DNA from: Amycolatopsis sp. 2-15 | GTDB lineage: Bacteria; Actinomycetota; Actinomycetes; Mycobacteriales; Pseudonocardiaceae | Assembly: GCF_030285625.1 (NCBI RefSeq) | Contig: NZ_CP127294.1 | Location: 2,738,001 to 2,802,000, forward strand | Reading direction: 5' to 3' | Length of the DNA: 64,000 nucleotides | Shown: piece by piece, positions 1 to 64,000 of the stretch | Position numbering within the stretch: the stretch's first letter is position 1 | Layout of the letters: every line of letters begins with the position of its first letter | Notes under the pieces: model-generated | What the model saw: only the letters and a program-made list of their open reading frames with translations | The model's database searches: none | What the model was told of the DNA's origin: nothing | Made by a program: the position numbers and the translations under genes

Positions 1-87
1 GTCACAAATGGGGTGCTGTCCGTCGTCGAAGTGTTGGGCGCCGTGTTCGCGGTGGCCGTCCTGCGTAGGCGAGTGAGGATCACATGA
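1..87 (+). CDS. C-terminal end of an upstream membrane protein (partial)
   Basis: Frame 1 is open from the window edge and stops at a TGA that overlaps the qcrB start as ATGA. The visible 28 residues are a hydrophobic stretch ([16 protein letters not shown]) followed by a basic tail (RRRVR), which looks like the last transmembrane helix of an integral membrane protein and its cytoplasmic end. The 4-base overlap implies translational coupling with qcrB. The family cannot be named from so little; it is not the soluble Rieske C-terminus that would precede qcrB in a canonical qcrCAB operon. Confidence 0.5.
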
Positions 88-1688
88 GCTCACTGACCAG
101 TCCGACCAAGTCCGACCCGGGCGCGCTCAAGGCCGCCGGCACGGCCGCGAAGGCGGTCGACGACCGCTACCACGTGGCCAAGGGCCTGCGGCACCAGATG
201 AACAAGGTGTTCCCGACACACTGGTCGTTCCTGCTCGGCGAGATCGGCCTGTACGCGTTCATCGTGCTGCTGCTCAGCGGCGTCTACCTGACCCTGTTCT
301 TCGACCCGTCCATGGAGACGGTCACCTACCACGGCAGCTTCACCAACATGCAGGGCCTGGAGATGTCGCGGGCGTTCGCCAGCACCCTCGACATCTCGAT
401 GGAAGTCCGCGGTGGGCTGTTCGTGCGGCAGGTGCACCACTGGGCCGCACTGATCTTCATCGCCGCGATGACCGTGCACATGTGCCGCGTGTTCTTCACG
501 GGCGCGTTTCGCCGGCCGCGCGAAGCGACGTGGCTGATCGGCGCGACGCTGCTCATCCTCGGCATGTTCGAAGGCTTCTTCGGCTACTCGCTGCCCGACG
601 ACCTGTTGTCCGGCACCGGCATCCGCGCGACGCTGTCCGGCATCATCCTGTCGATCCCCGTGATCGGCACGTGGATCCACTGGGCCGTGTTCGGCAGCGA
701 GTTCCCGGGCAACCAGATCATCCCGCGGCTCTACACGGTCCACATCCTGATCATCCCGGGCATCATGCTGGCGTTGATCGCCGCACACCTCGCGATCGTC
801 TGGTACCAGAAACACACACAGTTTCCCGGGGTGAAGCGTAAGGAAACGAACGTCGTCGGCATTCGCATCTTCCCGGCGTTCGCGCTGAAAGCGGGGGCGT
901 TCTTCACGATCGTCACCGGCGTGATCGCGCTGCTGGCCGGGTTGTTCCAGATCAACGCCATCTGGAACATCGGCCCGTACAACCCGTCGCAAGTCTCCGC
1001 CGGCTCGCAACCCGACTGGTACCTCGCCTGGGCCGACGGCCTCCTGCGCATCTGGCCCGCCTGGGAAGTCTACCTCGGGAACTACACGATCCCGGCAGTG
1101 TTCTTCCCCGGCGCGATCGGGATGCCGCTGCTGTTCACGCTGCTGCTTTCCTACCCGTGGATCGAACGCCGGCTGTCGAAGGACACGGCGCATCACAACA
1201 TCCTGCAACGCCCGCGCGACGCGCCCGTGCGCACGTCACTCGGCATGATGGCGCTGGGCTTTTTCCTCGTGATCGAGCTGTCCGGCTTCAACGACATCAT
1301 CGCCGACCAGTTCGACATCTCCCTCAACGCCACCACCTGGGCCGGCCGCATCGGCGTGCTGATCGTGCCGCCGCTGGCGTACTTCATCACCTACCGCATC
1401 TGCCTGGGCCTGCAACGCGCCGACCGCGAAGTTCTCGAACACGGCATCGAGACGGGCATCATCACGCGCGCACCCTCGGGCGGCTACCTGGAGATCCACC
1501 AGCCCCTCGGCCCCGTGGACGGCCACGGCCACCCCACCCCCCTCACCTACCAGGGCGCGACGGTCCCCAAGAAGATGAACAAACTCGGCGCCGCCGGCCA
1601 CGGCGTCCCCGGCTCGCTCCTGACGCCGGACCCGCCGGAGGAAACCACCGCGGTCGCCCACGTACGTGCGGGCAAGCACAACCACTGA
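84..1688 (+). CDS. qcrB: Cytochrome b subunit of a bc1-type complex (QcrB-like, apparently orphan copy)
   Basis: 534 residues, the usual length of actinobacterial QcrB. Family role: the membrane cytochrome b of menaquinol-cytochrome c reductase, carrying two b hemes. Heme-ligand histidines are seen at about 119/132 in one helix pair and 220/235 in the other. The quinol-site motif is PDWY at 310-313 (PEWY in mitochondria). Multiple TM helices run from residue 50 to about 440, followed by a long hydrophilic C-terminal extension typical of actinobacteria. ATG is set by the 4-base overlap with the upstream ORF. No qcrA or qcrC is adjacent: downstream is a terminator and then decayed DNA. It is therefore probably a second, stand-alone qcrB paralogue rather than the main respiratory operon. 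Confidence 0.9.
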
Positions 1689-1732
1689 TCGCAGTCGCGC
1701 AACCCGGTGTGAAGTATCGATCACCGAAAGTT

Positions 1733-1767
1733 CGCCGGGTTTCCCTGCCGACAAGGGAAACCCGGCG
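1733..1767 (+). terminator. Strong hairpin downstream of qcrB
   Basis: Perfect inverted repeat with 14-bp arms (CGCCGGGTTTCCCT and its complement) and a 7-nt loop, 45 bp after the qcrB stop. There is no U-tract, as is common in high-GC actinomycetes. Likely transcription terminator of qcrB. Confidence 0.75.
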
Positions 1768-1826
1768 GTGAGCTCGGCCCGCAGTTCCTCGTCGGCCAAG
1801 CCATTCAGCCTGTTCAGCCGATGGTT

Positions 1827-2250
1827 TCAACGCGGTGCAAAACCACGCCCGGTCGCGATGTCGAGTACCTCGACCAGGTGATCCGAGCGCTGCACCGCGA
1901 GCCACAGCAGGGTAGTGGCGCACTACCGGCCCGGCGAACTCGACGACCGTGCGCACGTCCCGCGGCGACCGCGCCCGGACGGTGGCGCCCTCGCGCGTCA
2001 GCATCGCCGGCTGGTCGCCGAACGTGGTGTGGCCCGCGCCGTCGGTTTGATGTGAAAGGGCTGCGAATCGGGTTGGTGCTCCACGGAGTTCGACCGGTCG
2101 AGCGTGTTCCAGCCGGGAAAACGGGGAACCGCAGCCGTGTGCCGCTGACCCCGGCAACCGCCGGCTGTCCTCCTCGGACGGCGCCGCCACCTCGACCACC
2201 GCCCCGTTCACCGCGACCCGCACGACCCCGCCTTCGCCCCGGCCAGGACG
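1827..2250 (-). pseudogene. Possible frameshifted remnant of an unidentified gene
   Basis: On the minus strand two frames read as plausible protein but only if joined by a one-base shift near 1900. The first contains DVRTVVEFAGPVVRHY. The second continues LLWLAVQRSDHLVEVLDIATGRGF and stops at 1827. Codon usage looks coding (GC-rich third positions) but no start, RBS or known domain is recognisable. I read it as a decayed gene beside the element boundary; chance open frame in GC-rich DNA remains possible. Confidence 0.25.
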
Positions 2251-2599
2251 GACACGCTCGCTCTCACCGGCTTCCCCCGCACATCGCCCGGGGACGATCC
2301 CCCGAAACTCCCCACCCTCGCGGCGCGCCAACCCAACCTCGTCGCCCCACGCTCGCCCACGCACCATCCAATGTGGACTCCACCACCCCAACGACGATAC
2401 TCGCCACTTGGACACACAGTCCCCAGTAGACAGTCGCCTATAAACCCAAGCTCCCCACCAGCCACACCCACCACTGCAACCCAACCACCCTGGGGGTCCG
2501 GGGGCTCGCCCCCGGCGGGGGTCTGGGGGCTCGGCCCCCAGAACTAAGACACACGATCCCAGCCCGCGCTCTCCGCGGGCACAGACCGCCCGATCGTGT
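2251..2599. other. GC-rich intergenic stretch with palindromes, no gene supported
   Basis: C-rich, low-complexity DNA between the possible remnant and the tRNA-Arg fragment. It contains a strong G/C palindrome around 2492-2545 (repeated GGGGGCTC/GCCCCC units). An inverted pair ACACACGATC ... GATCGTGTGT directly abuts the attachment-site fragment. No credible RBS or coding frame was seen. Confidence 0.5.
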
Positions 2600-2637
2600 G
2601 TGCCCCCGGCAGGATTCGAACCTGCGACACCCGCTTT
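2600..2637 (-). other. Attachment-site copy: 3' half of tRNA-Arg(CCT)
   Basis: 38 consecutive bases are the exact reverse complement of tRNA-Arg positions 40537-40574 (anticodon-stem end, variable loop, T arm, acceptor arm). The 5' half of a tRNA is absent, so this is not a tRNA gene. It is the duplicated 3' end left by integration of an element into tRNA-Arg. Its orientation is opposite to the intact tRNA at 40501, so the two cannot now flank one element as direct repeats. Confidence 0.85.
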
Positions 2638-2780
2638 TGTGGATCATGCTTGGCGATGTTGGGTGTTGGTGATCGATATGAGTCACTGCCAGGGATGTTC
2701 GCAAAAGCAATCGAACGTCATCGAGTGGAATCGGCGGTCATTGGCCGTCGTTTGGCGAGGGTAAAGCGTGGGCAGGTGCA
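2638..2780. repeat. Element-end repeat block B, left copy
   Basis: Immediately inside the tRNA-Arg fragment lies about 143 bp that closely matches, in inverted orientation, 51023-51162. Shared landmarks include TTGTGGATCATG, GTTGGGTGTTGGTGATC, ATGTTCGCA and TTTGGCGAGGGTAAA. Position beside an attachment site in both places suggests integrase arm sites or another conserved AICE terminus. Confidence 0.8.
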
Positions 2781-2901
2781 CCGAGCTACGACCGGGGCCC
2801 GTTGGACAGGGACACGACGTGTGCGGCAACGACGACTGATAGGGGTGCCGTGAAACGATGGCGTGCGTTGGCACATCTGAGGGCCTTGGAGGGCGACACG
2901 C

Positions 2902-3606
2902 ATGACCGATCGACTGAGCAGGGGGCTGAGGCTCGTTCGTCTAGCATTGTTCGCTTTGCTGGCGGCATGCGGGGTCTTCTTGACGGTCGGCCCTCTGCGT
3001 GCGAGGGCCTGGTCGTGGGTTACACGGCCTCGAACCGCGGACTGGTGGGGAGCTGCAGGTCAATGGGCGGGTGCCGTGGGCACGATCGCCGCGGTAATTG
3101 TAGCACTGTGGATCGCTATTGGAGACAATAGACGACTCCAAGAAGACCGGCGCGAGAAAGCGATAAAAGACCGTCAGGAGCAAGCATCGAGAGTTACGAC
3201 TTGGATTGAATCGGCTAAAGAGTCTGACAAATTCCTGGATGGCTCTCCCGTAAGTCTCTACATGGTATTATCGAATGCAAATTCCGAGGCAATAAGTAGT
3301 GTTATCGTCTCTTTCGATATATTCAAAGTTTTACCCACATTGACGCCTTACATTTATCGAGGCGAAGATATTGGGCGAGACGAATTTCTGTATGCGATAC
3401 TACCTCCCGGAAAGTGGCGCATGCCCGTACATGAAGGCTGGCAAGGGATGAGTGCGCAACCGGGAGTGATGGTCGCATTTAGTGATTCACGAAACTGCCA
3501 CTGGATTCGAATGACCGACGGCACGCTAACTGAATACTCCGAAAATGTGATCCAGCGTCGAAAAATTTACTTTCCGCAAGGCATAAGCACGCCAGTTCCA
3601 TATTGA
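2902..3606 (+). CDS. Two-TM hypothetical protein, low-GC element cargo
   Basis: 234 residues; ATG preceded by GGAGGGCGACACGC, a good RBS. Two hydrophobic helices at about residues 10-32 and 50-72 are followed by a short charged coil rich in R/E/K and a soluble domain of about 140 residues with no motif I recognise. The coding DNA after residue 70 is clearly lower in GC than the surroundings, with many ATA, AAA and TTT codons, which indicates recent acquisition. It sits between repeat blocks B and A, exactly where an unrelated low-GC gene sits in the other element end (50507-50815). Function unknown; a membrane-tethered exclusion or defence factor is only a guess from context. Confidence 0.65.
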   Translation: MTDRLSRGLRLVRLALFALLAACGVFLTVGPLRARAWSWVTRPRTADWWGAAGQWAGAVGTIAAVIVALWIAIGDNRRLQEDRREKAIKDRQEQASRVTTWIESAKESDKFLDGSPVSLYMVLSNANSEAISSVIVSFDIFKVLPTLTPYIYRGEDIGRDEFLYAILPPGKWRMPVHEGWQGMSAQPGVMVAFSDSRNCHWIRMTDGTLTEYSENVIQRRKIYFPQGISTPVPY

Positions 3607-3792
3607 GTTGATGCCTCGAATAGTTCCAATCCGCACATTTGGAAGGTCCCCTAAAAACCGTTTTTCTGACCGGTCGCCCGCTGCTCTTTTTCCCTGCGGT
3701 CCACATTCGGGTCAGCATGCGGCAATTTCTGCGTGTCTTTACCCCTACAAGTGGGTGGCCTCTTCGCCATCTCGTCGACCTGGCGCAGCCCG

Positions 3793-3868
3793 ATCACGTC
3801 GGGTCAAGGGGGCACCTCCCGGCGGTCCGCAGCATGCCGGCCGAACTGCCCCCTTGACGCGGCGTGAT
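3793..3868. repeat. 22-bp inverted repeat with 32-bp spacer (left copy)
   Basis: Arms 3793-3814 and 3847-3868 (ATCACGtCGgGTCAAGGGGGCA and its complement) differ at two positions. The same structure with the same 32-bp spacer occurs at 50340-50415. Conservation of arms and spacing in two diverging elements suggests a functional site such as a nick/transfer site, single-strand origin or terminator. Confidence 0.6.
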
Positions 3869-4061
3869 AGCCCTCCGGGAGGTCGGCGGGATGGCGGCAG
3901 GTCACTCACCGACGCAACGTGCGCGCGGTCCTGGCCATCTCGGAGACCTGCCCGTCCGGCGAGGACATTCTCTTCTTCTTGGACGCGGCCTCAGGTGCAG
4001 CCGCCGGGCCGGGTGCGTGGGTGCCGGAGGCGGGGCCCCGCGCGCCCGGCCCGACAGCGGC

Positions 4062-4080
4062 GCGGCCCCGCAGGGGCCGC
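4062..4080. terminator. GCGGCCCC hairpin, left copy
   Basis: Perfect 8-bp stem with a 3-nt loop next to an A/T-rich tract. It lies downstream of the YdcF-like remnant, matching the hairpin at 50128-50146 downstream of the intact gene. Probable terminator. Confidence 0.5.
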
Positions 4081-4130
4081 CTTGAACAAGAAAAGAAGCT
4101 TTGAACACGCGGTCCGCGCCGTCACCGGGC

Positions 4131-4272
4131 TCAGGACGTTTCGATGAGCCAGTCGGTATAGCCAGCGTTGACGAGCCGTTCGTAGGCTGTGGTCACCTGG
4201 TCCGGCACGTCTTGCTCGACTGCACATCAGGCTTGGGCGTAGACCGTGATCCGCTGGGTGTCGCCGACGAGC
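4131..4272 (-). pseudogene. 3' fragment of a YdcF-like (DUF218) gene
   Basis: The minus strand encodes the last ~47 residues of the protein encoded intact at 49412-50077 (LVGDTQRITVYAQA ... AYERLINAGYTD). A G-to-T-type change turns the glycine codon after YAQA into TGA. The 5' three quarters of the gene is missing beyond 4272. A truncated and nonsense-mutated remnant, present because block A was duplicated between related elements. Confidence 0.8.
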
Positions 4273-4275
4273 CGC

Positions 4276-4599
4276 TTTAGGAGAGCGCAGCCACTGGACG
4301 ACCGCAGGGCGGGCTGACCAGCGGGAACGTCGCGTTCGGGGCGTCCTCGGCTGCCATTTCGGGGCGTCCTCGGGGTGGCCACGCCGGAGATAGGGCGGTC
4401 CAGACCGACATTTGCGACCTTCGCGCAGCGAGCGGCGCCACCGACGGGCATCCTTTCGCCGTGATCGACTTGCCGCCGGACGGACCTCGTCTGCACGGCA
4501 CGACAGGAGCCGTGATGACCTATCAGCCGCCTCCAGCCGGCCCCGTGCCCGCCATACGCGACATCCCAGCCCGGCGGATCTGGAGAGGTCAGGACGCAA
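4276..4599. other. Degenerate element DNA upstream of the small membrane protein gene
   Basis: No gene with convincing start and codon pattern. A short frame starting ATGACCTATCAGCC at 4515 reads MTYQPPPAGPVPAIRD and could be the N-terminus of the 4600 ORF displaced by a frameshift, since it runs into the same DNA one frame out. Otherwise nothing is supported. Confidence 0.35.
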
Positions 4600-4908
4600 G
4601 TGCGCAGCCCGCGGCAGCGGGTGGCCGGATGGGTGGCTGCGGTGGTGCTCATGGCCGGCACGGCGTTCGTGCTGGCCTGGGCGCTCACGTGGGTCGTGGG
4701 GATCGTGCACGACTGGTGGCCTACCGTCCCGACCATGCCCTACGGCGTCGCCGCACAGATCTGCCTGGCCGTCCTCGTCGGCGTGGTCATGTCGTCATTC
4801 CTGGCCTCGGTCGCGAAGTGGGCGCTCAGCAAGTCCCGCAAGACGTTCCTCACCCGAGGGCGGCCGGCGGCTACGCACGGACTTATCAGCTGCTTGACCC
4901 ACGAGTAG
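4600..4908 (+). CDS. Small two-TM membrane protein
   Basis: 102 residues from a GTG preceded by GGAGAGGTC. Two hydrophobic helices (about 10-35 and 50-72) flank a WW-containing loop, with a basic C-terminal segment (KWALSKSRKTFLTR). Similar in style to the small membrane proteins of AICE transfer regions, but no family is recognisable. A proline-rich N-terminus in another frame just upstream (from 4515) may belong to it, in which case the gene is frameshifted. Confidence 0.45.
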   Translation: MRSPRQRVAGWVAAVVLMAGTAFVLAWALTWVVGIVHDWWPTVPTMPYGVAAQICLAVLVGVVMSSFLASVAKWALSKSRKTFLTRGRPAATHGLISCLTHE

Positions 4909-4960
4909 GTAGAACCTGATCGACCTGGCCACCCTGCTCATCTGGCTTTAAGGACAGGAC

Positions 4961-5443
4961 CTAGGAGTGGGGGTCGTCGACCTTGAGCTGGGCTCCGGGG
5001 TCGGCGACGAAGGCGACCAGGAGCTTAGCCGGTTCCGTGGAGCTGGTGTTCTCCGTGAGGACGTGGTGGGCGCCGGGCTGCTCGATCCAGTTCTGGCCTT
5101 GGTGGAAGGTGGTGACGGGTTGGCCTTCGAGTTGGCTGCGAACGGTGCCGTCGAGAACGTAGGCGTAGACGAACGCGTCGCCGTGCCGGTGCGACGCCGC
5201 ACGTGCGCCGGGTGGGAAAGTGACGATCACCGAGGTGAAGGTCTTGCCTTGCACATTCGGAAGGGCCTGCTGCAGCAGCGGGGTCAGGGTTTCCGTGGGT
5301 GGCTGCGACGCCGTGGCGGGCGTCGGAGCCGTGGCAGCGGGCTGGGTGGTGGCGGGGGCGGGCTGGTCCGAGGCGGCGCAGGCCGTGGCCACAGCCAGCG
5401 TGGCGACGGCCAGCACGCCGCCGGCGATCCTCATTCCGATCAT
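4961..5443 (-). CDS. Cupin-domain lipoprotein
   Basis: 160 residues. The N-terminus has a short basic start, a hydrophobic core and a lipobox-like VATAC with the cysteine at 22, followed by a long Pro/Ala/Thr linker (24-50): a secreted lipoprotein anchored outside the membrane. Residues ~60-150 form a cupin (RmlC-like) barrel with the two histidine-bearing motifs PPGARAASHRHGDAF and IEQPGAHHVLTEN, so a metal centre is likely. Substrate unknown. AGGAGA lies 8 bases before the ATG. It is 14 bp downstream of the oxidoreductase gene on the same strand, so the two form an operon, perhaps for handling a reactive small molecule. Confidence 0.8.
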   Translation of the reverse strand: MIGMRIAGGVLAVATLAVATACAASDQPAPATTQPAATAPTPATASQPPTETLTPLLQQALPNVQGKTFTSVIVTFPPGARAASHRHGDAFVYAYVLDGTVRSQLEGQPVTTFHQGQNWIEQPGAHHVLTENTSSTEPAKLLVAFVADPGAQLKVDDPHS

Positions 5444-5457
5444 GAGAGGTCTCCTGT

Positions 5458-6378
5458 TCAGCTTTCAGTGACGCGGATGATCGTCTTGCCGGGGGTGCGC
5501 TTGCCGGGGGCGAGCGCGGCGGGTGCTTCGGCGAGTGGCCGTACGGCGCCGATAACCGGCTTGAGCCGTCCGTCGCTCAGCCGCGTGGCGAGATCGGCGA
5601 GCCGGGCGCGGTCGGGTTCGACGACGAAGAAGACGGCTCGTCCGTCCGCGGGCCGGACGGTGGGCGGCATGGCGATGGTGACGAGCGTGCCACCGGCGCG
5701 CACCAGGGCGGCCGAGCGGTCGAGGATGTCTCCACCGATCACGTCGAACACGACGTCGACCTCGCCGACGTCCTCCAGCTTCTCGGTCTCGAGGTCGACA
5801 AAGGTTTCGACGCCGAGCGCGACCGCCCGGTCCCGGTCGGAGCCCCGGCCGGTACCGATAACGCGGGCGCCGACTTCGCGGGCGAGCTGTACCGCGATCG
5901 ACCCCACGCCGCCCGCAGCGCCGTGGACCAAGACGGTCTCGCCGGTGGCCAGGCGGCCGTGATCGAACAGGCCCTGCCAGGCGGTCAGTCCGGAGATCGG
6001 CAGCGCGGCCGCCACGGTGTGGTCAACGTCCGCAGGCAGCGGTGCGAGATTGCGGGCCTCCACCGCGGTGTATTCCGCGAGCGAGCCGTCGCGGAACCAG
6101 TCGGCCATGCCGAACACCCGTTGGCCGACACTCAGGCCGGTGGTGCCGAAGCCCAGTTCGACGACGACACCCGACAGCTCGTGGCCGGGCACGCTCGGCG
6201 TCCTGTCGCGGCCCGCGCGATCGGCCCACGTGGCCGACCAGTCGAGTTCCCCGCGGGTGAAACCCGCGGCGTGCACCCGGACGAGAACGTCGTTCTGAAC
6301 CGCTTGGGGAACGGGCAGGTCCGTCAGTGACAGCCCTGCGATACCGGCGTCTCGGTCTCGAACAGTGATGGCTTGCAT
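5458..6378 (-). CDS. NADP-dependent zinc-free MDR oxidoreductase (quinone-reductase type)
   Basis: 306 residues from the ATG reading MQAITVRDRDAG; an upstream in-frame start would add 12 residues without an RBS. Medium-chain dehydrogenase/reductase fold: an N-terminal GroES-like domain (PGHELSGVVVELG) and a Rossmann domain with VHGAAGGVGSIAVQLA and GTGRG. The structural-zinc cysteines are absent, as in quinone oxidoreductases. It would catalyse NAD(P)H-dependent reduction of a quinone or enone in the cytosol. First gene of the pair with the cupin lipoprotein; the 450-bp region upstream is shared with the divergent HD gene. Confidence 0.85.
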   Translation of the reverse strand: MQAITVRDRDAGIAGLSLTDLPVPQAVQNDVLVRVHAAGFTRGELDWSATWADRAGRDRTPSVPGHELSGVVVELGFGTTGLSVGQRVFGMADWFRDGSLAEYTAVEARNLAPLPADVDHTVAAALPISGLTAWQGLFDHGRLATGETVLVHGAAGGVGSIAVQLAREVGARVIGTGRGSDRDRAVALGVETFVDLETEKLEDVGEVDVVFDVIGGDILDRSAALVRAGGTLVTIAMPPTVRPADGRAVFFVVEPDRARLADLATRLSDGRLKPVIGAVRPLAEAPAALAPGKRTPGKTIIRVTES

Positions 6379-6832
6379 GACAGTCCTAACTGGGAGGGGA
6401 TCGATCGAGCGCACCTGCCCGCGAGCATTCCCTCATCGCCGCGTTGTGCGTTCTCCGTCAGGGAGACGAGGTAGCCCCGCCGGGGGTGACAGCCCGACGT
6501 GAATGAGTTTGTCCGGGTCGAAAACCCTGTGGTGCGCGGTGTGTTCCGTCCGTCTGAGCTCTGCACCGTGTCGACCGACTATACGCGGCCCTGGCGAGGG
6601 AACACGAGAGCGAGCTCTCCGCCGACCTCGACCAAGCCGAGGTGGTCGGACGCCCGCACAGAGCTGATCGACCCGACCGCGCGGTGCGGCGTGGGCGGGG
6701 GTCCGCAACCGCTCCGCCAGGCAACACCGGCCGCCGGTCGCCACACGGCACCGACGTCGATGGCGCCAAATGGTCGTTCACGCTGAAGCAAGGAGGTCGC
6801 GGGCCGGACGACTCCTGTGAAACGCTGAACCC
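6379..6832. other. Intergenic region between divergent MDR and HD genes
   Basis: 454 bp with no gene I can support; short minus-strand frames lack an RBS and a recognisable domain. It must contain the promoters of both flanking genes, but no clear -35/-10 pair or operator stands out. Confidence 0.4.
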
Positions 6833-7423
6833 ATGTTGCCGCAAGCTCCCACCGCCGGTGCCGCCCTGGGCGTGGCCACCCGATTCTTCTCGCCCACGCT
6901 GCTCAACCACTCCATCCGCTGCTACCTGTGGGGCGCGATGTACGGTGCGGCGCACGAGATCGCCTTCGACGACGAGCTGTTCTACGTTTCGGCGCTGCTG
7001 CACGACATCGGGCTGACGGAGGCGTTCGACAACCACTGGCGGCCGTTCGAGGAGGCCGGCGGAAACTTGGCCTGGGTCTTCGGCGTGGCCGCCGGCTGGC
7101 CGGCCGAGCAGGCCGACCGCGCCGCCGAGATCATCGTGCTGCACATGGGCGACGACGTATCCCGCGACGCCGACCCCGAGGCTCACCTGCTGCAGATCGC
7201 CACCAGCTTCGAGGTGACCGGGCGGTGGGCCGAGGAGTTCCCGCCGGACGCGAGGACGGAGGTGCTCGCCCGATATCCCCGACTGGGATTCAGCGCGGAG
7301 CTCCTCGCCGAGTTCGAGGACCAGGCGAGGCGCAAGCCCAGCAGCGCCTGCGCCACCTCGATCGGCAAGAACCTCGCCGAGCGGATGACCGGCCACCCGC
7401 TCGACAACCAGTCTTCGGCCTGA
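6833..7423 (+). CDS. HD-domain protein of the cyanamide hydratase-like group
   Basis: 196 residues. H26 (NHSIRCYLWG) and the HD pair at 57-58 (SALLHDIGLTEAF) with later EIIVLHMGDD match the HD metal-dependent hydrolase layout of cyanamide hydratase (Ddi2)-like proteins. That is family knowledge; the substrate here is not provable. Divergent from the MDR/cupin operon, which suggests a small detoxification module. No strong Shine-Dalgarno precedes the ATG, so the start is likely but not certain. Confidence 0.75.
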   Translation: MLPQAPTAGAALGVATRFFSPTLLNHSIRCYLWGAMYGAAHEIAFDDELFYVSALLHDIGLTEAFDNHWRPFEEAGGNLAWVFGVAAGWPAEQADRAAEIIVLHMGDDVSRDADPEAHLLQIATSFEVTGRWAEEFPPDARTEVLARYPRLGFSAELLAEFEDQARRKPSSACATSIGKNLAERMTGHPLDNQSSA

Positions 7424-7956
7424 ACCCGCACGGTCGCGCGAGGATGCCTGAACGGCAGGTCCTCCCGCTCCACCACCGGCGCCCAATCGACCACATGTTC
7501 GATCGTAAAGGTTCGCGACTTGGCTGAAAACACCGGTGACCAGTCCCCGAGGCGAGGTCGACCTAAACGCCCAGTCACGCCGTCACGTCCTGCCGTGAGG
7601 CGAGCAACGACGTCACGGTGCGAGGTTCGGCGGTCGTTCGGCCCCGGGATCGTCGACGACGTGTACGGCGGTCGACTCCGGGGCGCACAGCCACGGAACG
7701 AATTCAAGGTCCTCCCACAAGCCTGAGCATGCGGGTACCAGGCGCGCCAGCGGCTCAGACTCAGGCAAAGGTCGCAACGACCACGTGTCACTCGTCCCCT
7801 GACGCTGGCACACCACCAAGCGGACTGGTCTGCCATTCGCAGATCTGTGGATAACCGGCCTTCCATCCCGCTGGCCAGCCTCGATGCCACCCACCCCGAC
7901 CATCACTGCCGTGACGCTCGCTCGCGAGGCCGGCCAGACCCCTAGGATCGAGAGCT
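7424..7956. other. Gene-free stretch between two HD genes
   Basis: 533 bp in which no frame has both a plausible start and coding character. The three bases upstream of the next ATG and a weak AGGATCGAGAGCT are the only hints of expression signals. Likely junction DNA between cargo acquired at different times. Confidence 0.4.
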
Positions 7957-8538
7957 ATGGCTGACGACGAACGGGCCCAGCAGGTCACTGCCGACGACTT
8001 GGTGTCGTCCGCGGCGCTTCTTGCCGAACGAATGGTCGCTCCACTCGGTCAGCGTTGGAGTCACGTGCAGGCCGTTGCCAAACGAGCCGAGAACCTTGCC
8101 CGGGCGGTTGCTGCGGAAGATCGCCAGACCTTGGTGGCTTCGGGGTGGTTGTACGATATCGGGTATTCGCACGAGATCAAACACACTGGGTTCCACCCAT
8201 TGGATGGCGCCCGTTTCTTGCGGCAGATGGGGTGGCCAGACGACATCGTGAACCTGGTGGCACACCACTCCGGAGCCAGGTTCGAAGCAGAACAGCGCGG
8301 TCTGACTGAAGACCTGAAAGAGTTCCCTTTTGCGGACAGCGACCTTCTTGACGCCTTGGTTGCGGCTGACTTGACAACGGGACCGCAGGGACAGTCGTTG
8401 ACGTACGACGAGCGTATTGAAGAAATTCTACAACGATATCCCGAAGATGACCCCGTGCATAAAACTTGGAAGTTTGCTGCGCCAATTCTTGAAGAGTCGA
8501 TCCTTCGCGTGCAATCCAGGCTAGCCGAGGTAGGGTGA
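7957..8538 (+). CDS. HD-domain protein with altered HD motif (element cargo)
   Basis: 193 residues. The layout follows HD phosphohydrolases found next to NUDIX genes on actinobacterial elements: H36 (SHVQAVAKRA), then WLYDIGYS at 64-71, PLDGARFLRQMGW and VAHHSGA. In this family the central motif is normally WLHDIGYS; here the metal-binding His is Tyr (codon TAC, one C-to-T step from CAC), so catalysis may be lost. Its 3' end overlaps the 3' end of the convergent NUDIX gene. GC is a little lower than in the core genome. Confidence 0.75.
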   Translation: MADDERAQQVTADDLVSSAALLAERMVAPLGQRWSHVQAVAKRAENLARAVAAEDRQTLVASGWLYDIGYSHEIKHTGFHPLDGARFLRQMGWPDDIVNLVAHHSGARFEAEQRGLTEDLKEFPFADSDLLDALVAADLTTGPQGQSLTYDERIEEILQRYPEDDPVHKTWKFAAPILEESILRVQSRLAEVG

Positions 8539-8996
8539 TGTTCGACTCTCATCCAGCGCGTGGTCTATGCGCAAGCGCATGGATGGGTGAATGTTGAGGC
8601 TGTCGAGTTCGCTGGGTTCCACCCATCGAACTTCTTTTGTTTCCGTACCGTCTTCATGGGGAATTCCGCCGACCCAGCGCCCCTCGAAGCAAAGCGAGAA
8701 CTGCTGACGCCTTCACCGTCGTCGTAGGCGATCACGTGTCGCGGGTCAGTGTACGTGCCAATAAGGCGGACGACCTCCACGTCTAGCCCGGTCTCCTCGT
8801 GCACCTCCCTCACGGCCGTGTTCGCAATCCGCTCGCCTGCGTCGTGTCCGCCACCTGGGAGCGCCCAGAGATTGTTGTCAATCTTATGAATCAGGAGAAG
8901 GCGCCTGTCCTGGTCTCGAATCGCCACCGTTACCGACGGTACAACACTGTTTGCCTGAGGGGCTGTAGGGTCGTCGAAATAGTCAATGCGCGACAC
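8521..8996 (-). pseudogene. NUDIX hydrolase broken by a one-base frameshift
   Basis: The first ~95 residues are a normal NUDIX domain with an intact box, GGGHDAGERIANTAVREVHEETGLDV-type (G-x5-E-x7-REVHEETG). After DPRHVIAYDDGE, near 8705, the frame leaves the family pattern. In the next frame the sequence continues as expected (RQQFSLCFEGRWVGG, then TKEVRWVEPSELD) and stops at TAG 8521-8523. One missing base accounts for this. NUDIX proteins are typical AICE cargo: the pSAM2 immunity factor Pif has a NUDIX motif. It may therefore once have modulated transfer or immunity of this element. Confidence 0.8.
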
Positions 8997-9009
8997 TGAT
9001 GCACTATCC

Positions 9010-9444
9010 TTACGCGTCGGTTTCCGGGTTTGCGTTCTTCCAGACTAGCTCGAACGAATTCATGTAGTGCCCCCACATTTGTCCGTCAGGGGTCCTTCGA
9101 AGATGCAAGACGGGGCTCTGTCCCGCGAGTGCGCCGTGGGCATGGCCGTTGGCAAGTAATTCGTCATCGAAACGATAGATCGAGTTGTACAAAATCGTTG
9201 AGTGCGTTCGCACTTCCACGCCCGGGAGACCGACAATGTCGGCAAGATAGCGGCGCATCAGTTGGATCCGCCCCTCAAGTCCACCTGGCGTTCCTTCGTC
9301 AATCGCGCGCTGCTTGACAGTTTCAGATGTCTCATCGCCCACCAGAATCCGGAACACGACGCCTTCCTCCGCCTTCTTGCGAATGAGGGGGATCAGGTCG
9401 TACTGCTCTACGAGGAAAGCGCCCGAGAAGACCAGCACGTCCAT
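9010..9444 (-). pseudogene. 5'-truncated DUF5919/phospholipase-D-like regulator fragment
   Basis: 144 residues beginning MDVLVFSGAFLVEQYDLIP, which resembles the C-terminal ligand-binding-like domain of XRE regulators carried by actinobacterial elements (established as a common neighbour of NUDIX/HD genes). The expected N-terminal helix-turn-helix is absent. The coding frame remains open a few codons upstream (GVSRSMDVL) and then meets the opposed DUF3987 fragment at about 9465-9471. I read it as a deletion-truncated gene, although the ATG could in principle be used. Confidence 0.6.
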
Positions 9445-9470
9445 GCTCCGGCTAACTCCGGTCAGCAGCG

Positions 9471-10906
9471 TTTCCGGTGGCCGCGTTCCCGGCCTGGCTG
9501 CGCGAGTTCACCGAGGCTGTCGCCCACACGATCCAGGCGCCGATCGACCTGGCCGGAAGCCTCGCGCTGGCCACGTTGTCCACCGCGGCCGGCGGGCGGG
9601 TAATGGTGCGAGTGCGCCCGTCCTGGTCTGAGCAGACCACGATCTACACCGTGGTGATCATGGAGCCGTCGGCACGCAAGTCGCCGGTCTTCACGGCCAT
9701 GACCGAACCGATCCGCGCTCTGGAGGCGGCTCTGCGAGAGGAGGCCAAGCACAGCATCGAGACCGCGCGGATGCAGCAGCAGATGGCCGCCAGCGCCCGG
9801 GAGAACGCGCAGAAGAAGGCCGCGACCATGCTCGGGGAAGGCGCGGACACACGAGCGCAGGAGGAGGCGATCGCGGACGCGGTCGATGCCGCGCTGGAAG
9901 CGGAGGCGATCGGGATTCCGCACCCGCCGCAGCTGATCGCCGACGACGTCACCCCTCCGAAGGTGGCCACGATGCTCGCGCAGCAGAACGGTCGCCTGTC
10001 GGTGCTCTCGGACGAAGGCACGGTGTTCGAGATCGTGGCCGGCCGCTACTCGGGCAACGTCCAGGCCGAGGTGTTCCTCAAGCGCTACAGCGGCACCGAG
10101 TTGCGGGTGGACCGCGGGGACCGCTCCGAGTACGTGCCCCGCCCTGCGCTCACCCTCGGGGTGACCATCCAGCCCGCCGTCATCGAGGACTTGCCGAAGA
10201 AGCTGCGGGGCAACGGGTTCTTCGCCCGGATCCTGTTCTCCCAACCCGTCCCCATGTCCGGGCACCGCATCATCCGACCCGGCCCGATCCCGCAGGAGGC
10301 CGCCGACACCTACCACCGCAACATGCTCACCATCGCCCGCGAGCTGCACGGCTTCGACGACCCGATCACCCTCACGTTCTCGCCAGAGGCCGACGACCTC
10401 ATGGCCGACATCGAGCGGGAGATCGAACCCAAGCTCGACCCGCTCACCGGCTCCCTCGCCAACATCGCCGACTGGTCCGGGAAACTCGCCGGCCAGACCG
10501 CCCGAATCGCCGCGCTGCTGCACCTGGCCGAACACCCGCTCAACGCGTGGAACAACCCGACCATCGAACGCGACACCCTCGCCAACGCCTGGGAAATCGC
10601 GAAGTACTACACCACCCACGCTCAGGCCACCCTGGCCAAGATCGGGGCCCCGCCCTCCGTCGCCGTCGCCCAAAGGTGCTGGACAAGATCACCGCCCGCA
10701 GCTGGCCACACGGCCACCGATTCCAGGCCCGCCAGATCTACAACGCCGTCCGCAGCGAAGCCGTACCCACCATGAAGGAACTACAACCCGGCCTCGACTT
10801 GCTCGAAGACCTCGGACACATCGCCGCCGAACCCGCCCCCGAGCTGGCGCGCCGGGGCCGTCGCCCCAGCCCCTACTACTGGCTCCACCCCTGCCATCGG
10901 AACTGA
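9471..10906 (+). pseudogene. DUF3987 (YfjI-like) primase/helicase, truncated and frameshifted
   Basis: The frame enters mid-domain at FPVAAFPAWLREF and follows the DUF3987 family: AMTEP-type loop with PSARKSPVF (the P-loop-like segment), GRLSVLSDEGTVFE, RKLRGNGFFARILF and a C-terminal DDLADYV-like region. About one third of the N-terminus is missing. Near 10672 (CGCCCAAAGGTGCTGG) a one-base shift moves the C-terminal wHTH-like tail (KVLDKITARSWPHGHRFQARQIYNAV) to another frame, ending at 10906. In AICEs this family supplies replication functions; this copy is dead twice over. Confidence 0.75.
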
Positions 10907-10954
10907 ACGAGAACCCCCGGTGCACCGCCATCCGGCAAGGCCGGGCGACGGTGC

Positions 10955-11284
10955 CCCGCACAATACGCACATTACGCAGAAACCCGTGGGGAGCATCCTT
11001 CGCGCAGGTCACCGCCCTGCAACCAGGCCGGGGCCGACCCACGCAGAAATCCCGCACAAAGACCCTCAGCACGCACAAATACCCGAGCACTCCCGCAGCA
11101 ACGGATTACCTACCGTGACAGTGGGCGCCACGAGTGAACCTCCGAGGGTGCCCGCTAGCCATTTGTGCGGGCAACCGGGATTTCTGCGGGCATTCTGCGT
11201 GATCAACACGCCGGGCCTCACCGCCCCGGTGACCAGCAAGAACGCCCGCAAGAACGATTCTGCGTTTTCTGCGCATTGTGCGGG
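10955..11284. repeat. Iteron-like nested inverted repeats, putative element replication origin
   Basis: Multiple short related units (CCCGCACAA, ACGCAGAAA, GCACAAATA) on one strand at 10955-10986 and 11041-11085 recur as their complements at 11162-11190 (TTTGTGCGGG, TTTCTGCGGG) and 11258-11284 (TTCTGCG, TTTCTGCGC, TTGTGCGGG). The outer and inner groups pair with each other around a centre near 11115. The location between a replication gene and xis/int fits an AICE origin or iteron array. Confidence 0.55.
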
Positions 11285-11542
11285 ACACCGCCCACCAGCC
11301 ACCACCGAGACATCACTGAACGTAACCAAGCCCGCAGGTGCCACGGTCTGTCGCCAACGCCATCTGTTCGCCGCGCCACGCCAGTGACCGCGGTCGCTTC
11401 GTGGCCCGCCGCCTGGCATCGGCGTCGGGACGCCCTCACTTCTGGAGATCGACTCCGCCATGGCATTTCCCAACGTGCGCCATCAGCTGGCCGCACAGCG
11501 ATTCAGTCTGCCCACAACCATCCCTGAAACCGGAGGTGCGCT

Positions 11543-11734
11543 TTGAGTCAGACGATTCAGCCCAAGTGGCACACAGTATCCGAAGTCGCGCTCATGCTCG
11601 GTTACGGACTCTCGAAGACCAAGCAGCTCGTTGCCACCGGCCAGATCAGGTCCATTAAGGACGGCGGGAACCGTCGGATTCTGCCTGCCTGGGTTGACGA
11701 GTACATCAATCGACTCGTGGAGGAAGCAGCCTGA
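11543..11734 (+). CDS. xis: Excisionase-like helix-turn-helix protein
   Basis: 63 residues from a TTG start preceded by a strong GGAGGTG 5-6 bases upstream. A MerR/AlpA-type wHTH fold: WHTVSEVALMLGYGLSKTKQLVATGQIRSIKDGGNRRILPAWVDEYI. Such small proteins bind attachment-site arms and direct integrases towards excision. The integrase start follows within two bases of its stop, so the pair is co-translated. Coding sequence is intact even though its partner integrase is not. Confidence 0.8.
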   Translation: MSQTIQPKWHTVSEVALMLGYGLSKTKQLVATGQIRSIKDGGNRRILPAWVDEYINRLVEEAA

Positions 11735-11735
11735 C

Positions 11736-12963
11736 ATGGCGAGCAAAGGACGCGCCAACGGCGAGGGTTCGATTTACCCGTTCCGCAATGGGTTCGCCGC
11801 GTATGTGTGGGTCTCCACTCCCGCCGGTGAAAGGAAGCGCAAGTACGTCTATGGCCCGTCGCGCGAAGTGGTCCACGAGAAGTGGCTCAAGCTTCACCAG
11901 GCGGCGAAGAACGGCCCAGTGGCAACGTCAGTGCCGCGCTTGCGTGAGTACATGAGCTACTGGCTGACCGAGGTGATCAAACCGAACCGCGCGCCCCTCA
12001 CATACGTCAACTACGAGCTGTTCACCCGGCTCTACATCGAGCCGGCGTTGGGCAACCTGCGGTTGGACAAGCTCGGTGTGCGCGACGTCCAGAAGTGGAT
12101 CAACGCCATTCCGGGAATCTGTCAGTGTTGCGCGCAGGGCAAGGACGCGCGGCGAGACGAGAACCGCCGCCGGTGCTGTGCGTTGAGCGCCCGCCTGTGT
12201 TGCAAGGACGCGCCGTCATCCCGGACCGTCTCCGACATCCGCGCATGCCTGCGCGCGGCACTGAACCACGCGATACGTGAGGAGTTGATCGGCCGGAACG
12301 TCGCGGAGCTGGTGACTCTCCCGACGGTCCGCAAGCGCAAACGAACGGCGTGGACGAGTGAGGAGGCCCGGAAGTTTCTCGAGTCGGCCCGGGACGCCCG
12401 GGACGCGATGTACGCGGGCTACGTGCTGGCCGTCGTCCTGGGCCTGCGCAAGGGTGAGATCCTGGGTCTCACGTGGGGTGCGCTCGACTTCGACAACGGC
12501 GAGCTGGCCGTCAGCCACCAGCTCCAGCGGGCCAGCGGTGAGCTGCTGCACCGCGAGACGAAGACGGCCGCTTCGGACGACACCATGCCGCTGCCAGCCA
12601 TCGTCGTTGCGGCCCTGGAGAAGCGCCGGCGAGACCAGCTCACCGATCGGAAGGAGGCTGAGCTGGCCTGGCACCCGAACGATCTGGTGTTCACCACGAA
12701 GTACGGGCTGCCGATCGACCCCCGGAACTTCAACCGGTCCTGGGACAACCGGGTCACGCGCTCCGGGGTCCGGAAGATCACCGTTCACGATGGCCGGCGG
12801 TCCTGCGGCACGCTGCTGGTCGACCTGGACGTGCACCCCCGGGTGGATCATGCGCATCCTGCGGCACGCACAGTTCTCGATGACGATGGAGATCTACTCA
12901 CAAGCGTCTTCGAAGAAGACGCGGGACGCGCTCAAGCGTCTTGGCGAAAGCCTCGACGAGTAG
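11736..12963 (+). pseudogene. int: Tyrosine integrase of the tRNA-Ala element, frameshifted before the catalytic Tyr
   Basis: From MASKGRANGEGSIYPF the frame gives an AP2-like N-terminal arm-binding domain, a SAM-like core-binding domain (with an unusual Cys-rich insertion CQCCAQG...RRCC near 125-150) and a catalytic domain with the first Arg (GLRKGEILGL) and the H-x-x-R region (TVHDGRRSCGTLLVDLDVHP). At CGGGTGGATCATG (about 12842) one extra G breaks the frame. The other frame supplies IMRILRHAQFSMTMEIYSQAS, which holds the last His and the nucleophilic Tyr, and ends at 12963. As sequenced the product lacks Tyr and should be inactive. Confidence 0.85.
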
Positions 12964-12969
12964 CGCCAC

Positions 12970-12986
12970 TGCTGTACTTTGCTGCT
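12970..12986 (+). promoter_or_regulatory. Candidate integrase arm-type site near tRNA-Ala
   Basis: TGCTGTACTTTGCTGCT lies 55 bp from the tRNA-Ala attachment core on the element side. The same 17-mer with one mismatch occurs at 51280-51297 beside the second tRNA-Ala core copy, in the same orientation relative to the tRNA. Shared sites at both ends of an element are what integrase or excisionase arm sites look like. Confidence 0.5.
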
Positions 12987-13000
12987 ATCAGGGCAACGAC

Positions 13001-13032
13001 AAGGGCCGTCCACTCTACTGTGGACGGCCCTT
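13001..13032. terminator. Bidirectional hairpin between integrase and tRNA-Ala
   Basis: Perfect 13-bp arms AAGGGCCGTCCAC / complement with a 6-nt loop, ending in TT on either strand. Suitable to end both tRNA-Ala (minus) and int (plus) transcripts. Confidence 0.75.
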
Positions 13033-13040
13033 GACCTGCG

Positions 13041-13084
13041 GTGGAGCTGAGGGGAATCGAACCCCTGACCTTCTCGATGCGAAC
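13041..13084 (-). other. Attachment core in tRNA-Ala (44-bp identity)
   Basis: The 3' 44 bases of the tRNA-Ala region, from the anticodon loop outward, are identical to 51381-51424 (opposite strand). Identity ends exactly one base before the next mismatch on both sides. This is the integration core of the element whose int and xis lie just to the left. Confidence 0.85.
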
Positions 13085-13114
13085 GAGACGCGCTACCAAC
13101 TGCGCTACAGCCCC
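13042..13114 (-). tRNA. tRNA-Ala (CGC anticodon)
   Basis: 73 nt fold cleanly. The acceptor GGGGCTG pairs with CAGCTCC (one G-T pair), D stem GCGC/GCGC, anticodon stem TCTCG/CGAGA with loop TTCGCAT (anticodon CGC), T arm AGGGG-TTCGATT-CCCCT, discriminator A. The CCA end is not fully encoded (ACCG). It is the integration target of the left element and remains intact. Confidence 0.97.
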
Positions 13115-13169
13115 TTGTTCAGTGCTCGTAGAGCGTATCAGCCGCCCCAAGAGCACCGAACGTCGGGGG

Positions 13170-14033
13170 TCACTCCCCGACTGCCCGACGGTACGGGCTG
13201 GTCCCCGGCTCGTCGAGCTCCTCGAAGGCCGGGTCTTCGTCGTCCAGGTCGACCACGACGGCCTGGCGGCGGATGCGCGACATGGGTGACGGTTTGCGTT
13301 CCACGATCTCGCGGGGCGACGGGGAGACGACCTCGACGTCGTCGTCCTCCTCCGAAGCAACCGGAGCAACCGGAGCCGCAGCGGCAGGACGCTCGGTGCG
13401 GCGCGGCGCCGGAAGCGGCTCCCGAGCTTCTCGAGAGTCCCGGCCTTCCCGCGAATACCGCGCCATGCGGCGCTGCCGGATGTCGTCTTCGATGCGGACC
13501 TGGCGGCGCAGGTACGCGAGGTAGCCGACCAGGATCACGTCGACCACGGCGTTGCCCCACCACACCACGGACATCACGAAGCCCGCGAAGGCGGCCGACG
13601 CGACGGCGAGGATCAGCAGGATCACGACGATCCGCTGGCGGAACGCGTACTTCGCCCGCGCGGCGATCTCCGCCGCCTCCGGGTCGAAGCCGCCGCGGCC
13701 CGGGCGGTAGCCGGACGACCGCGAGCGCGACGGCTCGTCGCGCACGTCGGCGGCCGGCTGGGGCAGCGGCTCGGGTTCCGGTTCTTCCTCTTCGAGGTCG
13801 GCGTCGAGCTCCGCCTCTAGTTCGGCGAGGTCGTCCTCCACCGAAGGTTTCGCACTTTCGGACACGGCGAACTCCTCCTGTCCTTCATTGCGAGCTCCCC
13901 CGCTGCGCACGACGCGCGCTGCGAGCGCGGACGACGGCGTCCGTGCGACCTGCTGGCGCTTGCGAGCCACCATGGGCACGAGAACGACGAGCCATGCCGC
14001 GGCGAGCGCGACGATGATCACCGAGCTGGGCAT
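13170..14033 (-). CDS. sepX: Divisome-associated membrane protein SepX/GlpR
   Basis: 287 residues. An N-terminal TM helix (VIIVALAAAWLVVLVPM) precedes a KRQQ basic patch, then an acidic Glu/Pro-rich linker (70-95), a second hydrophobic pair at about 135-175 (VVILLILAVASAAFAGFVM ... VDVILVGYLAYL) and a charged C-terminal tail. This matches the actinobacterial protein annotated GlpR (gephyrin-like molybdotransferase receptor) and characterised in Streptomyces as the FtsZ-ring/divisome component SepX. It precedes rimJ, Glp/moeA and galU on the same strand, the conserved actinobacterial gene order for this family. Confidence 0.85.
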   Translation of the reverse strand: MPSSVIIVALAAAWLVVLVPMVARKRQQVARTPSSALAARVVRSGGARNEGQEEFAVSESAKPSVEDDLAELEAELDADLEEEEPEPEPLPQPAADVRDEPSRSRSSGYRPGRGGFDPEAAEIAARAKYAFRQRIVVILLILAVASAAFAGFVMSVVWWGNAVVDVILVGYLAYLRRQVRIEDDIRQRRMARYSREGRDSREAREPLPAPRRTERPAAAAPVAPVASEEDDDVEVVSPSPREIVERKPSPMSRIRRQAVVVDLDDEDPAFEELDEPGTSPYRRAVGE

Positions 14034-14194
14034 CTCCCGTCACCTCCCCCGATCCTCTGCTGTAGTCACGCTAGCCACAACAGTCACACACGAGACGCAG
14101 ACTCGCCGGGTTCGATCACGAAATTGCCTCACCGGATTAGGTGAATCTCACAGTATGTGGTAACGCGTGATCGGAACCGGACCCGTAGTCACCA

Positions 14195-14854
14195 TCAGAG
14201 CAGGTCGGCGCGGCCCAGGGCCACGAGCCGGGAGACGAGGCCGTCGCCGATCTCCTCTTTCGTCACGGCGAAGCAGAGGTGGTCGCGCCAGGCGCCGGCG
14301 ACGTCGAGGTAGCGCTCGAAGAGGCCCTCCTGCCGGTAGCCGGCCTTGGTGAGGACGCGGATGCTCGCGTTGTTCTCCGGACGCACGGTCGCCTCGAGCC
14401 GGTGCAGGCCGGACGCTTCGAAGGCGTGATCCGTCACGAGGGCCACGGCCGCGGTGGCGACCCCTCCGCGCACGATGTCCGACGACACCCAGTACCCGAT
14501 CCAGGCCGATCGCAGCGAGGCGCGGATGACGTTACCCACCGTGATCTGGCCCGCAAACTTTCCGTCGACCGTGATCGTGAACGGCAGGCACTGCCCGCGC
14601 CGCGCGAGGCCGCGCAGGGCCGCCCACTGCGAGGGCCACGACCAGAACGCGTTGCGGTCGGGCCACGGACCGATCCCCGTCGGCTCCCACTGCTCGAGGT
14701 GGTCGCGGTCGCGCAGGCGGATGCGGCTCCACTCGCCGGCGTCGCGCAGCCGCACCGGCCGCACGCTGACGACCCCGGCCGCCACGCGCAGTCCGCCCAG
14801 CTTCGCGGGCCAGCCCGGGTGGCGGCTTTCGACCGGGTACGAGTACGAGCCCAC
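14195..14854 (-). CDS. rimJ: GNAT N-acetyltransferase, RimJ-like
   Basis: 219 residues. The GNAT core has VSVRPVRLRDAGEWSRIR at the N-terminus, the acetyl-CoA loop region and a C-terminal ASGLHRLEATVRPENNASIRVLTKAGY typical of the RimJ/RimL protein-alanine acetyltransferases. The GTG start shares one base with the moeA stop (TAGTG), so translation is coupled. Likely acetylates a protein N-terminus in the cytosol; the specific target is not evident. Confidence 0.85.
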   Translation of the reverse strand: MGSYSYPVESRHPGWPAKLGGLRVAAGVVSVRPVRLRDAGEWSRIRLRDRDHLEQWEPTGIGPWPDRNAFWSWPSQWAALRGLARRGQCLPFTITVDGKFAGQITVGNVIRASLRSAWIGYWVSSDIVRGGVATAAVALVTDHAFEASGLHRLEATVRPENNASIRVLTKAGYRQEGLFERYLDVAGAWRDHLCFAVTKEEIGDGLVSRLVALGRADLL

Positions 14855-16137
14855 TAGGCCCGCTGCGCGAGGAACGTGACCTTCACCTGCTCGCCCGCGG
14901 CCACCTCGGTGAGGTCCTCGTCCACGGTGATCAGGCAGTTCGCCTCCGCCAGCGACGCCAGCAGGTGCGCACCCGACGTGCCGAGCGGCTGCACGAGGTA
15001 CTCGCCGTTGGCCTCGTCGCGCAGCAGCTGGCCGCGCAGGTAGCCGCGCCGGCCCTTCGTCGACGTGATGGGCGACAGCAGCCGCGCGCCGACGATGCGC
15101 CGGTGCGGGTTGCGTGTGCCGCGCGCGGCGCGGATCAGCGGCCGGACCAGGACCTCGAACACCACCAGGGCGCTCATCGGGTTGCCGGGGATGAGGAACG
15201 TCGGCACGGAGTCCGGGCCGAGCCGCCCGAAGCCCTGCACCGAGCCCGGGTGCATCCCCACGCGCGTCATGTCGATGTGGCCGAGATCGGACAACGCGGC
15301 GTGCACCTCGTCGCCGGAAGCGCCGCCGGCACCGCCCGCGACCACCACGATCTCCGACATCAGCAGCCGGCCCTCGACGATCTCGCGCAGCCGCTTCGGG
15401 TCGCTCGGCACGATGCCGACGCGGCTCACCTCGGCTCCGGCGTCACGCGCGGCCGCGGCCAGCGCGTAGGAGTTGACGTCGTAGACCTGTCCAACAGACG
15501 GCGTGCGGTCGACGTCCACGAGCTCGTCGCCCACGGACACGATCGACACGCGCGGACGCGGGTAGACCAGCACCTTCGCGCGCCCGACGGCGGCGAGCAG
15601 GCCGACCTGCGCGGACCCGATGGTGTCACCCTTGCGCACGGCGACGTCGCCGATCTGCACGTCTTCGCCCGCACGGCGCACGTACGCAGCCGAAGGCACA
15701 GACTTGTGCACGGTGAGCTTGGCCTGGTGCCCGTCGGTGTACGCGGTGGGCACGACGGCGTCGGCGAGCGTCGGCAGCGGCGCGCCGGTGTCCACGCGCA
15801 CCGCCTGCCCGGGCTGCAGCCGCCGCGGCTGGCGGGAGCCGGCCTGGATCTCGCCGACCACCGGCAGCTGCACCGGTTCCTCGCCGGCGGCGCGGACGTC
15901 GACGCTGCGCACCGCGTAACCGTCCACGGCGGCCTGGTCGAAGCCGGGCAGGGCGTGCTCGGCGACCACCTCCTCCGCGCACAGCAGGCCCTGCGCCTCG
16001 GAAATCGCCACGCGGACCGGCCGCGGCCGGACGGCGGCGTCCAGCGTCAGCGCGATCTGCGCGTCGACAGAGCGCAGCTCCGCCTCCGCGGGTTCGGGGG
16101 CCTCTTCGGCCGGGGCAGCGTCGAGAGAGTCCGTCAT
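14854..16137 (-). CDS. moeA: Molybdopterin molybdotransferase, MoeA/Glp family
   Basis: 427 residues from the ATG that overlaps the galU stop as ATGA; an upstream in-frame start is less likely. MoeA domains: N-terminal SVDAQIALTLDAAVRPRPVR, the substrate loop ALPGFDQAAVDGYA, central VSIVSVGDEL and the GGAGGASGDEV motif, C-terminal FLIPGNPMSALVVFEV. The family inserts molybdate into adenylated molybdopterin. In actinobacteria the paralogue beside sepX is called Glp and is linked to the cell-division membrane protein, so the role here may be cofactor synthesis, division, or both. Confidence 0.9.
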   Translation of the reverse strand: MTDSLDAAPAEEAPEPAEAELRSVDAQIALTLDAAVRPRPVRVAISEAQGLLCAEEVVAEHALPGFDQAAVDGYAVRSVDVRAAGEEPVQLPVVGEIQAGSRQPRRLQPGQAVRVDTGAPLPTLADAVVPTAYTDGHQAKLTVHKSVPSAAYVRRAGEDVQIGDVAVRKGDTIGSAQVGLLAAVGRAKVLVYPRPRVSIVSVGDELVDVDRTPSVGQVYDVNSYALAAAARDAGAEVSRVGIVPSDPKRLREIVEGRLLMSEIVVVAGGAGGASGDEVHAALSDLGHIDMTRVGMHPGSVQGFGRLGPDSVPTFLIPGNPMSALVVFEVLVRPLIRAARGTRNPHRRIVGARLLSPITSTKGRRGYLRGQLLRDEANGEYLVQPLGTSGAHLLASLAEANCLITVDEDLTEVAAGEQVKVTFLAQRA

Positions 16138-17039
16138 GGGCGTTCGGTCCCGATCCGTTCGGTCAGCCACGTCCGTAACGATGGCCCGTATTCGGGCGTT
16201 TCAAGCGCGAAATCGACGGCGGCGCGCAGGAAACCACCCGGATTCCCCAGGTCGTGTCGTCCGCCGCGGTGCACGACCACGTGAACGGGGTGGCCTTCCT
16301 TGATCAGCAGCGCCACGGCGTCGGTCAGCTGGAGCTCGCCGCCGGAGCCCGGCTCGATCCGGCGCAGCGCGTCGAAGATCGCCCGGTCGAGCAGGTAACG
16401 CCCGGCCGCCGCGTAGGTCGACGGCGCGTCTTCCGGCCGCGGCTTCTCGACCATGCCGTGAACCTGCTTCACGTCCGGGTCGTCGGTGTCGGAGACGTCG
16501 AACACGCCGTAGGGCGAGATCTGCTCCTTGGGGATGTCGAACGCGCAGAGCACGCTGCCGCCGTGCTGAGCGCGCACGGCCGACATGCGGTCGAGCACGC
16601 CAGTGGGCAGCACGAGATCGTCGGGCAGCAGCACGGCGACGGCTTCGTCCTCGTCGGTCAGGTTCGGCTCGGCCTGCGCGACGGCGTGGCCCAGCCCCAG
16701 GGCCTGCTCCTGGATGGCGACCTCGACCTCGAGCAGCCCCGGCCCGCGGCGCACCTTCTCGAGCAGCTCGGTCTTGCCCTTGGCCTCGAGCGTTTTCTCC
16801 AGCTCGGGCTGGGCCTCGAAGTACTTGACCACGGCATCCTTGCCGGGCGAGGTCACGATCACCAGGCGTTTCGCCCCCGCGGCGGCGGCTTCGCTCGCGA
16901 CGAGTTCGATCCCCGGTGTGTCGACCACGGGCAGCAGCTCTTTCGGCACCGCCTTGGTGGTCGGCAGGAACCGGGTCCCGAGTCCGGCCGCAGGCACGAT
17001 GGCTGTTCTGAACGTCTGGGAGGTTGAGGCGCCCGTCAT
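16134..17039 (-). CDS. galU: UTP-glucose-1-phosphate uridylyltransferase
   Basis: 301 residues starting MTGASTSQTFRTAIVPAAGLGTRF; a longer start would place the promoter inside the divergent gene. Nucleotidyltransferase signature AAGLGTRFLPTTKAVPKELLPVVD, then EQALGLGHAV and FDVSDTDD, HGMVEKP and GELQLTDAVALLI, all as in bacterial GalU. Makes UDP-glucose from glucose-1-phosphate and UTP for cell-wall and polysaccharide precursors. First gene of the galU-moeA-rimJ run; its start is 24 bp from the divergent cyclo-ligase start. Confidence 0.95.
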   Translation of the reverse strand: MTGASTSQTFRTAIVPAAGLGTRFLPTTKAVPKELLPVVDTPGIELVASEAAAAGAKRLVIVTSPGKDAVVKYFEAQPELEKTLEAKGKTELLEKVRRGPGLLEVEVAIQEQALGLGHAVAQAEPNLTDEDEAVAVLLPDDLVLPTGVLDRMSAVRAQHGGSVLCAFDIPKEQISPYGVFDVSDTDDPDVKQVHGMVEKPRPEDAPSTYAAAGRYLLDRAIFDALRRIEPGSGGELQLTDAVALLIKEGHPVHVVVHRGGRHDLGNPGGFLRAAVDFALETPEYGPSLRTWLTERIGTERP

Positions 17040-17063
17040 GGGCGCAAAGCCTAACGTGGTCGC

Positions 17064-17657
17064 ATGCGGGTACCGGGCAATGAGCACCTGAGCAAGGCGG
17101 AGTGGCGTGCACGAGTTCTTCAGGCGCGCGCCTCAGTAAGCCCTGCGGAGCACGCGGCGGAGGCCGAGGCGCTGGCTTCGGCGGCCGTGTCGGTGGCGGC
17201 GGAGACCGTGTGCGCGTACGTGCCGTTCGACACCGAGCCCGGGTCCGTTTCGCTGCTCAACGCCCTGGTCAAGGCCGGTTCGCGCGTGTTGCTGCCGGTG
17301 ATCCCGGACGTCGTCGGGCCGTTGGATTGGGCCGTCTACACCGACGAGTCGACGCTCGTGCCCGGCCGGCTGCGCGGCATCCTCGAGCCCTCGGGGCCGA
17401 GGTTGGGGGTCGACGCCGTGTCGGAGGCCGACGTGGTGCTCGTGCCCGCGCTCGCCGTGGACCGCCGCGGGGTGCGGCTCGGACGTGGCGCTGGTCACTA
17501 TGACCGTTCGCTCACTTCGGGCCGTGCGGACCGGTTCGCGGTGGTCCGGGCCGAGGAGCTGGTGGATTCGCTCCCAGGTGAGGCCCACGACGTCCCGATG
17601 AGCGGGGCATTGACCCCCGCCGGTCTGGTCCGGTTGCCGTCTCCCGCAGTGATGTGA
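17064..17657 (+). CDS. 5-formyltetrahydrofolate cyclo-ligase
   Basis: 197 residues. N-terminal SKAEWRARVLQARASV, central ...VCAYVPFDTEP, LLPVIPD, then the hallmark ADVVLVPALAVDRRGVRLGRGAGHYDRSL. Converts 5-formyl-THF to 5,10-methenyl-THF with ATP hydrolysis in one-carbon metabolism. Divergent from galU with a very short shared promoter region, an arrangement common in actinobacteria. Confidence 0.93.
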   Translation: MRVPGNEHLSKAEWRARVLQARASVSPAEHAAEAEALASAAVSVAAETVCAYVPFDTEPGSVSLLNALVKAGSRVLLPVIPDVVGPLDWAVYTDESTLVPGRLRGILEPSGPRLGVDAVSEADVVLVPALAVDRRGVRLGRGAGHYDRSLTSGRADRFAVVRAEELVDSLPGEAHDVPMSGALTPAGLVRLPSPAVM

Positions 17658-17747
17658 GCCAGGGGGAATTGCGCACGGGGAATGCTGTCCAGCACAATTG
17701 GGTTGGCACTCTTGTCTCACGAGTGCCAGTTGCATGAAGGAGCTCCA

Positions 17748-18056
17748 GTGCCCACGTACCAGTACGCCTGCAAGGAATGTGACCACCGCTTCGAGGCGGT
17801 GCAGTCCTTTTCCGACGCCAGCCTGACCGTCTGCCCCCAGTGCTCCGGTCCGCTGCGCAAGGTCTTCAGCTCGGTCGGCGTGGTCTTCAAGGGCAGCGGG
17901 TTCTACCGCACCGACTCACGCGACGCGTCGAAGTCCTCGACCACAGCCGCCACGCCGGCGAAGTCCGAGACCAAGACGGAGACGAAGAGCGAGTCGAAGT
18001 CGGACTCTTCATCGTCCTCCTCCACCACGACGAAAACGGCTTCGACCGCTTCCTGA
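17748..18056 (+). CDS. FmdB-family zinc-ribbon protein
   Basis: 102 residues from a GTG with GAAGGAG upstream. N-terminal PTYQYACKECDHRFEAVQSF and VCPQCSGPLRKVFSSVGVVFKGSGFYRTD form the C4 zinc ribbon of the FmdB putative regulatory family. The C-terminal 40 residues are a low-complexity Ser/Thr/Lys/Glu tail. Function unproven in the family. Confidence 0.88.
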   Translation: MPTYQYACKECDHRFEAVQSFSDASLTVCPQCSGPLRKVFSSVGVVFKGSGFYRTDSRDASKSSTTAATPAKSETKTETKSESKSDSSSSSSTTTKTASTAS

Positions 18057-18063
18057 CCCCCAG

Positions 18064-18090
18064 TTGTCCACAAGGGGGTAGTTGTCCACA
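18064..18090 (+). promoter_or_regulatory. Two DnaA-box sequences
   Basis: TTGTCCACA occurs twice, at 18064-18072 and 18082-18090, with the same orientation and 18-bp periodicity. This is the preferred actinobacterial DnaA box. They lie in the gap before the SAF-domain gene and could titrate DnaA or regulate that gene. Confidence 0.5.
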
Positions 18091-18184
18091 GGTCGCGGAA
18101 GTTCCTCTTCCCGCTGGTCACCACCGTCCCTAACGTCGGTTTCGTGCGGCATCGCGCCGCACGGGAACCGACGAGGGGACGACC

Positions 18185-18832
18185 GTGGACACCCTGCTCA
18201 GCCGCCTGACCGATCTGCACGTGCTGCGCGGCAGGCGCGCCCGGCTGCTTCGCCGGTTCCTGGCCGCGGCTCTGCTGCTGGCCGGCTTGCTCGTCCTTCT
18301 GCACCCCGCCTCGGCGCGTGGTGCACCTTCCACAGCCACCGTGGTGGCCGCGCGGGATCTGCCCGCGGGCTCCGTGCTGCGTGCCGCCGATCTCCGCCTG
18401 GCCGACCTTCCCGACGACGTCCGGCCGGCCGGCGCGCTCGGCGACGTCGGCGCGGCCGTGGGCCGGCTGCTGTCCGGTGCCGCCCGAGCGGGTGAGCCAC
18501 TGACTGACGTCCGCCTGCTGGGAACGACTCTCCCTGCCACGGGAGAATCCGGCACGGTCACGGTCGCCGTCCGGCTCGCCGACGCGGGCGTCGCGGAGCT
18601 GCTGCGGCCGGGTCAGCACGTCGGCGTCGTGGCGGCTCCGGATGCCACGCACACCGCCGCTGAGCTGGTGAAGGACGCCACGGTGGTCACCGTCCACCGA
18701 CCCGACGGCGGGGGTCAGGGGGTGATCGCGCCCGACAAAGGCCCGTTGGTGCTCCTCGCGCTGCCCGTGAACGTTGCCACCGAGGTCGCTGCGACGTCGC
18801 TGGAACGACCGGTTACGGTTACTCTCCGCTAA
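18185..18832 (+). CDS. SAF-domain membrane-anchored protein (CpaB/RcpC-like)
   Basis: 215 residues from GTG (GACGACC just upstream). A basic N-terminus and one TM helix (FLAAALLLAGLLVLLHPAS, about 28-46) are followed by a SAF domain (ATVVAARDLPAGSVLRAADLRLADLP) and a second domain resembling the RcpC/CpaB C-terminal region. In Flp/Tad pili CpaB is a periplasmic assembly factor. No other pilus genes are nearby, so the role is uncertain; the family is common as a stand-alone gene upstream of mscL in actinomycetes. Confidence 0.8.
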   Translation: MDTLLSRLTDLHVLRGRRARLLRRFLAAALLLAGLLVLLHPASARGAPSTATVVAARDLPAGSVLRAADLRLADLPDDVRPAGALGDVGAAVGRLLSGAARAGEPLTDVRLLGTTLPATGESGTVTVAVRLADAGVAELLRPGQHVGVVAAPDATHTAAELVKDATVVTVHRPDGGGQGVIAPDKGPLVLLALPVNVATEVAATSLERPVTVTLR

Positions 18833-18890
18833 CCCGTCCCCGTTCCGATGGGCGACGGCACCCCCGTCTGAACCTCTCGAGGAGTGGCAC

Positions 18891-19298
18891 ATGCTGAAGG
18901 GCTTCAAAGACTTCCTGATGCGCGGCAACGTCGTGGAGCTCGCGGTCGCGGTCGTGATCGGCGCCGCGTTCACCGCGATCGTCACGGCGTTCACCACCGG
19001 CCTGATCAAGCCGCTGATCAACGCGATCGGCGGCAGCGACGCCGCGCAGGGCCTCGGCTTCTACATTTTCGCCGAGAACAAGGGGACGTTCCTGGACTTC
19101 GGCTCCGTGATCAACGCGGCGATCAACTTCGTGATCGTGGCCGCGATCGTGTACTTCCTGTTCGTGCTGCCGGTGAAGCACCTGCAGGAGCGCCGCAAGC
19201 GCGGTCAGGAGCCGGGTCCGTCGGAGCCCACCGACGTCGAGCTGCTCAAGGAGATCCGTGACCTGCTGCGTGAGCAGGTCACCAAGTCGGACGTCTGA
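18891..19298 (+). CDS. mscL: Large-conductance mechanosensitive channel MscL
   Basis: 135 residues. Classic N-terminus MLKGFKDFLMRGNVVELAVAV and first helix, an extracellular loop of about 40 residues, a second helix (INAAINFVIVAAIVYFLFVLPV) and the cytoplasmic helical bundle ending LKEIRDLLREQ. Forms a pentameric pore opened by membrane tension during osmotic downshock. Start fixed by homology and a CGAGGAGTG upstream. Confidence 0.96.
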   Translation: MLKGFKDFLMRGNVVELAVAVVIGAAFTAIVTAFTTGLIKPLINAIGGSDAAQGLGFYIFAENKGTFLDFGSVINAAINFVIVAAIVYFLFVLPVKHLQERRKRGQEPGPSEPTDVELLKEIRDLLREQVTKSDV

Positions 19299-19301
19299 GG
19301 G

Positions 19302-19469
19302 TCAGCGGTCGTGGTGCGGTGGCCGGTTCTCCAGGTACCAGGAGTCCGGAGTGTCCCCGCTCAGACCTCGCTCGTCCGAGGTGGTCTCGGGCAGCACGTC
19401 ACCGAAGATCTCGTCGACCCGGCGGCGCTCGGCCGCGGTGTCGGAGGGGCGGGGTTCTTCACGTGGCAT
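19302..19469 (-). CDS. Small conserved acidic protein
   Basis: 55 residues from MPREEPRPSDTAAERRRVDEIFGD; the sequence ends PDSWYLENRPPHHDR. Short charged proteins with the DEIFGDVLPETTSDERG core recur in Pseudonocardiaceae between mscL and mog genes (recalled, not searched). No TM segment or catalytic motif; function unknown. An in-frame ATG 10 codons upstream is less likely. Confidence 0.65.
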   Translation of the reverse strand: MPREEPRPSDTAAERRRVDEIFGDVLPETTSDERGLSGDTPDSWYLENRPPHHDR

Positions 19470-19560
19470 GACCCCATCGTCCCACCCGCTGTTTGACAAC
19501 TGCAGAGAGACGCGAATCGCCTGGCCCTCGTGGTGGCGGGCCAGGCGCGGCGGCCGGGGT

Positions 19561-20061
19561 TCAGACCTCGTCGAGGCCGGAGAGTTCGTCGATCACGTGC
19601 GGCACGAGCGACGACAGGGTGGCCATGCCGTCGCGCACCGCGGCGCGCGAGCCGGCGAGGTTGACCACCAGCGTGCTGCCCGAGACGCCGGCCAGGCCCC
19701 GGGAGATGCCGGCGTCGACCGCGCCCGCGGCGAGGCCCGACGCGCGCAGCGCCTCGCCGATGCCCGGGATCGGCCGGTCGAGCACGCCGGCCGTGGCGTC
19801 GGGCGTGCGGTCACGCGGCGACACACCGGTGCCGCCGACGGTGATCACGAGGTCGGCACCGCCGATCACCGCGGTGTTGAGCGCGTTGCGGATGCCGGCG
19901 GTCTCGGCCTCGACCACCACGACTCCGTCGACGATGAAACCGGCCTCTTCGAGCAGCTCGTTGACGAGCGGTCCGGTGGTGTCCTCGTGCTCCCCGTGGG
20001 CGACCCGGTCGTCCACGATCACCACGAGTGCCCGGCCCAGCCGCTGTGCGCTCCGTTCCAT
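19561..20061 (-). CDS. Molybdopterin adenylyltransferase-like protein (MogA/MoaB family)
   Basis: 166 residues. The MoCF-biosynthesis fold has ALVVIVDDRVAHGEHEDTTGPLV, then ADLVITVGGTGVSPRDRTPDAT with the GGTG-x-x-x-RD substrate-binding loop, and a C-terminal GSTLVVNLAGSRAAVRDGM. Adenylates molybdopterin before metal insertion by MoeA. With moeA and the molybdo-oxidoreductase in this window it completes part of a Moco-use theme, although the genes are not one operon. Confidence 0.88.
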   Translation of the reverse strand: MERSAQRLGRALVVIVDDRVAHGEHEDTTGPLVNELLEEAGFIVDGVVVVEAETAGIRNALNTAVIGGADLVITVGGTGVSPRDRTPDATAGVLDRPIPGIGEALRASGLAAGAVDAGISRGLAGVSGSTLVVNLAGSRAAVRDGMATLSSLVPHVIDELSGLDEV

Positions 20062-20183
20062 GCCGACACCGTATCCGGTGACGGCACCCGCCCGCCGCCG
20101 TGGGCGGGTGATTCCTGACGATTCGGTGACGTGGTCCGGTTGGGGCGGGCGTGGTCCGGTCCGCGCGCCCTAGCGTCGGCAGG

Positions 20184-21245
20184 GTGCGAGTACTGATCAC
20201 CGGCGGAGCCGGGTTCATCGGGTCCCACGTCGCGGACCGATTGGCCGACGCGGGCGACGAGGTCGTGGTGCTGGACACCCTCCTGCCCACCGCCCACGGC
20301 ACGGCCACGCCGCCGGCCTACACGGGCCGCCACCGGTTCGTGCGCGGCGACGTCACGGACCCGGACGAGGTCGCCGAGCTGCTCCAGGGCATCGACGCGG
20401 TGTGTCACCAGGCCGCCGTCGTCGGACACGGGGTCGATCCGTCGGATGCGCCGTCGTACGCCCTGAACAACGACTACGGCACGGCGGTGCTGCTGGCCGG
20501 GATGCACGCCGCCGGCGTCCGCAAGCTCGTGCTGGCGTCATCGATGGTGGTCTACGGCGAGGGCCGCTACTCGTGCCCGCGCCACGGGATCGTGCCGCCC
20601 TCACCGCGGCGGCAGTCCGATGTGGACGCCGGCCGGTTCGAGCCCACGTGCGGCGACTGCGGCGGGGAGCTGCACTGGCAACTTGTGCCCGAAGGTGCAC
20701 CACTTCTGCCCAGAAGTACTTACGCAGCAACGAAACTGGCGCAGGAGCACCTCGCCGGCGCGTGGGCGCGGCAGACCGGCGGCACGGTGTGGGCGTTGCG
20801 CTACCACAACGTGTACGGCCCGCGGATGCCGCAGAACACGCCGTATGCCGGGGTGGCGTCGTTGTTCCGTTCGTCGCTCGAGCGCGGTGAGGCGCCGACC
20901 GTACTGGAGGACGGGCGACAGCAACGGGATTTCGTCCACGTCCACGATGTCGCCCGCATCAACGCCTTGGCGCTGCACGCCGACGGGCCGAGCGGGGACA
21001 TCACGCCACTCAACGTCTGCTCGGGTGATCCGCACACGGTGGGCGACCTCGCGCGGGAGCTGGCGCGTGCGTACGGCGGGCCGGAGCCGCGGATCGTCGG
21101 CGGCGCGCGCCCCGCGGACGTCCGGCACGTGGTCGCCGATCCCGCACTGGCCAGGAAATTTCTGGGGTTCACGGCGGAAACCACGTTCGAGGACGGCATC
21201 ACCTCGTTCGCCACGGCGGAGTTGCGCGCGCCCGTCAGCGTCTGA
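20184..21245 (+). CDS. NAD-dependent NDP-sugar epimerase/dehydratase with CxxH...CxxC insertion
   Basis: 353 residues from GTG. Extended SDR: GGAGFIGSH at 7-15, catalytic Ser/Thr region SSMVVYGEGRY near 119-129 and the YAATK motif at 180-184. Between them sits an insertion with CPRH (131-134) and CGDC (156-159) that could bind zinc. Proteins of this build are annotated as dTDP-L-rhamnose 4-epimerase-like in actinobacteria. They interconvert or modify dTDP-sugars for wall glycans or glycosylated metabolites. Exact substrate not determined. Confidence 0.8.
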   Translation: MRVLITGGAGFIGSHVADRLADAGDEVVVLDTLLPTAHGTATPPAYTGRHRFVRGDVTDPDEVAELLQGIDAVCHQAAVVGHGVDPSDAPSYALNNDYGTAVLLAGMHAAGVRKLVLASSMVVYGEGRYSCPRHGIVPPSPRRQSDVDAGRFEPTCGDCGGELHWQLVPEGAPLLPRSTYAATKLAQEHLAGAWARQTGGTVWALRYHNVYGPRMPQNTPYAGVASLFRSSLERGEAPTVLEDGRQQRDFVHVHDVARINALALHADGPSGDITPLNVCSGDPHTVGDLARELARAYGGPEPRIVGGARPADVRHVVADPALARKFLGFTAETTFEDGITSFATAELRAPVSV

Positions 21246-21311
21246 GACCTCACTTGAGACGAAGGTCACTTCCCGGAATTATTTCCTGCCACCGTGATCT
21301 TGGTCGTGTGC

Positions 21312-22148
21312 ATGCGGTCCATCGAGGTGGGGAACATCGAGATCCATGCGCTGGCCGACGGTCGGATCCGGCTGCCGGCGCCGTTCTTCCCGGGACTCGA
21401 CGCGGGAAGATTTCCCGGCGCGTTCGCGGAAGACGGCACCGTCCACGTGCCCACGGGTGCGTTCCTCGTGCGCGGCAACGCCCGGACGATCCTCGTCGAC
21501 GCGGGGCTCGGCCCGCGCGAGATCGAGTTCCCGGAGGGCCTGCGGCCCGACGACGGCGACATGGGCGCGGGCGGCGGCCTGCCCGTCGCGCTCGCCGAGG
21601 CCGGGTGCTCCCCGGCCGACATCGACACGGTTCTGTTGACGCACCTGCATTCCGACCACGTCGGCTGGCTGGCGCCGCAGGGGAAGCCGTATTTCCCGAA
21701 CGCCACGGTGCACTACGGCACGCAGGACTGGGCCGAGCTCGTGGAGCCGGTCGGACGTCACGACTGGACGCGGATCGGGCTGGAAACCGTGCGCGGCCAC
21801 GGACACCTGCGTGCGCTGAACGGGGCCGTGGAGATCGCGCCGGGTGTCACCGCGCGGCACGCGCCCGGGCACACGCCGGGCCACTACGTCGTGGACATCA
21901 CCGCGGACGACCGTCGCGTCGTGTTGCTCGGCGACGTGCTGCACACGCCGGCGCAGCTGGTCGACTCGAACATCCGGTTCATCAGCGACAGCGATCCGTC
22001 GCTCGCGCTGCTGACGCGCCAGCAGTGGCTGCGGCAGGTCGCGGGAACCGACACGATCGTCGCGCCCGCGCACTTCCCGGGGATGCAGTTCTTCCGCGTG
22101 ACCGCGGACCGGGTGGCGGAGCCGGTGGAGGCCGTCACCGTCGGCTGA
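21312..22148 (+). CDS. Metallo-beta-lactamase-fold hydrolase
   Basis: 278 residues if started at ATG 21312 (MRSIEVGNIEIHALADG); a GTG at 21294 is possible and neither has a good RBS. The MBL motifs are present: THLHSDHVGW (H-x-H-x-D-H), HAPGHTPGHYV, GDVLHT and a final APAHFPG. Two-metal hydrolase of the quorum-lactonase/glyoxalase-II-like superfamily; substrate unknown. Confidence 0.85.
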   Translation: MRSIEVGNIEIHALADGRIRLPAPFFPGLDAGRFPGAFAEDGTVHVPTGAFLVRGNARTILVDAGLGPREIEFPEGLRPDDGDMGAGGGLPVALAEAGCSPADIDTVLLTHLHSDHVGWLAPQGKPYFPNATVHYGTQDWAELVEPVGRHDWTRIGLETVRGHGHLRALNGAVEIAPGVTARHAPGHTPGHYVVDITADDRRVVLLGDVLHTPAQLVDSNIRFISDSDPSLALLTRQQWLRQVAGTDTIVAPAHFPGMQFFRVTADRVAEPVEAVTVG

Positions 22149-22175
22149 CCGCGTCCGTCCACTGTGGCCGGTCGG

Positions 22176-23237
22176 TCAGATGGTGGCGGCAACCTTGGCC
22201 AGCGGCAACCGGACCTCGAACCGGCAGCCGGGGCCGTGGTTGTGCACGCCGATGTGACCGCGGTGGGCTTCCACGAGGCCTTTGGCGATCGCCAGGCCGA
22301 GGCCACCGCCGGAGGTCGTGCCGCTGCGGTCGGGGGTGCGGGCCTGGGTGCCGCGGAAGGCGACCTCGAAGACGCGGCCGATCTCGTCGTCCGGGATGCC
22401 GCCGCAGGAGTCGTCGACGGCGAGGATGGCCTGGTCGCCGTCGATGCCGAGCTGTACGGCGACCGTGCCGTCGGGCGGGGTGTGGCGGATGGCGTTGGAG
22501 ACGAGGTTGCGCACGATCCGGGCGAGCTCCGGGTCGCTGCCGGACACGACCGGCCACGCCTCGGCGTTCTCCAGTACGCGCACGCGTTTGCGCTCGGCCA
22601 CGGGTGACTGCGCGGCGACCGCATCGCTCACGACGTCGCGAAGCGGCACGGCGGACATGGTGAGTTCCAGCGCTCCGGCGGTGATGCGGGAGAGTTCGAA
22701 CAGGTCGCCCACCATGCCCGAGAGCCGCGTGGTCTCACCGCTGATGCGCTGCGCGTAGTCGGCGACCTCCGCGCGCTCGGAAACCACGCCGTCGGCCAGC
22801 GCCTCGGCCATGGCCTGGATGCCGGCGAGCGGGCTGCGCAGGTCGTGGCTGATCCAGGCGACGAGCTCGCGGCGGGACGCCTCGGCGGCGCGTTCGCGTT
22901 CACGCGCTTCGCGTTCCCACACGCTGCGGCGCGCGATGACACGGCCGAGCACGATCGCGGCCGGCACCGTCACCAAGGCGACGAGCAGGCAGACCAGCAG
23001 CTCCGTCATCAGGGCTTCGGTGAACATGAAGCCGCTGATGCCGATGACGCCGACGAGCAGGGCGATCACAGGGATGAGCACCAGGACTGTCATCGTGGTG
23101 GCCAGCGAGCGGTGGCGCAGCTTGTAGAGCACCAGCCCGCCCACCGCGGCCACCGGAAGCGCGAACAGCAGCGCGAACGGCAGGATGTGCAGGACGTGGC
23201 TGAGCATGTCCAGGGCGGATTCACCGGTGTTGATCAT
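22176..23237 (-). CDS. Sensor histidine kinase
   Basis: 353 residues from the ATG overlapping the response-regulator stop (ATGA). Three hydrophobic helices (about 15-40, 48-72, 75-100) are followed by a linker, the HisKA H-box [15 protein letters not shown] (phospho-His), and HATPase motifs: N-box [14 protein letters not shown]1 [11 protein letters not shown] and G2 [15 protein letters not shown]. No large extracellular sensor domain, so it probably senses within the membrane. It partners the OmpR-type regulator just upstream and shares a transcript with the GT-C-like membrane protein. Confidence 0.92.
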
Positions 23238-23935
23238 GACTGCTCCCGGTCGTAGCGGTAGCCGACGCCCCAGACGGTGGCGACCCGCGTCGGCTTGGCC
23301 GGGTCGCGTTCGATCTTTTCGCGCAGCCGTCGCACGTGGACGGTCACCGTGGACTGGTCGCCGAAGTCCCAGCCCCACACCTTCTCGAGCAGGTCGGCGC
23401 GGGAGAAGGCCACGCCCGGGTGGCCCAGGAAGAACGCGAGCAGGTCGAACTCGCGTGTGGTCAGCGGCAGTTCGGCGCCGCCGAGAGTGGCCTGGCGGGC
23501 GGTCATCTGCAGGCGCAGGTCGCCGTCGACGAGCTCGGGTGCCGGCGGCGTAGCGCGCGGCATGCGGGCTCGGCGCAGCACCGAGGCCACGCGCAGCGCC
23601 AGCTCCTTGGGGCTGAAGGGTTTGGTGACGTAGTCGTCGGCGCCCAGCTGGAGGCCGGCGATGCGGTTTTCCTCCTCGCCGAGGGCGGTGAGCATCACGA
23701 TGGGCACGTGACTCACCTGGCGCAGGCGGCGGCACACCTCGAGGCCGTTGATGCCGGGCATCATCACGTCGAGCACCACGAGGTCGGGGTCGCGTTCGGC
23801 GAACAGCGCGAGGCCCGCGGCGCCGTCACCCGCGACGTCGACCGTGAAGCCGGCGACCTCGAGGTAGCGGCGGACGACGTCGCGCACCGTCTCGTCGTCG
23901 TCGACCACGAGCACGCGCCCGGCCTGGTCCTCCAT
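23234..23935 (-). CDS. OmpR-family response regulator
   Basis: 233 residues. Receiver domain with [12 protein letters not shown], phospho-acceptor Asp in [16 protein letters not shown], conserved Lys in [14 protein letters not shown], then a winged-helix DNA-binding domain with [17 protein letters not shown] and WGVGYRYD. Lies 8 bp after the large membrane protein gene and is coupled to the kinase downstream. Confidence 0.95.
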
Positions 23936-23943
23936 GCCTCACC

Positions 23944-25353
23944 TCACCAGCTCGTCAGAAGAAGATGGTTGACCGCCAGCGCGGTCACCGCCTGCCCGGC
24001 CAGCCACCAGCGGCGGCCGGGTGCGGGCAGCAGGGCCGTCATCGGCAGCAGCCACGCGCCGAACGGTAGCCAGATGCGTTCCACCTCCGCCTTCGACAGG
24101 CCGGACACGTCGGCGAACACGATCGTGACCACGGCGGCGATGCCGAGCAGCAGCACCGGGTCGCGCAGCAGGCCGCGGCGCGACTCGGGCAGGAACGCCC
24201 CGGTGACCCCGCGGCGAGCGGCGGCGACCACCGCCGGGCCGGCAGCGACGGCGACGGCGGCCAGGTCGGCCCACACCCAGTACGAGTATGGCCGAAGCAT
24301 GGCGATGCCCTGGTAGTAGCGCTCGACGACGAGGTGGTAACCATCGAGCCACCAGAAGCCGGCCAGCGCGAAGGCGGCCACCACGGCCAGCGCACCGACC
24401 ACGGCGAGGGCGGCGGCGCGCCACTGGCGGCCCAGCACGGCGACAGCGAGCGCAACGAGGCCGAGCAGCACGAGGCCGTAGGAAAGGAAGGCGCCGAAGC
24501 CGAGGAGCACGCCCGACGCCAGCGCGGTGGGCACGGCGTAGCGGCGCCCGTGCATGAAGCCGGCGGCGGCCAGGGCGAGCAGGGCGATGCCGGTGGCCGT
24601 GACACCGGCGAAGAGGCCGTCGGCGGAGACACCCAGCCACACCGCACCCGGGGAGAGCACGGCGAACGGGAGCACGGCACGGGCCGCGCTCTGGCGGCCG
24701 AGCAGGGCGACCGTAGCCGGCACGGCGACGGCCACGAGGGCGGCGACCAGGATCACGGCGGCGGCGGCCCAGGCGCCGCCGCGCAGGCCCAGGTGGTCGA
24801 GCCAGACGAACACCAGGGTCGCGCCCGGTGGGTGGCCGGAGACGTGCGTGGTCCACGATTTCGGCTGGAAATCGAGGATGCGGGAGCTGAACTCGCGCAG
24901 GAAACGCGGGATGTCCGTGATGCCGGGCACCTCGTGGAGGTACTCCTGCGGGGTGGTCAGGCGGCCGGTGAAGCCGCGCGACCAGCCGTCGATCATGGCT
25001 AGGGAGAAGATCCAGGCGAGTGACGTCGCGTACCCGGCGGCGAGGGCGCGTCGCCAGGACAGCCGGGCCGCGACCGCGGGGCTCCACAGGACCACGGCGG
25101 CCGCGACCAGCACGGCGAACACCGAGCCCGGGCCCACGTGGGGCAGCCAGTGGGCGAAGATCGGCGCGGTGGGCGCATAGATCACCACGCCGGAGTCCGG
25201 CCGGTTGTAGTAGAGCCCGACTGCGGCCGCGGCGACGACCAGTGCGAGGGCGGCGCCGACCGCGATCACGTCGCCGCGCGTGCCGGCGCGGCGGGGCTCG
25301 GGTGGTGGCGCGGGCGGCTCGGCGAGCCGGGCAGCCGAAGTCGACTCGCTCAT
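23944..25353 (-). CDS. Polytopic membrane protein, GT-C glycosyltransferase-like
   Basis: 469 residues from MSESTSAARLAEPP, with 11-13 predicted TM helices and a Pro-rich cytoplasmic N-terminus. Extracytoplasmic loops contain YYNRPDSGVVIYAPTAPIFAHWLPH, DFQPKSWTTHVSGHPPGATL and KAEVERIWLPFG, a layout like the actinobacterial GT-C/mannosyltransferase family that uses polyprenyl-phosphate sugars. First gene of an operon with the two-component system; divergent from the GT2 operon. The regulator may control envelope glycosylation encoded on both sides. Confidence 0.75.
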   Translation of the reverse strand: MSESTSAARLAEPPAPPPEPRRAGTRGDVIAVGAALALVVAAAAVGLYYNRPDSGVVIYAPTAPIFAHWLPHVGPGSVFAVLVAAAVVLWSPAVAARLSWRRALAAGYATSLAWIFSLAMIDGWSRGFTGRLTTPQEYLHEVPGITDIPRFLREFSSRILDFQPKSWTTHVSGHPPGATLVFVWLDHLGLRGGAWAAAAVILVAALVAVAVPATVALLGRQSAARAVLPFAVLSPGAVWLGVSADGLFAGVTATGIALLALAAAGFMHGRRYAVPTALASGVLLGFGAFLSYGLVLLGLVALAVAVLGRQWRAAALAVVGALAVVAAFALAGFWWLDGYHLVVERYYQGIAMLRPYSYWVWADLAAVAVAAGPAVVAAARRGVTGAFLPESRRGLLRDPVLLLGIAAVVTIVFADVSGLSKAEVERIWLPFGAWLLPMTALLPAPGRRWWLAGQAVTALAVNHLLLTSW

Positions 25354-25413
25354 CGACCGCACGATAACCCCGGCCGAGGTCTCGCGCGGGCCTGAAAGAC
25401 GCAGCCGTGAGAA

Positions 25414-25450
25414 CTCGGTAAGAACTGGGTACGCGTCATGATTCGGTAAG
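25414..25450. promoter_or_regulatory. Direct repeats in the divergent promoter region
   Basis: CTCGGTAAG (25414-25422) and TTCGGTAAG (25442-25450) lie 28 bp apart in the 143-bp gap between the divergent operons. Direct repeats of this size are typical OmpR-family binding sites. The regulator encoded in the left operon is the obvious candidate; this is inference. Confidence 0.4.
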
Positions 25451-25496
25451 CACCACAAGGGTTCTCGACCGTCCTTTACGGACCTACCGTACGCCT

Positions 25497-26156
25497 GTGA
25501 GCGATCTTCAGGTAGACGTCGTGCTCCCGTGCCTCGACGAGGCGGGGGCGCTGCCCGGTGTGCTGGCCGCGCTGCCGGCCGGATTCCGCGCGATCGTGGT
25601 GGACAACGGTTCGTCCGACGGCTCGCCCGACGTGGCGGCCGCGCTCGGCGCGAAGGTGGTGGACGAGCCCCGCCGCGGGTACGGCGCGGCCGTGCACGCG
25701 GGGCTCGAGGCCGCGACGGCGGACATCGTGTGTTTCGCCGACGCCGACGGTTCCCTCGACCTCGGTGACCTGCCGCGCCTAGTGGCCGCGGTGGAGGGCG
25801 GCGCAGACCTCGCCGTGGGGCGCCGGGTGCCGACGCACGCGGGTGTGTGGCCGTGGCACGCGCGGGCGGGCAACGCCGTGCTTTCACTGATGCTGCGAAG
25901 CCGCGGGCTGCCGGTGCGGGACATCGCGCCGCTGCGCGCAGCACGGCGGGACGCGTTGCTGAGGCTGGGCGTCACCGATCGCGCGTTCGGTTATCCGCTG
26001 GAGCTGCTGATCCGTGCGCAGCGGGCGGGCTGGCGGGTGCGGGAGTTCGACGTGGCCTACGGGGAGCGCGCGAAGGGCACGAAGTCGAAGGTGTCCGGGT
26101 CGGTGCGGGGCACGCTGCGCGCGGTCCGCGACTTCGGGCGGGTGCTGGCCCGATGA
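25497..26156 (+). CDS. Family 2 glycosyltransferase (dolichyl/polyprenyl-P-sugar synthase type)
   Basis: 219 residues from GTG. GT-A fold: VDVVLPCLDEAGALPGVL at the start, IVVDNGSSDGSPDVAAALGA, then the metal-binding FADADGSLDLGDL and RRGYGAAVHAGL. Without TM helices, so cytosolic. Enzymes of this size typically move a sugar from an NDP donor to a lipid phosphate or small acceptor. First of five translationally coupled genes. Confidence 0.88.
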   Translation: MSDLQVDVVLPCLDEAGALPGVLAALPAGFRAIVVDNGSSDGSPDVAAALGAKVVDEPRRGYGAAVHAGLEAATADIVCFADADGSLDLGDLPRLVAAVEGGADLAVGRRVPTHAGVWPWHARAGNAVLSLMLRSRGLPVRDIAPLRAARRDALLRLGVTDRAFGYPLELLIRAQRAGWRVREFDVAYGERAKGTKSKVSGSVRGTLRAVRDFGRVLAR

Positions 26157-26836
26157 GTTCCCGGTTCTGCGTGCTCGTGGTCGCGAAGGCGCCAGTGCCC
26201 GGATTCGCGAAAACCCGCCTGTGCCCGCCCGCGACGGCGCGCCAGGCCGCGGAGATCGCCGCGGCGGCATTGCTGGACACGCTCGACGCCGTGTGCGCGA
26301 CGCCGGGTGCGCTGCCCGTGGTCGCGATGACCGGCGACCTCGGCTCGGCCGCGCGCGGGAGCGAGATCGGCCGGTCGCTGCGGCGGGCGACGGTGATCGC
26401 CCAGCGGGGCTGGGACTTCGGGGCGCGGCTGGCCAACGCGCACGCCGACACGGCGTCGGTGCACGCCGGGCTGCCGGTGCTGCAGATCGGCATGGACACG
26501 CCGCAGGTGACGCCGCAGCTGCTGGGCGCGTCGATCGAGCCCGTGCTGCACGGCGTGCACGACGCGGTGCTGGGGCCGGCCGAAGACGGCGGCTGGTGGG
26601 GGCTCGGGCTCAGGGACCCGCACCACGCGCAGGTGCTGGCGGGCGTGCCGATGTCGCAAGAGGACACGGGCGTTCGCACGATTCGGGCGCTGGCTGGGGT
26701 CGGCCTGTCGCCTGGACCACTGCCGGAACTGTCTGATGTGGACACGATGGGTGACGCCGTGCGCGTGGCCGCGGAGGCGCCACGCGGGCGGTTCGCGGCG
26801 GCCGTGCGCGCGGTCGAAGGACGGGAAGTGGCGTGA
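26153..26836 (+). CDS. DUF2064 / TIGR04282-type glycosyltransferase-like protein
   Basis: 227 residues; ATGA overlap with the GT2 gene. VLVVAKAPVPGFAKTRLCPP is the nucleotide-sugar-binding N-terminus, and QIGMDTPQVTPQLLG and GPAEDGGWWGLGL are hallmarks of the DUF2064 family (rSAM/selenodomain-associated transferase 1). It usually pairs with a GT2 gene as here. Biochemical activity in this context is not established. Confidence 0.85.
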   Translation: MSSRFCVLVVAKAPVPGFAKTRLCPPATARQAAEIAAAALLDTLDAVCATPGALPVVAMTGDLGSAARGSEIGRSLRRATVIAQRGWDFGARLANAHADTASVHAGLPVLQIGMDTPQVTPQLLGASIEPVLHGVHDAVLGPAEDGGWWGLGLRDPHHAQVLAGVPMSQEDTGVRTIRALAGVGLSPGPLPELSDVDTMGDAVRVAAEAPRGRFAAAVRAVEGREVA

Positions 26837-27462
26837 GAAAACTGAGTACCGGCACGGAGTTCGACCGCGGGCTGCTGGGGCAGCGCTGCTGGCTGGAGCT
26901 CGCCAACGGCGACCGGGTCGACCTGCCCGTCGACCGCTGGACCGAGGGCTGCGACCTGGGCGACACCGTACTGCTCGACGCGTGCGACGGCCCGACGCTC
27001 GACATCGGCTGCGGCCCGGGCCGGCTCACGGCGGCGCTGGCGAAGCGCGGCGTGGTGGCGCTGGGAGTGGACACCTCGCCCACGGCCGTGCGGCTGACGC
27101 AGGAGCGGGGCGCGGTGGCGCTGCGGCGCGACGTCTTCCAGCCGCTGCCCGGCGAGGGGCGCTGGCACCACGCGTTGCTGGCCGACGGGAACATCGGCAT
27201 CGGGGGCGACCCGCTCGTGCTGCTGGACCGGATGCGGGAGCTGATCGCGCCGGACGGAGACGTGCTGGTGGAGCTGGAGCCACCGGGCCGGGGCGTGCGG
27301 CGGGAGGCGGTGCGGCTGCTGCCGGGTTCGTCGGGTCCGTGGTTCGGCTGGGCGTGGGTCGGGGCCGACGCGATCGCGGAAGTGGCCATGCGCGTGGGGT
27401 TCCGCGTGGACTGGACCACGAGCCGGGGCCACCGCTGGTTCGCAAGGCTGGAGCAGGCATGA
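26833..27462 (+). CDS. Class I SAM-dependent methyltransferase
   Basis: 209 residues from GTG overlapping the previous stop. Motif I TLDIGCGPGRLTAAL, acidic post-I GVDTSPTAVRL, and LLADGNIGIGGDPLVLLDRMRELIAPDGDVLVELE. Substrate unknown; the operon suggests it modifies the glycan or lipid product of the two transferases. Confidence 0.85.
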   Translation: MRKLSTGTEFDRGLLGQRCWLELANGDRVDLPVDRWTEGCDLGDTVLLDACDGPTLDIGCGPGRLTAALAKRGVVALGVDTSPTAVRLTQERGAVALRRDVFQPLPGEGRWHHALLADGNIGIGGDPLVLLDRMRELIAPDGDVLVELEPPGRGVRREAVRLLPGSSGPWFGWAWVGADAIAEVAMRVGFRVDWTTSRGHRWFARLEQA

Positions 27463-28904
27463 CCGACGAGAAGCCCACCGAGGACACGCCGCCGGACGGC
27501 GACTGGGCCGAGAGCTCCGTGGACACCGAAGAGCACGCCGAAGAAGAGCCTTCGGCGCCGCAGGAACACCGGCTCGTCGCGGCGTGGAAGCGCTTCGACG
27601 AGCACGTGACCGGGGCGCAGGTGCGGTTCGGCGAGCGGGCCGCGCAGGCGCGGGCGGGTGCCGCGCGCGCGAAAGTGCGGGCGGAGCAAGCGAAAGCGCG
27701 CGTGGACGAGCGGATCGAGAAGCTGCCGATTCCGCGTGAGGAGCAGTTCAAGGGCGGGGCGCACGGCGAGCGCGTGACGGCGCGGATCGGCTCGCTGCTG
27801 GGGCTGGCGTTCCTCATCTGCTTCGTCACGGGCCTGCTCAGCCACCTGATCCAGCACCCGCCGGAGTGGTTCTTCTGGCCCAGCCGTCCAGTGTGGCTGT
27901 ACCGGCTGACGCAGGGCGCGCACGTGATCTCGGGTATCGCGGCGATCCCGTTGCTGCTGGCGAAGCTGTGGAGCGTCTTCCCGAAGCTGTTCGAGCGGCC
28001 GTTGGTGAAGTCGTTGCCACACGCGCTGGAGCGGGTGTCGATCCTGGTGCTGTCGGGGTCGGCGTTCTTCGAACTGAGCTCGGGGTTGCTGAACGTCGCG
28101 CAGAACTACCCGTGGAACTTCTACTTCCCGGAAGTGCACTACGCGGTGGCGTGGGTGGCGATCGGGTCGGTGGTGGTGCACGTAGCGGTGAAGCTGCCGA
28201 TCGTGCGGCGGGCGCTGACCCGCGAGACGGTGCCGGAAGAACAGCCCGACACGAAGTCTGCGGCTCAGCCGGAGGAACAGCCGGCCAAGAAGGCCGAGAA
28301 GAAGCCGGTGTACGGGTTCACCAGACGCGGTTTCCTGCGGACGACGTGGATCGCGACGGGCGTGGCGGTGCTGTCCACGGCGGGCGCGACCGTGCCGTGG
28401 CTGAAGGACGTCTCCGGGCTCTCGTGGAAGACCGACAAGGGCCTGCAGAAGCTGCCGGTGAACCGCACCGCCGTCGCGGCGCGCGTGACGCGGACGGCGG
28501 TCGACCCGAACTGGCGGCTGTCGGTGGTGACGCGGGGCGGGACGAAGCAGTTCACGCTGGCCGACTTGCGGGTGCTGCCGCAGGTGAGCGCCGACCTGCC
28601 GATCGCGTGCGTCGAGGGCTGGAGCCAGATGGCGAGCTGGCGCGGGATCTCGTTCCCCACGCTGTTGCGCGCGGTCGGCGCCGAGCCGGGTGCCCAGGTG
28701 CGCGTGTCGTCGCTCGACAAGACCGGCCTGTACGGCGCCAGCACGCTCCCGGGCGAGCACACGGCCGACGACCTGACCCTGCTGGCGCTGGAGCTCAACG
28801 GCGAGGTGCTCGACGTCGACCACGGCTACCCGTGCCGCGTGATCGCGCCGAGCCGTCCGGGTGTGCTCCAGACGAAGTGGGTCGAAAAGCTGGAGGTGCT
28901 GTGA
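27459..28904 (+). CDS. Membrane-anchored molybdopterin-dependent oxidoreductase with internal Tat motif
   Basis: 481 residues. Residues 1-100 are a charged cytoplasmic region with a coiled-coil-like EARAQ stretch. Four TM helices follow (about 108-132, 150-172, 193-215, 226-246), with histidines that could ligate heme as in cytochrome b561-like modules. Then FTRRGFLRTTW at 287-297 is a twin-arginine motif followed by a fifth helix and an extracytoplasmic sulfite-oxidase-fold domain. Cys384 in PIACVEGW is the expected Mo ligand, and VDHGYPCRVIAPSRPG closes the fold. Likely electron transfer from the periplasmic Moco site to the membrane. Substrate unknown. Confidence 0.85.
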   Translation: MTDEKPTEDTPPDGDWAESSVDTEEHAEEEPSAPQEHRLVAAWKRFDEHVTGAQVRFGERAAQARAGAARAKVRAEQAKARVDERIEKLPIPREEQFKGGAHGERVTARIGSLLGLAFLICFVTGLLSHLIQHPPEWFFWPSRPVWLYRLTQGAHVISGIAAIPLLLAKLWSVFPKLFERPLVKSLPHALERVSILVLSGSAFFELSSGLLNVAQNYPWNFYFPEVHYAVAWVAIGSVVVHVAVKLPIVRRALTRETVPEEQPDTKSAAQPEEQPAKKAEKKPVYGFTRRGFLRTTWIATGVAVLSTAGATVPWLKDVSGLSWKTDKGLQKLPVNRTAVAARVTRTAVDPNWRLSVVTRGGTKQFTLADLRVLPQVSADLPIACVEGWSQMASWRGISFPTLLRAVGAEPGAQVRVSSLDKTGLYGASTLPGEHTADDLTLLALELNGEVLDVDHGYPCRVIAPSRPGVLQTKWVEKLEVL

Positions 28905-29356
28905 AAATCATCCGGATCCTGCTCGCGCTGGCAGGCCTGGCGGCGCTCGGCTTCGGCGCGTCGCTGTTCGTCGACTACGCGGCGCCCGTGTGGCCGGAGA
29001 GCTTCAAGACCGTGCTGTGGATCGGCGGCGGCCCGATCGTCAACGACGCCGTGTTCGCGCCGGTGGCGGGTGTGCTGGGCCTGCTGCTCGCGCGGGTGCT
29101 GCCGGCGGCGTGGCGGGCGCCCGTGCAGGTGGGGGCGGTGCTGACAGCCGTGCTCGGGTTCATCGCGTTCCCGTTGCTGTGGCGCACCTACGGCGTCATC
29201 CCCAAGCCGGGCCTGCACGACGGCAACACGTGGGCGGGGCTGCTGCTGACGCTGGCGGTGGTATGGGCCGTCGTGATCCTGACCGGGGTGGCCCGCACCG
29301 TGCTGGCGCAGCGGAAACCGCGCCGTCCCGCGGCGAAGGGCGTTGCCGCGCAGTAG
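28901..29356 (+). CDS. Four-helix membrane protein, partner of the molybdo-oxidoreductase
   Basis: 151 residues from GTG overlapping the previous stop (GTGA). Four hydrophobic helices and a short basic tail. No cofactor-binding motif is clear. Position as the last gene of the operon and frequent pairing with the oxidoreductase suggest a membrane subunit. A strong terminator follows 13 bp later. Confidence 0.7.
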   Translation: MKIIRILLALAGLAALGFGASLFVDYAAPVWPESFKTVLWIGGGPIVNDAVFAPVAGVLGLLLARVLPAAWRAPVQVGAVLTAVLGFIAFPLLWRTYGVIPKPGLHDGNTWAGLLLTLAVVWAVVILTGVARTVLAQRKPRRPAAKGVAAQ

Positions 29357-29369
29357 GCCGGGAAGACGC

Positions 29370-29416
29370 CGGAGACCTCTCCGTACCGCCTCCGACTCGG
29401 TACGGAGAGGTCTCCG
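29370..29416 (+). terminator. Operon terminator
   Basis: Perfect inverted repeat with 18-bp arms (CGGAGACCTCTCCGTACC and complement) and an 11-nt loop, starting 13 bp after the stop of the membrane protein. Confidence 0.85.
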
Positions 29417-29762
29417 TGCGGGGGGTGAGGTGCCCACAGGTTGCACGGGCTAAACATCGATTCCCCACGAATTTTCCTTACTGGGCAAAAGTTCCTGGTC
29501 ACAGTCCCGGGAATCACGAAGGAATCTTCCGGACAACGCAGCCGGCCGCGCCCGAAGCGCTGTGAGCCGGGTGCCGCCATGCCGCTCACAGTGACCGACG
29601 AGCGTGTGGCCAACGGTTTTCGAGCTGCCGAGCGCATCTGCCTGCGACGACCGGGGAATCAGCTCGGGGAGTTCCGCCGCGAACTGGTCCTGGCAGTAAC
29701 CGTCAACCGTCGCGAGGCCACCACCGGAGGCCGAGGCTGTCGAATGCGTCGGCAACGCAAAC
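29417..29762. other. Gene-free stretch between convergent operons
   Basis: About 345 bp between two strong hairpins. No frame shows a start plus RBS or a recognisable protein, and nothing regulatory stands out. Confidence 0.5.
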
Positions 29763-29804
29763 GGCCACGCGCGACCGGCATCAAGTGCCCGGTCGCGCGT
29801 GGCC
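29763..29804. terminator. Second long hairpin before the protease gene
   Basis: Perfect 16-bp arms GGCCACGCGCGACCGG / complement with a 10-nt loop. A further CTCGGCCGCG...CGCGGCCGAG hairpin at 29850-29871 directly follows the htrA stop on the minus strand. Together these insulate the two convergent operons. Confidence 0.75.
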
Positions 29805-29873
29805 TTCAAGGGTCCGGCCCCTGCCCAGGGGGTCAGGCCGTGGTTGGTCTCGGCCGCGTCCGCGGCCGAGCGA

Positions 29874-31292
29874 TCAGTTCGCCGGCACGGGCTGGCCGCC
29901 CAGGGTCACCTGCACGGTGCGGCCGCCGGAGAGGGTGAACGTCGCCTTCTCGTCGGGGGCGCGGGTGCGGATGGCCGCGACGAGCGTGTCTGCGCTGTCG
30001 ATGGCGCGGTCGTCGATCTTCGTGACGATGTCGCCCGACTTCAGGCCGGCCTTCTCGGCGGGGCTGCCAGGCGTGATGTCGCCAAGCTGTGCGCCGCCCT
30101 GCGGAGCGTCGGTGACCTTGGCGCCGATGAACGTCTGCGTGGCGTGGCCGGTGTTGATGATGTCGTTGGCCGTGCGGCGCGCCTGGTCGATCGGGATGGC
30201 GAAACCGATGCCGACGTTGCCGCCCTGCGACGCACCGCCCTGGCCACCCTGCCCGTTGTTGGGGCTGTAGATGGCCGAGTTGATGCCGATGACCTGGCCG
30301 TTCATGTTCGCGAGCGGGCCACCGGAGTTGCCGGGGTTGATCGCGGCGTCGGTCTGGATGGCGTCCATGACCGTGGTCTGGTCGGTCTCGTCGCCGCCGG
30401 CCTGCACCGGCCGGTGCAGGGAGCTGACGATGCCGGAGGTGACCGTGCCGCTGAGCTCGAACGGCGAGCCGATGGCGACCACCGGCTGACCGACGCGCAG
30501 GTCGTCGGACCGGCCGAGCTCGACCGGCTTCAGGCCGCTCACGCCGCTGACCTTCACCACCGCGATGTCGGTCGTCGGGTCGCGGCCGACGACGCTCGCG
30601 GCGGCCTTCTTGCCGTCCTGGAACACGGCCTGGATCTGGCCGCCGTTGGCGGCGACCTCGACCACGTGGTTGTTGGTGAGGATGTAGCCGTCGGTGCTGA
30701 GCACGAACCCGGAACCCTCGCCCGCGGCCGTGCGGCCGGAGACCTGCAGCTCGACGACGCTCGGCGACAGCTTCTGCGCCACGGATTCGATGGAGCCGGA
30801 CGGCGCGTTGCCCGTCTGCTGCGCGGGCTTCGGCTGGTCGAGGGCGTTGACCGACGGGCCGGACGAGCCGCCCGTGAGGTAGCCGACGGTGCCGCCCGCG
30901 ACGCCGCCGATGACGAGCGCGATCGCGGCGACGCCCGCCAGCAGCTTGCCCGGGCCGGACTTCTTGGGCGCGGGAGCCGGGGGAACGCTGTACGTGCCCG
31001 GGGCGGCGTACTGCTGCTGCGTCGTGCCGCCGGTGGGCGGGTACGGGTTGTTGTAGCCCATCGGACCGGTCTGCGCGCCCTGCGCGGACCACGGGTTCGC
31101 CGTGGCGTACCCGGGGTTCTGCTGCGCCTGCTCGCCGTAGGTGGGCTGCTCGCCGGAGGCGGGCGCGGGCGCGGGTGACGCGCCGGGGGCGGTGGGCTGA
31201 CTCCAGGCCGCCTGACCCTCGGTGCCCGGCTGGGCACCCGGGTTCTGGCGACCCGCCGCGGAGTCGTGCGCGTGGGGGTCGTTCTCGGTCAT
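29874..31292 (-). CDS. HtrA/DegP-type serine protease (PepD-like)
   Basis: 472 residues. A Pro/Gln-rich cytoplasmic N-terminus (1-115) is followed by one TM helix (LLAGVAAIALVIGGVAGGTVGYL), a trypsin-like S1C domain with the triad His (ILTNNHVVE), Asp (DPTTDIAVVKV) and Ser (INPGNSGGPL), and a C-terminal PDZ domain (GDITPGSPAEKAGLKSGDIVTKI). It cleaves or refolds damaged proteins outside the membrane. In mycobacteria pepD belongs to the MprAB regulon; an MprAB-like pair lies 2 kb away on the same strand, beyond galT and its regulator. Confidence 0.92.
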   Translation of the reverse strand: MTENDPHAHDSAAGRQNPGAQPGTEGQAAWSQPTAPGASPAPAPASGEQPTYGEQAQQNPGYATANPWSAQGAQTGPMGYNNPYPPTGGTTQQQYAAPGTYSVPPAPAPKKSGPGKLLAGVAAIALVIGGVAGGTVGYLTGGSSGPSVNALDQPKPAQQTGNAPSGSIESVAQKLSPSVVELQVSGRTAAGEGSGFVLSTDGYILTNNHVVEVAANGGQIQAVFQDGKKAAASVVGRDPTTDIAVVKVSGVSGLKPVELGRSDDLRVGQPVVAIGSPFELSGTVTSGIVSSLHRPVQAGGDETDQTTVMDAIQTDAAINPGNSGGPLANMNGQVIGINSAIYSPNNGQGGQGGASQGGNVGIGFAIPIDQARRTANDIINTGHATQTFIGAKVTDAPQGGAQLGDITPGSPAEKAGLKSGDIVTKIDDRAIDSADTLVAAIRTRAPDEKATFTLSGGRTVQVTLGGQPVPAN

Positions 31293-31372
31293 ATCCTCAC
31301 CTAAGCGGCCGGGCCTGAGAGGTTCCTGAGCCGAACCTGTGTTTCGGAGATGAGTATGCCGCGCCCGGTAAC

Positions 31373-32455
31373 TCAGCCCGCTGCGCGAAGGCGCTCCGCG
31401 ATCTGCTCGGGCGTCGCGTCGTTGATCCACACGGCCATGCCGGACTCGGACCCCGCGAGGTACTTGAGCTTGTCCTTGGCCCGCAACACGGAGAACAGCT
31501 CGAGGTGCAGCCACGCCAGGTCGCGGTCGCGCCGCACGGGTGCCTGGTGCCACGCGGCGATGTAGGGCAACGGGCGGTCGTAGAGCGCGTCGCAGCGGCG
31601 CAGCACGTCGAGGTACACGCGGGCGAAGTCGTCGCGCTCGGCGTCGGTGAGCGCGGGGATGTCGGGCACCTGGCGGTGCGGCACGACCTGGATGTGCACG
31701 GGCCAGCGCGCGGCCGGGGGCACGAACGCCGTCCAGTGCTCGCCTTCCACGAGCACGCGCGCGCCGGATTTCTGCTCCGCTGCCAGCACGTCGCCCATCA
31801 CCGGGCGGCCGTGTTCTTCGCGGTACGCGCGCGCGACGTCGAGCATCCGCTCGGTTTTGGGCGTGACGAAGGGGTAGCCGTAGATCTGGCCGTGGGGGTG
31901 CGAGAGCGTCACGCCGATCTCTTCGCCGCGGTTTTCGAACGGGTAGACCTGCTCGACGCCCGGGGTCTCACCCAGTGCGAGTGTGCGGTCGGCCCACGCG
32001 TCCACGACCAGGCGCACGCGTTCGGGGCTCAGCTGGGAGAACGAGCCGCCGTGGTCGCTGGAGAAGCACACGACCTCGCAACGCGCGCGGCCCGGCGCCG
32101 TCGGTACGAGGCCAAGATCGTCCACAGTGGACGGATCGCCGTGCGCGTTCTGGGAGAACGAGGGGAACCGGTTCTCGAACACGACCACGTCGTAGTCCGG
32201 TTCCGGAATCTCGGTGGGGCGCCCCGGCGTGGTCGGGTCGAGCGGGCACAGGTCGGCCGGCGGCTTGTACGTGCGCGTCTGCCGGTGCGCGGCCATGGCC
32301 ACCCACTCGCGGGTCAGCGGGTCGAGGCGGATCTCCGACGCCGCGGCCACCGGCGGGAGGTCGCGGGTGTCCTCGGCGGTGCGCTCGTGCTCGCCGTCGT
32401 GGTCGAAGTAGATGATCTCCCGGCCGTCCGCCAGGTGTCGCAAGGTGCGTTTCAC
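31373..32455 (-). CDS. galT: Galactose-1-phosphate uridylyltransferase
   Basis: 360 residues from GTG overlapping the regulator's stop (GTGA). N-terminal RLDPLTREWVAMAAHRQTRTYKP, VVVFENRFPSFS, and the diagnostic SHPHGQIYGYPF (catalytic HPH relative), then a C-terminal HIT-like half with HLELFSVLRAKDKLKYLAGSE. Leloir pathway: exchanges galactose-1-P and UDP-glucose, drawing on the GalU product made elsewhere in the window. galK is not downstream; htrA follows after 80 bp. Confidence 0.93.
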   Translation of the reverse strand: MKRTLRHLADGREIIYFDHDGEHERTAEDTRDLPPVAAASEIRLDPLTREWVAMAAHRQTRTYKPPADLCPLDPTTPGRPTEIPEPDYDVVVFENRFPSFSQNAHGDPSTVDDLGLVPTAPGRARCEVVCFSSDHGGSFSQLSPERVRLVVDAWADRTLALGETPGVEQVYPFENRGEEIGVTLSHPHGQIYGYPFVTPKTERMLDVARAYREEHGRPVMGDVLAAEQKSGARVLVEGEHWTAFVPPAARWPVHIQVVPHRQVPDIPALTDAERDDFARVYLDVLRRCDALYDRPLPYIAAWHQAPVRRDRDLAWLHLELFSVLRAKDKLKYLAGSESGMAVWINDATPEQIAERLRAAG

Positions 32456-33258
32456 GCGTCTTCTGCCTCGAGGTTCTCCGCCGTTTCGGCGATCATCAGT
32501 TCTCCGACCCGCTCGGTGAGGGTCTCCCTCGCCGAGTCGGGAAGTCCGTCGTCGGTCACCACCACGTGGGCCTCTTCGAGGTCGGCGATCGTGGAGATGC
32601 CGACGATGCCCCACTTCGTGTGGTCGGCGAGCACCACCAGCCGACGGCCGGCCTCCACGAGCGCGCGGTCGGTTTCGCTCTCGGTGAGGTTCGGGGTGGT
32701 GAAACCGGCGCCTTCGGCCATGCCGTGCACGCCGAGGAAAACGAGGTCCAGGTGCAGGGAGCGCAGGCTGTGCACGGCGACCGGGCCGACGAGCGCGTCG
32801 GACGGCGTGCGCACGCCGCCGGTGAGCACGACCGTGCGGTCGGGTTGCGTGGAGGCGCGCAGTACGTCGGCGACCTGGATGGAGTTGGTGACGATGGTCA
32901 GCCCCGGAATGGGGTCGAGCGCGCGGGCCAGCGTCCACGTGGTGGTGCCGGCGGACAGGCCGATCGCGGTGCCGGGCTTCACCAGGCCGGCGGCGAGCTC
33001 GGCGATGGCCTCCTTCTGCGCGCGCTGGCGCACGGACTTCGCCTCGAAGCCGGGCTCGTCGGTGCTCTTGCCGACCACCGACGTCGCGCCGCCGTAGACC
33101 TTCTCGACCAGGCCGCGGCCGGCGAGCACGTCGAGGTCGCGGCGCACCGTCATGTCGGACACGCCGAGCCGCGCGACGAGGTCACTGACCCGGACCGCAC
33201 CGGTCCGGCGTGCCTCCTCGAGGATCACCGCCTGTCGCTGACGTGCGAGCACCGCCAC
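32452..33258 (-). CDS. DeoR-family transcriptional regulator of galT
   Basis: 268 residues. N-terminal wHTH RQAVILEEARRTGAVRVSDLVARLGVSDMTVRRDLDVL and a C-terminal sugar-phosphate sensor domain (GLSAGTTTWTLARAL, TNSIQVADVL, DHTKWGIVGISTIADL). DeoR regulators repress sugar catabolism genes until a phosphorylated sugar binds; galT is translationally coupled downstream, so a galactose metabolite is the likely effector. Confidence 0.92.
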   Translation of the reverse strand: MAVLARQRQAVILEEARRTGAVRVSDLVARLGVSDMTVRRDLDVLAGRGLVEKVYGGATSVVGKSTDEPGFEAKSVRQRAQKEAIAELAAGLVKPGTAIGLSAGTTTWTLARALDPIPGLTIVTNSIQVADVLRASTQPDRTVVLTGGVRTPSDALVGPVAVHSLRSLHLDLVFLGVHGMAEGAGFTTPNLTESETDRALVEAGRRLVVLADHTKWGIVGISTIADLEEAHVVVTDDGLPDSARETLTERVGELMIAETAENLEAEDA

Positions 33259-33356
33259 TCCTCAAGCACGAACCATCAACCACACAAAATCCTACACGAT
33301 CAAACATGCGGTGTGCGGGACGTGCCACCCGGGGCATCCCCCGGACGGGCGAGGAG

Positions 33357-34787
33357 TCAGCCGGGGGCGCCCGGCAGCCGGATCGTGAGGAGCGCACCAC
33401 CTTCCGGGGCGTGCATGGCGTAGACCGCGCCGCCGTGGCGTTCGGCGGCCTGCTTCACGATCGACAGGCCGAGGCCGGAACCCGGCAGCGTACGGGCTTC
33501 CGAGGAGCGGTAGAAGCGGTCGAACACCTTGGGCAGGTCCTCCTCGGCGATGCCCGGGCCGGAGTCGGCCACCTCGACCACGGCCGTGCCGTCGCCGAGC
33601 GGCCGCAGCGTCACCCGCACGCGCGAACCGGACGGCGAGAACTTGACGGCGTTGTCCAGCAGGTTGAGCACGGCCCGTTCGAGCGAGCTGTTGTCCCCGG
33701 TCAGGACCCACGGCTGCAGGTCCACTTCGAACTCGATGTCCCCGGCGCGGCGACGGGCGCGGTCGAGGGCGCGCTCGACGACGTCGACCAGCTCGACGCG
33801 CTCGGTCTGCTCACGCGGCTCGTCCTGGCGGGCGAGCTCCACGAGGTCGCCGATGAGCTGGGTGAGCTCGTCGAGCTGCCCGCGGATGTCGGCCTCGATG
33901 TCGGCGCGGTCCTCCTCCGGCAGCGAGCGGGCGCCCGGCCGGCTGGCCGAGAGCAGCAGCTCCAGGTTGGTGCGCAAGGAAGTCAGCGGGGTGCGCAGCT
34001 CGTGACCGGCGTCGGCGACGAGCTGGCGTTGCCGTTCCTGGGAGTCGGCGACCGTGCCGAGCATCGTGTTGAAGCTTTGCGTGAGGCGGGCGAGCTCGTC
34101 GTCACCGCTCACGGGAATCGGCCGCAGGTCGCCGGTGGCGGCGACGCGCTCGGCGGCCGACGTCAGCCGGTCGACCGGCCGCAGCCCGGTGCGCGCGACG
34201 GCCGTGCCGGCCCCCGCGGCGACCACGATCCCGGCGCCGCCCACGAGGAAGAGGACAACGGCCAGCTCGTTGAGCGTGCGTTTCGTGGGCTCCATCGACT
34301 GCGCGAGCACCATGGCCTCGCCGTGCCCCGACGGCAGAGCGACCACCCGCGTATCGGTGGCGACGTCGGTGCGCAGCGACCTCGGCGACTGTCCCGTGGC
34401 CACGTCCAGCTCGAGCGGCCCGTATGGCGGCGGCGAGCCGGCCTGCGGGTAGATGAGCTTGTTGCTGTAGGCGTTGAGCTGCCCGATCTGCAGGTCGGCG
34501 CTCGCGAGGAACGCACCGGGCACCTGCTCGAGCTGCGTCTGCACCGGCGGCGAGTTCACCGCCGCCTGGGCGCGCGCGAGCAGGTTGTTGTCGAGCTGCT
34601 GGTAGAGGTTGCTCGACACGATCATGTACGCGCCCAGCGACACGAGCGCCACGGCGCCGGCCACGCAGGCGGCGGCCAGCAGCGTCACGCGGCCGCGCAG
34701 CGAGAAGCGGCGGGTGCCCCAACGGTCGCCGCGCGGGTCGGTGACGTCGACGGTCGGCACAGCGGTGCTCGCGGGGGCGTCGGTCAC
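33357..34787 (-). CDS. mprB: Sensor histidine kinase, MprB-like
   Basis: 476 residues from the GTG overlapping the regulator's TGA; an upstream start would run into the regulator. Two TM helices (about 32-55 and 175-200) bracket an extracytoplasmic sensor domain. Then a HAMP domain, HisKA H-box [22 protein letters not shown]-box [12 protein letters not shown] and G-boxes [24 protein letters not shown]. The architecture matches MprB, which senses envelope stress; the linked htrA gene supports this. Confidence 0.88.
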
Positions 34788-35476
34788 GGCGGAGTTTCGC
34801 GCAGGACGTAGCCCACTCCCCGCACCGTGTGGATCAGCCTCGGTTCGTTGCCCGCTTCCGTCTTGCGACGCAAATAGCCGACGTAGACCTCCAGCGCGTT
34901 GCCCGACGTCGGGAAGTCGTAACCCCATACTTCCTCCAGAATCCTTCCGCGGGTCAGCACGTGCTTGGGGTACGAGAGGAACAACTCGAGCAGCGCGAAC
35001 TCGGTACGGGTGAGGCTGATCTCGCGGCCACTCCGGCGGACTTCGCGAGTGCCGGGGTCCAGCGTGAGGTCGGCGAACGACAGCACCTCGCTCGTCTCGC
35101 CCTGCTGGTTGTCCGGCACGGCGCGGCGCAGCAGCGCGCGCAGGCGGGCGAGCAGTTCTTCCAGGGCGAACGGTTTGGGCAGGTAGTCGTCGGCGCCGGC
35201 GTCGAGACCGGAGACCCGGTCGGAGACGGTGTCGCGGGCGGTCAGCACGAGGATGGGCAGATCGTCGCCGGTGCTGCGCAGGCGGCGGGCCACCTCGAGC
35301 CCGTCGAGGCGCGGCATCATCACGTCCAGCACCATCGCGTCCGGCCGGTTCGCGATGATCGTCTCCAGGGCCTGCGCACCGTCGCTGGCGAGCTCGACGG
35401 TGTACCCGTTGAACTCCAGGGACCGCCTGAGCGACTCACGGACGGCTCGATCGTCGTCCACCACAAGGATGCGCAT
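34784..35476 (-). CDS. mprA: OmpR-family response regulator, MprA-like
   Basis: 230 residues. [32 protein letters not shown], phospho-Asp in [32 protein letters not shown], and a C-terminal winged helix with [22 protein letters not shown] and [13 protein letters not shown]. Extremely MprA-like. Transcribed before the kinase. Confidence 0.92.
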
Positions 35477-35528
35477 GACGCCAGTCTTACGCAGAGTGCT
35501 GAGACCCGCCTAAGAACACACGCAGAAC

Positions 35529-36149
35529 TCACAAAGAGTCGGTATCACCAGGCCGGGCCACGGGCGCGTTCCAGTGCCGCCACAGAGCCACCAGCCGAAT
35601 CGTTACCACCACCGCCGCCGCGACAACCGTCACCGCACCCGACGGCAGTGGCAGAGCGTGACCGATCGCGACGAGCACCGCCCCGGCGAGCGCGGCGACG
35701 GCGTAGATCTCCTTGCGCAGGACGAGCGGGATCTCGCGCAGCAGCAGGTCACGCAGTGCGCCGCCGCCGATGCCGCTCGTCATGCCGATCAAGCACGCGG
35801 CGTAGGCAGTGGCGCCGGCGTTGAGCGCGATCGTCGTGCCGGCCGTCGCGAACACGCCCAGGCCCAGCGCGTCGGCGAGCAGCACCGCGCGCCTCAGCCG
35901 CGCGACCTGGGGGTGAAACGCGAACACGATCAGCGCCGTCGCCGCGCAGACGGCGAGGTACGGCCAGTTCCGCAACGTCGTCGGCGGGTGGATGCCGAGG
36001 AGGACGTCGCGGATGATGCCGCCGCCCAGCGCCGTGGTGAGACCGACGACGATCACGCCGAACACGTCGAGGCGCGCCCGGACGGCGGCCAGCGCCCCGG
36101 ACGCCGCGAACGCCACCAGCCCGAGCAGCTCGAGCGCGGTGAGCACCAT
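35529..36149 (-). CDS. Trimeric intracellular cation channel (TRIC/UPF0126) family protein
   Basis: 206 residues, seven hydrophobic helices in two repeated halves. Each half has the GGGxxRD signature (GGGIIRDVLLG and GGGALRDLLLRE) that marks the TRIC/YadS family. These form monovalent-cation channels in bacterial membranes. Lies 3 bp downstream of the LuxR-type regulator gene on the same strand, possibly co-transcribed. Confidence 0.9.
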   Translation of the reverse strand: MVLTALELLGLVAFAASGALAAVRARLDVFGVIVVGLTTALGGGIIRDVLLGIHPPTTLRNWPYLAVCAATALIVFAFHPQVARLRRAVLLADALGLGVFATAGTTIALNAGATAYAACLIGMTSGIGGGALRDLLLREIPLVLRKEIYAVAALAGAVLVAIGHALPLPSGAVTVVAAAVVVTIRLVALWRHWNAPVARPGDTDSL

Positions 36150-36152
36150 CCG

Positions 36153-36806
36153 CTACTGGTCGAGCAGCCCGCCGCGGTAGGCCAGCAGCGCGGCCTGCAC
36201 GCGGTTGGCGGCGCCGATCTTGGAGAGCACCGCGGACACGTATCCCTTCACCGTGGCCTCCGACAGGTGCAGCCGCCCGCCGATCTCCGCGTTCGACAAC
36301 CCCTGTCCGATCAGCGCGACCACCTCGCGCTCCCGTTCCGAGAGCGAGGCGAGGAGCTTGCGCGCCGGCTGCGCGGCCCGCTGCTCGTCGCGATGGGACT
36401 GGACCATGCGCGCCGCCACGCCCGGGTCCAGCACGGCGCCGCCTTTGGCCAGGTCACGGATGGCGCGCAGGAGAGCCGAGGGGTCAATGTCCTTCAGCAG
36501 GAAGCCGTTGGCGCCGAGCCGCAGCGCGAGGCTCACGTACTCGTCGATGTCGAACGTCGTCAGCATCGCGACCATGGGCGGGTCCGGCAGCGCGAGGATG
36601 GCCCGCAGCGCGCGAATCCCGTCGTCGGGCGCGCGCATCTTGATGTCGAGCAGCGCCACGTCGGGGTGATAGCGCCGCGCCACCTCCACCGCGGATCTGC
36701 CGTCGCTCGCCTCACCCACGATCTCGATGTCCGCGGCCCCGGACATCATGGCGCGCAGGCCCGAACGAACCAGTTCCTCGTCGTCCGCGAACATGAGCTT
36801 GATCAA
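36153..36806 (-). CDS. NarL/FixJ-type response regulator (no adjacent kinase)
   Basis: 217 residues. Receiver domain KLMFADDEELVRSGLRAMMSG, phospho-Asp in DVALLDIKMRAPDDGIRALR, Lys in GANGFLLKDIDPSALLRAI, and a C-terminal LuxR HTH LSEREREVVALIGQGLSNAEIGGRLHLSEATVKGYVSAVLSKI. The usual NarL-type kinase is not adjacent; a decayed kinase N-terminus lies at 61.6-62.2 kb but is unlikely to be related. Divergent from rph. Confidence 0.92.
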   Translation of the reverse strand: MIKLMFADDEELVRSGLRAMMSGAADIEIVGEASDGRSAVEVARRYHPDVALLDIKMRAPDDGIRALRAILALPDPPMVAMLTTFDIDEYVSLALRLGANGFLLKDIDPSALLRAIRDLAKGGAVLDPGVAARMVQSHRDEQRAAQPARKLLASLSEREREVVALIGQGLSNAEIGGRLHLSEATVKGYVSAVLSKIGAANRVQAALLAYRGGLLDQ

Positions 36807-37173
36807 CGAAGCCCTCCGGCAGCCGGTGGTCGAAGCGGCTCCCCGCTTCCCGTTTAGGAAGATTACCTACTGTTGTTCAAGGTTTCGAAACAAGACACGA
36901 CCAGGTGATGCCACTGGTCCGGCCGGTCCGTGATCGTGCTGGTCCCCGCCTACCTGGGTCCCCCACACGGGCGGGTCCGGTCGTCGGTTGACCCACAGCC
37001 GTGAGCTTCACAGGTGGGTGTCCAGACCGGACGGATGCGGCGGAAGAGCAAGTACTCCTCCCGCCCCTTCCAACCTATAGCGCACCCCCGCACTTGTGGC
37101 AAGACCCCGGTCGTCGTTCACAATCGTCCGCCTCGGCCGGAATTCTCCGGCCATGGAAAACGGGGGACGAAGA
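36807..37173. other. Intergenic region upstream of rph and the LuxR regulator
   Basis: About 370 bp with A/T-rich patches near 36850-36890 (likely promoter of the regulator) and a hyphenated inverted repeat near 37085-37110. No coding frame is convincing. Confidence 0.5.
37085..37110 (+). promoter_or_regulatory. Candidate rifamycin-associated element upstream of rph
   Basis: CCCCGCACTTGTGGCAAGACCCCG has a CTTG-tgg-CAAG core (37093-37103) flanked by C/G runs. From memory this resembles the RAE motif found upstream of rifamycin-inducible genes including rph. It is 70 bp from the preferred rph start. The exact consensus should be compared. Confidence 0.45.
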
Positions 37174-39762
37174 GTGGGCGTAACCGAGCTCGTGCTGGAT
37201 TTCGGAGAGATCGACCGGAGCCAGGTCGACCTCGCCGGAGGCAAGGGTGCGCACCTGGGGGAGCTATCGCGGATCGAGGGCGTGCTGGTGCCGCCCGGGT
37301 ATTGCGTGACGACACGTGCTTTTCGGCAGGTGCTGGCGGAGGTGCCGGCGTTCGAGAGCGCGCTGGACCGCCTGGCCCGGCTGGATCCCGACGACCGGGA
37401 CCCGATCGCGGAGCTGAGCGCGCAGATCCGTGCGGTCGTTTCCGCGGCAGCCGTTCCGGACGACGTGGCGGCCGCGCTGATCGCGCCGGTGGAGCCGGGA
37501 GCCGCCTACGCCGTGCGCTCCAGCGCGACGGCTGAAGACCTGCCGACGGCCTCGTTCGCCGGCCAGCAGGACACGTACCTGAACGTCGTCGGGCCGGCGG
37601 CGGTCCGCGAGCACATCCGGCTCTGCTGGGCCTCGCTGTTCACCGACCGGGCCGTGACCTACCGTCTGCGCAACGGTTTCGACCACCGCCGGGTCCACAT
37701 GGCCGTGGTGGTGCAGCGGATGGTGCTGTCGGAGGCGTCCGGGATCCTGTTCACGGCCGACCCGATCACGTCGAACCGGAAGGTCACGACCGTCGACGCC
37801 GGGTTCGGCCTCGGCGAAGCGCTCGTCTCCGGGCTGGTGAACGCCGACAGCTACCGGGTGCGCGAAGGGGAAATCGTCGAGAAGACGGTGTCGGCCAAGC
37901 AGCTCGCCATCCACGCGGTGCCCGGCGGCGGCACCCGGGAGGACACGATCGCGCCGGAGGAGCAGGAGCGCCCGGCGCTGACCGACGAGCAGGTGCTGGA
38001 GCTGGAACGGCTGGGCCGCCGCATCGAAGCGCAGTTCGGCCGGCCCCAGGACATCGAGTGGTGCCTGGCCGACGGCGAGTTCCAGGTCGTGCAGAGCCGG
38101 CCGATCACCACGCTGTTCCCGATCCCGCCTGCCGCCGACGAGGGCAACCACGTCTACCTCTCGGTCGGGCACCAGCAGATGATGACCGACGCGATGCGGC
38201 CGCTCGGCCTGTCCGTGTGGCAGCTGACCACGCCGCGGCCCATGGCGGAGGCGGGCAGCCGGCTGTTCGTCGACGCCACCCCCGGCTTGGCGACGAAGGC
38301 CGGGCGCGCCGGGTACCTGGAGATGATGGGGGCGTCCGATCCGCTGATGCGCGACGCGCTGCAGACCGTGCTCGACCGCGGTTTCCTGCCGGAGCCGACC
38401 GAAGGCGGCGCCGCTCCCCTGCCGTTCGGCGTCGCACCCGAGCCGATCGAGACGAACCCCGCGATCGTCCACGGGCTGATCGCGGAGAGCAAAGCGTCGC
38501 TGGCCGCGCTCGAGCGTGATATCCGGGAGAAACGCGGTGCGGAGTTGTTCGACTTCATCCTCGCGGATCTGCAGGAACTGCGGCGGCTGTTGTTCAACCC
38601 GCACAGTCACCAGGCGATCATGGCCGGAATGGACGCGACGACGTGGCTGAACGAACACCTGCACGAATGGCTGGGCGAGGAGAACGCCGCCGACACGCTC
38701 TCGCAGTCCGCGCCCGACAACGTCTCGTCGGAAATGGGCCTCGCCCTGCTGGATGTCGCCGATGTCCTCCGCCCGCACGCAAAGGTGGTGGCGTTTCTCC
38801 GGACCGTGCGGAACGAGGGCTTCCTGGACGAACTTCCCGAGTTGCCGGGCGGAAGTGAAGCACGGGACGCGATCCTGGCGTATCTCGACACTTATGGCAT
38901 GCGGTGCGTCGGCGAAATCGACATCACACGGCCGCGGTGGAGCGAACGTCCCAGCACGCTGCTGCCCGTGTTGCTCGGCAACGTCGACAACTTCGAACCC
39001 GGGGCGGCCCGGCGGCGTTTCGACCAAGGGCTGCGGGAAGCCGGGCAGAAAGAACAGGAACTGCTGGAGCGTTTGCGGATTCTGCCCGACGGCGCGCGAA
39101 AAGCCGAAGAGACCAAGGCGATGATCGACCGGCTGCGCACCTTTGTCGGCTACCGTGAATACCCCAAGTACGGGATGATCAGCCGCTATTTCCAGTACAA
39201 GAAGGCGCTGCTGGCCGAGGCCGAACGGCTCGTCGAGGCCGGTGTGCTCGAGGCGCCGGAGGACAGCTTTTCGCTGCGGTTCCAGGAACTGCACGAGGTC
39301 GCCCGCACCGGAGTCGCCGACGCGGACCTCATCCGCCGGCGCAAGGAACAGTTCGAGGCCGACCAGGCGCTCACCCCGCAGCGGGTGCTCACCTCCGAGG
39401 GCGAAACCGTCTCCGGGAGCTACCGGCGTTCGGACGCACCGGCCGGGGCGCTGCCCGGCCTGCCGGTGTCCACCGGCACGGTCGAGGGCCGCGCCCGCGT
39501 CGTCCTGGACCTCGCCGAAGCCGACCTGGACGCGGACGACATCCTCGTGACCGCCTACACCGACCCCAGCTGGTCACCGGTGTTCGTGACGATCGCCGGC
39601 CTGGTCACGGAGGTCGGCGGCCTGATGACCCACGGCGCGGTCGTCGCCCGCGAATACGGCCTGCCCGCCGTCGTCGGCGTCAACCAGGCCACCCGGCTGA
39701 TCCGCGACGGGCAGCGGATCCGCGTGAACGGCACCAACGGCTACGTCGAGCTCCTCGACTGA
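37174..39762 (+). CDS. rph: Rifamycin phosphotransferase (PEP-synthase-like)
   Basis: 862 residues from GTG (VGVTELVLDFGEI), chosen because GGGGGA lies 7 bases upstream; an ATG at 37153 lacks an RBS. ATP-grasp domain (VGGKGAHL-like AGGKGAHLGELSRI, AVRSSATAEDLPTASFAGQQDTYLN), a drug-binding middle domain, and the swivelling phospho-His domain GGLMTHGAVVAREYGLPAVVGV with the catalytic His. Length and layout match Rph, which phosphorylates rifamycin at the C21 hydroxyl using ATP. No rifamycin biosynthetic genes are near, so it is a resistance or detoxification gene. Confidence 0.88.
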   Translation: MGVTELVLDFGEIDRSQVDLAGGKGAHLGELSRIEGVLVPPGYCVTTRAFRQVLAEVPAFESALDRLARLDPDDRDPIAELSAQIRAVVSAAAVPDDVAAALIAPVEPGAAYAVRSSATAEDLPTASFAGQQDTYLNVVGPAAVREHIRLCWASLFTDRAVTYRLRNGFDHRRVHMAVVVQRMVLSEASGILFTADPITSNRKVTTVDAGFGLGEALVSGLVNADSYRVREGEIVEKTVSAKQLAIHAVPGGGTREDTIAPEEQERPALTDEQVLELERLGRRIEAQFGRPQDIEWCLADGEFQVVQSRPITTLFPIPPAADEGNHVYLSVGHQQMMTDAMRPLGLSVWQLTTPRPMAEAGSRLFVDATPGLATKAGRAGYLEMMGASDPLMRDALQTVLDRGFLPEPTEGGAAPLPFGVAPEPIETNPAIVHGLIAESKASLAALERDIREKRGAELFDFILADLQELRRLLFNPHSHQAIMAGMDATTWLNEHLHEWLGEENAADTLSQSAPDNVSSEMGLALLDVADVLRPHAKVVAFLRTVRNEGFLDELPELPGGSEARDAILAYLDTYGMRCVGEIDITRPRWSERPSTLLPVLLGNVDNFEPGAARRRFDQGLREAGQKEQELLERLRILPDGARKAEETKAMIDRLRTFVGYREYPKYGMISRYFQYKKALLAEAERLVEAGVLEAPEDSFSLRFQELHEVARTGVADADLIRRRKEQFEADQALTPQRVLTSEGETVSGSYRRSDAPAGALPGLPVSTGTVEGRARVVLDLAEADLDADDILVTAYTDPSWSPVFVTIAGLVTEVGGLMTHGAVVAREYGLPAVVGVNQATRLIRDGQRIRVNGTNGYVELLD

Positions 39763-39767
39763 CGCCC

Positions 39768-39799
39768 GGCCGTCGGGGATCACCCGATCCCCGACGGCC
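39768..39799. terminator. Bidirectional terminator between rph and DUF4190 gene
   Basis: Perfect 14-bp arms GGCCGTCGGGGATC / complement with a 4-nt loop, starting 5 bp after the rph stop and ending 11 bp before the convergent gene's stop. Confidence 0.85.
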
Positions 39800-39810
39800 C
39801 TACGGCTTGG

Positions 39811-40284
39811 TCAGCGGTTCTGCACGTTGTCGCTGAACTGCTGCCGGCAGCTCTGGATCTGCGAGCTGTCGGTGCCGGCCTTGTTCAGGCAGTCCTGCAG
39901 GTCGCTGAGCTGGCTGCCGTACGACGCGAAGATCGAGCCGATCGCGATGAGGATCACCGCACCGATGACCAGGCCGATGCTGCCGGTGACGATGCCGGCG
40001 ATCGAGGCACCCTTGTTCGTCGCCTGGCCGCGGTTGGCGCGCTTGACGCCGAGGATGCCGAAGATCAGCGCGAGGACGCCCAGGATGATGCCGCCCCACA
40101 CCGTCCAGCACAGGACGAGGGCGATGATGCCCAGCACGAGGGCCGTAACGCCGAACCCGTTGCGCGGCGCGCCGCCCACGGGCTGCTGCTGCCCGTAACC
40201 GGCGCCGACCGGCGGAGCCGCGAAGGGGGCGCTCTGGCCGGCCGGGTACTGCTGGTACTGCTCAGGGTTGTCGGGCGTGCTCAC
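39811..40284 (-). CDS. DUF4190-domain membrane protein
   Basis: 157 residues from GTG with AGGTGA upstream. A Gln/Pro/Gly-rich cytoplasmic N-terminus (1-50), then two long hydrophobic helices (ALVLGIIALVLCWTVWGGIILGVLALIFGILGVKRA and ASIAGIVTGSIGLVIGAVILIAIGSIF) and a short extracytoplasmic tail with two cysteines (DCLNKAG, SCRQQF) that may form a disulfide. Typical actinobacterial DUF4190 protein; role unknown. Confidence 0.85.
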   Translation of the reverse strand: MSTPDNPEQYQQYPAGQSAPFAAPPVGAGYGQQQPVGGAPRNGFGVTALVLGIIALVLCWTVWGGIILGVLALIFGILGVKRANRGQATNKGASIAGIVTGSIGLVIGAVILIAIGSIFASYGSQLSDLQDCLNKAGTDSSQIQSCRQQFSDNVQNR

Positions 40285-40500
40285 GTACTTCACCTTTCCA
40301 CGGATGGGAACCGGAACTTTACGGCCCGGCGCACGCCTTATCGGGTGGAATGCCTGATCGTTACCAATCATGCCGAGGTGGGTTGAAATGATCTTCAAAA
40401 CGCCGCGCACCGGCGTCCCCGCGCGGGTGACGCCGCCGGTCGAGCAGGTAGGTGCTTGTCAGGGTGTGCGGGACCGGTAAGCTACTGGCTGGCTACACAT

Positions 40501-40576
40501 GCCCTCGTAGCTCAGGGGATAGAGCACCGCTCTCCTAAAGCGGGTGTCGCAGGTTCGAATCCTGCCGGGGGCACCA
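40501..40576 (+). tRNA. tRNA-Arg (CCT anticodon)
   Basis: 76 nt including an encoded CCA end. Acceptor GCCCTCG pairs with CGGGGGC (one T-G pair), D stem GCTC/GAGC, anticodon stem CCGCT/AGCGG with loop CTCCTAA, T arm GCAGG-TTCGAAT-CCTGC, discriminator A. Integration target of the adjacent AICE; positions 40537-40574 form the attachment core shared with 2600-2637. Confidence 0.97.
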
Positions 40577-40611
40577 ATCCCCTGGTCGCAGAGTATGGCC
40601 AGGGGATTGGT
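40573..40611 (+). terminator. Hairpin after tRNA-Arg
   Basis: 13-bp arms ACCAATCCCCTGG / complement separated by 13 nt, starting in the CCA end of the tRNA, followed by TT. Likely terminator for the tRNA and, on the other strand, for int. Confidence 0.7.
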
Positions 40612-40628
40612 TTGCCGGGAGCCCACGC

Positions 40629-41786
40629 TTAACCCTCGTGTTTGGGAAGTTCAATCTTCGGGCGAGCCGCCAGCGCTGGGCCGACGTCCTCGCCGACAAC
40701 CCCGCGCTCCATGTAGTCCTCCTGGGTCGTGCTGATGCGCTCGTGCCCGAGGTAGTCGGCAATCTCGCGCGCCGTCAACCCTGCATCGTCGAGGACGCCG
40801 GCGACGTAGTGCCGGAAGTCGTGCGGGTGCAACCCTTTGAACGGCGTCTGGGCGACCACCCTGCGGATCCGCGCGCGAGTGTTGTCCGGATCTCTGAGCG
40901 TCTCCGCAGCCGAAGGAAACACCCACGCGGACGTGGCGTCGGCGTGGCGCCTCTTCAGGATGTCCATGACCCAAGCCGGGGGCCGTACGGTGCGCATCCC
41001 GGCACGGCTCTTGGTGTGGTCCTGGACGAACAGTCCTTGTCCGGTAACCCGGATCACGGTGCCGTGAAACCGCACCGTCCCAGCGTCGAAGTTGATCGAC
41101 GTGTCCCAATCGAGTGCGAGAAGCTCACCGATGCGACAGCCAAGCCCAGACAGCACGTCGGCCATGTCGACGAGGTCCCACCGCTTCGCATCCTCGGACG
41201 CATGGAACACGCCCAGCACCCGACTAATGCTTGCGGAATTGACCATGCGCTCCTTTTTCCGCTTCCGGGTACCGAGGCTCTCGATCTCCCTCACCGGGTT
41301 CTTGTCGAGAGCGTCATGCCGAACAACGAGGCTGAAGATCCCGGACAGCACGACCTTCGGGTGTGATGCCGCCCCACGGCCGTGGCGATCGCGCGTCTCG
41401 ATGATCACCCGGTTCACTGTTGAGACGCGCACGTCACCGACACGCCGCTCACCCAGCGGACCCGCGAGGTAGCGATTCCACGTGTCGCGATACTCCCGCT
41501 TGGTCCGAGCGGCCTTGCTCGATTCGTCCACCTCTTTGAGCCACATTGACGCTGCAACGGACACCTTCGTGTCGGGCTTGATCTCGCCGTCGCTGCTGCG
41601 CCGCGCACGATCGCGAAGCGCTTCAAGCAAGTTGTTGACGGCCTGGGTCTTCGTAGCCCCGACACGCTCCACCGGACGCGTAACACCGTCGTAGTCCTTG
41701 TAGTTCGCTACGGCGCGGTGTCCGCCTGTCAGCGCGTACGTCCTGATCTTGCCCCAGGTACCGAGGGGCAGCGGTGGACGCGCCAT
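40629..41786 (-). CDS. int: Tyrosine integrase of the tRNA-Arg AICE
   Basis: 385 residues; the ATG overlaps the xis stop (TGATG). N-terminal arm-binding region with GHRAVANYKDYDG, a core-binding SAM-like domain, and a catalytic domain with the full set: Arg in LSGLGCRIGELLAL, Lys region, H-x-x-R in HPHDFRHYVAG, His in YLGHERIS and the nucleophile in TTQEDYMERG. Recombines the element with the 3' end of tRNA-Arg. Intact, unlike its counterpart at 11736. Confidence 0.92.
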   Translation of the reverse strand: MARPPLPLGTWGKIRTYALTGGHRAVANYKDYDGVTRPVERVGATKTQAVNNLLEALRDRARRSSDGEIKPDTKVSVAASMWLKEVDESSKAARTKREYRDTWNRYLAGPLGERRVGDVRVSTVNRVIIETRDRHGRGAASHPKVVLSGIFSLVVRHDALDKNPVREIESLGTRKRKKERMVNSASISRVLGVFHASEDAKRWDLVDMADVLSGLGCRIGELLALDWDTSINFDAGTVRFHGTVIRVTGQGLFVQDHTKSRAGMRTVRPPAWVMDILKRRHADATSAWVFPSAAETLRDPDNTRARIRRVVAQTPFKGLHPHDFRHYVAGVLDDAGLTAREIADYLGHERISTTQEDYMERGVVGEDVGPALAARPKIELPKHEG

Positions 41787-41962
41787 CAGGCCGTTCCCTG
41801 GCCGTCGATCCAGGCATCGACCTCGTCGGCCCGGAACCGGACGTACTTGCCAATCTTGTAGCCCTTGGGGCCCTTGCCAGTCTTGCGCCACTGGTAGACG
41901 GTGTTGACCGGCACGTCGAGGTAGCCGGCGAGGTCATCCACGCTGAGCAGTTTCTTGTCCAT
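41786..41962 (-). CDS. xis: Excisionase (AlpA-like helix-turn-helix)
   Basis: 58 residues: LLSVDDLAGYLDVPVNTVYQWRKTG then GYKIGKYVRFRADEVDAWID, a MerR-like wHTH with the beta-hairpin wing. Directs the integrase towards excision. Its start lies inside the 3' end of rep (29-bp overlap) and its stop touches the int start, so rep-xis-int form one coupled unit as in pSAM2. Confidence 0.9.
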   Translation of the reverse strand: MDKKLLSVDDLAGYLDVPVNTVYQWRKTGKGPKGYKIGKYVRFRADEVDAWIDGQGTA

Positions 41963-43304
41963 GGTCGTTTTCCTTGCTGTATTTGAGTTTGCGGTCGTCT
42001 CGGATGCGTTCGGCGATGCCGGCGGCGAGTTCGCGTTCGGCGTCGTCGCGGTAGCCGGCGCCGTCGAAGTCCCACGCGTTGATCACGGCGATGGAGTCGG
42101 CCCGGTCGGCCAGGCCGAGGCGCTCGAGGGTTTCCTCGAGCCGGTAACGGCGGCGGTCGCCGCGAATGTCCTTGAAGGTGGTGGAGTAGGCGCGGGACTT
42201 GGTGAGGAAGTGGCCTCGGAACCCGAGCATGTGGGCCCAGCGGCGCAGATTGAGGTCCTCGTAGGCGGACAGGTCTCCGAGGTTCCATGCGGTTTGGATC
42301 ATGCGGCGGTGGTGCTCGCTCACCTTCAGAAAGTCGATGTCGAGTTGCGAGCGGATGGGGCGGTCGGCGGCTTCGCTTTTGCCGGTGCCCTTGGTGGCGT
42401 ACTTGGCGATGTAGGCGGCGAGGCGGCCCTCGCTGATCCGGCCAGCGTCGTCCTCCAGCTCTGCCGCACCGATCGGTTCGATGCGGCGGACGTCGACCTG
42501 TTCGCCCCACACGACGGTGAACGGGGTCCCGTCGGGGTAGTGGGCGCTTACGTAGGCGGCTCCAGCGGCGGCGTAGACGGCGTCGTCGAGCAGGTCCGGG
42601 TGCGCCCATGCGGGGGCCGGGCTGGTGGCGCCTTCGGGGCCGTCGAGGCGGACCACGGCATGGAAGTGCACAAGGCCGCGCCGCTGGTACTCCGCCACCT
42701 TGGAGTAGGAGAGGCGGGCCTGTTCGGTGAACTCGCGGACCTTGAGCCCGGCGCGTTTGGCGATCTCGCGGCGCAGGCGGGTGGTGAAGCGCTGCCACAG
42801 GGCGCCGGCGTGGGCCTGCCAGAGCACCGAGCCGGTGTAGTCGTAGGTCTCGGGGTCGAGCGGGGTGCCGACGCGGGTGTCGGCGTCGTGGTGGAACTCC
42901 CCGCAGCCGCAGGGGATGCGCTTGCCCCGGGCGCTGGTGCGGGCGTGGTGCACGTGCCCGAACGAGGGGGCGGTGAGGGTGACGAAGGCGCGGGGGCGGT
43001 CGGTGACGGTCTCGGGGACGCCCTTGTGCCCGCCGATGAGGCCGGCGCGGATGAGGTGGAACGCGTCGGCGGCGTAGCGGTCCGAGCAGGATGGGCACAC
43101 CGATTCGCGGCGGTTGCCGCACGGGGCGAAGATGTCGCCGCCGTGGTGGTGCAGCACCTGTCCGGTGGTCGCGTCCTGGAGCTGGTGGGCTCCGGAGAGC
43201 CGGATGGGGCGGGCGCAGCCATTGACGGCGTGGACCTTGGCGCGCCAGGTGTCGTAGTCGAGGGCCTGGACGCGGGCGGCGAGGCGGTCTTCGAGCGTGT
43301 GCAT
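41934..43304 (-). CDS. rep: AICE replication initiator (RepSA-like, rolling circle)
   Basis: 456 residues. Cys/His-rich segments CGNRRESVCPSCSDRYAADA and CGCGEFHHD may bind zinc. The HUH-like metal motif is GLVHFHAVVRLDG, and AYIAKYATKGTG near 300 carries the candidate nicking Tyr. This is the pattern of replication initiator proteins of pSAM2-family AICEs. Nicks the element's double-strand origin to start replication after excision. Confidence 0.88.
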   Translation of the reverse strand: MHTLEDRLAARVQALDYDTWRAKVHAVNGCARPIRLSGAHQLQDATTGQVLHHHGGDIFAPCGNRRESVCPSCSDRYAADAFHLIRAGLIGGHKGVPETVTDRPRAFVTLTAPSFGHVHHARTSARGKRIPCGCGEFHHDADTRVGTPLDPETYDYTGSVLWQAHAGALWQRFTTRLRREIAKRAGLKVREFTEQARLSYSKVAEYQRRGLVHFHAVVRLDGPEGATSPAPAWAHPDLLDDAVYAAAGAAYVSAHYPDGTPFTVVWGEQVDVRRIEPIGAAELEDDAGRISEGRLAAYIAKYATKGTGKSEAADRPIRSQLDIDFLKVSEHHRRMIQTAWNLGDLSAYEDLNLRRWAHMLGFRGHFLTKSRAYSTTFKDIRGDRRRYRLEETLERLGLADRADSIAVINAWDFDGAGYRDDAERELAAGIAERIRDDRKLKYSKENDHGQETAQRG

Positions 43305-43409
43305 CGACGAGGGCCCTTTCGTTGGCAGACATGGAAAAGGGCGCAGGATCCGGGCCGTGGTGGGCAGCCGACTCCCGCGCCCCGGCTCGTGGTGCGCGGG
43401 TGGTGCGGA

Positions 43410-44243
43410 TCAGGCGGTGACGGGGTGTCCGTTGTGGCCGGTCAGGTCCGCGAGAACACGGGCGGCCATCGGCTCCGGGAGGCGGGACACCCGGCGGATG
43501 TCGTCGGTGGTGAGGTCGCGGCCCTCGTCGCGTGCGGCGGTGGCGGCGGCGTCGATGCGGGCGGCGATGTCCAGCGGGAGCTTGAACGACGGGGCCCGGC
43601 CCGGTGCCGACGCGGGTTCCGGTGCCGAGGTGCTCGGAGCCGAGGCGGCGGGCGCGGGTGCGGGGGTGTCCGGGACGGTGGCGAGGGCTTGTTCGCGAAC
43701 GCGGGTGCAGGTCTGTTGGATGATCGGCATGACCTCGGCGAGCAGGAACACCACCAGCGGGATGACGAGGTGGAAGAAGACCATGCCCTTGGAGACACCG
43801 CCGTGGGCGGGGGCGAGTCCGGCCCACACGTTGGCCACGAGCGTCGCGCCTAGCAGCAGCCGCTTGAGGTAGCGCACGGGTGTGGCGTCGGTGGCGATGC
43901 TGTGGGAGAGCATGGCGGCTTCCCAGCGCAGCAGCGTCACGAGGATGCCGGCGAGCGCGGGTTCGGCCAGCCAGGCGCCCCACCACAGCGGGTCGGTGAC
44001 AGGGCGGTCACCGGCAAGGAAGTCATGCACGCCGGTGGTGGTGAACCCGAGTCCGACCGCGAGGAAGACCCACATGGTGCGGGTGACCGAGACGCGGAAC
44101 CGGTCGGCGGTGACCGCCTCGAGCAGCGGGTTGGTGGACAGCCGGTGCACGGCGCGGGCCTCGTCGAGCTGCTCAGCCAGGACGCGGACCCGGCGCGAGG
44201 GGGCCGGGCCTTCCCCTGCGGTGGACTTGGGTTTGCCGAACAC
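43410..44243 (-). CDS. Spd/transfer-associated membrane protein (DUF2637-like)
   Basis: 277 residues from GTG with GGGAGGG 7 bases upstream. A basic N-terminal region, then four hydrophobic helices between about 55 and 170 (FLAVGLGFTTTGVHDFL ... MVFFHLVIPLVVFLLAEVM), then an Ala/Pro linker and a C-terminal helical DNA-binding-like region (DIAARIDAAATAARDEGRDLTTDDIRRVSRLPEP). Similar to SpdB-type proteins that help plasmid spread between hyphal compartments. The family assignment is by layout. Confidence 0.65.
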   Translation of the reverse strand: MFGKPKSTAGEGPAPSRRVRVLAEQLDEARAVHRLSTNPLLEAVTADRFRVSVTRTMWVFLAVGLGFTTTGVHDFLAGDRPVTDPLWWGAWLAEPALAGILVTLLRWEAAMLSHSIATDATPVRYLKRLLLGATLVANVWAGLAPAHGGVSKGMVFFHLVIPLVVFLLAEVMPIIQQTCTRVREQALATVPDTPAPAPAASAPSTSAPEPASAPGRAPSFKLPLDIAARIDAAATAARDEGRDLTTDDIRRVSRLPEPMAARVLADLTGHNGHPVTA

Positions 44244-44280
44244 GGTGTTCCCTCCCTTCAGGAATGTCCACATCGGACGA

Positions 44281-44703
44281 TCAGGTGTGGAGCGGGGCGA
44301 GGTTGGACCAGCGTTGGAGCATCGAGCGGCCCCGTGGAGTGAGCTTCAGCGGCGTGACCGGGCGGCGGACCGCGCCGTGGTAGGCGGTGACGGTGTCGCG
44401 CGCGGGTCCCCGACGGATGTAGTCAATGGACAGCAGGTGCAACACGATGTCCTCATCCAGCGCGACCCGGACCCAGTTGGTGTCCTCGAACACCACGACC
44501 CGGTCGGTGTCGTCGAGCAGAGCGAAGCGTCCCTCCTGCACTTCGGCAAGCACGTCCTTGGCCACCAGCGGGTTCCCGACGTGCCCGCCCCGCGGCTTGC
44601 GGGATTTCGCCGGCGGGCACTGCCGGCCGGATGCCGGGGGCGGTGCCGAGGCGACGCCGCCGAAGAGCCCGAACTGTCCCGGGTCCTCCTCCGGACGCTT
44701 CAT
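44281..44703 (-). CDS. AICE hypothetical protein with winged-helix-like tail
   Basis: 140 residues; ATG overlaps the upstream stop (ATGA). A basic linker (KSRKPRGGHVGN) is followed by VVFEDTNWVRVALDEDIVLHLLSIDYI and ending PLKLTPRGRSMLQRWSNLAP, which looks like a short helix-turn-helix. No TM. Role in transfer or replication unknown. Confidence 0.6.
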   Translation of the reverse strand: MKRPEEDPGQFGLFGGVASAPPPASGRQCPPAKSRKPRGGHVGNPLVAKDVLAEVQEGRFALLDDTDRVVVFEDTNWVRVALDEDIVLHLLSIDYIRRGPARDTVTAYHGAVRRPVTPLKLTPRGRSMLQRWSNLAPLHT

Positions 44704-44921
44704 CGGACACGCTCCCGACCGACCGGGCCGAACTCCCGGTTGCGGAAGTCGGCCAGCGCGATGCCGACCCCGAGGCCGATGCAGCCGAACACCACCAGCG
44801 CGCTCCAGAACAGCCCGGAGGCGCCCTGAGCGAGGTAGATCAGACCCAGCACAAGCAGGGCCGGGAAGGCGAGCTTGGCCCACAGCCAGGTTCGCCACAC
44901 GTAGAAACCGATACGCCACAT
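44700..44921 (-). CDS. Small two-TM AICE membrane protein
   Basis: 73 residues from MWRIGFYVWRTWLWAKL. Two hydrophobic helices (about 14-30 and 37-56) and an Arg-rich end (DFRNREFGPVGRERVR). Typical of the short membrane proteins next to Spd genes; coupled by ATGA to the next gene. Confidence 0.65.
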   Translation of the reverse strand: MWRIGFYVWRTWLWAKLAFPALLVLGLIYLAQGASGLFWSALVVFGCIGLGVGIALADFRNREFGPVGRERVR

Positions 44922-44923
44922 GG

Positions 44924-45277
44924 TCAGTTCTCCTTGTCCGGGGCGTGATGGGGGCAGAACACGAGCTGTTCGGAGGTGCAGGACCAGCCCGGTGAAGCGG
45001 CGATGCACTGGGCGAGGCCGGGCCAGTCGGGGTAGATGAAGTTCTCGCCGTCCGGGAACTCACCGCACACGAGGCAGCGGGCGTAGAACGCGAGCTCGTA
45101 TTCCACGACGCGGGCGCCAACCTCACCGGGAAGCACCGCGTGGCGGTCCATCGCCCATTGGGCGTCTTCCCGACTCAGGTAGAGCCGCTGGTTGGTCTGC
45201 TCGGGAAACCCGCGCCGGTCACACACAAGCACCTCGTAGTGCGGCGCGTGCACGACGGCCGGGAACGTCGCGGCCAC
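44924..45277 (-). CDS. AICE hypothetical protein with Cys/His cluster
   Basis: 117 residues from GTG that overlaps the FtsK-like gene's stop by one base. C-terminal RCLVCGEFPDGEN, GWSCTSEQ and VFCPHH contain four Cys and two His that could form a zinc site. Unknown function; conserved position between tra and spd-like genes. Confidence 0.6.
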   Translation of the reverse strand: MAATFPAVVHAPHYEVLVCDRRGFPEQTNQRLYLSREDAQWAMDRHAVLPGEVGARVVEYELAFYARCLVCGEFPDGENFIYPDWPGLAQCIAASPGWSCTSEQLVFCPHHAPDKEN

Positions 45278-46644
45278 TAGGCCACCACCGTCAGCGCCGG
45301 GGAACCAGCCAGGCCACGCGCAATGAAGGCGACCATGTCGTCGATCTCGCGATCGGCGACGTAGGCCGAGCGGACCCGCTGCGGGACCCGGGAGCGCGGG
45401 CGAATGACGAACCCGATGCCGGCGGTTTCCTCGCCCTCGGGGATCTCGTCAGCGAGCGCGCCACGCAGGCGGGCGCCTTCCCCGAGAACCATGTCCACGT
45501 GGGACTGCGTGGTCACCCGCAGGCAGATGCGGATGGGGAACAGGTCCCGCACCGGAACGGTGTCCTTGGTCGGTTCCTGAACCAGTGCCATGGTGGCGTG
45601 CCCGGTGGCGCGACCCTGGGACACGGCCACCGCGAGATCCTTACGGATCGTGCGGGCGATCGAGCCGTCGCCGTAGGCCATCAGAGCCCCGATCTCGTCG
45701 ATGATCAGCAGGTTGAGCGGGGTCTCCCGGGACATGGTGATCTTGCGTTGCCCGGTGGCGGCGAAGTCACGCTGTACCCGGCGGATGTCCTCGATGAAGT
45801 CGTGGATCAGCTCCGCGCAGGTGCCTTCCTCGTCGGCATAGCGGTGCGCGATGCCGGCCAGCTTGCGGAACTCCATCTGCTTCGGGTCGCAGATCCACAG
45901 CCGCACGAGCCCGTCCCGGATCAGCGGAGCCAGGCCACGCAGCAGGGACAGCGGGATCGAGTTCTTGCCCGACCCGGTGGCCCCGGCGATGAAGATGTGC
46001 TTGCCGAGGATGGACTGGCGCCACTCGGTGCCGTACTCGGTTTCGCCGATGTAGACGTCGCCCGGGTCCACGGCGCCGGACTCGTCGGGCATGTCCGGGG
46101 CCGGAATGGTGTCGGTGAACGGTTCGTGGCGTTCGATGACCAGCGCGACCCGGCCGGGCTTGACCCGTTCAAGGGCGATGCGCTCCACGCGCAGGGCGTC
46201 GGCGAGGATTTCGAGTCGGTCCTCGAAGGCGCGGCGGCCCATGCCGGGCGGGATCTCCATGGTGACCGTGTCCACCGACGGGGAGTGCGAGCGCACCTTG
46301 ACCACCCGGGGGAAGCGGATCTCGTCGGTGCGGCGGTCGACCACGTAGAGGTCACACGCCCGCAGCGCCCGGTTGAACCGGGGGCCGAAGTAGGTGGACC
46401 AGCGCCGCCGCCAGGCCCGCATCCGGGGTGCGGCGTAGTGGTCGAAGGTGTCCGGGTGTGCCCGGTACCAGGCGCACAGCCCCAGCGTGGTGCCACCGAT
46501 GACGCCGCCGGTGGCGCTCCAGCCCAGCTCAATCCCGGAGGCGACGAGGCCGGCCGGGGCGAGCACGGCGCCCGGGTGACGGGCAGTCCACTTGAGACCC
46601 TTGAACTCGGACCCGACCTTGCGGTTGGACTTGGGGTGTTTCAT
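45277..46644 (-). CDS. tra: FtsK/SpoIIIE-type DNA translocase (conjugal transfer protein)
   Basis: 455 residues. Two hydrophobic stretches at about 25-58, then a cytoplasmic ATPase domain: Walker A GATGSGKNS near 218-226, Walker B LLIIDEIGALM, and a conserved MALVQEPTKDTVPVRDLFPIRICLRV. AICEs transfer as double-stranded DNA using one such translocase. Asn replaces the usual Ser/Thr after GSGK, a variant common in AICE Tra proteins as I recall. Intact. Confidence 0.9.
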   Translation of the reverse strand: MKHPKSNRKVGSEFKGLKWTARHPGAVLAPAGLVASGIELGWSATGGVIGGTTLGLCAWYRAHPDTFDHYAAPRMRAWRRRWSTYFGPRFNRALRACDLYVVDRRTDEIRFPRVVKVRSHSPSVDTVTMEIPPGMGRRAFEDRLEILADALRVERIALERVKPGRVALVIERHEPFTDTIPAPDMPDESGAVDPGDVYIGETEYGTEWRQSILGKHIFIAGATGSGKNSIPLSLLRGLAPLIRDGLVRLWICDPKQMEFRKLAGIAHRYADEEGTCAELIHDFIEDIRRVQRDFAATGQRKITMSRETPLNLLIIDEIGALMAYGDGSIARTIRKDLAVAVSQGRATGHATMALVQEPTKDTVPVRDLFPIRICLRVTTQSHVDMVLGEGARLRGALADEIPEGEETAGIGFVIRPRSRVPQRVRSAYVADREIDDMVAFIARGLAGSPALTVVA

Positions 46645-46741
46645 CAGGTCTTTCCTTCCGGTACGACAAGACCGGCCCCGCAGCGCTCCGGTGTGGAGGG
46701 CGGGGCCGGCCTCGTGTCAGGTGGTGGGGTGTGGTGGATGT

Positions 46742-46927
46742 TCAGGGATGCAGGGCAGGGCGCGCGTCGGTCAGCTCGGTGGTGAGCACCCCGCACACGC
46801 GGGCGGCTTTGTCGTGCGCAGCCTTGAATGAGTGCTCGTGCACCGGCATCCCCCGCATGGCTTCCTTGAGCTGCCGAAGTGCGGAGTCGAGGTCTTCGAT
46901 GACCCGGTCGACCTGGTGATGTGCCAC
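46742..46927 (-). CDS. Small helical AICE protein
   Basis: 61 residues from GTG (VAHHQVDRVIEDLDSAL), with GGAGG upstream inside the previous gene. Predicted all-helical, amphipathic, with no TM segment. One of a row of tiny coupled genes; function unknown. Confidence 0.55.
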   Translation of the reverse strand: MAHHQVDRVIEDLDSALRQLKEAMRGMPVHEHSFKAAHDKAARVCGVLTTELTDARPALHP

Positions 46928-46928
46928 G

Positions 46929-47198
46929 TCAGAGCCTCCAGTTCCGCGAGACGAGTTCCGCCTCATGCTTCTTCCCGAGGGTGCGCAGGTGGTCGAGTTC
47001 GTCGAACGCGGCCTTGCGGTGCGCCTTGAGTTCGTCCTGCGTCGCGATGGTCCACGAGCCGCTCATGGCGCCCTCGTCGTAGCTCTCGATGACCCGATCG
47101 ACACTGCTCAGCACGTCGGCGACCAAGTCCAAGGTGGACACGAACGTCCCGTAGCGCTGCTGTGCTCGTCGGTTGATGAATCCGATTTGCATCGGCAT
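46929..47198 (-). CDS. Small helical AICE protein
   Basis: 89 residues; ATG shares a base with the upstream stop (TAATG). Sequence STLDLVADVLSSVDRVIESYDE ... KAHRKAAFDELDHLRTLGKKHEAELVS suggests a coiled-coil helical hairpin. Resembles its downstream neighbour in size and style (DRVIES / DRVIED), perhaps a diverged duplicate. Confidence 0.6.
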   Translation of the reverse strand: MPMQIGFINRRAQQRYGTFVSTLDLVADVLSSVDRVIESYDEGAMSGSWTIATQDELKAHRKAAFDELDHLRTLGKKHEAELVSRNWRL

Positions 47199-47365
47199 TA
47201 CCCTTCGCGAGTCGCGGCGGTCAGCGCGGCCGCCGTGGTGAGGTCTGCGGTCAGGAACTTGACCGCGTTACCGACCGCGACGCGGATCTCGCGGTCCGGA
47301 TGGGACTCGATGAACGTGCGGTAGGCCGTGTTCGCGGCCTCGATGATGGCCAGGATCTCCGGCAT
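47198..47365 (-). CDS. 55-residue AICE protein
   Basis: MPEILAIIEAANTAYRTF ... KFLTADLTTAAALTAA, stop TAA fused to the next start. Entirely helical and Ala-rich; no known motif. Coding is supported by the overlap and by GGAGAGC upstream of ATG. Confidence 0.6.
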   Translation of the reverse strand: MPEILAIIEAANTAYRTFIESHPDREIRVAVGNAVKFLTADLTTAAALTAATREG

Positions 47366-47368
47366 TGC

Positions 47369-47533
47369 TCAGCTCTCCTTCCGGATCACGTGCTGGGCGT
47401 GGCGCAGGCCCTCGCAGTAACCGGCCTGCCAAGCCAGGTCGTCGACCGGCTCCCCCAAGGCGTCGGCGCGTTCGCGCTCCAACCGGGCGGCCAACATCCG
47501 GATCACCACACCGACACGGACCGGGCGGCTCAC
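47369..47533 (-). CDS. 54-residue AICE protein
   Basis: From GTG overlapping the upstream stop (GTGA): VSRPVRVGVVIRMLAARLERERADALGEPVDDLAWQAGYCEGL. The C-terminal part has the AYCEGLRHA-type helix seen in small AICE proteins. Function unknown. Confidence 0.55.
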   Translation of the reverse strand: MSRPVRVGVVIRMLAARLERERADALGEPVDDLAWQAGYCEGLRHAQHVIRKES

Positions 47534-47661
47534 CGCTTCCTCCCCGCCAGCAACACCGTGCCCGCCGCCGCGAGGGTCAACCCCGCCATGATCGGCGAGG
47601 CCACCGCCAGACAACCCACGATCACCACCCAGAACACAAACGGACTCCACTCAACCACCAT
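47530..47661 (-). CDS. 43-residue single-pass or two-pass membrane peptide
   Basis: MVVEWSPFVFWVVIVGCLAV then MAGLTLAAAGTVLLAGRKR: hydrophobic throughout with a basic C-terminus; AGGAGGAAAC precedes the ATG. Likely an inner-membrane micropeptide of the transfer operon. Confidence 0.55.
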   Translation of the reverse strand: MVVEWSPFVFWVVIVGCLAVASPIMAGLTLAAAGTVLLAGRKR

Positions 47662-47671
47662 CGTTTCCTCC

Positions 47672-47767
47672 TCAGTCGAAGTAGTTCCACTGCCGCGCAC
47701 ACACGTTGCACGTCGCAATTCCAGCCGTCGAAAGCCAAAAATCAGCCGAGCAGACGTGACCAGCCAT
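47672..47767 (-). CDS. 31-residue Cys-containing micro-ORF
   Basis: MAGHVCSADFWLSTAGIATCNVCARQW: three cysteines in a C-x13-C-x2-C pattern hint at a metal-binding knuckle. The start overlaps the stop of the next micro-ORF (TGATG). Short, so confidence is limited. Confidence 0.4.
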   Translation of the reverse strand: MAGHVCSADFWLSTAGIATCNVCARQWNYFD

Positions 47768-47838
47768 CACGCCACCCGCTTCGGGCCGTGCGGGTCGAAC
47801 GTCGACAACCCGTCCCGGCCAGGCGAAACCGTGCTCAT
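47767..47838 (-). CDS. 23-residue leader micro-ORF
   Basis: MSTVSPGRDGLSTFDPHGPK, with a strong GAGAGGAGT 6 bases upstream of ATG. It begins the minus-strand run of coupled small genes that continues to int. Could be a translated leader peptide. Confidence 0.4.
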   Translation of the reverse strand: MSTVSPGRDGLSTFDPHGPKRVA

Positions 47839-48108
47839 GTCGTACTCCTCTCCGTGCTCGGTTGCTTCTGGTGAAACCCCAGGACTCCCGCACCAAAATC
47901 GCGCGGGAATCGAGGCGCGCCACCACAAACAGGCGCGTTTTTGGCATGGATCGGCCCACTCTGTATTTGTCAATGAACGAAAAGTGCCCTCGCCCGACTC
48001 GAAAACGGGCAGCCAACCGACTTGGGAAGGGCTCCAGGGTGTTGTGCGCGCTCACGGCCGGGGAGGTAGCCGCAGCGTGACCGGTCACCCGCCGGTCATC
48101 AGCCGGAA
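47839..48108. other. Likely promoter region of the AICE transfer/replication operon
   Basis: 270 bp with lower GC than surroundings and no coding frame. GCATGGATCGG and TTGTCAATGAACG patches near 47950-47975 could be part of promoters, but no operator matching the GntR sites is present here. Confidence 0.4.
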
Positions 48109-48492
48109 CTAGGCAGCGTCGCGAACCGCGCCTGAGCCGGCGAGCTTGATCCCTTGGGCCTTGAACCACAGGCCCGAACCCGTGATGCGACCCTCGTCGT
48201 TCGTCGTCTGGTACGTGTTGAGCACCGGGTCGATCAGCTCCACATAGGTGCCCTCGTCGAACCCCTCCCCCGGGTCCGTCGCCAGCGTCACCTTGATCTC
48301 CTCCCCCTTGCCGGCGCGCTGCCCAACCACCGGACGCGGCTTCGCGAACAGCATCACGACGAACGCCGTCTCACCGGTCCGCCGGTCGACCACCGGGGAC
48401 AGGTCCCCGCTCTTGTCCTCGCGCATCTTCATGGTCGGCGCCTCCGTGACCATGAACTTGAAGCTGCCGCTGTAGAACGGGATGTCCTGCAT
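48109..48492 (-). CDS. SCO3933-family regulatory protein
   Basis: 127 residues: VTEAPTMKMREDKSGDLSPVVDRRTGETAFVVMLFAKPRP then GEEIKVTLATDPGEGFDEGTYVELIDP. This beta-rich small protein matches the AICE-encoded family named after SCO3933 of Streptomyces coelicolor (recalled). Its promoter overlaps the perfect inverted operator pair shared with the divergent GntR gene, so it is probably repressed by that protein. Confidence 0.75.
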   Translation of the reverse strand: MQDIPFYSGSFKFMVTEAPTMKMREDKSGDLSPVVDRRTGETAFVVMLFAKPRPVVGQRAGKGEEIKVTLATDPGEGFDEGTYVELIDPVLNTYQTTNDEGRITGSGLWFKAQGIKLAGSGAVRDAA

Positions 48493-48514
48493 GTTGACCC
48501 TCCTCGGTCGCTGT

Positions 48515-48615
48515 TAGAACTATCTCTATTGAACCTCAGTCGACGGTGGGTGTCAATAGAGATAGTTCTATCTTCCCGACGAGACGGTACGATGCAGGTA
48601 GAGATAGAGTTATCG
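48515..48615. promoter_or_regulatory. GntR operator region: perfect 18-bp inverted pair plus a third half-site
   Basis: TAGAACTATCTCTATTGA (48515-48532) and its exact reverse complement (48553-48570) are separated by 20 bp. A related GTAGAGATAGAGTTATC lies at 48599-48615, 20 bp before the GntR start. The sites occupy both divergent promoters. This is the arrangement expected for autoregulation by a KorSA-type GntR repressor. Confidence 0.8.
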
Positions 48616-48634
48616 ACCTGCGAAGGGAGGTCGT

Positions 48635-49399
48635 GTGACCATCGGCTACAGAGACCTGGCCGCCATCCTCCGGGACGCGATCAAGAGCGGCGAGTACGCG
48701 CCCGAGACGACGTTGCCTAAGCAAGACGAGCTGGCGAGCCTCCATGGGGTGAACGTCAACACCGTCCGGAAGGCAATCGGCACGCTCGAAGCAGAGGGGC
48801 TTGTGACACCGGTGCGACGTAGGGGCACCGTCGTCCGGGCGCGGCCGGCACTACGACGTCTGGGCGCGGAGCGCTACGCCAAGAGCAAATGGAAGTTCGG
48901 GCTCGTGGCGTTCGCGGCGGACCGAGAGGCGTCCGGCGCAACGTGGAACCGCTCCGACCAGACCAACCGCGTCGCGAAGGTCGAGGCCGACGACGAGGTC
49001 GCGGAAGCGCTGGGCGTTGAGTTGGGTAGCCCGGTTTACGAGCGAGCCCGGTTGGTCAAGCAAGACGGCCACCCCACCCACACGCTCACGAGCTACTACC
49101 GGCCGGACGACGTCGAGAACACGCCGATCGTTGACCCGAAGCCAGGCAACGCCTCGCCGGGTGGCGGGTTCGCAGTCCTGACGATGCAGGGTCTCGAGCC
49201 CGACAACATGACCGAGACGATCTCAGCGCGGATGCCGACTCCTGAAGAGATCGACGAACTCGAACTTCCCGCCGGCGAACCGGTGATGATCCTTCACCGG
49301 ACGACACGGACTGCCGACGGCAACCCGGTGGAGTTCGCGCGAGGTGTCCACGCAGCGTCCCGGTTCTCGTGGACGTACACCTTCAAGATCCCCGAGTGA
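48635..49399 (+). CDS. GntR-family (HutC/UTRA) repressor of the AICE, KorSA-like
   Basis: 254 residues from GTG. N-terminal wHTH YRDLAAILRDAIKSGEYAPETTLPKQDELASLHGVNVNTVRKAIGTLEAEGLV; C-terminal UTRA sensor domain ending PVMILHRTTRTADGNPVEFARGVHAASRFSWTY. In pSAM2 KorSA, of this family, silences transfer and replication genes. A small effector bound by UTRA may release repression. Confidence 0.9.
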   Translation: MTIGYRDLAAILRDAIKSGEYAPETTLPKQDELASLHGVNVNTVRKAIGTLEAEGLVTPVRRRGTVVRARPALRRLGAERYAKSKWKFGLVAFAADREASGATWNRSDQTNRVAKVEADDEVAEALGVELGSPVYERARLVKQDGHPTHTLTSYYRPDDVENTPIVDPKPGNASPGGGFAVLTMQGLEPDNMTETISARMPTPEEIDELELPAGEPVMILHRTTRTADGNPVEFARGVHAASRFSWTYTFKIPE

Positions 49400-49411
49400 G
49401 CGGAGGCCCGC

Positions 49412-50077
49412 ATGTCCGACGCCACCATTCCCGACGAGGTGCGTGCCGACGTTGAAACGCTCTGGAACTACCACCGTGTTGACGACGAACTGGCACCCGT
49501 CGACCTCGCCATCGGGCTGGGCAGCCATGATCCGAGCGTTGCCACCTACACAGCAGAGTTGTACGGGCGTGGACTCTTTCCCTGCGTGATCTTCACCGGA
49601 GCGAACGCACCGACCACCGTCGAGCGGTTCCCGCGGGGCGAAGCCGTCCACTACCGCGAACTCGCTATCGAGGCTGGCATGCCGGACGAAGCCATCCTCG
49701 TGGAGCCCGACGCGACGAACACGGCAGAGAACTTTGAGTTCAGCCGGAAGCTGGTCGAGAGCCACAACCTCGCAGTCGGGACCGCCCTCATTCTCAGTCG
49801 CCCATACCAGCAGCGGCGCGCGTACGCGACAGCCAAGAAGCTGTGGCCGAAGGTCGACTTCCTGTGCTCGGCGGTTCAGCAGACCATCGACGACTACGTG
49901 AAAAGCATCGGCGACACGGACCGCGTGATCAACATGCTCGTCGGCGACACCCAACGGATCACGGTCTACGCCCAAGCCGGGTATGCAGTCGAGCAAGACG
50001 TGCCGGACCAGGTGACCACAGCCTACGAACGGCTCATCAACGCTGGCTATACCGACCGGCTCATCCAAACGTCCTGA
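49412..50077 (+). CDS. YdcF-family (DUF218) protein
   Basis: 221 residues. DLAIGLGSHDPSVATYTAELYGRGLFPCVIFTGANAPTT, AVHYRELAIEAGMPDEAILVEPDATNTAENFEFS, LILSRPYQQRRAYATAKKLWP: the DUF218 fold (possible nucleotide or SAM-binding, function unproven). 12 bp after the GntR gene, so likely co-regulated. Its last 47 codons are duplicated as a broken copy at 4131-4272. Confidence 0.85.
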   Translation: MSDATIPDEVRADVETLWNYHRVDDELAPVDLAIGLGSHDPSVATYTAELYGRGLFPCVIFTGANAPTTVERFPRGEAVHYRELAIEAGMPDEAILVEPDATNTAENFEFSRKLVESHNLAVGTALILSRPYQQRRAYATAKKLWPKVDFLCSAVQQTIDDYVKSIGDTDRVINMLVGDTQRITVYAQAGYAVEQDVPDQVTTAYERLINAGYTDRLIQTS

Positions 50078-50127
50078 GCCCGGCAACGGCGTGGGCCGTG
50101 TGTTCAGAGTTTCTTTTCTTGTTCAAG

Positions 50128-50146
50128 GCGGCCCCTGCGGGGCCGC
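50128..50146 (+). terminator. GCGGCCCC hairpin after the YdcF-like gene
   Basis: Perfect 8-bp stem, 3-nt loop, 51 bp after the stop and preceded by TTTCTTTTCTTG. Conserved in the left block. Confidence 0.6.
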
Positions 50147-50339
50147 GCCGCGATCGGCCGGCACGCGCGGGGCCCCGCCTCCGGCACCCCACGCGACCGG
50201 CCGGCGGCTGCACGGGAGCCGCAGCTCAAGAAGAAAGAATGTCCTCGCCGGACGGGCAGGTCTCCGAGATGGTCGAGAAGCGCAGGCACGTCGCGTCCGT
50301 GAGTGACCTGTCGCCATCTCGCCAACCTCCCGGAGGGCT

Positions 50340-50415
50340 ATCACGCCGCGTCAAGGGGGCAGCTCAGCCGGCACGCTCCGGACCGCTCTAATGTGCCCCC
50401 TTGACACGGCGTGAT
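50340..50415. repeat. 22-bp inverted repeat with 32-bp spacer (right copy)
   Basis: Arms 50340-50361 and 50394-50415 differ at one base (ATCACGCCGyGTCAAGGGGGCA). Arm sequence and spacer length match the left copy at 3793-3868, while the spacer bases have diverged. Confidence 0.65.
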
Positions 50416-50506
50416 CGGGCTACGCCAGGTCGACGAGATGGCGAAGAGGCCACCCACTTGTAGGTTGGGGATTTTTCAGGGTGTCATGAAGTGCTAATGT
50501 GTCGCC

Positions 50507-50815
50507 ATGGATTACTACCCATCTACTCCAGAAGAAGAAGAAAAGCTTCACCGGGCACTTACAAGCGGCGCTCAATACCAGCTGGAAGTAAAAACTACGA
50601 TAATCGTTCTCGATGAAGACGAACTGGTTCGACAAGCGAGAGAAAAGATTGAATCTGCAAGATTCGAAAACGACAGTAGTCGTGCACATATGCTTGAAGT
50701 CGTCGGTTCCGACCCGGCAGAAGCAATCGGCGCCCTTCTCTCGATATATAACATAATCGACACGAATGCGGCGATTTGTCGTTCTTCTTCGCATAAGATT
50801 CGATTAATGCCGTAA
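50507..50815 (+). CDS. Small low-GC hypothetical protein (cargo slot)
   Basis: 102 residues from ATG: MDYYPSTPEEEEKLHRALTSG, then TTIIVLDEDELVRQAREKIESARFENDSSR and EVVGSDPAEAIGALLSIYNII. Acidic, mostly helical, no TM. GC is well below that of neighbours (runs of AGAA, ATAT). RBS is weak. Occupies the same place between blocks A and B as the unrelated gene 2902-3606. No known family recognised. Confidence 0.55.
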   Translation: MDYYPSTPEEEEKLHRALTSGAQYQLEVKTTIIVLDEDELVRQAREKIESARFENDSSRAHMLEVVGSDPAEAIGALLSIYNIIDTNAAICRSSSHKIRLMP

Positions 50816-51022
50816 CAGGCCGCTCTCCACGCCGGCCGCGTGCCAGCCCATGCCACATGCATGTCACACAGCACCACCCAAGGCCTACCGGCGACAACCA
50901 ACGACGATCGAGACTCTGCAGGTCAGGCGGCATCTTTGCCGTAACGCCGGTGGCCCCAGCGGTGCCGGATGAGGTCAAGGGGTCGTCCGGTCAAGACGGA
51001 AGCCGGCGCCACATGGCCTGCG

Positions 51023-51162
51023 CACCTGCCATGTTTTACCCTCGCCAAACAACGGCCAATGACCGCCAAGGTTGCCCGGTAACCCTCGATTGCTTCTGCG
51101 AACATGCCTGGTAGTGATCCACATTGATCACCAACACCCAACGTCGCACACCATGATCCACA
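51023..51162. repeat. Element-end repeat block B, right copy
   Basis: Inverted homologue of 2638-2780, lying directly inside the degenerate tRNA-Arg fragment. The 50816-51022 stretch between the cargo gene and this block has no supportable gene. Confidence 0.8.
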
Positions 51163-51200
51163 AAAGCGGGTGTCGCAGGCTCGATCCCTGCCCCGGGGCA
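51163..51200 (+). other. Degenerate tRNA-Arg 3' fragment
   Basis: 17 bases (51163-51179) match tRNA-Arg exactly. The T arm then reads GCAGG-CTCGATC-CCTGC (still able to pair) and the acceptor region is CCGGGGC with an inserted C. Much poorer than the 38-bp match at 2600, so it is an older or heterologous attachment scar rather than the partner created by the present insertion. Confidence 0.65.
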
Positions 51201-51380
51201 CCCGTCGTCACCAGTGCGGATCGCCCATCTGCCTGCTTCCGATCCCGCGTTGCTTTCCCCAGCTGGTTGGCTGCCGTACAGCAGCGAAGTACAGCAACCG
51301 CACCGACGCTCAGTGTCCGCGATCGACCGGCGACGACCCTCTGACCTCGGCAAAGACCGGCACTGGCTTTCGTGCTGATA
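51201..51380. other. Right-end arm region of the tRNA-Ala element
   Basis: 180 bp between the two tRNA fragments. No gene. It contains the 17-bp arm-type repeat at 51280-51297, whose partner is at 12970-12986 next to the intact tRNA-Ala. Confidence 0.5.
51280..51297 (-). promoter_or_regulatory. Candidate integrase arm-type site near the second tRNA-Ala core
   Basis: AGCAGCGAAGTACAGCAA; 16 of 17 bases match the complement of 12970-12986. In both places it lies 55-85 bp from the core on the side that would be inside the element. Confidence 0.5.
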
Positions 51381-51424
51381 GTTCGCATCGAGAAGGTCAG
51401 GGGTTCGATTCCCCTCAGCTCCAC
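51381..51424 (+). other. Attachment-site copy: 3' half of tRNA-Ala(CGC)
   Basis: 44 bases identical to the 3' half of the tRNA-Ala at 13042-13114 but on the opposite strand. No 5' half is present. This is the distal junction of the tRNA-Ala element; being inverted relative to its partner, it cannot now serve for excision. Confidence 0.88.
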
Positions 51425-51428
51425 AGGC

Positions 51429-51462
51429 AAGGCTCGTACTCGTGAAGGGTACGGGCCTTTTT
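51429..51462 (+). terminator. Hairpin with T-run after the tRNA-Ala fragment
   Basis: AAGGCTCGTAC ... GTACGGGCCTTTTT: 10-11 bp stem, 9-nt loop and five T residues, a classic intrinsic terminator. It is probably the original terminator of tRNA-Ala, now separated from the intact tRNA. Confidence 0.8.
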
Positions 51463-51546
51463 CTGTTTCGCTTGTTCTCTGGGCGATACGCTGAGCGCTC
51501 GCGTCGATGCGAAGGTCAGCTCGCGATGGGGAGGTCGCACGCTGCT

Positions 51547-54221
51547 ATGGCAGAGGAACCAGAACTGGGCTACCTCGGCACGGCGGGCGCGGTTTCGTGT
51601 TATCTGGCGCGAACGGAACGTCCGTGGGAAGCCGATATCGATGCCATCGTGATTTCCGTCGGCGGCACGCTCGGCACCCTCGGGCACGCGGTCAGCCGGG
51701 AGTTACCCGACGCGGACTGGGAAACGATCGGCTTCGACACGATCACTCCGGAGCTGCCACAAGTTCTCGACATCCGAAACGGCGGGCTCGAGTCCCTGCG
51801 TTTCGCATTGCTCGCGACGCCCCATGATGGTGGTTCGTTCCAAGACCCGACGCTGCCGGCGATTGCCGTGGCGACCGAATCCGTGGTGCGCAAGGCCGCA
51901 GACGTGGGCGCGGTCGCGTTGGGCTTGCCGCTGCTGGGCTCGGGCAGCCTCGGTTTCGAGCCGGGCGCAGTTGCTGACGAAGCGATTCCTGCGGCGGTGA
52001 AGGCGCTTCCAGGCGTCGACGGCGGAAGCCTCCAGCGGCTGGTTTTCCTCTGCCGCGACCGCGCGACGGAAGACGCGATCCTGGCGGCCTGGAACGGCGA
52101 GACGAGTGCGGCCGACCTGGCCGGTGGTGTTTCGAGTGATCGGGTCGACCCCACCGTCGGGATTCCGCTCGAGCGCGACCGCCTCGGCGTCGCGCCGTAC
52201 GTGTCCATGATGGCGACGGTGATCTCCGACCGCAGCACCCCGTTGCCGTTGTCCGTAGGGGTTTTCGGTGAGTGGGGCTCCGGCAAGAGCTACTCATGGG
52301 GCTGCTGCGGGAAGAGGTCGGTCGGCTGGCAAGCTCCGGCAACCCCGCCTACGTGCATGAGGTTGTCCAGATCGGCTTCAACGCCTGGCACTACGCCGAT
52401 GCCAACCTGTGGGCCAGCCTCGGCGACGAGATCTTTCGCCGGCTCGCAGGGCCCGGCCCGAGTGCGCAGGAACGCCGCGTGAAGCTGCGGGAAGAACTCA
52501 GCGGGCGACTCGAGCAGGCCAAGGAGCTCGAGGATGCCAAGGACCAGGCGCAGACAACGGTCGCGAAGCTCCAGGCCGACGTCGACAAAGCCGCTTCGAA
52601 ACGCGAAACCACCGGGAAAGCCCTCGTCCACGCATTGGCGGGCTCCCGGCAGGTGTGGCGGCACCTCGGCGTTCACGACGAGGCCGAGCAAGGCGCGCTG
52701 CTGGTCGAGCAGCTGCGCGGCGCGCTGACCGAGGCCGACGCGCTGCGGAGATCGCCCAAGGACCGCTGGGGCAAGGTCGCGCTGGCCGCGGCCGCGGTGA
52801 TCCTGCTGGTGGGCTTCCTCGTCGCGGTGGTCGCGCCGGCGGCGTGGCAGTGGCTGACGGCGGCGGGCGCCGGGTTCGTCGCCGTGGCCGGCACCGGGAT
52901 CGCGTTCCTGGCCCGGGCCAGGTCGGGAATCCAGGCGCTGCGCGAACTCGGCGACCAGTTGCGCAGCGGGATGGACCGGGCCTCGCCGGAAGTCACCGGG
53001 CTGCTGAACGAGATCCGCAGGACGGAGGCCGACCAGCGGGTCGCCGAGGCTCAGCTGGACGAGGTCGTGGCTCGCGTCGGTGAGCTCGGCCGGCAGTTGA
53101 CCGAGCTGACGCCGGGTCGAAGTCTCTACACGTTCCTCGCCGAACGCGCGCGCGACGACTCCTACCGAGGCAACCTCGGCCTCGTTTCGACGATCCGGAA
53201 GGACTTCGAGCAGCTCGTCGAGCTGATGGCCGACTGGCGAGCGCATCCTGAGCCGGGCGGCAAGGCGATCGACCGGATCGTGCTGTACATCGACGACCTC
53301 GACCGGTGCAGCTCGCGGCAGGTGGTTGAGGTGCTCGAGGCGATACACCTGCTTCTCGCGCTGGAGCTGTTCGTAGTGGTGGTCGGGGTCGATCCCCGGT
53401 GGCTGGTGCGGTCGCTGAGCAGCCACTACGACGAGATCCTCGCCGAGACGCCGGGCGGCGGGCACGTGACGCCCGAGGACTACCTGGAGAAGATCATCAA
53501 CCTGCCGCTGGTCCTGCCCGGCATGTCGTCGGGAAGCCTGCGTCAGTTGCTGCGCTCGCTCGTGCCGGAACGGACCACCGAAAACCGATCCGTCGCCGAG
53601 CCGCCGGCCCCGCCGCCGGTTGCGCAGGAGGCCGTTCCGGACATCGAAGCCAGGTCCGAAGTGGACAGCCGACGGCGGCCCGGGCGGGCCGTGAAACCGC
53701 CGCGCCCGCTCACCGATCGGGAGATCGAGCTGTTGTCCGCCTTGGACCGGCTGGTCGCCACACCGCGCGAGGCAAAACGGCTGTTCAACCTGTACCGGAT
53801 GCTCCGCTCGACCCGGGATCTGTCCGAGGCGTCGCGGTTCCTCGGTGAGGACGGGGAACCCGGCGAGTACCAGGTGGTCGTCGCGCTGCTCGGCTTGCTG
53901 ACCGCGCCGGCCCACCTGCTGGGCAAGGCGCTGGACGGCCCGGCCGACGTGAGCCGGTCGATCCGTGGTGGTCTGGCGCGCCGGTCAAGCGAAGCGACGT
54001 GGGCCGAGTTCGTCGCCGATTGCGAGCCCCGGCGCGAGGGCGGGCGATGGGGGAACGCGGTCGTCGGTGACCTGAGCGAAGAAGAAGCGCGAGACTGGCT
54101 TCGGCTGCACCGAGGACTCACGCAGGTGTCGGCCGCGCTGGAGGTCGACCGCCTGGCCCACTTCCAGAAGTGGGTTCTGGTGATCCGCCGGTTCTCCTAC
54201 GTGCTCTCGCCGGCGGCCTGA
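51547..54221 (+). pseudogene. Macro-like domain fused to a membrane KAP P-loop NTPase (one-base frameshift)
   Basis: N-terminal ~210 residues resemble a macro (ADP-ribose-binding) domain: DIDAIVISVGGTLG, VALGLPLLGSGSLGFEPGAVADEAI, LVFLCRDRATEDAI. Then a KAP-type NTPase: Walker A FGEWGSGKS at about 240-248. After TAC at 52291 one base is missing (TC for TTC) and the protein continues in the next frame as MGLLREEVGRL ... IGFNAWHYADANLW, a coiled coil, two TM helices (about 52.77-52.92 kb), Walker B RIVLYIDDLDRCSSRQVVEVLEAI and VVVVGVDPRWLV. Repaired length about 890 residues. KAP NTPases include phage-exclusion proteins such as PifA. Frameshift may be real or a sequencing error. Confidence 0.8.
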
Positions 54222-54223
54222 GC

Positions 54224-54712
54224 TCACGCCGGGACGCGGACCGACTCACCAGGCGTGTCGGCGCCGAAGCGGGTGATGTCCGTGGCCAGGTCCAGGGGGC
54301 CGTTGTGGGCGCGGTCGGCGTCGGTGATCTGGGACTGCGGGACCAGCCAGCAGATCTCGAACTCCAGGCCGTCCGGGTCCTTGGCGTAGAGGGCTTTCGT
54401 GGTGCCGTGGTCGGTGGAGCCGACGAGGGCGCCGGCGGTCTGCAGGGCGTCGAGGTAGGTCTGGAGGTCCGCGAGGGTGGGGACTTCCCACGCCAAGTGG
54501 TACAGGCCGACGGAACCGGAAGGGGCCGCGGTGGCGTCCGGGAGGGTGAAGAGGCCCAGGTCGTGGTCGTTGTGGGAGTCGGGGGCCTGGAGGAAGACGG
54601 CGCGGTCCGAGGTGTGCACGGCGCGGAAGCCCAGGACGTCGACGTAGAAGGCACTGCTGCGGGCGGCGTCGCGGACCCAGAGGACGGCGTGGTTCAGACC
54701 GCGGATCGGCAT
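54224..54712 (-). CDS. VOC-family (glyoxalase/dioxygenase-like) protein
   Basis: 162 residues from MPIRGLNHAVLWVRDAARSSAFYVDVLGFRAV. Paired beta-alpha-beta-beta-beta modules with metal ligands His (LNHAVL), His (LYHLAWEV) and Glu (DGLEFEICW), as in type I extradiol dioxygenase/fosfomycin-glyoxalase folds. Follows the LysR gene on the same strand. Substrate unknown. Confidence 0.85.
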   Translation of the reverse strand: MPIRGLNHAVLWVRDAARSSAFYVDVLGFRAVHTSDRAVFLQAPDSHNDHDLGLFTLPDATAAPSGSVGLYHLAWEVPTLADLQTYLDALQTAGALVGSTDHGTTKALYAKDPDGLEFEICWLVPQSQITDADRAHNGPLDLATDITRFGADTPGESVRVPA

Positions 54713-54737
54713 GAGCGACTCCTTCACAGCGACGACT

Positions 54738-55702
54738 TCAAACGGGCAACGTGAACGCGGAACCGCCGTCGTGCCACCACTTCCGGTAGAACCGCGAGTC
54801 CTCGACCAAGGCGAGGTACCCGGCGTCGATCTTGGCACACATCTCGTCCACCAGTGAAGCGATCGGGGACTCGGTGCGCCACGCGAGGACCAGTTCACGG
54901 TACAGCGGAGTGCCGGTCAGCGACACCGTCGAGATGCCGGTGCGGTCGGTGCCGATGGGGTAGAGCAGGCAGATCGCGCGGCCCTCGGCGGTGAGGGCGA
55001 ACGCGACGTGCGCCTCGTTCGTCAGGTGGGTGATGCGCTGGTCGAAGCCGGCTGACGCGCAGGTGCGGGCGAAGAACTCGTTCATCCCGCTGTCGTCCGG
55101 GTCGGGCATCACCCACTTCTCGTCCGCCAGGTCGGCCAGCGCGACCTCGCCGCGCGCGGCCAAGGCGTGGTGTTCGGCGACACCGATGAAAAACGGTTCC
55201 CGAAGCAGCAGCCGGTGCTCGACGCCGTCGGGAGGGATCAGCGGGAAGCCCGGGAACGCGCGCATCACCGCGACGTCGAGCTCACCCGAGCGCAGCAACG
55301 CCGTCAACGCGCTGGTTTCGCGGATCGTGCGGCTGGTGACGTCGCGCCGGGGCAGCATGGTCGTCAACGCGTTCACCAGCAGGCTGAACTGCTGCGCCGG
55401 AATCCCGCCGACGCGCACGGGCGCGCCCGCTTCGTGTTGCGCATTGCGGCGCGCCGCGCGTTGCAGGGCGTCGAAGCCGTGCAGCACTTTCTGCGCGTCG
55501 CGCACCAGCTCCGTGCCGGTGTGGGTGGGCAGCACGCCTTCGGCCGAACGGACGAACAGCGGCCCGCCGAGGAACTGCTCGATCCGTTTGAGCTGCGTGG
55601 TCACCGCCGGCTGCGTGAGGTGCAGGCGGCCGCGGCTCTGCGCAGGCTGCCGGCCTCGGCGATCGCGACCACGAGCTCGAGGTGCCGGATTTCCAGGCGC
55701 AT
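54738..55702 (-). pseudogene. LysR-family regulator, frameshifted in the helix-turn-helix
   Basis: The N-terminus MRLEIRHLELVVAIAEAGSLRRAAA starts at 55702. Within the HTH, at GCGGCCGCCTGC near 55628, one base appears missing: frame 1 runs to a stop, while the next frame continues the family pattern LHLTQPAVTTQLKRIEQFLGGPLFVR and the full effector domain to 54738. No start after the shift would restore the HTH. If real, the regulator is dead and the adjacent VOC gene is deregulated. Confidence 0.8.
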
Positions 55703-55779
55703 GGGGAAAACATTATCGCCGGATGCAATAGGGCCGATCCCGTGATGATCATGGCCACACCGCATCGCGCCTGGTTACG

Positions 55780-56388
55780 GTGCCCGGCGTGACATCTCTG
55801 GTCCCCGTTCCGCTCATCGGGAAAGCGACGCTTCCCGTCCTGTTCTCCGACGAAGTGCTGCAGCGGTTCCTCGACGCGGCAGCCATCGAATACGCGTTCA
55901 TCACGCCCGAGGAACCGAGACCGTGTTTCGCCGTGCTGCTCGGCACCTTCGCCGACGACGCGCTGATCGTCTCGGACCTCGCGTTCGGCCGCAACGCTCG
56001 GGTCACCGACCCGAGCGCGCGTGAGGAGTTCGCGACCACGATCGTGCCGAAATTCGGCTCTGCGTATGAGAATTCGGTGCGCGCGTGGTGGCTCGATCCC
56101 GCCGATCTGCTGGGCATCACCCGCGAAGCCGACGCGCGTGGTCTGGACGTGCTCGGCTCCGTCCACCTGCACCCGGACTGGCACCGCCTCGGGCCTGAAT
56201 GCGAACGCGGCCGCCCGCTGAGCGAACGCCCGACGCCGATGGACGCGTACGTCTTCCGCAGCGCGGGTTGGCCGCTCAACGTCGTCTGTTACCTCGAACG
56301 GCAGCACGGCGAGTTCTACTACTCGCTGGCCGCGTGGAACGGCGACTGCGAATCGCTGCCACTGCGCGTCGGGATGGTGACGGCGTGA
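55780..56388 (+). CDS. JAB/JAMM (MPN) metallopeptidase-like protein
   Basis: 202 residues from GTG (a second GTG 9 bases on is possible). After a beta-rich N-terminal half (CFAVLLGTFADDALIVSDLAFG), SVHLHPDWHRLGPECERGRPLSERPTPMD resembles the JAMM zinc motif (H-x-H-P ... S/T-x-x-D). The upstream catalytic Glu is not certain. Bacterial JAMM proteins cleave or process small modifier-like proteins or peptides. First of three coupled genes. Confidence 0.6.
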   Translation: MPGVTSLVPVPLIGKATLPVLFSDEVLQRFLDAAAIEYAFITPEEPRPCFAVLLGTFADDALIVSDLAFGRNARVTDPSAREEFATTIVPKFGSAYENSVRAWWLDPADLLGITREADARGLDVLGSVHLHPDWHRLGPECERGRPLSERPTPMDAYVFRSAGWPLNVVCYLERQHGEFYYSLAAWNGDCESLPLRVGMVTA

Positions 56389-56753
56389 ACGAGTCGATCC
56401 GAGCCCTCTGGCGCACCATGGCCGACGGCTGGGCGCGCGGCGACGCAACGCAGTTCGCCTCCGTCTTCGCGTCCGATGTCGACTTCGTCAACGTGCGCGG
56501 CGAAAGACTCGTCGGCCGCGAAGCCGTGGAGACGGGCCACGCGCAGCTGTTCGCCACGGCCTATCGCGGCACCAAGTTGTCCGCCGAAGTCACGCTGATC
56601 CGCCGGCTGTCGCCTGAGCTTTCGCTCGTGCACGCGACGTCGGAGATCGGGCCCGCCGGCGTGGTGACGCACGCGCAAGCCGTGGTCCGCCACGACGGCG
56701 AGCCGACGATCGCGGCTTTCCACAATATGATCCCGAAGGGACCCACCGCATGA
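56385..56753 (+). CDS. SnoaL-like / SgcJ-EcaC family protein
   Basis: 122 residues from GTG overlapping the previous stop. Cone-shaped alpha+beta barrel family: IRALWRTMADGWARGDATQFASVFASDVDFVNVRGERLVGREAV. Members act on or bind small organic molecules, often in secondary metabolism. Coupled on both sides. Confidence 0.8.
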   Translation: MNESIRALWRTMADGWARGDATQFASVFASDVDFVNVRGERLVGREAVETGHAQLFATAYRGTKLSAEVTLIRRLSPELSLVHATSEIGPAGVVTHAQAVVRHDGEPTIAAFHNMIPKGPTA

Positions 56754-57127
56754 CCCGCCCTCGCCTGCGCCACCTCGCCTTCGTCGTCCAGGACGCGAAG
56801 CGCATGGCCGCGTTCTACTGCGAGCAGTTCGGCATGGAGCTGTTCCACACCGACCCCGACGGCAGCCACTTCGTGACCGACGGCTACCTCAACCTGGCGC
56901 TGATCCAGCAGCAGCTCGACGGCGACGTCGCCACCGGCTTCAACCACTTCGGTTTCCAGGTCTCGGAAATCCCGCCAATTGCCGAGAAGCTCGCCGAAGC
57001 GGGCGTCCCCCGACCGGTGTTGCGCGGCGGCGACCGCCCGTTCGCCGAATACCGGGCAATCGACCCGGAAGGCAACTGGTTCGACCTGTCCGAGCACGGT
57101 TTCCTGCCGCCGGGCCTCGCGGAGTAG
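56750..57127 (+). CDS. VOC-family protein
   Basis: 125 residues; ATGA overlap with the SnoaL-like gene. LRHLAFVVQDAKRMAAFYCEQFGMELFH, FNHFGFQVSE and DPEGNWFDLSEHGF show the VOC metal-ligand pattern (His, His, Glu/Asp). Third gene of the JAMM-SnoaL-VOC operon; convergent with the SAHH-like gene (stops adjacent). Confidence 0.85.
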   Translation: MTRPRLRHLAFVVQDAKRMAAFYCEQFGMELFHTDPDGSHFVTDGYLNLALIQQQLDGDVATGFNHFGFQVSEIPPIAEKLAEAGVPRPVLRGGDRPFAEYRAIDPEGNWFDLSEHGFLPPGLAE

Positions 57128-58267
57128 CTAGCGCAACGCGGCCACGAGGTCGGTCGCGATGCGGTGCTCGACATTTGCGGGCACGGGCTGCACCTCGTCG
57201 GCCAGCCCGCCCGCGGCGACGGCGGCGAGACTGCGGGCCTGAAGCGTGAGGCCGAGGTCCATGGCCTGGATGGAGTTCCCGTTGGCGGCCGTGAGGTTGA
57301 GCATCCGGCCCTGGTCGAGCAGTACGATCTCGCGGCCGTCGTCGAGGACGTGGCCCGTGCGTCGCGAAGGCGCGCCGTACTCGACGGTGCGGACGGTCTT
57401 TTCGGCGAGCGCCGCCTGGTCGATCTCCCACGCGAAGTGCCCGACGCCGGCGAGCACGGCGCCGTCGCGCAACGCCGCGAGCTCGGCCGCGCCCAGCACG
57501 CCGGGGTGGCCGGTGGCGGTGAACACCAGCTGCGCGTCGGAGACGACCTCGGTGGCGGAGCCGACGCTGTGACCGTTGAGGATCGCTTCCAGCGCGCGCA
57601 TCGGCTCGGTGTCGCAGACCGACACGCGCGCGCCGAGCCGGCTCAACGTGTCCGCGACGCCCTTGCCGCACGGCCCGTAACCGAAGACCGCGGCGCGCAT
57701 CCCCGGCACCATGAGGTTGGTGGCGTTGAGGAAGCCCTGCACCACACTCTGGCCGACGCCGAACTCGTTCTCCACCAGGAGTTTCAGCCGCGAGTCGTTG
57801 ATCACGACCACGGGCTTGCCGAGCCGCGCTTTCGTTTCACGGAGCCGGATTCCGCCCGTGGTGGTCTCCTCGGTGCCGCCGAGGTAACCCGCCGGGGTGC
57901 CGGAGCCGAGGAGCGACACCGTGAGGTCGCCGCCGTTGTCCAGCGTGAGGTCGGGCTCGACCTCGAGCACGCGCTCGATGTTGCGGGCGTGCTCGGCCTC
58001 GCCGTCGCTGCGCCTGGTGAACACGGCGACGCCCAGCTCGCTCAGGGTGTCAGCGACGTCGTCGTGGGTGGTGCCGGGCGAGCCGGTGAGCCGCACGTCG
58101 ACGCCGGAGCGGACGAGCAGCGTCACGAGCGCGGCGGTCTTCGGCTCGACGTGCAGGCACATCGCCAGCCGCTGGCCGGCGAGCACCGGGGTCAGTTCGG
58201 CGACCGCCTGCGCGGTGAGCGGCATGTGCTTGAGCGCCCAGGCCGTGGCGGGATGGGTTTCGGGCAT
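57128..58267 (-). CDS. S-adenosylhomocysteinase-like NAD-binding protein
   Basis: 379 residues. SAHH features: MCLHVEPKTAALVTLLVRSGVDV, LDNGGDLTVSLL, TEETTTGGIRLRE, ENEFGVGQSVVQGFLNATNL and the NAD-binding AAVFGYGPCGKGVA. It is 50-100 residues shorter than usual SAHH and lacks the C-terminal PDHYRY-type segment that reaches the partner subunit's NAD. The central region is conserved enough for NAD-dependent hydrolase chemistry on SAH or a relative, but canonical function is doubtful. Confidence 0.75.
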   Translation of the reverse strand: MPETHPATAWALKHMPLTAQAVAELTPVLAGQRLAMCLHVEPKTAALVTLLVRSGVDVRLTGSPGTTHDDVADTLSELGVAVFTRRSDGEAEHARNIERVLEVEPDLTLDNGGDLTVSLLGSGTPAGYLGGTEETTTGGIRLRETKARLGKPVVVINDSRLKLLVENEFGVGQSVVQGFLNATNLMVPGMRAAVFGYGPCGKGVADTLSRLGARVSVCDTEPMRALEAILNGHSVGSATEVVSDAQLVFTATGHPGVLGAAELAALRDGAVLAGVGHFAWEIDQAALAEKTVRTVEYGAPSRRTGHVLDDGREIVLLDQGRMLNLTAANGNSIQAMDLGLTLQARSLAAVAAGGLADEVQPVPANVEHRIATDLVAALR

Positions 58268-58414
58268 GACTGTGTTCCTCTTCGGTTGTGGTGACGTTCG
58301 AACGGGGACGGACGGCGTCGTCAGCCGTAGAAGTCACACCGGTAGGAGTGGTCGCCGAAGATCGGCGTCACGAGCTCCTGCCGACGAGTACACACGCCAC
58401 CACGATAGCCCAGG

Positions 58415-59167
58415 TCAGAGCGGGTGCTCCAGCCACACGTTCGGCTCCACGTACACGCCCAGGTCCTGCGCTACCGACCCGAGCACGGGCGCGATTCCGC
58501 CGGGCACGGTCGTGAGGCCGTCGCCGGGCCGCACGCCGGTCCATTCCTCCCACTGGTCCAGCGTGCCCGTGACGGTCATCGCGAACGGCGCGATCTTCAC
58601 CAGCCGTGCGCCCAGCCGTTCGTGGTTACGCAGCCAGGGATCCGCCGGCCGGCCCTGCTCGTCCCGCCGGGCGAGGTAGTCCACAATGGACTCGACGGCG
58701 TGGTCGGCCTTGCCCGTCGGACGCACCGGCACCACGAGCCGCGACAGCCCCGCGCGCCGCGCCCGGTTCTTCAGCTCCGTGAGCGCCAGCGCCGCGACGC
58801 CCTGGCCTCGCGCGCGCTCGGCGACGTTGACCTCCAGGGCCACCAGCGTGGTCGGCTCGCGGTCGTCCATCACGTCCTGCGCGGCCCACAGCAGCGCGCC
58901 GTCCCAGCCGTGGTCCGGCAGCTCGGTGCGCTCTTCCGTCGGGTACGCCACGGGGATCGCCGCCGCGCGGGCCACCGGCACGTCGTCTTCCAGCAGCACC
59001 AGGAAGAACTCCGGCCAGCGCGCCGCCAGCCGCGCGGACGCCGCGAGGTCGCCGATCACGTCGTGCGCCAGGAACTCCCCGCCGACCACCCCCAGCTCCA
59101 GCGCGGGCCGGCGCAAGTCCGGACGCGTCGCGAGGTCCTCGACTCGCACGGCCGGCTCGCCGCTCAC
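58415..59167 (-). CDS. GNAT-family N-acetyltransferase
   Basis: 250 residues from GTG (VSGEPAVRVEDLATRP). The acetyl-CoA site is VALEVNVAERARGQGVAALALTELKNRARRAGLSRLVVPVRP, motif A of GNAT. Both termini are longer than a minimal GNAT. Substrate unknown. Confidence 0.8.
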   Translation of the reverse strand: MSGEPAVRVEDLATRPDLRRPALELGVVGGEFLAHDVIGDLAASARLAARWPEFFLVLLEDDVPVARAAAIPVAYPTEERTELPDHGWDGALLWAAQDVMDDREPTTLVALEVNVAERARGQGVAALALTELKNRARRAGLSRLVVPVRPTGKADHAVESIVDYLARRDEQGRPADPWLRNHERLGARLVKIAPFAMTVTGTLDQWEEWTGVRPGDGLTTVPGGIAPVLGSVAQDLGVYVEPNVWLEHPL

Positions 59168-59288
59168 GACCGGGCACCGCTTCTCCCGCCGGAAGCCGAG
59201 GGCGGCTCCGGACAAGGGACGAGGTGACCGGCGACGTTCATAGCTCGCAGGGTAAACCGCGAATCCTCGGGACAGCCCCAGAATTCGA

Positions 59289-60017
59289 TCATCGCACCGG
59301 CAAGGCCTGCCTGCGCCGGGCCAGCGCGGCCGGGTCGAGCGTGGCGCGCGTGCCCGCCTGATGGCCTTCGCGGTACCCCGAACCCGAGAGCCGGCGCGGT
59401 GCGGCCGCGCGCAGGTCGCCGTACTCGCGGTCGAACGCACTCTGCACGAGCGTGGTCCGGTCGCGCACCACCAGCTCGGCCGACTGGACGCCCGAGCCCG
59501 AGTACTCGCGCGCGGCCGTGTCTTCCGCCCGCACCAGCCGATCGTGCACAGCGCGCGCGAAACCGTGCAGCCACGTGCGGCGGTACGCGGCGAGCGACTC
59601 GCGGAACACCCGGTCGTCGGGCCGCACGCGCGTGAGCTGCGTGCTCGCCTGGAGCAGCAGGCTGGTGAACAGCAGCTCCACGCGCCCGAGGTCGGACTTG
59701 AAGCCGAACACCGTGACCGCGTCCACGCCCTGGCCCACCCGGTGCAGCAACGTGCGGCAGCGCAACGGGTACGCGATGTTCGTGAGCAGGCTCGCCTTGT
59801 CGCGGCTGTACGGGTTTTCGATGGGGATCTTCAGCACGGTGATGTCGTCCGAGCCCTGCCCGGCAGCGGCGAGCATCGCGTTGTCGATGCCGTACCGGGC
59901 GATCAGCTCGGCCGCCTTCGTGTTGTACAGCTCGGCTTCTTCCGCGGTCACCGCCGGGTCTTCGGCCTTGGCGAGCAGCTTGCGGATGCGCTCCAGCTGC
60001 GTGTCGTGGGCGGGCAT
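59289..60017 (-). CDS. DUF2786-domain protein
   Basis: 242 residues from MPAHDTQLERIRKLLAKAEDPAVTAEEAELYNTKAAELIARYGID, the DUF2786 signature, followed by a helical region of about 160 residues with basic residues. Widespread in actinobacteria and phages; function unknown. GGAGAGGGGG before the ATG is a strong RBS. Faces away from the divergent FAD oxidoreductase. Confidence 0.85.
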   Translation of the reverse strand: MPAHDTQLERIRKLLAKAEDPAVTAEEAELYNTKAAELIARYGIDNAMLAAAGQGSDDITVLKIPIENPYSRDKASLLTNIAYPLRCRTLLHRVGQGVDAVTVFGFKSDLGRVELLFTSLLLQASTQLTRVRPDDRVFRESLAAYRRTWLHGFARAVHDRLVRAEDTAAREYSGSGVQSAELVVRDRTTLVQSAFDREYGDLRAAAPRRLSGSGYREGHQAGTRATLDPAALARRRQALPVR

Positions 60018-60147
60018 GATCCCCCTCTCCTGCTGGGCCGGGCCCGGGCGGGCCGGCGTGGGGTCCAAGGTAGGCGCGGGGTACGACAATATTCGATCAG
60101 GTGTTCGGACACGTGGCAGGGTGCCCGCGTGTCGATACGATCCGTGA

Positions 60148-61620
60148 GTGGATTCGTCCGGGGACACTCGCGCCGCCCCTGATGCCGTGGTCGTCGGCTC
60201 CGGCCCCAACGGCCTGGCCGCCGCCGTGCTGCTGGCCCGCGCCGGTCTCGCGGTCGACCTGCACGAAACCGCTCCGGAGCTCGGCGGGGGCGCGCGTTCG
60301 GCGCGCCTGTTCGACGCCGAGGTGATCCACGACGTCTGCTCGGCCGTGCACCCGATGGTCGTCGCTTCGCCGTTCTTCCAAGGCTTCGACCTCGCCGCGC
60401 ACGGCGTCGAGCTTTGCCGGCCTGAAGTCGCGTACGGGCACCCCGTCGACGAGCGCCGCACCGGCCTCGCGAACGCGGACCTCGACCGCACCTGCGCCCG
60501 CCTCGGTGCCGACGGCGAGCGCTGGCGCCGCCTGATGGGACCGCTCGTCGAGCACACCGCCGAGATCACCCGACTGCTGCTGGGCGACCTCAGACGTCCA
60601 CCACGGCCGTCCGACTTGAACGCTGCCGCCCTGCTGGCGCCGCGGATCCTCGCGCTCGGCACCGGCGTCGACGAGGTCCTGTTCCGCGGTCCCGAAGCCC
60701 CCGCGTTGCTCGCCGGCGTCGCCGCACACCCGATGGGCCGGCTGCCGTCGCTGGTCGGCGGGGGCACCGCCCTGCTGCTCGGGCACCTCGCGCACGCCGG
60801 CGGCTGGCCGGTTCCGCGTGGAGGTACCCAGGTCCTCACCGACGTGCTCGCGGCCGATTTCGTCGCGCACGGCGGCCGCGTCCACACCTCCAGCCGCGTC
60901 ACGGACCTGCGGGAGTTCGCGAAGACACGCGCCGTGCTGCTCGACGTCAGCCCACGTGGCCTGCTCGATCTCGCGGGTCCCTTCGCGCCACCCGGCTACC
61001 GTCGCGCGCTCGAGAACGTGCGCTACGGGCCGGGGGCGGCGAAGGTCGACTTCCTCGTGTCGGAGCCGATCCCGTGGCGGGAGCCGGAGCTGGCCAAGGC
61101 CGCGACCGTCCACATCGGAGGGACGGCCGCGCAGGTCCGCGCAGGCGAGAACACCGTGGCCGGCGGGCGGCGCGCCGAGGAACCGTACGTGCTGCTCGCC
61201 CAGCCGATGGCCGCCGACCCGTCGCGCGGTCTTCCGCACAAGCAGCCGATCTGGGCCTACGCCCACGTGCCCAACGGCGATCCACTCGACGCCACCGATG
61301 TCGTCCGTCGTCGCATCGAACGCTTCGCCCCGGGCTTCGGCGACACGATTCTCGCGTCACGCGGGGTTCCCGCGGCCGAGCTGGAGAACTACAACGCGAA
61401 CTACGTCGGCGGCGACATCTCCGGCGCCGCCGTGACGCTGCGGCAGCTGCTCGCCCGCCCGGTCGTCCGCTGGAATCCCCACACGACCCCGTTGAGCGGC
61501 GTCTACCTCTGTTCCAGCGCGACCCCGCCGGGCCCCGGTGTGCACGGCATGGCCGGCTTGCACGCCGCGAAAACCGCGCTGCGGCGCGAATTCGGCCTCT
61601 CGCTACCCGCCGGCTGGTGA
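60148..61620 (+). CDS. FAD-dependent oxidoreductase, phytoene desaturase-like
   Basis: 490 residues from GTG. Dinucleotide-binding motif VVGSGPNGLAAAVLLARAGLAVDLHE near the start, GGGARS, a substrate domain, and a C-terminal FAD-closing GVYLCSSATPPGPGVHGMAGLHAAKTAL. Related to carotenoid desaturases and isomerases but without a carotenoid cluster nearby. Substrate unknown. Confidence 0.88.
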   Translation: MDSSGDTRAAPDAVVVGSGPNGLAAAVLLARAGLAVDLHETAPELGGGARSARLFDAEVIHDVCSAVHPMVVASPFFQGFDLAAHGVELCRPEVAYGHPVDERRTGLANADLDRTCARLGADGERWRRLMGPLVEHTAEITRLLLGDLRRPPRPSDLNAAALLAPRILALGTGVDEVLFRGPEAPALLAGVAAHPMGRLPSLVGGGTALLLGHLAHAGGWPVPRGGTQVLTDVLAADFVAHGGRVHTSSRVTDLREFAKTRAVLLDVSPRGLLDLAGPFAPPGYRRALENVRYGPGAAKVDFLVSEPIPWREPELAKAATVHIGGTAAQVRAGENTVAGGRRAEEPYVLLAQPMAADPSRGLPHKQPIWAYAHVPNGDPLDATDVVRRRIERFAPGFGDTILASRGVPAAELENYNANYVGGDISGAAVTLRQLLARPVVRWNPHTTPLSGVYLCSSATPPGPGVHGMAGLHAAKTALRREFGLSLPAGW

Positions 61621-62167
61621 TCAGTCGCGCGGGCGCACCATGCCCGTCTCATAGGCCACGACCACGCCCTGCTGGGCTTCCAACTCGATCTCGCGTTCGG
61701 CCCGCTCGGCGCGTTCGGCGGTGGTGCGCAGCCGGTTCGCGCGGACGTAGACGGAGTGTCCGATCAGGATGGTCGCGGAAGCCGCAGCAGGGCGATCACC
61801 GAATCGCCGACCGGGTGCGACGCACCGCCCTCGATCATCGTCGCCTCGTACCCGGCCATCGCGACCGCGGACGGCGGCCACGCCTTGCTCGCCGGGTAGC
61901 GCGCCCACACCGTGTACGCGGCGATCAGGATGCCGGGCTGGCCGAGCGTCGCGCGGAAACCGCACAGGTGCAACGCGCCCATCAGCGAGGTGACGGCCAT
62001 CAGTGAACCGGTCGGGAACCGACGGCGAAACAGCAGTGGCGCGGCGCCGACGGCCGCGCGGACCAGCCCGAACGCCCCGGCCGGTCGCCCAGCTCGCCGC
62101 CGCGCACGGCCGCGCCCGCCAGCAGGAAATCGGCGACGGTGGCCTCGAGCAGGCTGTCCGCCAGCAC
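61621..62167 (-). pseudogene. Decayed N-terminal part of a NarL-type sensor histidine kinase
   Basis: Three frames joined by shifts near 62080 and 61790 give LADSLLEATVADFLLAGAAV / FGLVRAAVGAAPLLFRRRFPTGSLMAVTSLMGAL / ASATILIGHSVYVRANRLRTTAERAERAEREIELEAQQG, then a stop. This is the four-helix membrane sensor and linker of actinobacterial NarL-type kinases. The HisKA_3 and ATPase domains that should follow are absent. Confidence 0.65.
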
Positions 62168-62429
62168 CGGCCGCGCACCACCCCCACCCGGTAAACCGGC
62201 GCGCAGGCGAAGCTACCGGCCTGACCGGCGGAAACCCAGCCGGCTACCACCGGCGCGGTAGGCCGGCGTGGCGTGTACCGCCAAGGTTTACCGCCGGATG
62301 CGGCCTTGGTGGGATTCGGGCGGGTGGTCCGTCCGGATAGCGTCTGGCGCGAATGGTCACCCATTCGGCATTGCTCGGCGGGGAGCGTCCGAGGCCGGGG
62401 AGGAACCCGGAGCTGCTCTCCGTCGAGCG
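62168..62429. other. Intergenic, no gene supported
   Basis: 262 bp containing GCCGG-rich imperfect inverted repeats around 62205-62262 (ACCGGC/GCCGGT units) that may act as a terminator for TetR. No coding frame or RBS. Confidence 0.4.
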
Positions 62430-62999
62430 TCAGCCCAGGTACGCGTCGAGCGTCACTGCGAGGGCCGATTCCGGCGACGGGGCGAAGCTGGCGCCCGCCA
62501 GGCCGCCCCACAGCCACAGCTGCGCGAGCCCGTGCAGCGCTGCCCAGAGCGAAGCCGCGACGAGTCGCGGGTCGGTGCCGGGCTTGAGCCGGTCGTCGTG
62601 CGCTGCCTCGCGGTCGAGGCGCACGAGGTCGGCGAAGTAGTCGAAGACGGCGCTGCTCGCGGCCACGAGCCCGGGTTCGGCCGGGTCGATCAGGTCGCGG
62701 CGGAACATCAGCTCGAACATCGCGGGGTTGGCCAGGGCGAAGGCCACGTATGCGTGGCAGGCGGCCGTCACGCGTTCGCGCGGGTTGCCTTCGGGCAGCT
62801 TCGCGCCGCGTTCCAGCAGCTGTGCGAAGCCGAGCGTCGCGACGGCCGACAGCAGCTCGGCGCGGCCGGAGAAGTGCCGCAGCGGCGCACCGTGGGAGAC
62901 GCCGGCGGCCTTCGCGATGCCCCGCAACGTCACCGCGTCCACTCCTTCGTCGGCGAGCAACGTCTCCGCGGTGGTGATCAGCCGCTGGCGGGCGCTCAT
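62430..62999 (-). CDS. TetR-family transcriptional regulator
   Basis: 189 residues; ATG overlaps the hydrolase stop (ATGA). N-terminal HTH ITTAETLLADEGVDAVTLRGIAKAAGVSHGAPLRHFSGRAEL; C-terminal ligand domain with WAALHGLAQLWLWGGLA. Co-transcribed with the SGNH hydrolase, whose promoter has two palindromes suited to a TetR dimer, so autoregulation is likely. Confidence 0.92.
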   Translation of the reverse strand: MSARQRLITTAETLLADEGVDAVTLRGIAKAAGVSHGAPLRHFSGRAELLSAVATLGFAQLLERGAKLPEGNPRERVTAACHAYVAFALANPAMFELMFRRDLIDPAEPGLVAASSAVFDYFADLVRLDREAAHDDRLKPGTDPRLVAASLWAALHGLAQLWLWGGLAGASFAPSPESALAVTLDAYLG

Positions 63000-63781
63000 A
63001 GCTGCGCTTCGGAGAACGCGACGGGCAGCAGGTCGGGGCGCTTGGGGAAAAAGCCGTCGCCGGGCGAGCGGCCGATCAGGCGGTTGTGCAGGCGCGTGAC
63101 GGCGACCGGCACGACCTCCTGCCAGAACCACTGCAGGTCCGCTCGCAGGCTCGGGCGCGCGGGGACGCCGGGGAGCGGCTGGAGCCAGCCGTCGTCGTGG
63201 CCGACGTGGAGGCGGTCGAGCACGTGGCCGGCCACGCGCAGGTGGCCCGCCTCGGACAGGTGCAGGCGATCGGGGCCGAAGTAGCGCGAGTCGTGGGCGG
63301 CGTGGTCGGGCCACAGGTCCACGAGTTTGGCGCCGTAGCTCACCGACGCTTCGCGGATTGCGTCGTTGAGAGCGGTCACGCGCGGGTGCATGCGGGCGCC
63401 GAAGGGCATGCGGTGGGCGATGTCGCTCAAGGTGAAGGTGACCACGGTGGGCGCGATGTGCGTGCACCGGCGGATCGCGGCGTCGACGCGGCGCGCCACG
63501 GTGCGGGCGTTCCAGCCTCCGCTCATCACGTCGTTTCCGCCGCCGAACAGGGCGATCAGGTCGGGCTCGTGGCGCTCGGCGGCGGGCAGCTGCTGGACGA
63601 TGATCTGGTCGAGGCGCCGGCCGCGCACCGCCAGGTTGGCGTAGCGGAAATCGGGCTCGTCCTGGGCGAGGCGGCCCGCGACGAAGTCCGCCCAGCCCCG
63701 GTACTGGCTGTGGTCCGGGTACGGATCGTCGAGCCCTTCGGCGCAGCTGTCGCCGACGGCGACGAATTTCTGAAAGCCCAT
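62996..63781 (-). CDS. SGNH/GDSL-family hydrolase
   Basis: 261 residues: block I FVAVGDSCAEGLDD (GDS nucleophile, with Cys next), block III FGGGNDVM (oxyanion Asn) and block V DRLHLSEAGHLRVA (catalytic Asp-His). No signal peptide, so cytosolic esterase or lipase. First gene of a two-gene operon with TetR. Confidence 0.9.
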   Translation of the reverse strand: MGFQKFVAVGDSCAEGLDDPYPDHSQYRGWADFVAGRLAQDEPDFRYANLAVRGRRLDQIIVQQLPAAERHEPDLIALFGGGNDVMSGGWNARTVARRVDAAIRRCTHIAPTVVTFTLSDIAHRMPFGARMHPRVTALNDAIREASVSYGAKLVDLWPDHAAHDSRYFGPDRLHLSEAGHLRVAGHVLDRLHVGHDDGWLQPLPGVPARPSLRADLQWFWQEVVPVAVTRLHNRLIGRSPGDGFFPKRPDLLPVAFSEAQL

Positions 63782-63811
63782 GTCGATCTCCGTAACCCGT
63801 GGTTCACCTTG

Positions 63812-63849
63812 TAGACACTGTCTATCAAACTCTAGTAGACGGTGTCTAC
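63812..63849. promoter_or_regulatory. Tandem TetR-type operators
   Basis: TAGACACTGTCTA (63812-63824) is a perfect 13-bp palindrome, and GTAGACGGTGTCTAC (63835-63849) is a second with a 3-nt centre. Their centres are about 24 bp apart, 30-60 bp upstream of the hydrolase start. Same half-site TAGAC/GTCTA in both. Confidence 0.75.
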
Positions 63850-63914
63850 GTGAGGTTCACTTCTTCTCGGGTTCTCGGGTTCTCGGGTTCACCCGGAAGG
63901 GCTTTGCCGAAATA

Positions 63915-63929
63915 TATCGCCCAGCGATA
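63915..63929. promoter_or_regulatory. PadR-type operator before the last gene
   Basis: TATCGC-CCA-GCGATA, a perfect 6+6 inverted repeat within an A/T-rich patch (AAATATATCGC), 10 bp before the PadR start. PadR regulators commonly bind ATATCG...CGATAT-like sites and autorepress. Confidence 0.65.
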
Positions 63930-63939
63930 CGTTGGCGGC

Positions 63940-64000
63940 ATGGCGATGTCCGAGCAGGTCTTTTTCATCCTCACCGCGCTGGTCGGCGAGCCGCGGCACG
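63940..64000 (+). CDS. PadR-family transcriptional regulator (N-terminal part)
   Basis: Only 20 residues are inside the window: MAMSEQVFFILTALVGEPRH. That is the typical PadR N-terminus (…ILTAL..EP.HGY). An operator-like palindrome lies directly upstream. The gene continues past the window edge. Confidence 0.7.
   Translation, partial: MAMSEQVFFILTALVGEPRH

Follow-up and report, generated by a model that had tools for sequence, protein, structure and literature searches.

The 64,000-nt stretch analysed here, from the genome of the soil actinomycete Amycolatopsis sp. 2-15 (GCF_030285625.1, NZ_CP127294.1, positions 2,738,001-2,802,000 of the forward strand; labeled G000 and called the window) includes a tRNA-Arg and a tRNA-Ala gene, and the 3' end of each is found a second time, as a perfect copy, in inverted orientation. 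The question is how two integrated elements came to have such inverted attachment (att) pairs at the two ends of a region that includes a block of core genes. The features of the locus are as follows (coordinates, strand, description).

84-1688, +, qcrB-like gene at the end of the Y flank (Pfam Cytochrome b families; synteny with the related genome G086)
2600-2637, −, attArg', perfect copy of the tRNA-Arg 3' end (38/38), Y-linked, now inverted to its tRNA
2638-2779, −, left copy of block B, directly inside the Arg attachment site (self-BLAST, alignments)
3744-4272, −, left copy of block A (self-BLAST)
about 4133-4272, within left block A, remnant (3' part) of a DUF218 gene, containing an in-frame stop
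4961-10775, Ala-element cargo: cupin, alcohol dehydrogenase, two HD-domain ORFs, NUDIX, DUF3987 (Pfam)
11631-13034, +, Ala-type tyrosine integrase, frameshifted (Pfam, alignment)
13040-13114, −, tRNA-Ala(cgc), host gene of the Ala element, att at 13041-13084 (ARAGORN)
13170-40410, conserved core block, reversed with respect to both flanks: MoeA, nucleotidyl transferase, trypsin/PDZ protease, two-component pair, PPDK-like
40501-40576, +, tRNA-Arg(cct), host gene of the Arg element, att at 40537-40574 (ARAGORN)
40629-41891, −, Arg-type tyrosine integrase, open, with HxxR...Y box (Pfam, motif)
41934-43304, −, RepSA replication initiator (Pfam PF20199, E 9e-152)
45277-46644, −, FtsK/SpoIIIE-domain transfer protein, Tra (Pfam PF01580)
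48635-49399, +, GntR/UTRA regulator (Pfam)
49412-50077, +, complete DUF218 gene, its 3' end within block A (Pfam)
49936-50464, +, right copy of block A (self-BLAST)
51022-51162, +, right copy of block B (self-BLAST, alignment)
51163-51202, +, attArg-like site nested in the distal end of the Ala element, present in G086 too
51203-51380, +, inner flank of attAla', from about 51273 conserved in L155, L161 and G083
51381-51424, +, attAla', perfect copy of the tRNA-Ala 3' end (44/44), X-linked, now inverted to its tRNA
54223-64000, beginning of the X flank; G086, G009 and G083 have matches to it in the same order

Both att pairs and the inverted homologues A and B had been reported in a first-pass annotation, and ARAGORN and a self-BLAST of the window confirmed them. 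All four matches are inverted: 2600-2637 to 40574-40537 (38/38, E 4e-12), 13041-13084 to 51424-51381 (44/44, E 2e-15), block A, 3744-4272 to 50464-49936 (89.9%, E 0), and block B including att, 2600-2779 to 51201-51022 (82.9%, E 3e-45). These matches are far beyond chance, and A and B are the only inverted pairs in the window that join both breakpoint intervals at E 1e-3 or better. The copies of A are identical at 475 of 526 aligned positions and differ at 51, with exact shared runs of 52, 42, 41, 38 and 37 bp; at B and the att site the longest exact run is 28 bp and the next 17. Since the B homology continues through the attArg-like sequence at 51163-51202, which is 87.5% identical to the tRNA-Arg end, the right end has two nested attachment sites and not one. 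Left block B is probably the arm region of the Arg integrase, and 51203-51380 that of the Ala integrase.

Block B was matched at E 1e-12 or better in seven of 80 genomes including G000, over only 47-53 bp in four of the six others. A plasmid search with A had its best places in seven Streptomyces records, covering just query bases 7-85 of 376, and Rfam gave no match at gathering score on 2400-5000. Of the ORFs located between A and B two were compared with Pfam, and neither had a match; the left one was matched, among the loci searched, only in G059 (58%), on a 12-kb stretch without other matches to the window, and the right one in no locus searched.

Gene order in related genomes

The comparison set comprised 80 genomes of the genus, of which G086 is the closest. 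The core block of G086 is 94% identical to that of G000 at the DNA level and lies in the opposite orientation between the same flanks, the order being X - attAla' - attArg-like/B - A - interior - tRNA-Ala - core - tRNA-Arg - qcrB - Y, with attAla' in direct repeat with tRNA-Ala. G009 and G005 agree with G086 in the orientation of the core, as does G050 on the Y side. Forty-nine genomes could be scored, having both flank anchors and the core anchor on one contig; the 48 others all show the ancestral order and G000 alone is inverted. Among 24 genomes with a single flank anchor on the contig 23 agree, and in G013 the X anchor is 5 Mb away. The inversion is real, derived in G000 and unique among the scorable genomes. 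The proposed inversion was borne out in this way; it spans about 46-48 kb, of which 27.5 kb are core genes, and un-inverting the segment gives direct att repeats for both elements.

Two gene neighborhoods had been expected of the ancestral order. One, qcrB downstream of tRNA-Arg, was found in G086, where tRNA-Arg occupies 2560631-2560707 and qcrB, about 33 kb downstream, 2593831-2595420, its product being 96% identical to that of G000. As a general flank marker qcrB was dropped, as the gene occurs in three copies in the genome and that of G009, for example, is 3.8 Mb from the core. The other, a macro-KAP gene downstream of tRNA-Ala, was recovered weakly: a remnant resembling the KAP N-terminus lies beside attAla' in G083, none was found in G086, and KAP is a weak marker of the ancestral X flank, its best homologue (G042) being outside that flank.

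The gene order assigns attAla' to X, and attArg' appears to be Y-linked by origin. No second attArg copy was found on the Y side of G086 at up to 8 mismatches, so the ancestral place of the Arg element is not seen in that genome. The Ala element was in place before the flip, as its integrase (94% protein identity over residues 1-405) and its distal end (51149-51424, 264/277 identical) are common to G000 and G086. A tblastn search (>60 bits) of the G086 region with 22 window proteins recovered relatives of the Ala integrase, qcrB and the alcohol dehydrogenase only.

The two integrated elements

The first-pass annotation considered both elements to be AICEs, which holds for the Arg element by its genes. 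It carries an integrase (Pfam Phage_integrase, 56.8 bits against a cut-off of 27.1), a RepSA identified by PF20199, whose NCBIfam RepSA score of 469 is below that model's cut-off of 700, and an FtsK/SpoIIIE-type Tra (PF01580, 42.9 bits against a cut-off of 24; no NCBIfam match). Its att repeats are inverted at present and become direct after un-inversion. A related Arg AICE in G091 looks intact, with direct att repeats and the order int-RepSA-Tra-GntR-DUF218-A-att.

For the Ala element, classification as an AICE is not supported. Its integrase reading frame leaves that of 11 aligned relatives after about residue 405, so that the presumed catalytic-tyrosine box is lost. The subset of ORFs scanned included no RepSA, RepAM or Prim-Pol, DUF3987 being found alone, and no FtsK/SpoIIIE Tra; a tblastn search with the Arg Tra across 364 kb of G000 had itself as its sole match.

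The proposed exchange and its alternatives

Homologous modules are present at both breakpoints. The inversion probably arose, though with considerable room for another reading, by one reciprocal exchange between them after the split from G086. An Arg-type AICE would by then have occupied tRNA-Arg, and an older, remodelled element tRNA-Ala; just inside attAla' the latter would have contained an AICE distal module of the Arg type (A - spacer - B - attArg-like). The two modules would have faced each other as inverted repeats, and a single reciprocal exchange would have flipped all that lies between. Of the pairs available A is the longest and has the highest similarity, which makes RecA-type homologous recombination there the likeliest form of the exchange; we infer both the site and the agent.

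Placement of the crossover in A, as first proposed, was not established by the alignments, and exchange is possible in A, in B, or between the true attArg' and the nested attArg-like site, a pair absent from the first-pass annotation. The 51 differing positions of A were compared by eye with 14 further copies of the block, among them a third from G000. The copy closest to the left one, that of G042, agrees with left at 32 of the differing sites and with right at 12, that of G083 is nearer to right (26 right, 14 left), and the short copy of G086 is mixed (12/10). There is no switch within the A core in G042 or G083 and no clear change of affinity inside it overall, a result that speaks against rather than for a crossover in A, and B and the attArg core are equally well placed. 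The two copies of B tie against G086 (119/150 each) and G061 (106/147 each), and at the 30 differing B sites either genome sides 13 times with left and 13 times with right. Neither copy is the vertical partner of the G086 B, so that in one lineage the X-side module was replaced as well, and the history is blurred. The idea that A is itself a product of the inversion, through duplication at staggered breaks, is disfavoured, as its two copies have diverged by 10%, against 6% between the core and that of non-inverted G086, although faster change of non-coding DNA is possible.

An unlikely but serious competitor is site-specific inversion, in which the Arg-type integrase would have recombined attArg' (2600-2637) with the inverted attArg-like site (51163-51202) and flipped 48.5 kb. 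Inverted att cores do lie at both ends, identical over 28 bases that span the inner edge and the first half of att, and the integrase is complete, open and has the HxxR...Y box. The identity between G000 and G086 also shifts abruptly at the attArg core, from 264/277 outside to 104/136 just inside, and some exchange must have occurred there since the two split. Integrase-driven inversions are known in Thermococcus (PMC5495485, in part). Against this, the two sites seem to represent one and the same half-site, a core with its arm, rather than a normal attP/attB or attL/attR pair, and left block B would be expected to be about 95% identical to that of G086, where 119/150 was observed.

The remaining alternatives are far less probable. 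Intrachromosomal integration, with an Ala-type attP in a composite at tRNA-Arg recombining with an empty tRNA-Ala in inverted orientation, would produce both inverted att pairs in one event; we judge it very unlikely, because an Ala element already sits at tRNA-Ala in G086 and G083, its attAla' X-linked and in direct repeat, the identity with G086 over 51149-51424 is 95%, and the Ala integrase is frameshifted here, though perhaps it was intact then. Still slighter is the chance of a misassembly through the A repeats, with the true order ancestral: there are repeats at both joins, but the genome is one 10.05-Mb contig and the A copies differ at 51/526 positions, enough for reads of more than about 530 bases to tell them apart. 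An inversion earlier than the arrival of one or both elements, with the att copies as unrelated scars, would fit the fast turnover of cargo and is equally hard to credit, as attAla' is X-linked in non-inverted G086 and attArg' is a perfect copy beside Y.

Related systems and consequences

Inversion between integrated elements is a known kind of event, of which the locus is a clean example linked to an AICE. In the preferred reading it resembles inversions between homologous prophages, as in Escherichia coli O157:H7 (PMC8743559, in part): two integrated elements exchange reciprocally within inverted stretches of homology, and the chromosome between them is reversed. Prophage repeats of >5 kb and an inversion of 1.2 Mb are described there, as against 0.14-0.53 kb at 80-90% identity and a flip of 46-48 kb here, where the swap of att partners is plain to see. 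A further parallel is homologous recombination between related ICEs that share a chromosome, as with ICEHptfs of Helicobacter pylori, where it yields hybrids and deletions and one ICE is noted as disrupted by a chromosomal inversion (PMC4234485, in part). The Thermococcus pTN3 integrase, shown to invert DNA (PMC5495485, in part), has in common with our case inverted tRNA-derived att sites and a tyrosine integrase at hand, whereas here the integrase is the agent of a rival reading only, and longer homology is available. The Arg element resembles pSAM2 and other RepSA AICEs in its tyrosine integrase, RepSA, FtsK-type Tra and tRNA 3'-end site, and differs in that the core now separates it from its distal att, which is inverted (PMC3218068, in part). 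The word 'inversion' has no occurrence in the main text of that AICE survey, and no paper on an AICE-linked inversion was noticed among the papers listed by a literature search outside subscription journals.

Both elements are predicted to be unable to excise via their own att pairs; should tRNA-Arg recombine with attArg', the outcome would instead be an inversion of about 38 kb. It is conceivable, though we doubt it, that the locus is a site-specific inverton, in which the Arg integrase keeps flipping these 38 kb at the inverted pair 2600-2637/40537-40574, the strain is a mixture of orientations, and the nested att sites left by AICEs make tRNA-Arg a recurrent inversion hotspot of the genus. 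Such a flip, if it occurs, would include the core block and the 3' half of the tRNA gene. Relative to the core, the tRNA-Arg lies flipped in 14 of 74 genomes.

The older order in a close relative, together with the agreement of 48 genomes in all, shows that an inversion of core chromosome between two tRNA genes can have small integrative elements of actinobacteria as its ends. Swapped and inverted att partners are the diagnostic scar of such an event and can be searched for in any genome. As the att pairs can now only invert, both elements are predicted to be locked in place, and a chromosome could thereby trap a mobile element.

Gene order at the two tRNA genes across the genus

The window, nucleotides 2738001-2802000 of one 10.05 Mb contig, carries one element at tRNA-Arg(cct) and another at tRNA-Ala(cgc), separated by a core block. 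The positions that the first-pass annotation had given for both tRNA genes, for the distal copies of their 3' ends (attArg' and attAla', each inverted to its own tRNA gene) and for the homologous blocks A and B were confirmed, with E-values of 4e-12 to 0. In the relative G009 the core block (window 13040-36921) is collinear at 2113037-2137461. The region past tRNA-Arg in G009 (2170542-2243163) was named Y and that past tRNA-Ala (1946738-2028312) was named X; their counterparts in Amycolatopsis sp. 2-15 are found to the left (Y, 2638012-2712956) and right (X, 2792272-2871639) of the window, both reversed with respect to G009. Since the core is collinear while both flanks are reversed, the core alone is turned relative to the flanks. 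The order in G005 is concordant with that of G009, as is G050 on the Y side.

The closest relative, G086 (DNA identity of 94% in the core and 84-97% per aligned piece, mostly 91-95%, in the flanks), has the order X, attAla', attArg-like site with B, A, a 23 kb interior, Ala integrase, tRNA-Ala, core, tRNA-Arg, a stretch leading to qcrB, and Y.

Features of the locus in G086
2505592-2505635, attAla'
2505816-2505995, attArg-like site and B
2508219-2508357, A
2533006, minus strand, tRNA-Ala
between tRNA-Ala and tRNA-Arg, plus strand, core
2560631, plus strand, tRNA-Arg
2593831-2595420, qcrB, about 33 kb past tRNA-Arg

The attAla copies of G086 form a direct repeat, and in G083 attAla' is likewise X-linked and in direct repeat. 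G086 thus shows the pre-inversion arrangement predicted by the first-pass annotation, except that its Y side lacks a second attArg copy at up to 8 mismatches. Amycolatopsis sp. 2-15 has three qcrB-like genes (2738084, 4895349 and 9322083); the one in the window (84-1688) is also present in G086, whereas in G009 its best match is located 3.8 Mb away from the core.

Eighty genomes were searched for four anchors, X, Y, C2 (core, near tRNA-Arg) and C1 (core, near tRNA-Ala), which were recovered in 77, 67, 79 and 80 genomes, respectively. In 49 of these genomes a single contig holds X, Y and C2. The ancestral arrangement, X-C1-C2-Y with C2 running against the flanks, is present in 48; Amycolatopsis sp. 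2-15 is the only one arranged X-C2-C1-Y, its C2 running the same way as the flanks. Among the remaining 31, one flank anchor is on the contig in 24 (23 in the ancestral state; in G013 the X anchor is 5 Mb away) and seven could not be called. On these counts the inversion is a derived state, unique within this sample; that it is real and derived we consider nearly certain.

Two other rearrangements were observed. tRNA-Arg(cct) is flipped relative to C2, at distances of 4-31 kb, in 14 of the 74 genomes with both on one contig (G083 and G042 included), and these flips are further rearrangements at this tRNA, arising through either inversion or tRNA replacement. In 14/49 genomes the moeA-like gene (window 14854-16170) has the reverse orientation with respect to the part of the core next to tRNA-Arg, which makes this a distinct and smaller inversion at the tRNA-Ala end.

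Breakpoints and inverted modules

The left breakpoint interval extends from attArg' (2600, adjoining Y) to the end of the Ala integrase (11510, core-linked in G086), and the right one from tRNA-Arg (40576) to 51149, beyond which the DNA up to attAla' is X-linked in G086 (264/277 identical). When the window was compared with itself at E 1e-3, the inverted pairs joining both intervals were only A and B with its adjoining att. Exact common runs reach 52, 42, 41, 38 and 37 bp between the A copies and 28 and 17 bp in the B/att pair; because of these longer runs A would be the likelier substrate, a comparison of sequences that does not place the exchange. At the 51 sites differing between the A copies, the other copies nearest to each of the two show no clear switch across the A core, the short A of G086 is mixed (12 sites as left, 10 as right), and the left and right B match the G086 B equally well (119/150 each).

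An attArg-like site (51163-51202) lies about 180 bp inside attAla' at the right end, followed by B and then A, an order that matches Arg elements of relatives, such as G061 for the whole series and G091 as regards A and att. The nesting is identical in G086, whose attArg-like site has 5 mismatches. Nucleotides 51273-51424 were assigned to the Ala element because they are kept beside attAla' in G083 and two further loci (L155 and L161). An Arg-type distal module probably joined the Ala element before G086 split off, which would have supplied an inverted partner for later exchange. The nested site also opens a route by which the Arg integrase could have made the inversion. Identity to G086 breaks sharply at the attArg-like core, from 264/277 outside to 104/136 just inside, and therefore an exchange or replacement happened there in one lineage. 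Of the possible mechanisms, recombination of the two distal modules, which face each other in inverted orientation, has the best support, the data fixing neither its agent nor its precise site.

The A core (window 50099-50464 and 3744-4108) is a long hairpin of about 365 bp with full or partial matches in 35/80 genomes including this one (E <=1e-20, at most five candidates scored per genome). Amycolatopsis sp. 2-15 carries it a third time, at 7142740. When 50236-50466 was folded as DNA it outscored 200/200 shuffles (z -3.3), and two-sided changes occur in just 1 of 42 consensus pairs. As a guess, A might be a replication or transfer start site. On contig C6 of G058 the tRNA-Arg end occurs three times in direct orientation (2046104, 2047757 and 2071624), two of the copies enclosing an integrase fragment, which suggests tandem remnants of Arg-type elements.

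The two elements and their mobility

The Arg element encodes an integrase with an HxxR...Y box, which looks complete, RepSA, an FtsK-domain protein, GntR and DUF218, a content equal to the AICE gene set described in PMC3218068; a similar element in G091 is surrounded by direct att copies. The Ala element includes DUF3987, NUDIX, two HD ORFs, an alcohol dehydrogenase and a cupin. Its integrase (11631-13034) looks broken: compared with 11 aligned relatives the frame is lost after about residue 405, ahead of the presumed catalytic-tyrosine box, although this could be a sequencing error. In a search that may omit this genome's own record, the closest matches to this integrase from named organisms belong to Actinosynnema sp. 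ALI-1.44, Lentzea jiangxiensis and Lentzea flava. Ala-type relatives at two loci (L156 and L157) match the DNA of RepSA and Tra of the Arg element, so this family includes AICEs; for the present copy, whose integrase is frameshifted and whose scanned ORFs include no Tra, the AICE label of the first-pass annotation was too generous. The KAP-type NTPase gene (51442-54221) also looks frameshifted, being split between two reading frames that overlap, 51442-52482 and 52272-54221.

The swap and inversion of the att partners would leave recombination between cognate pairs unable to excise either element; the outcome would instead be an inversion of about 38 kb.
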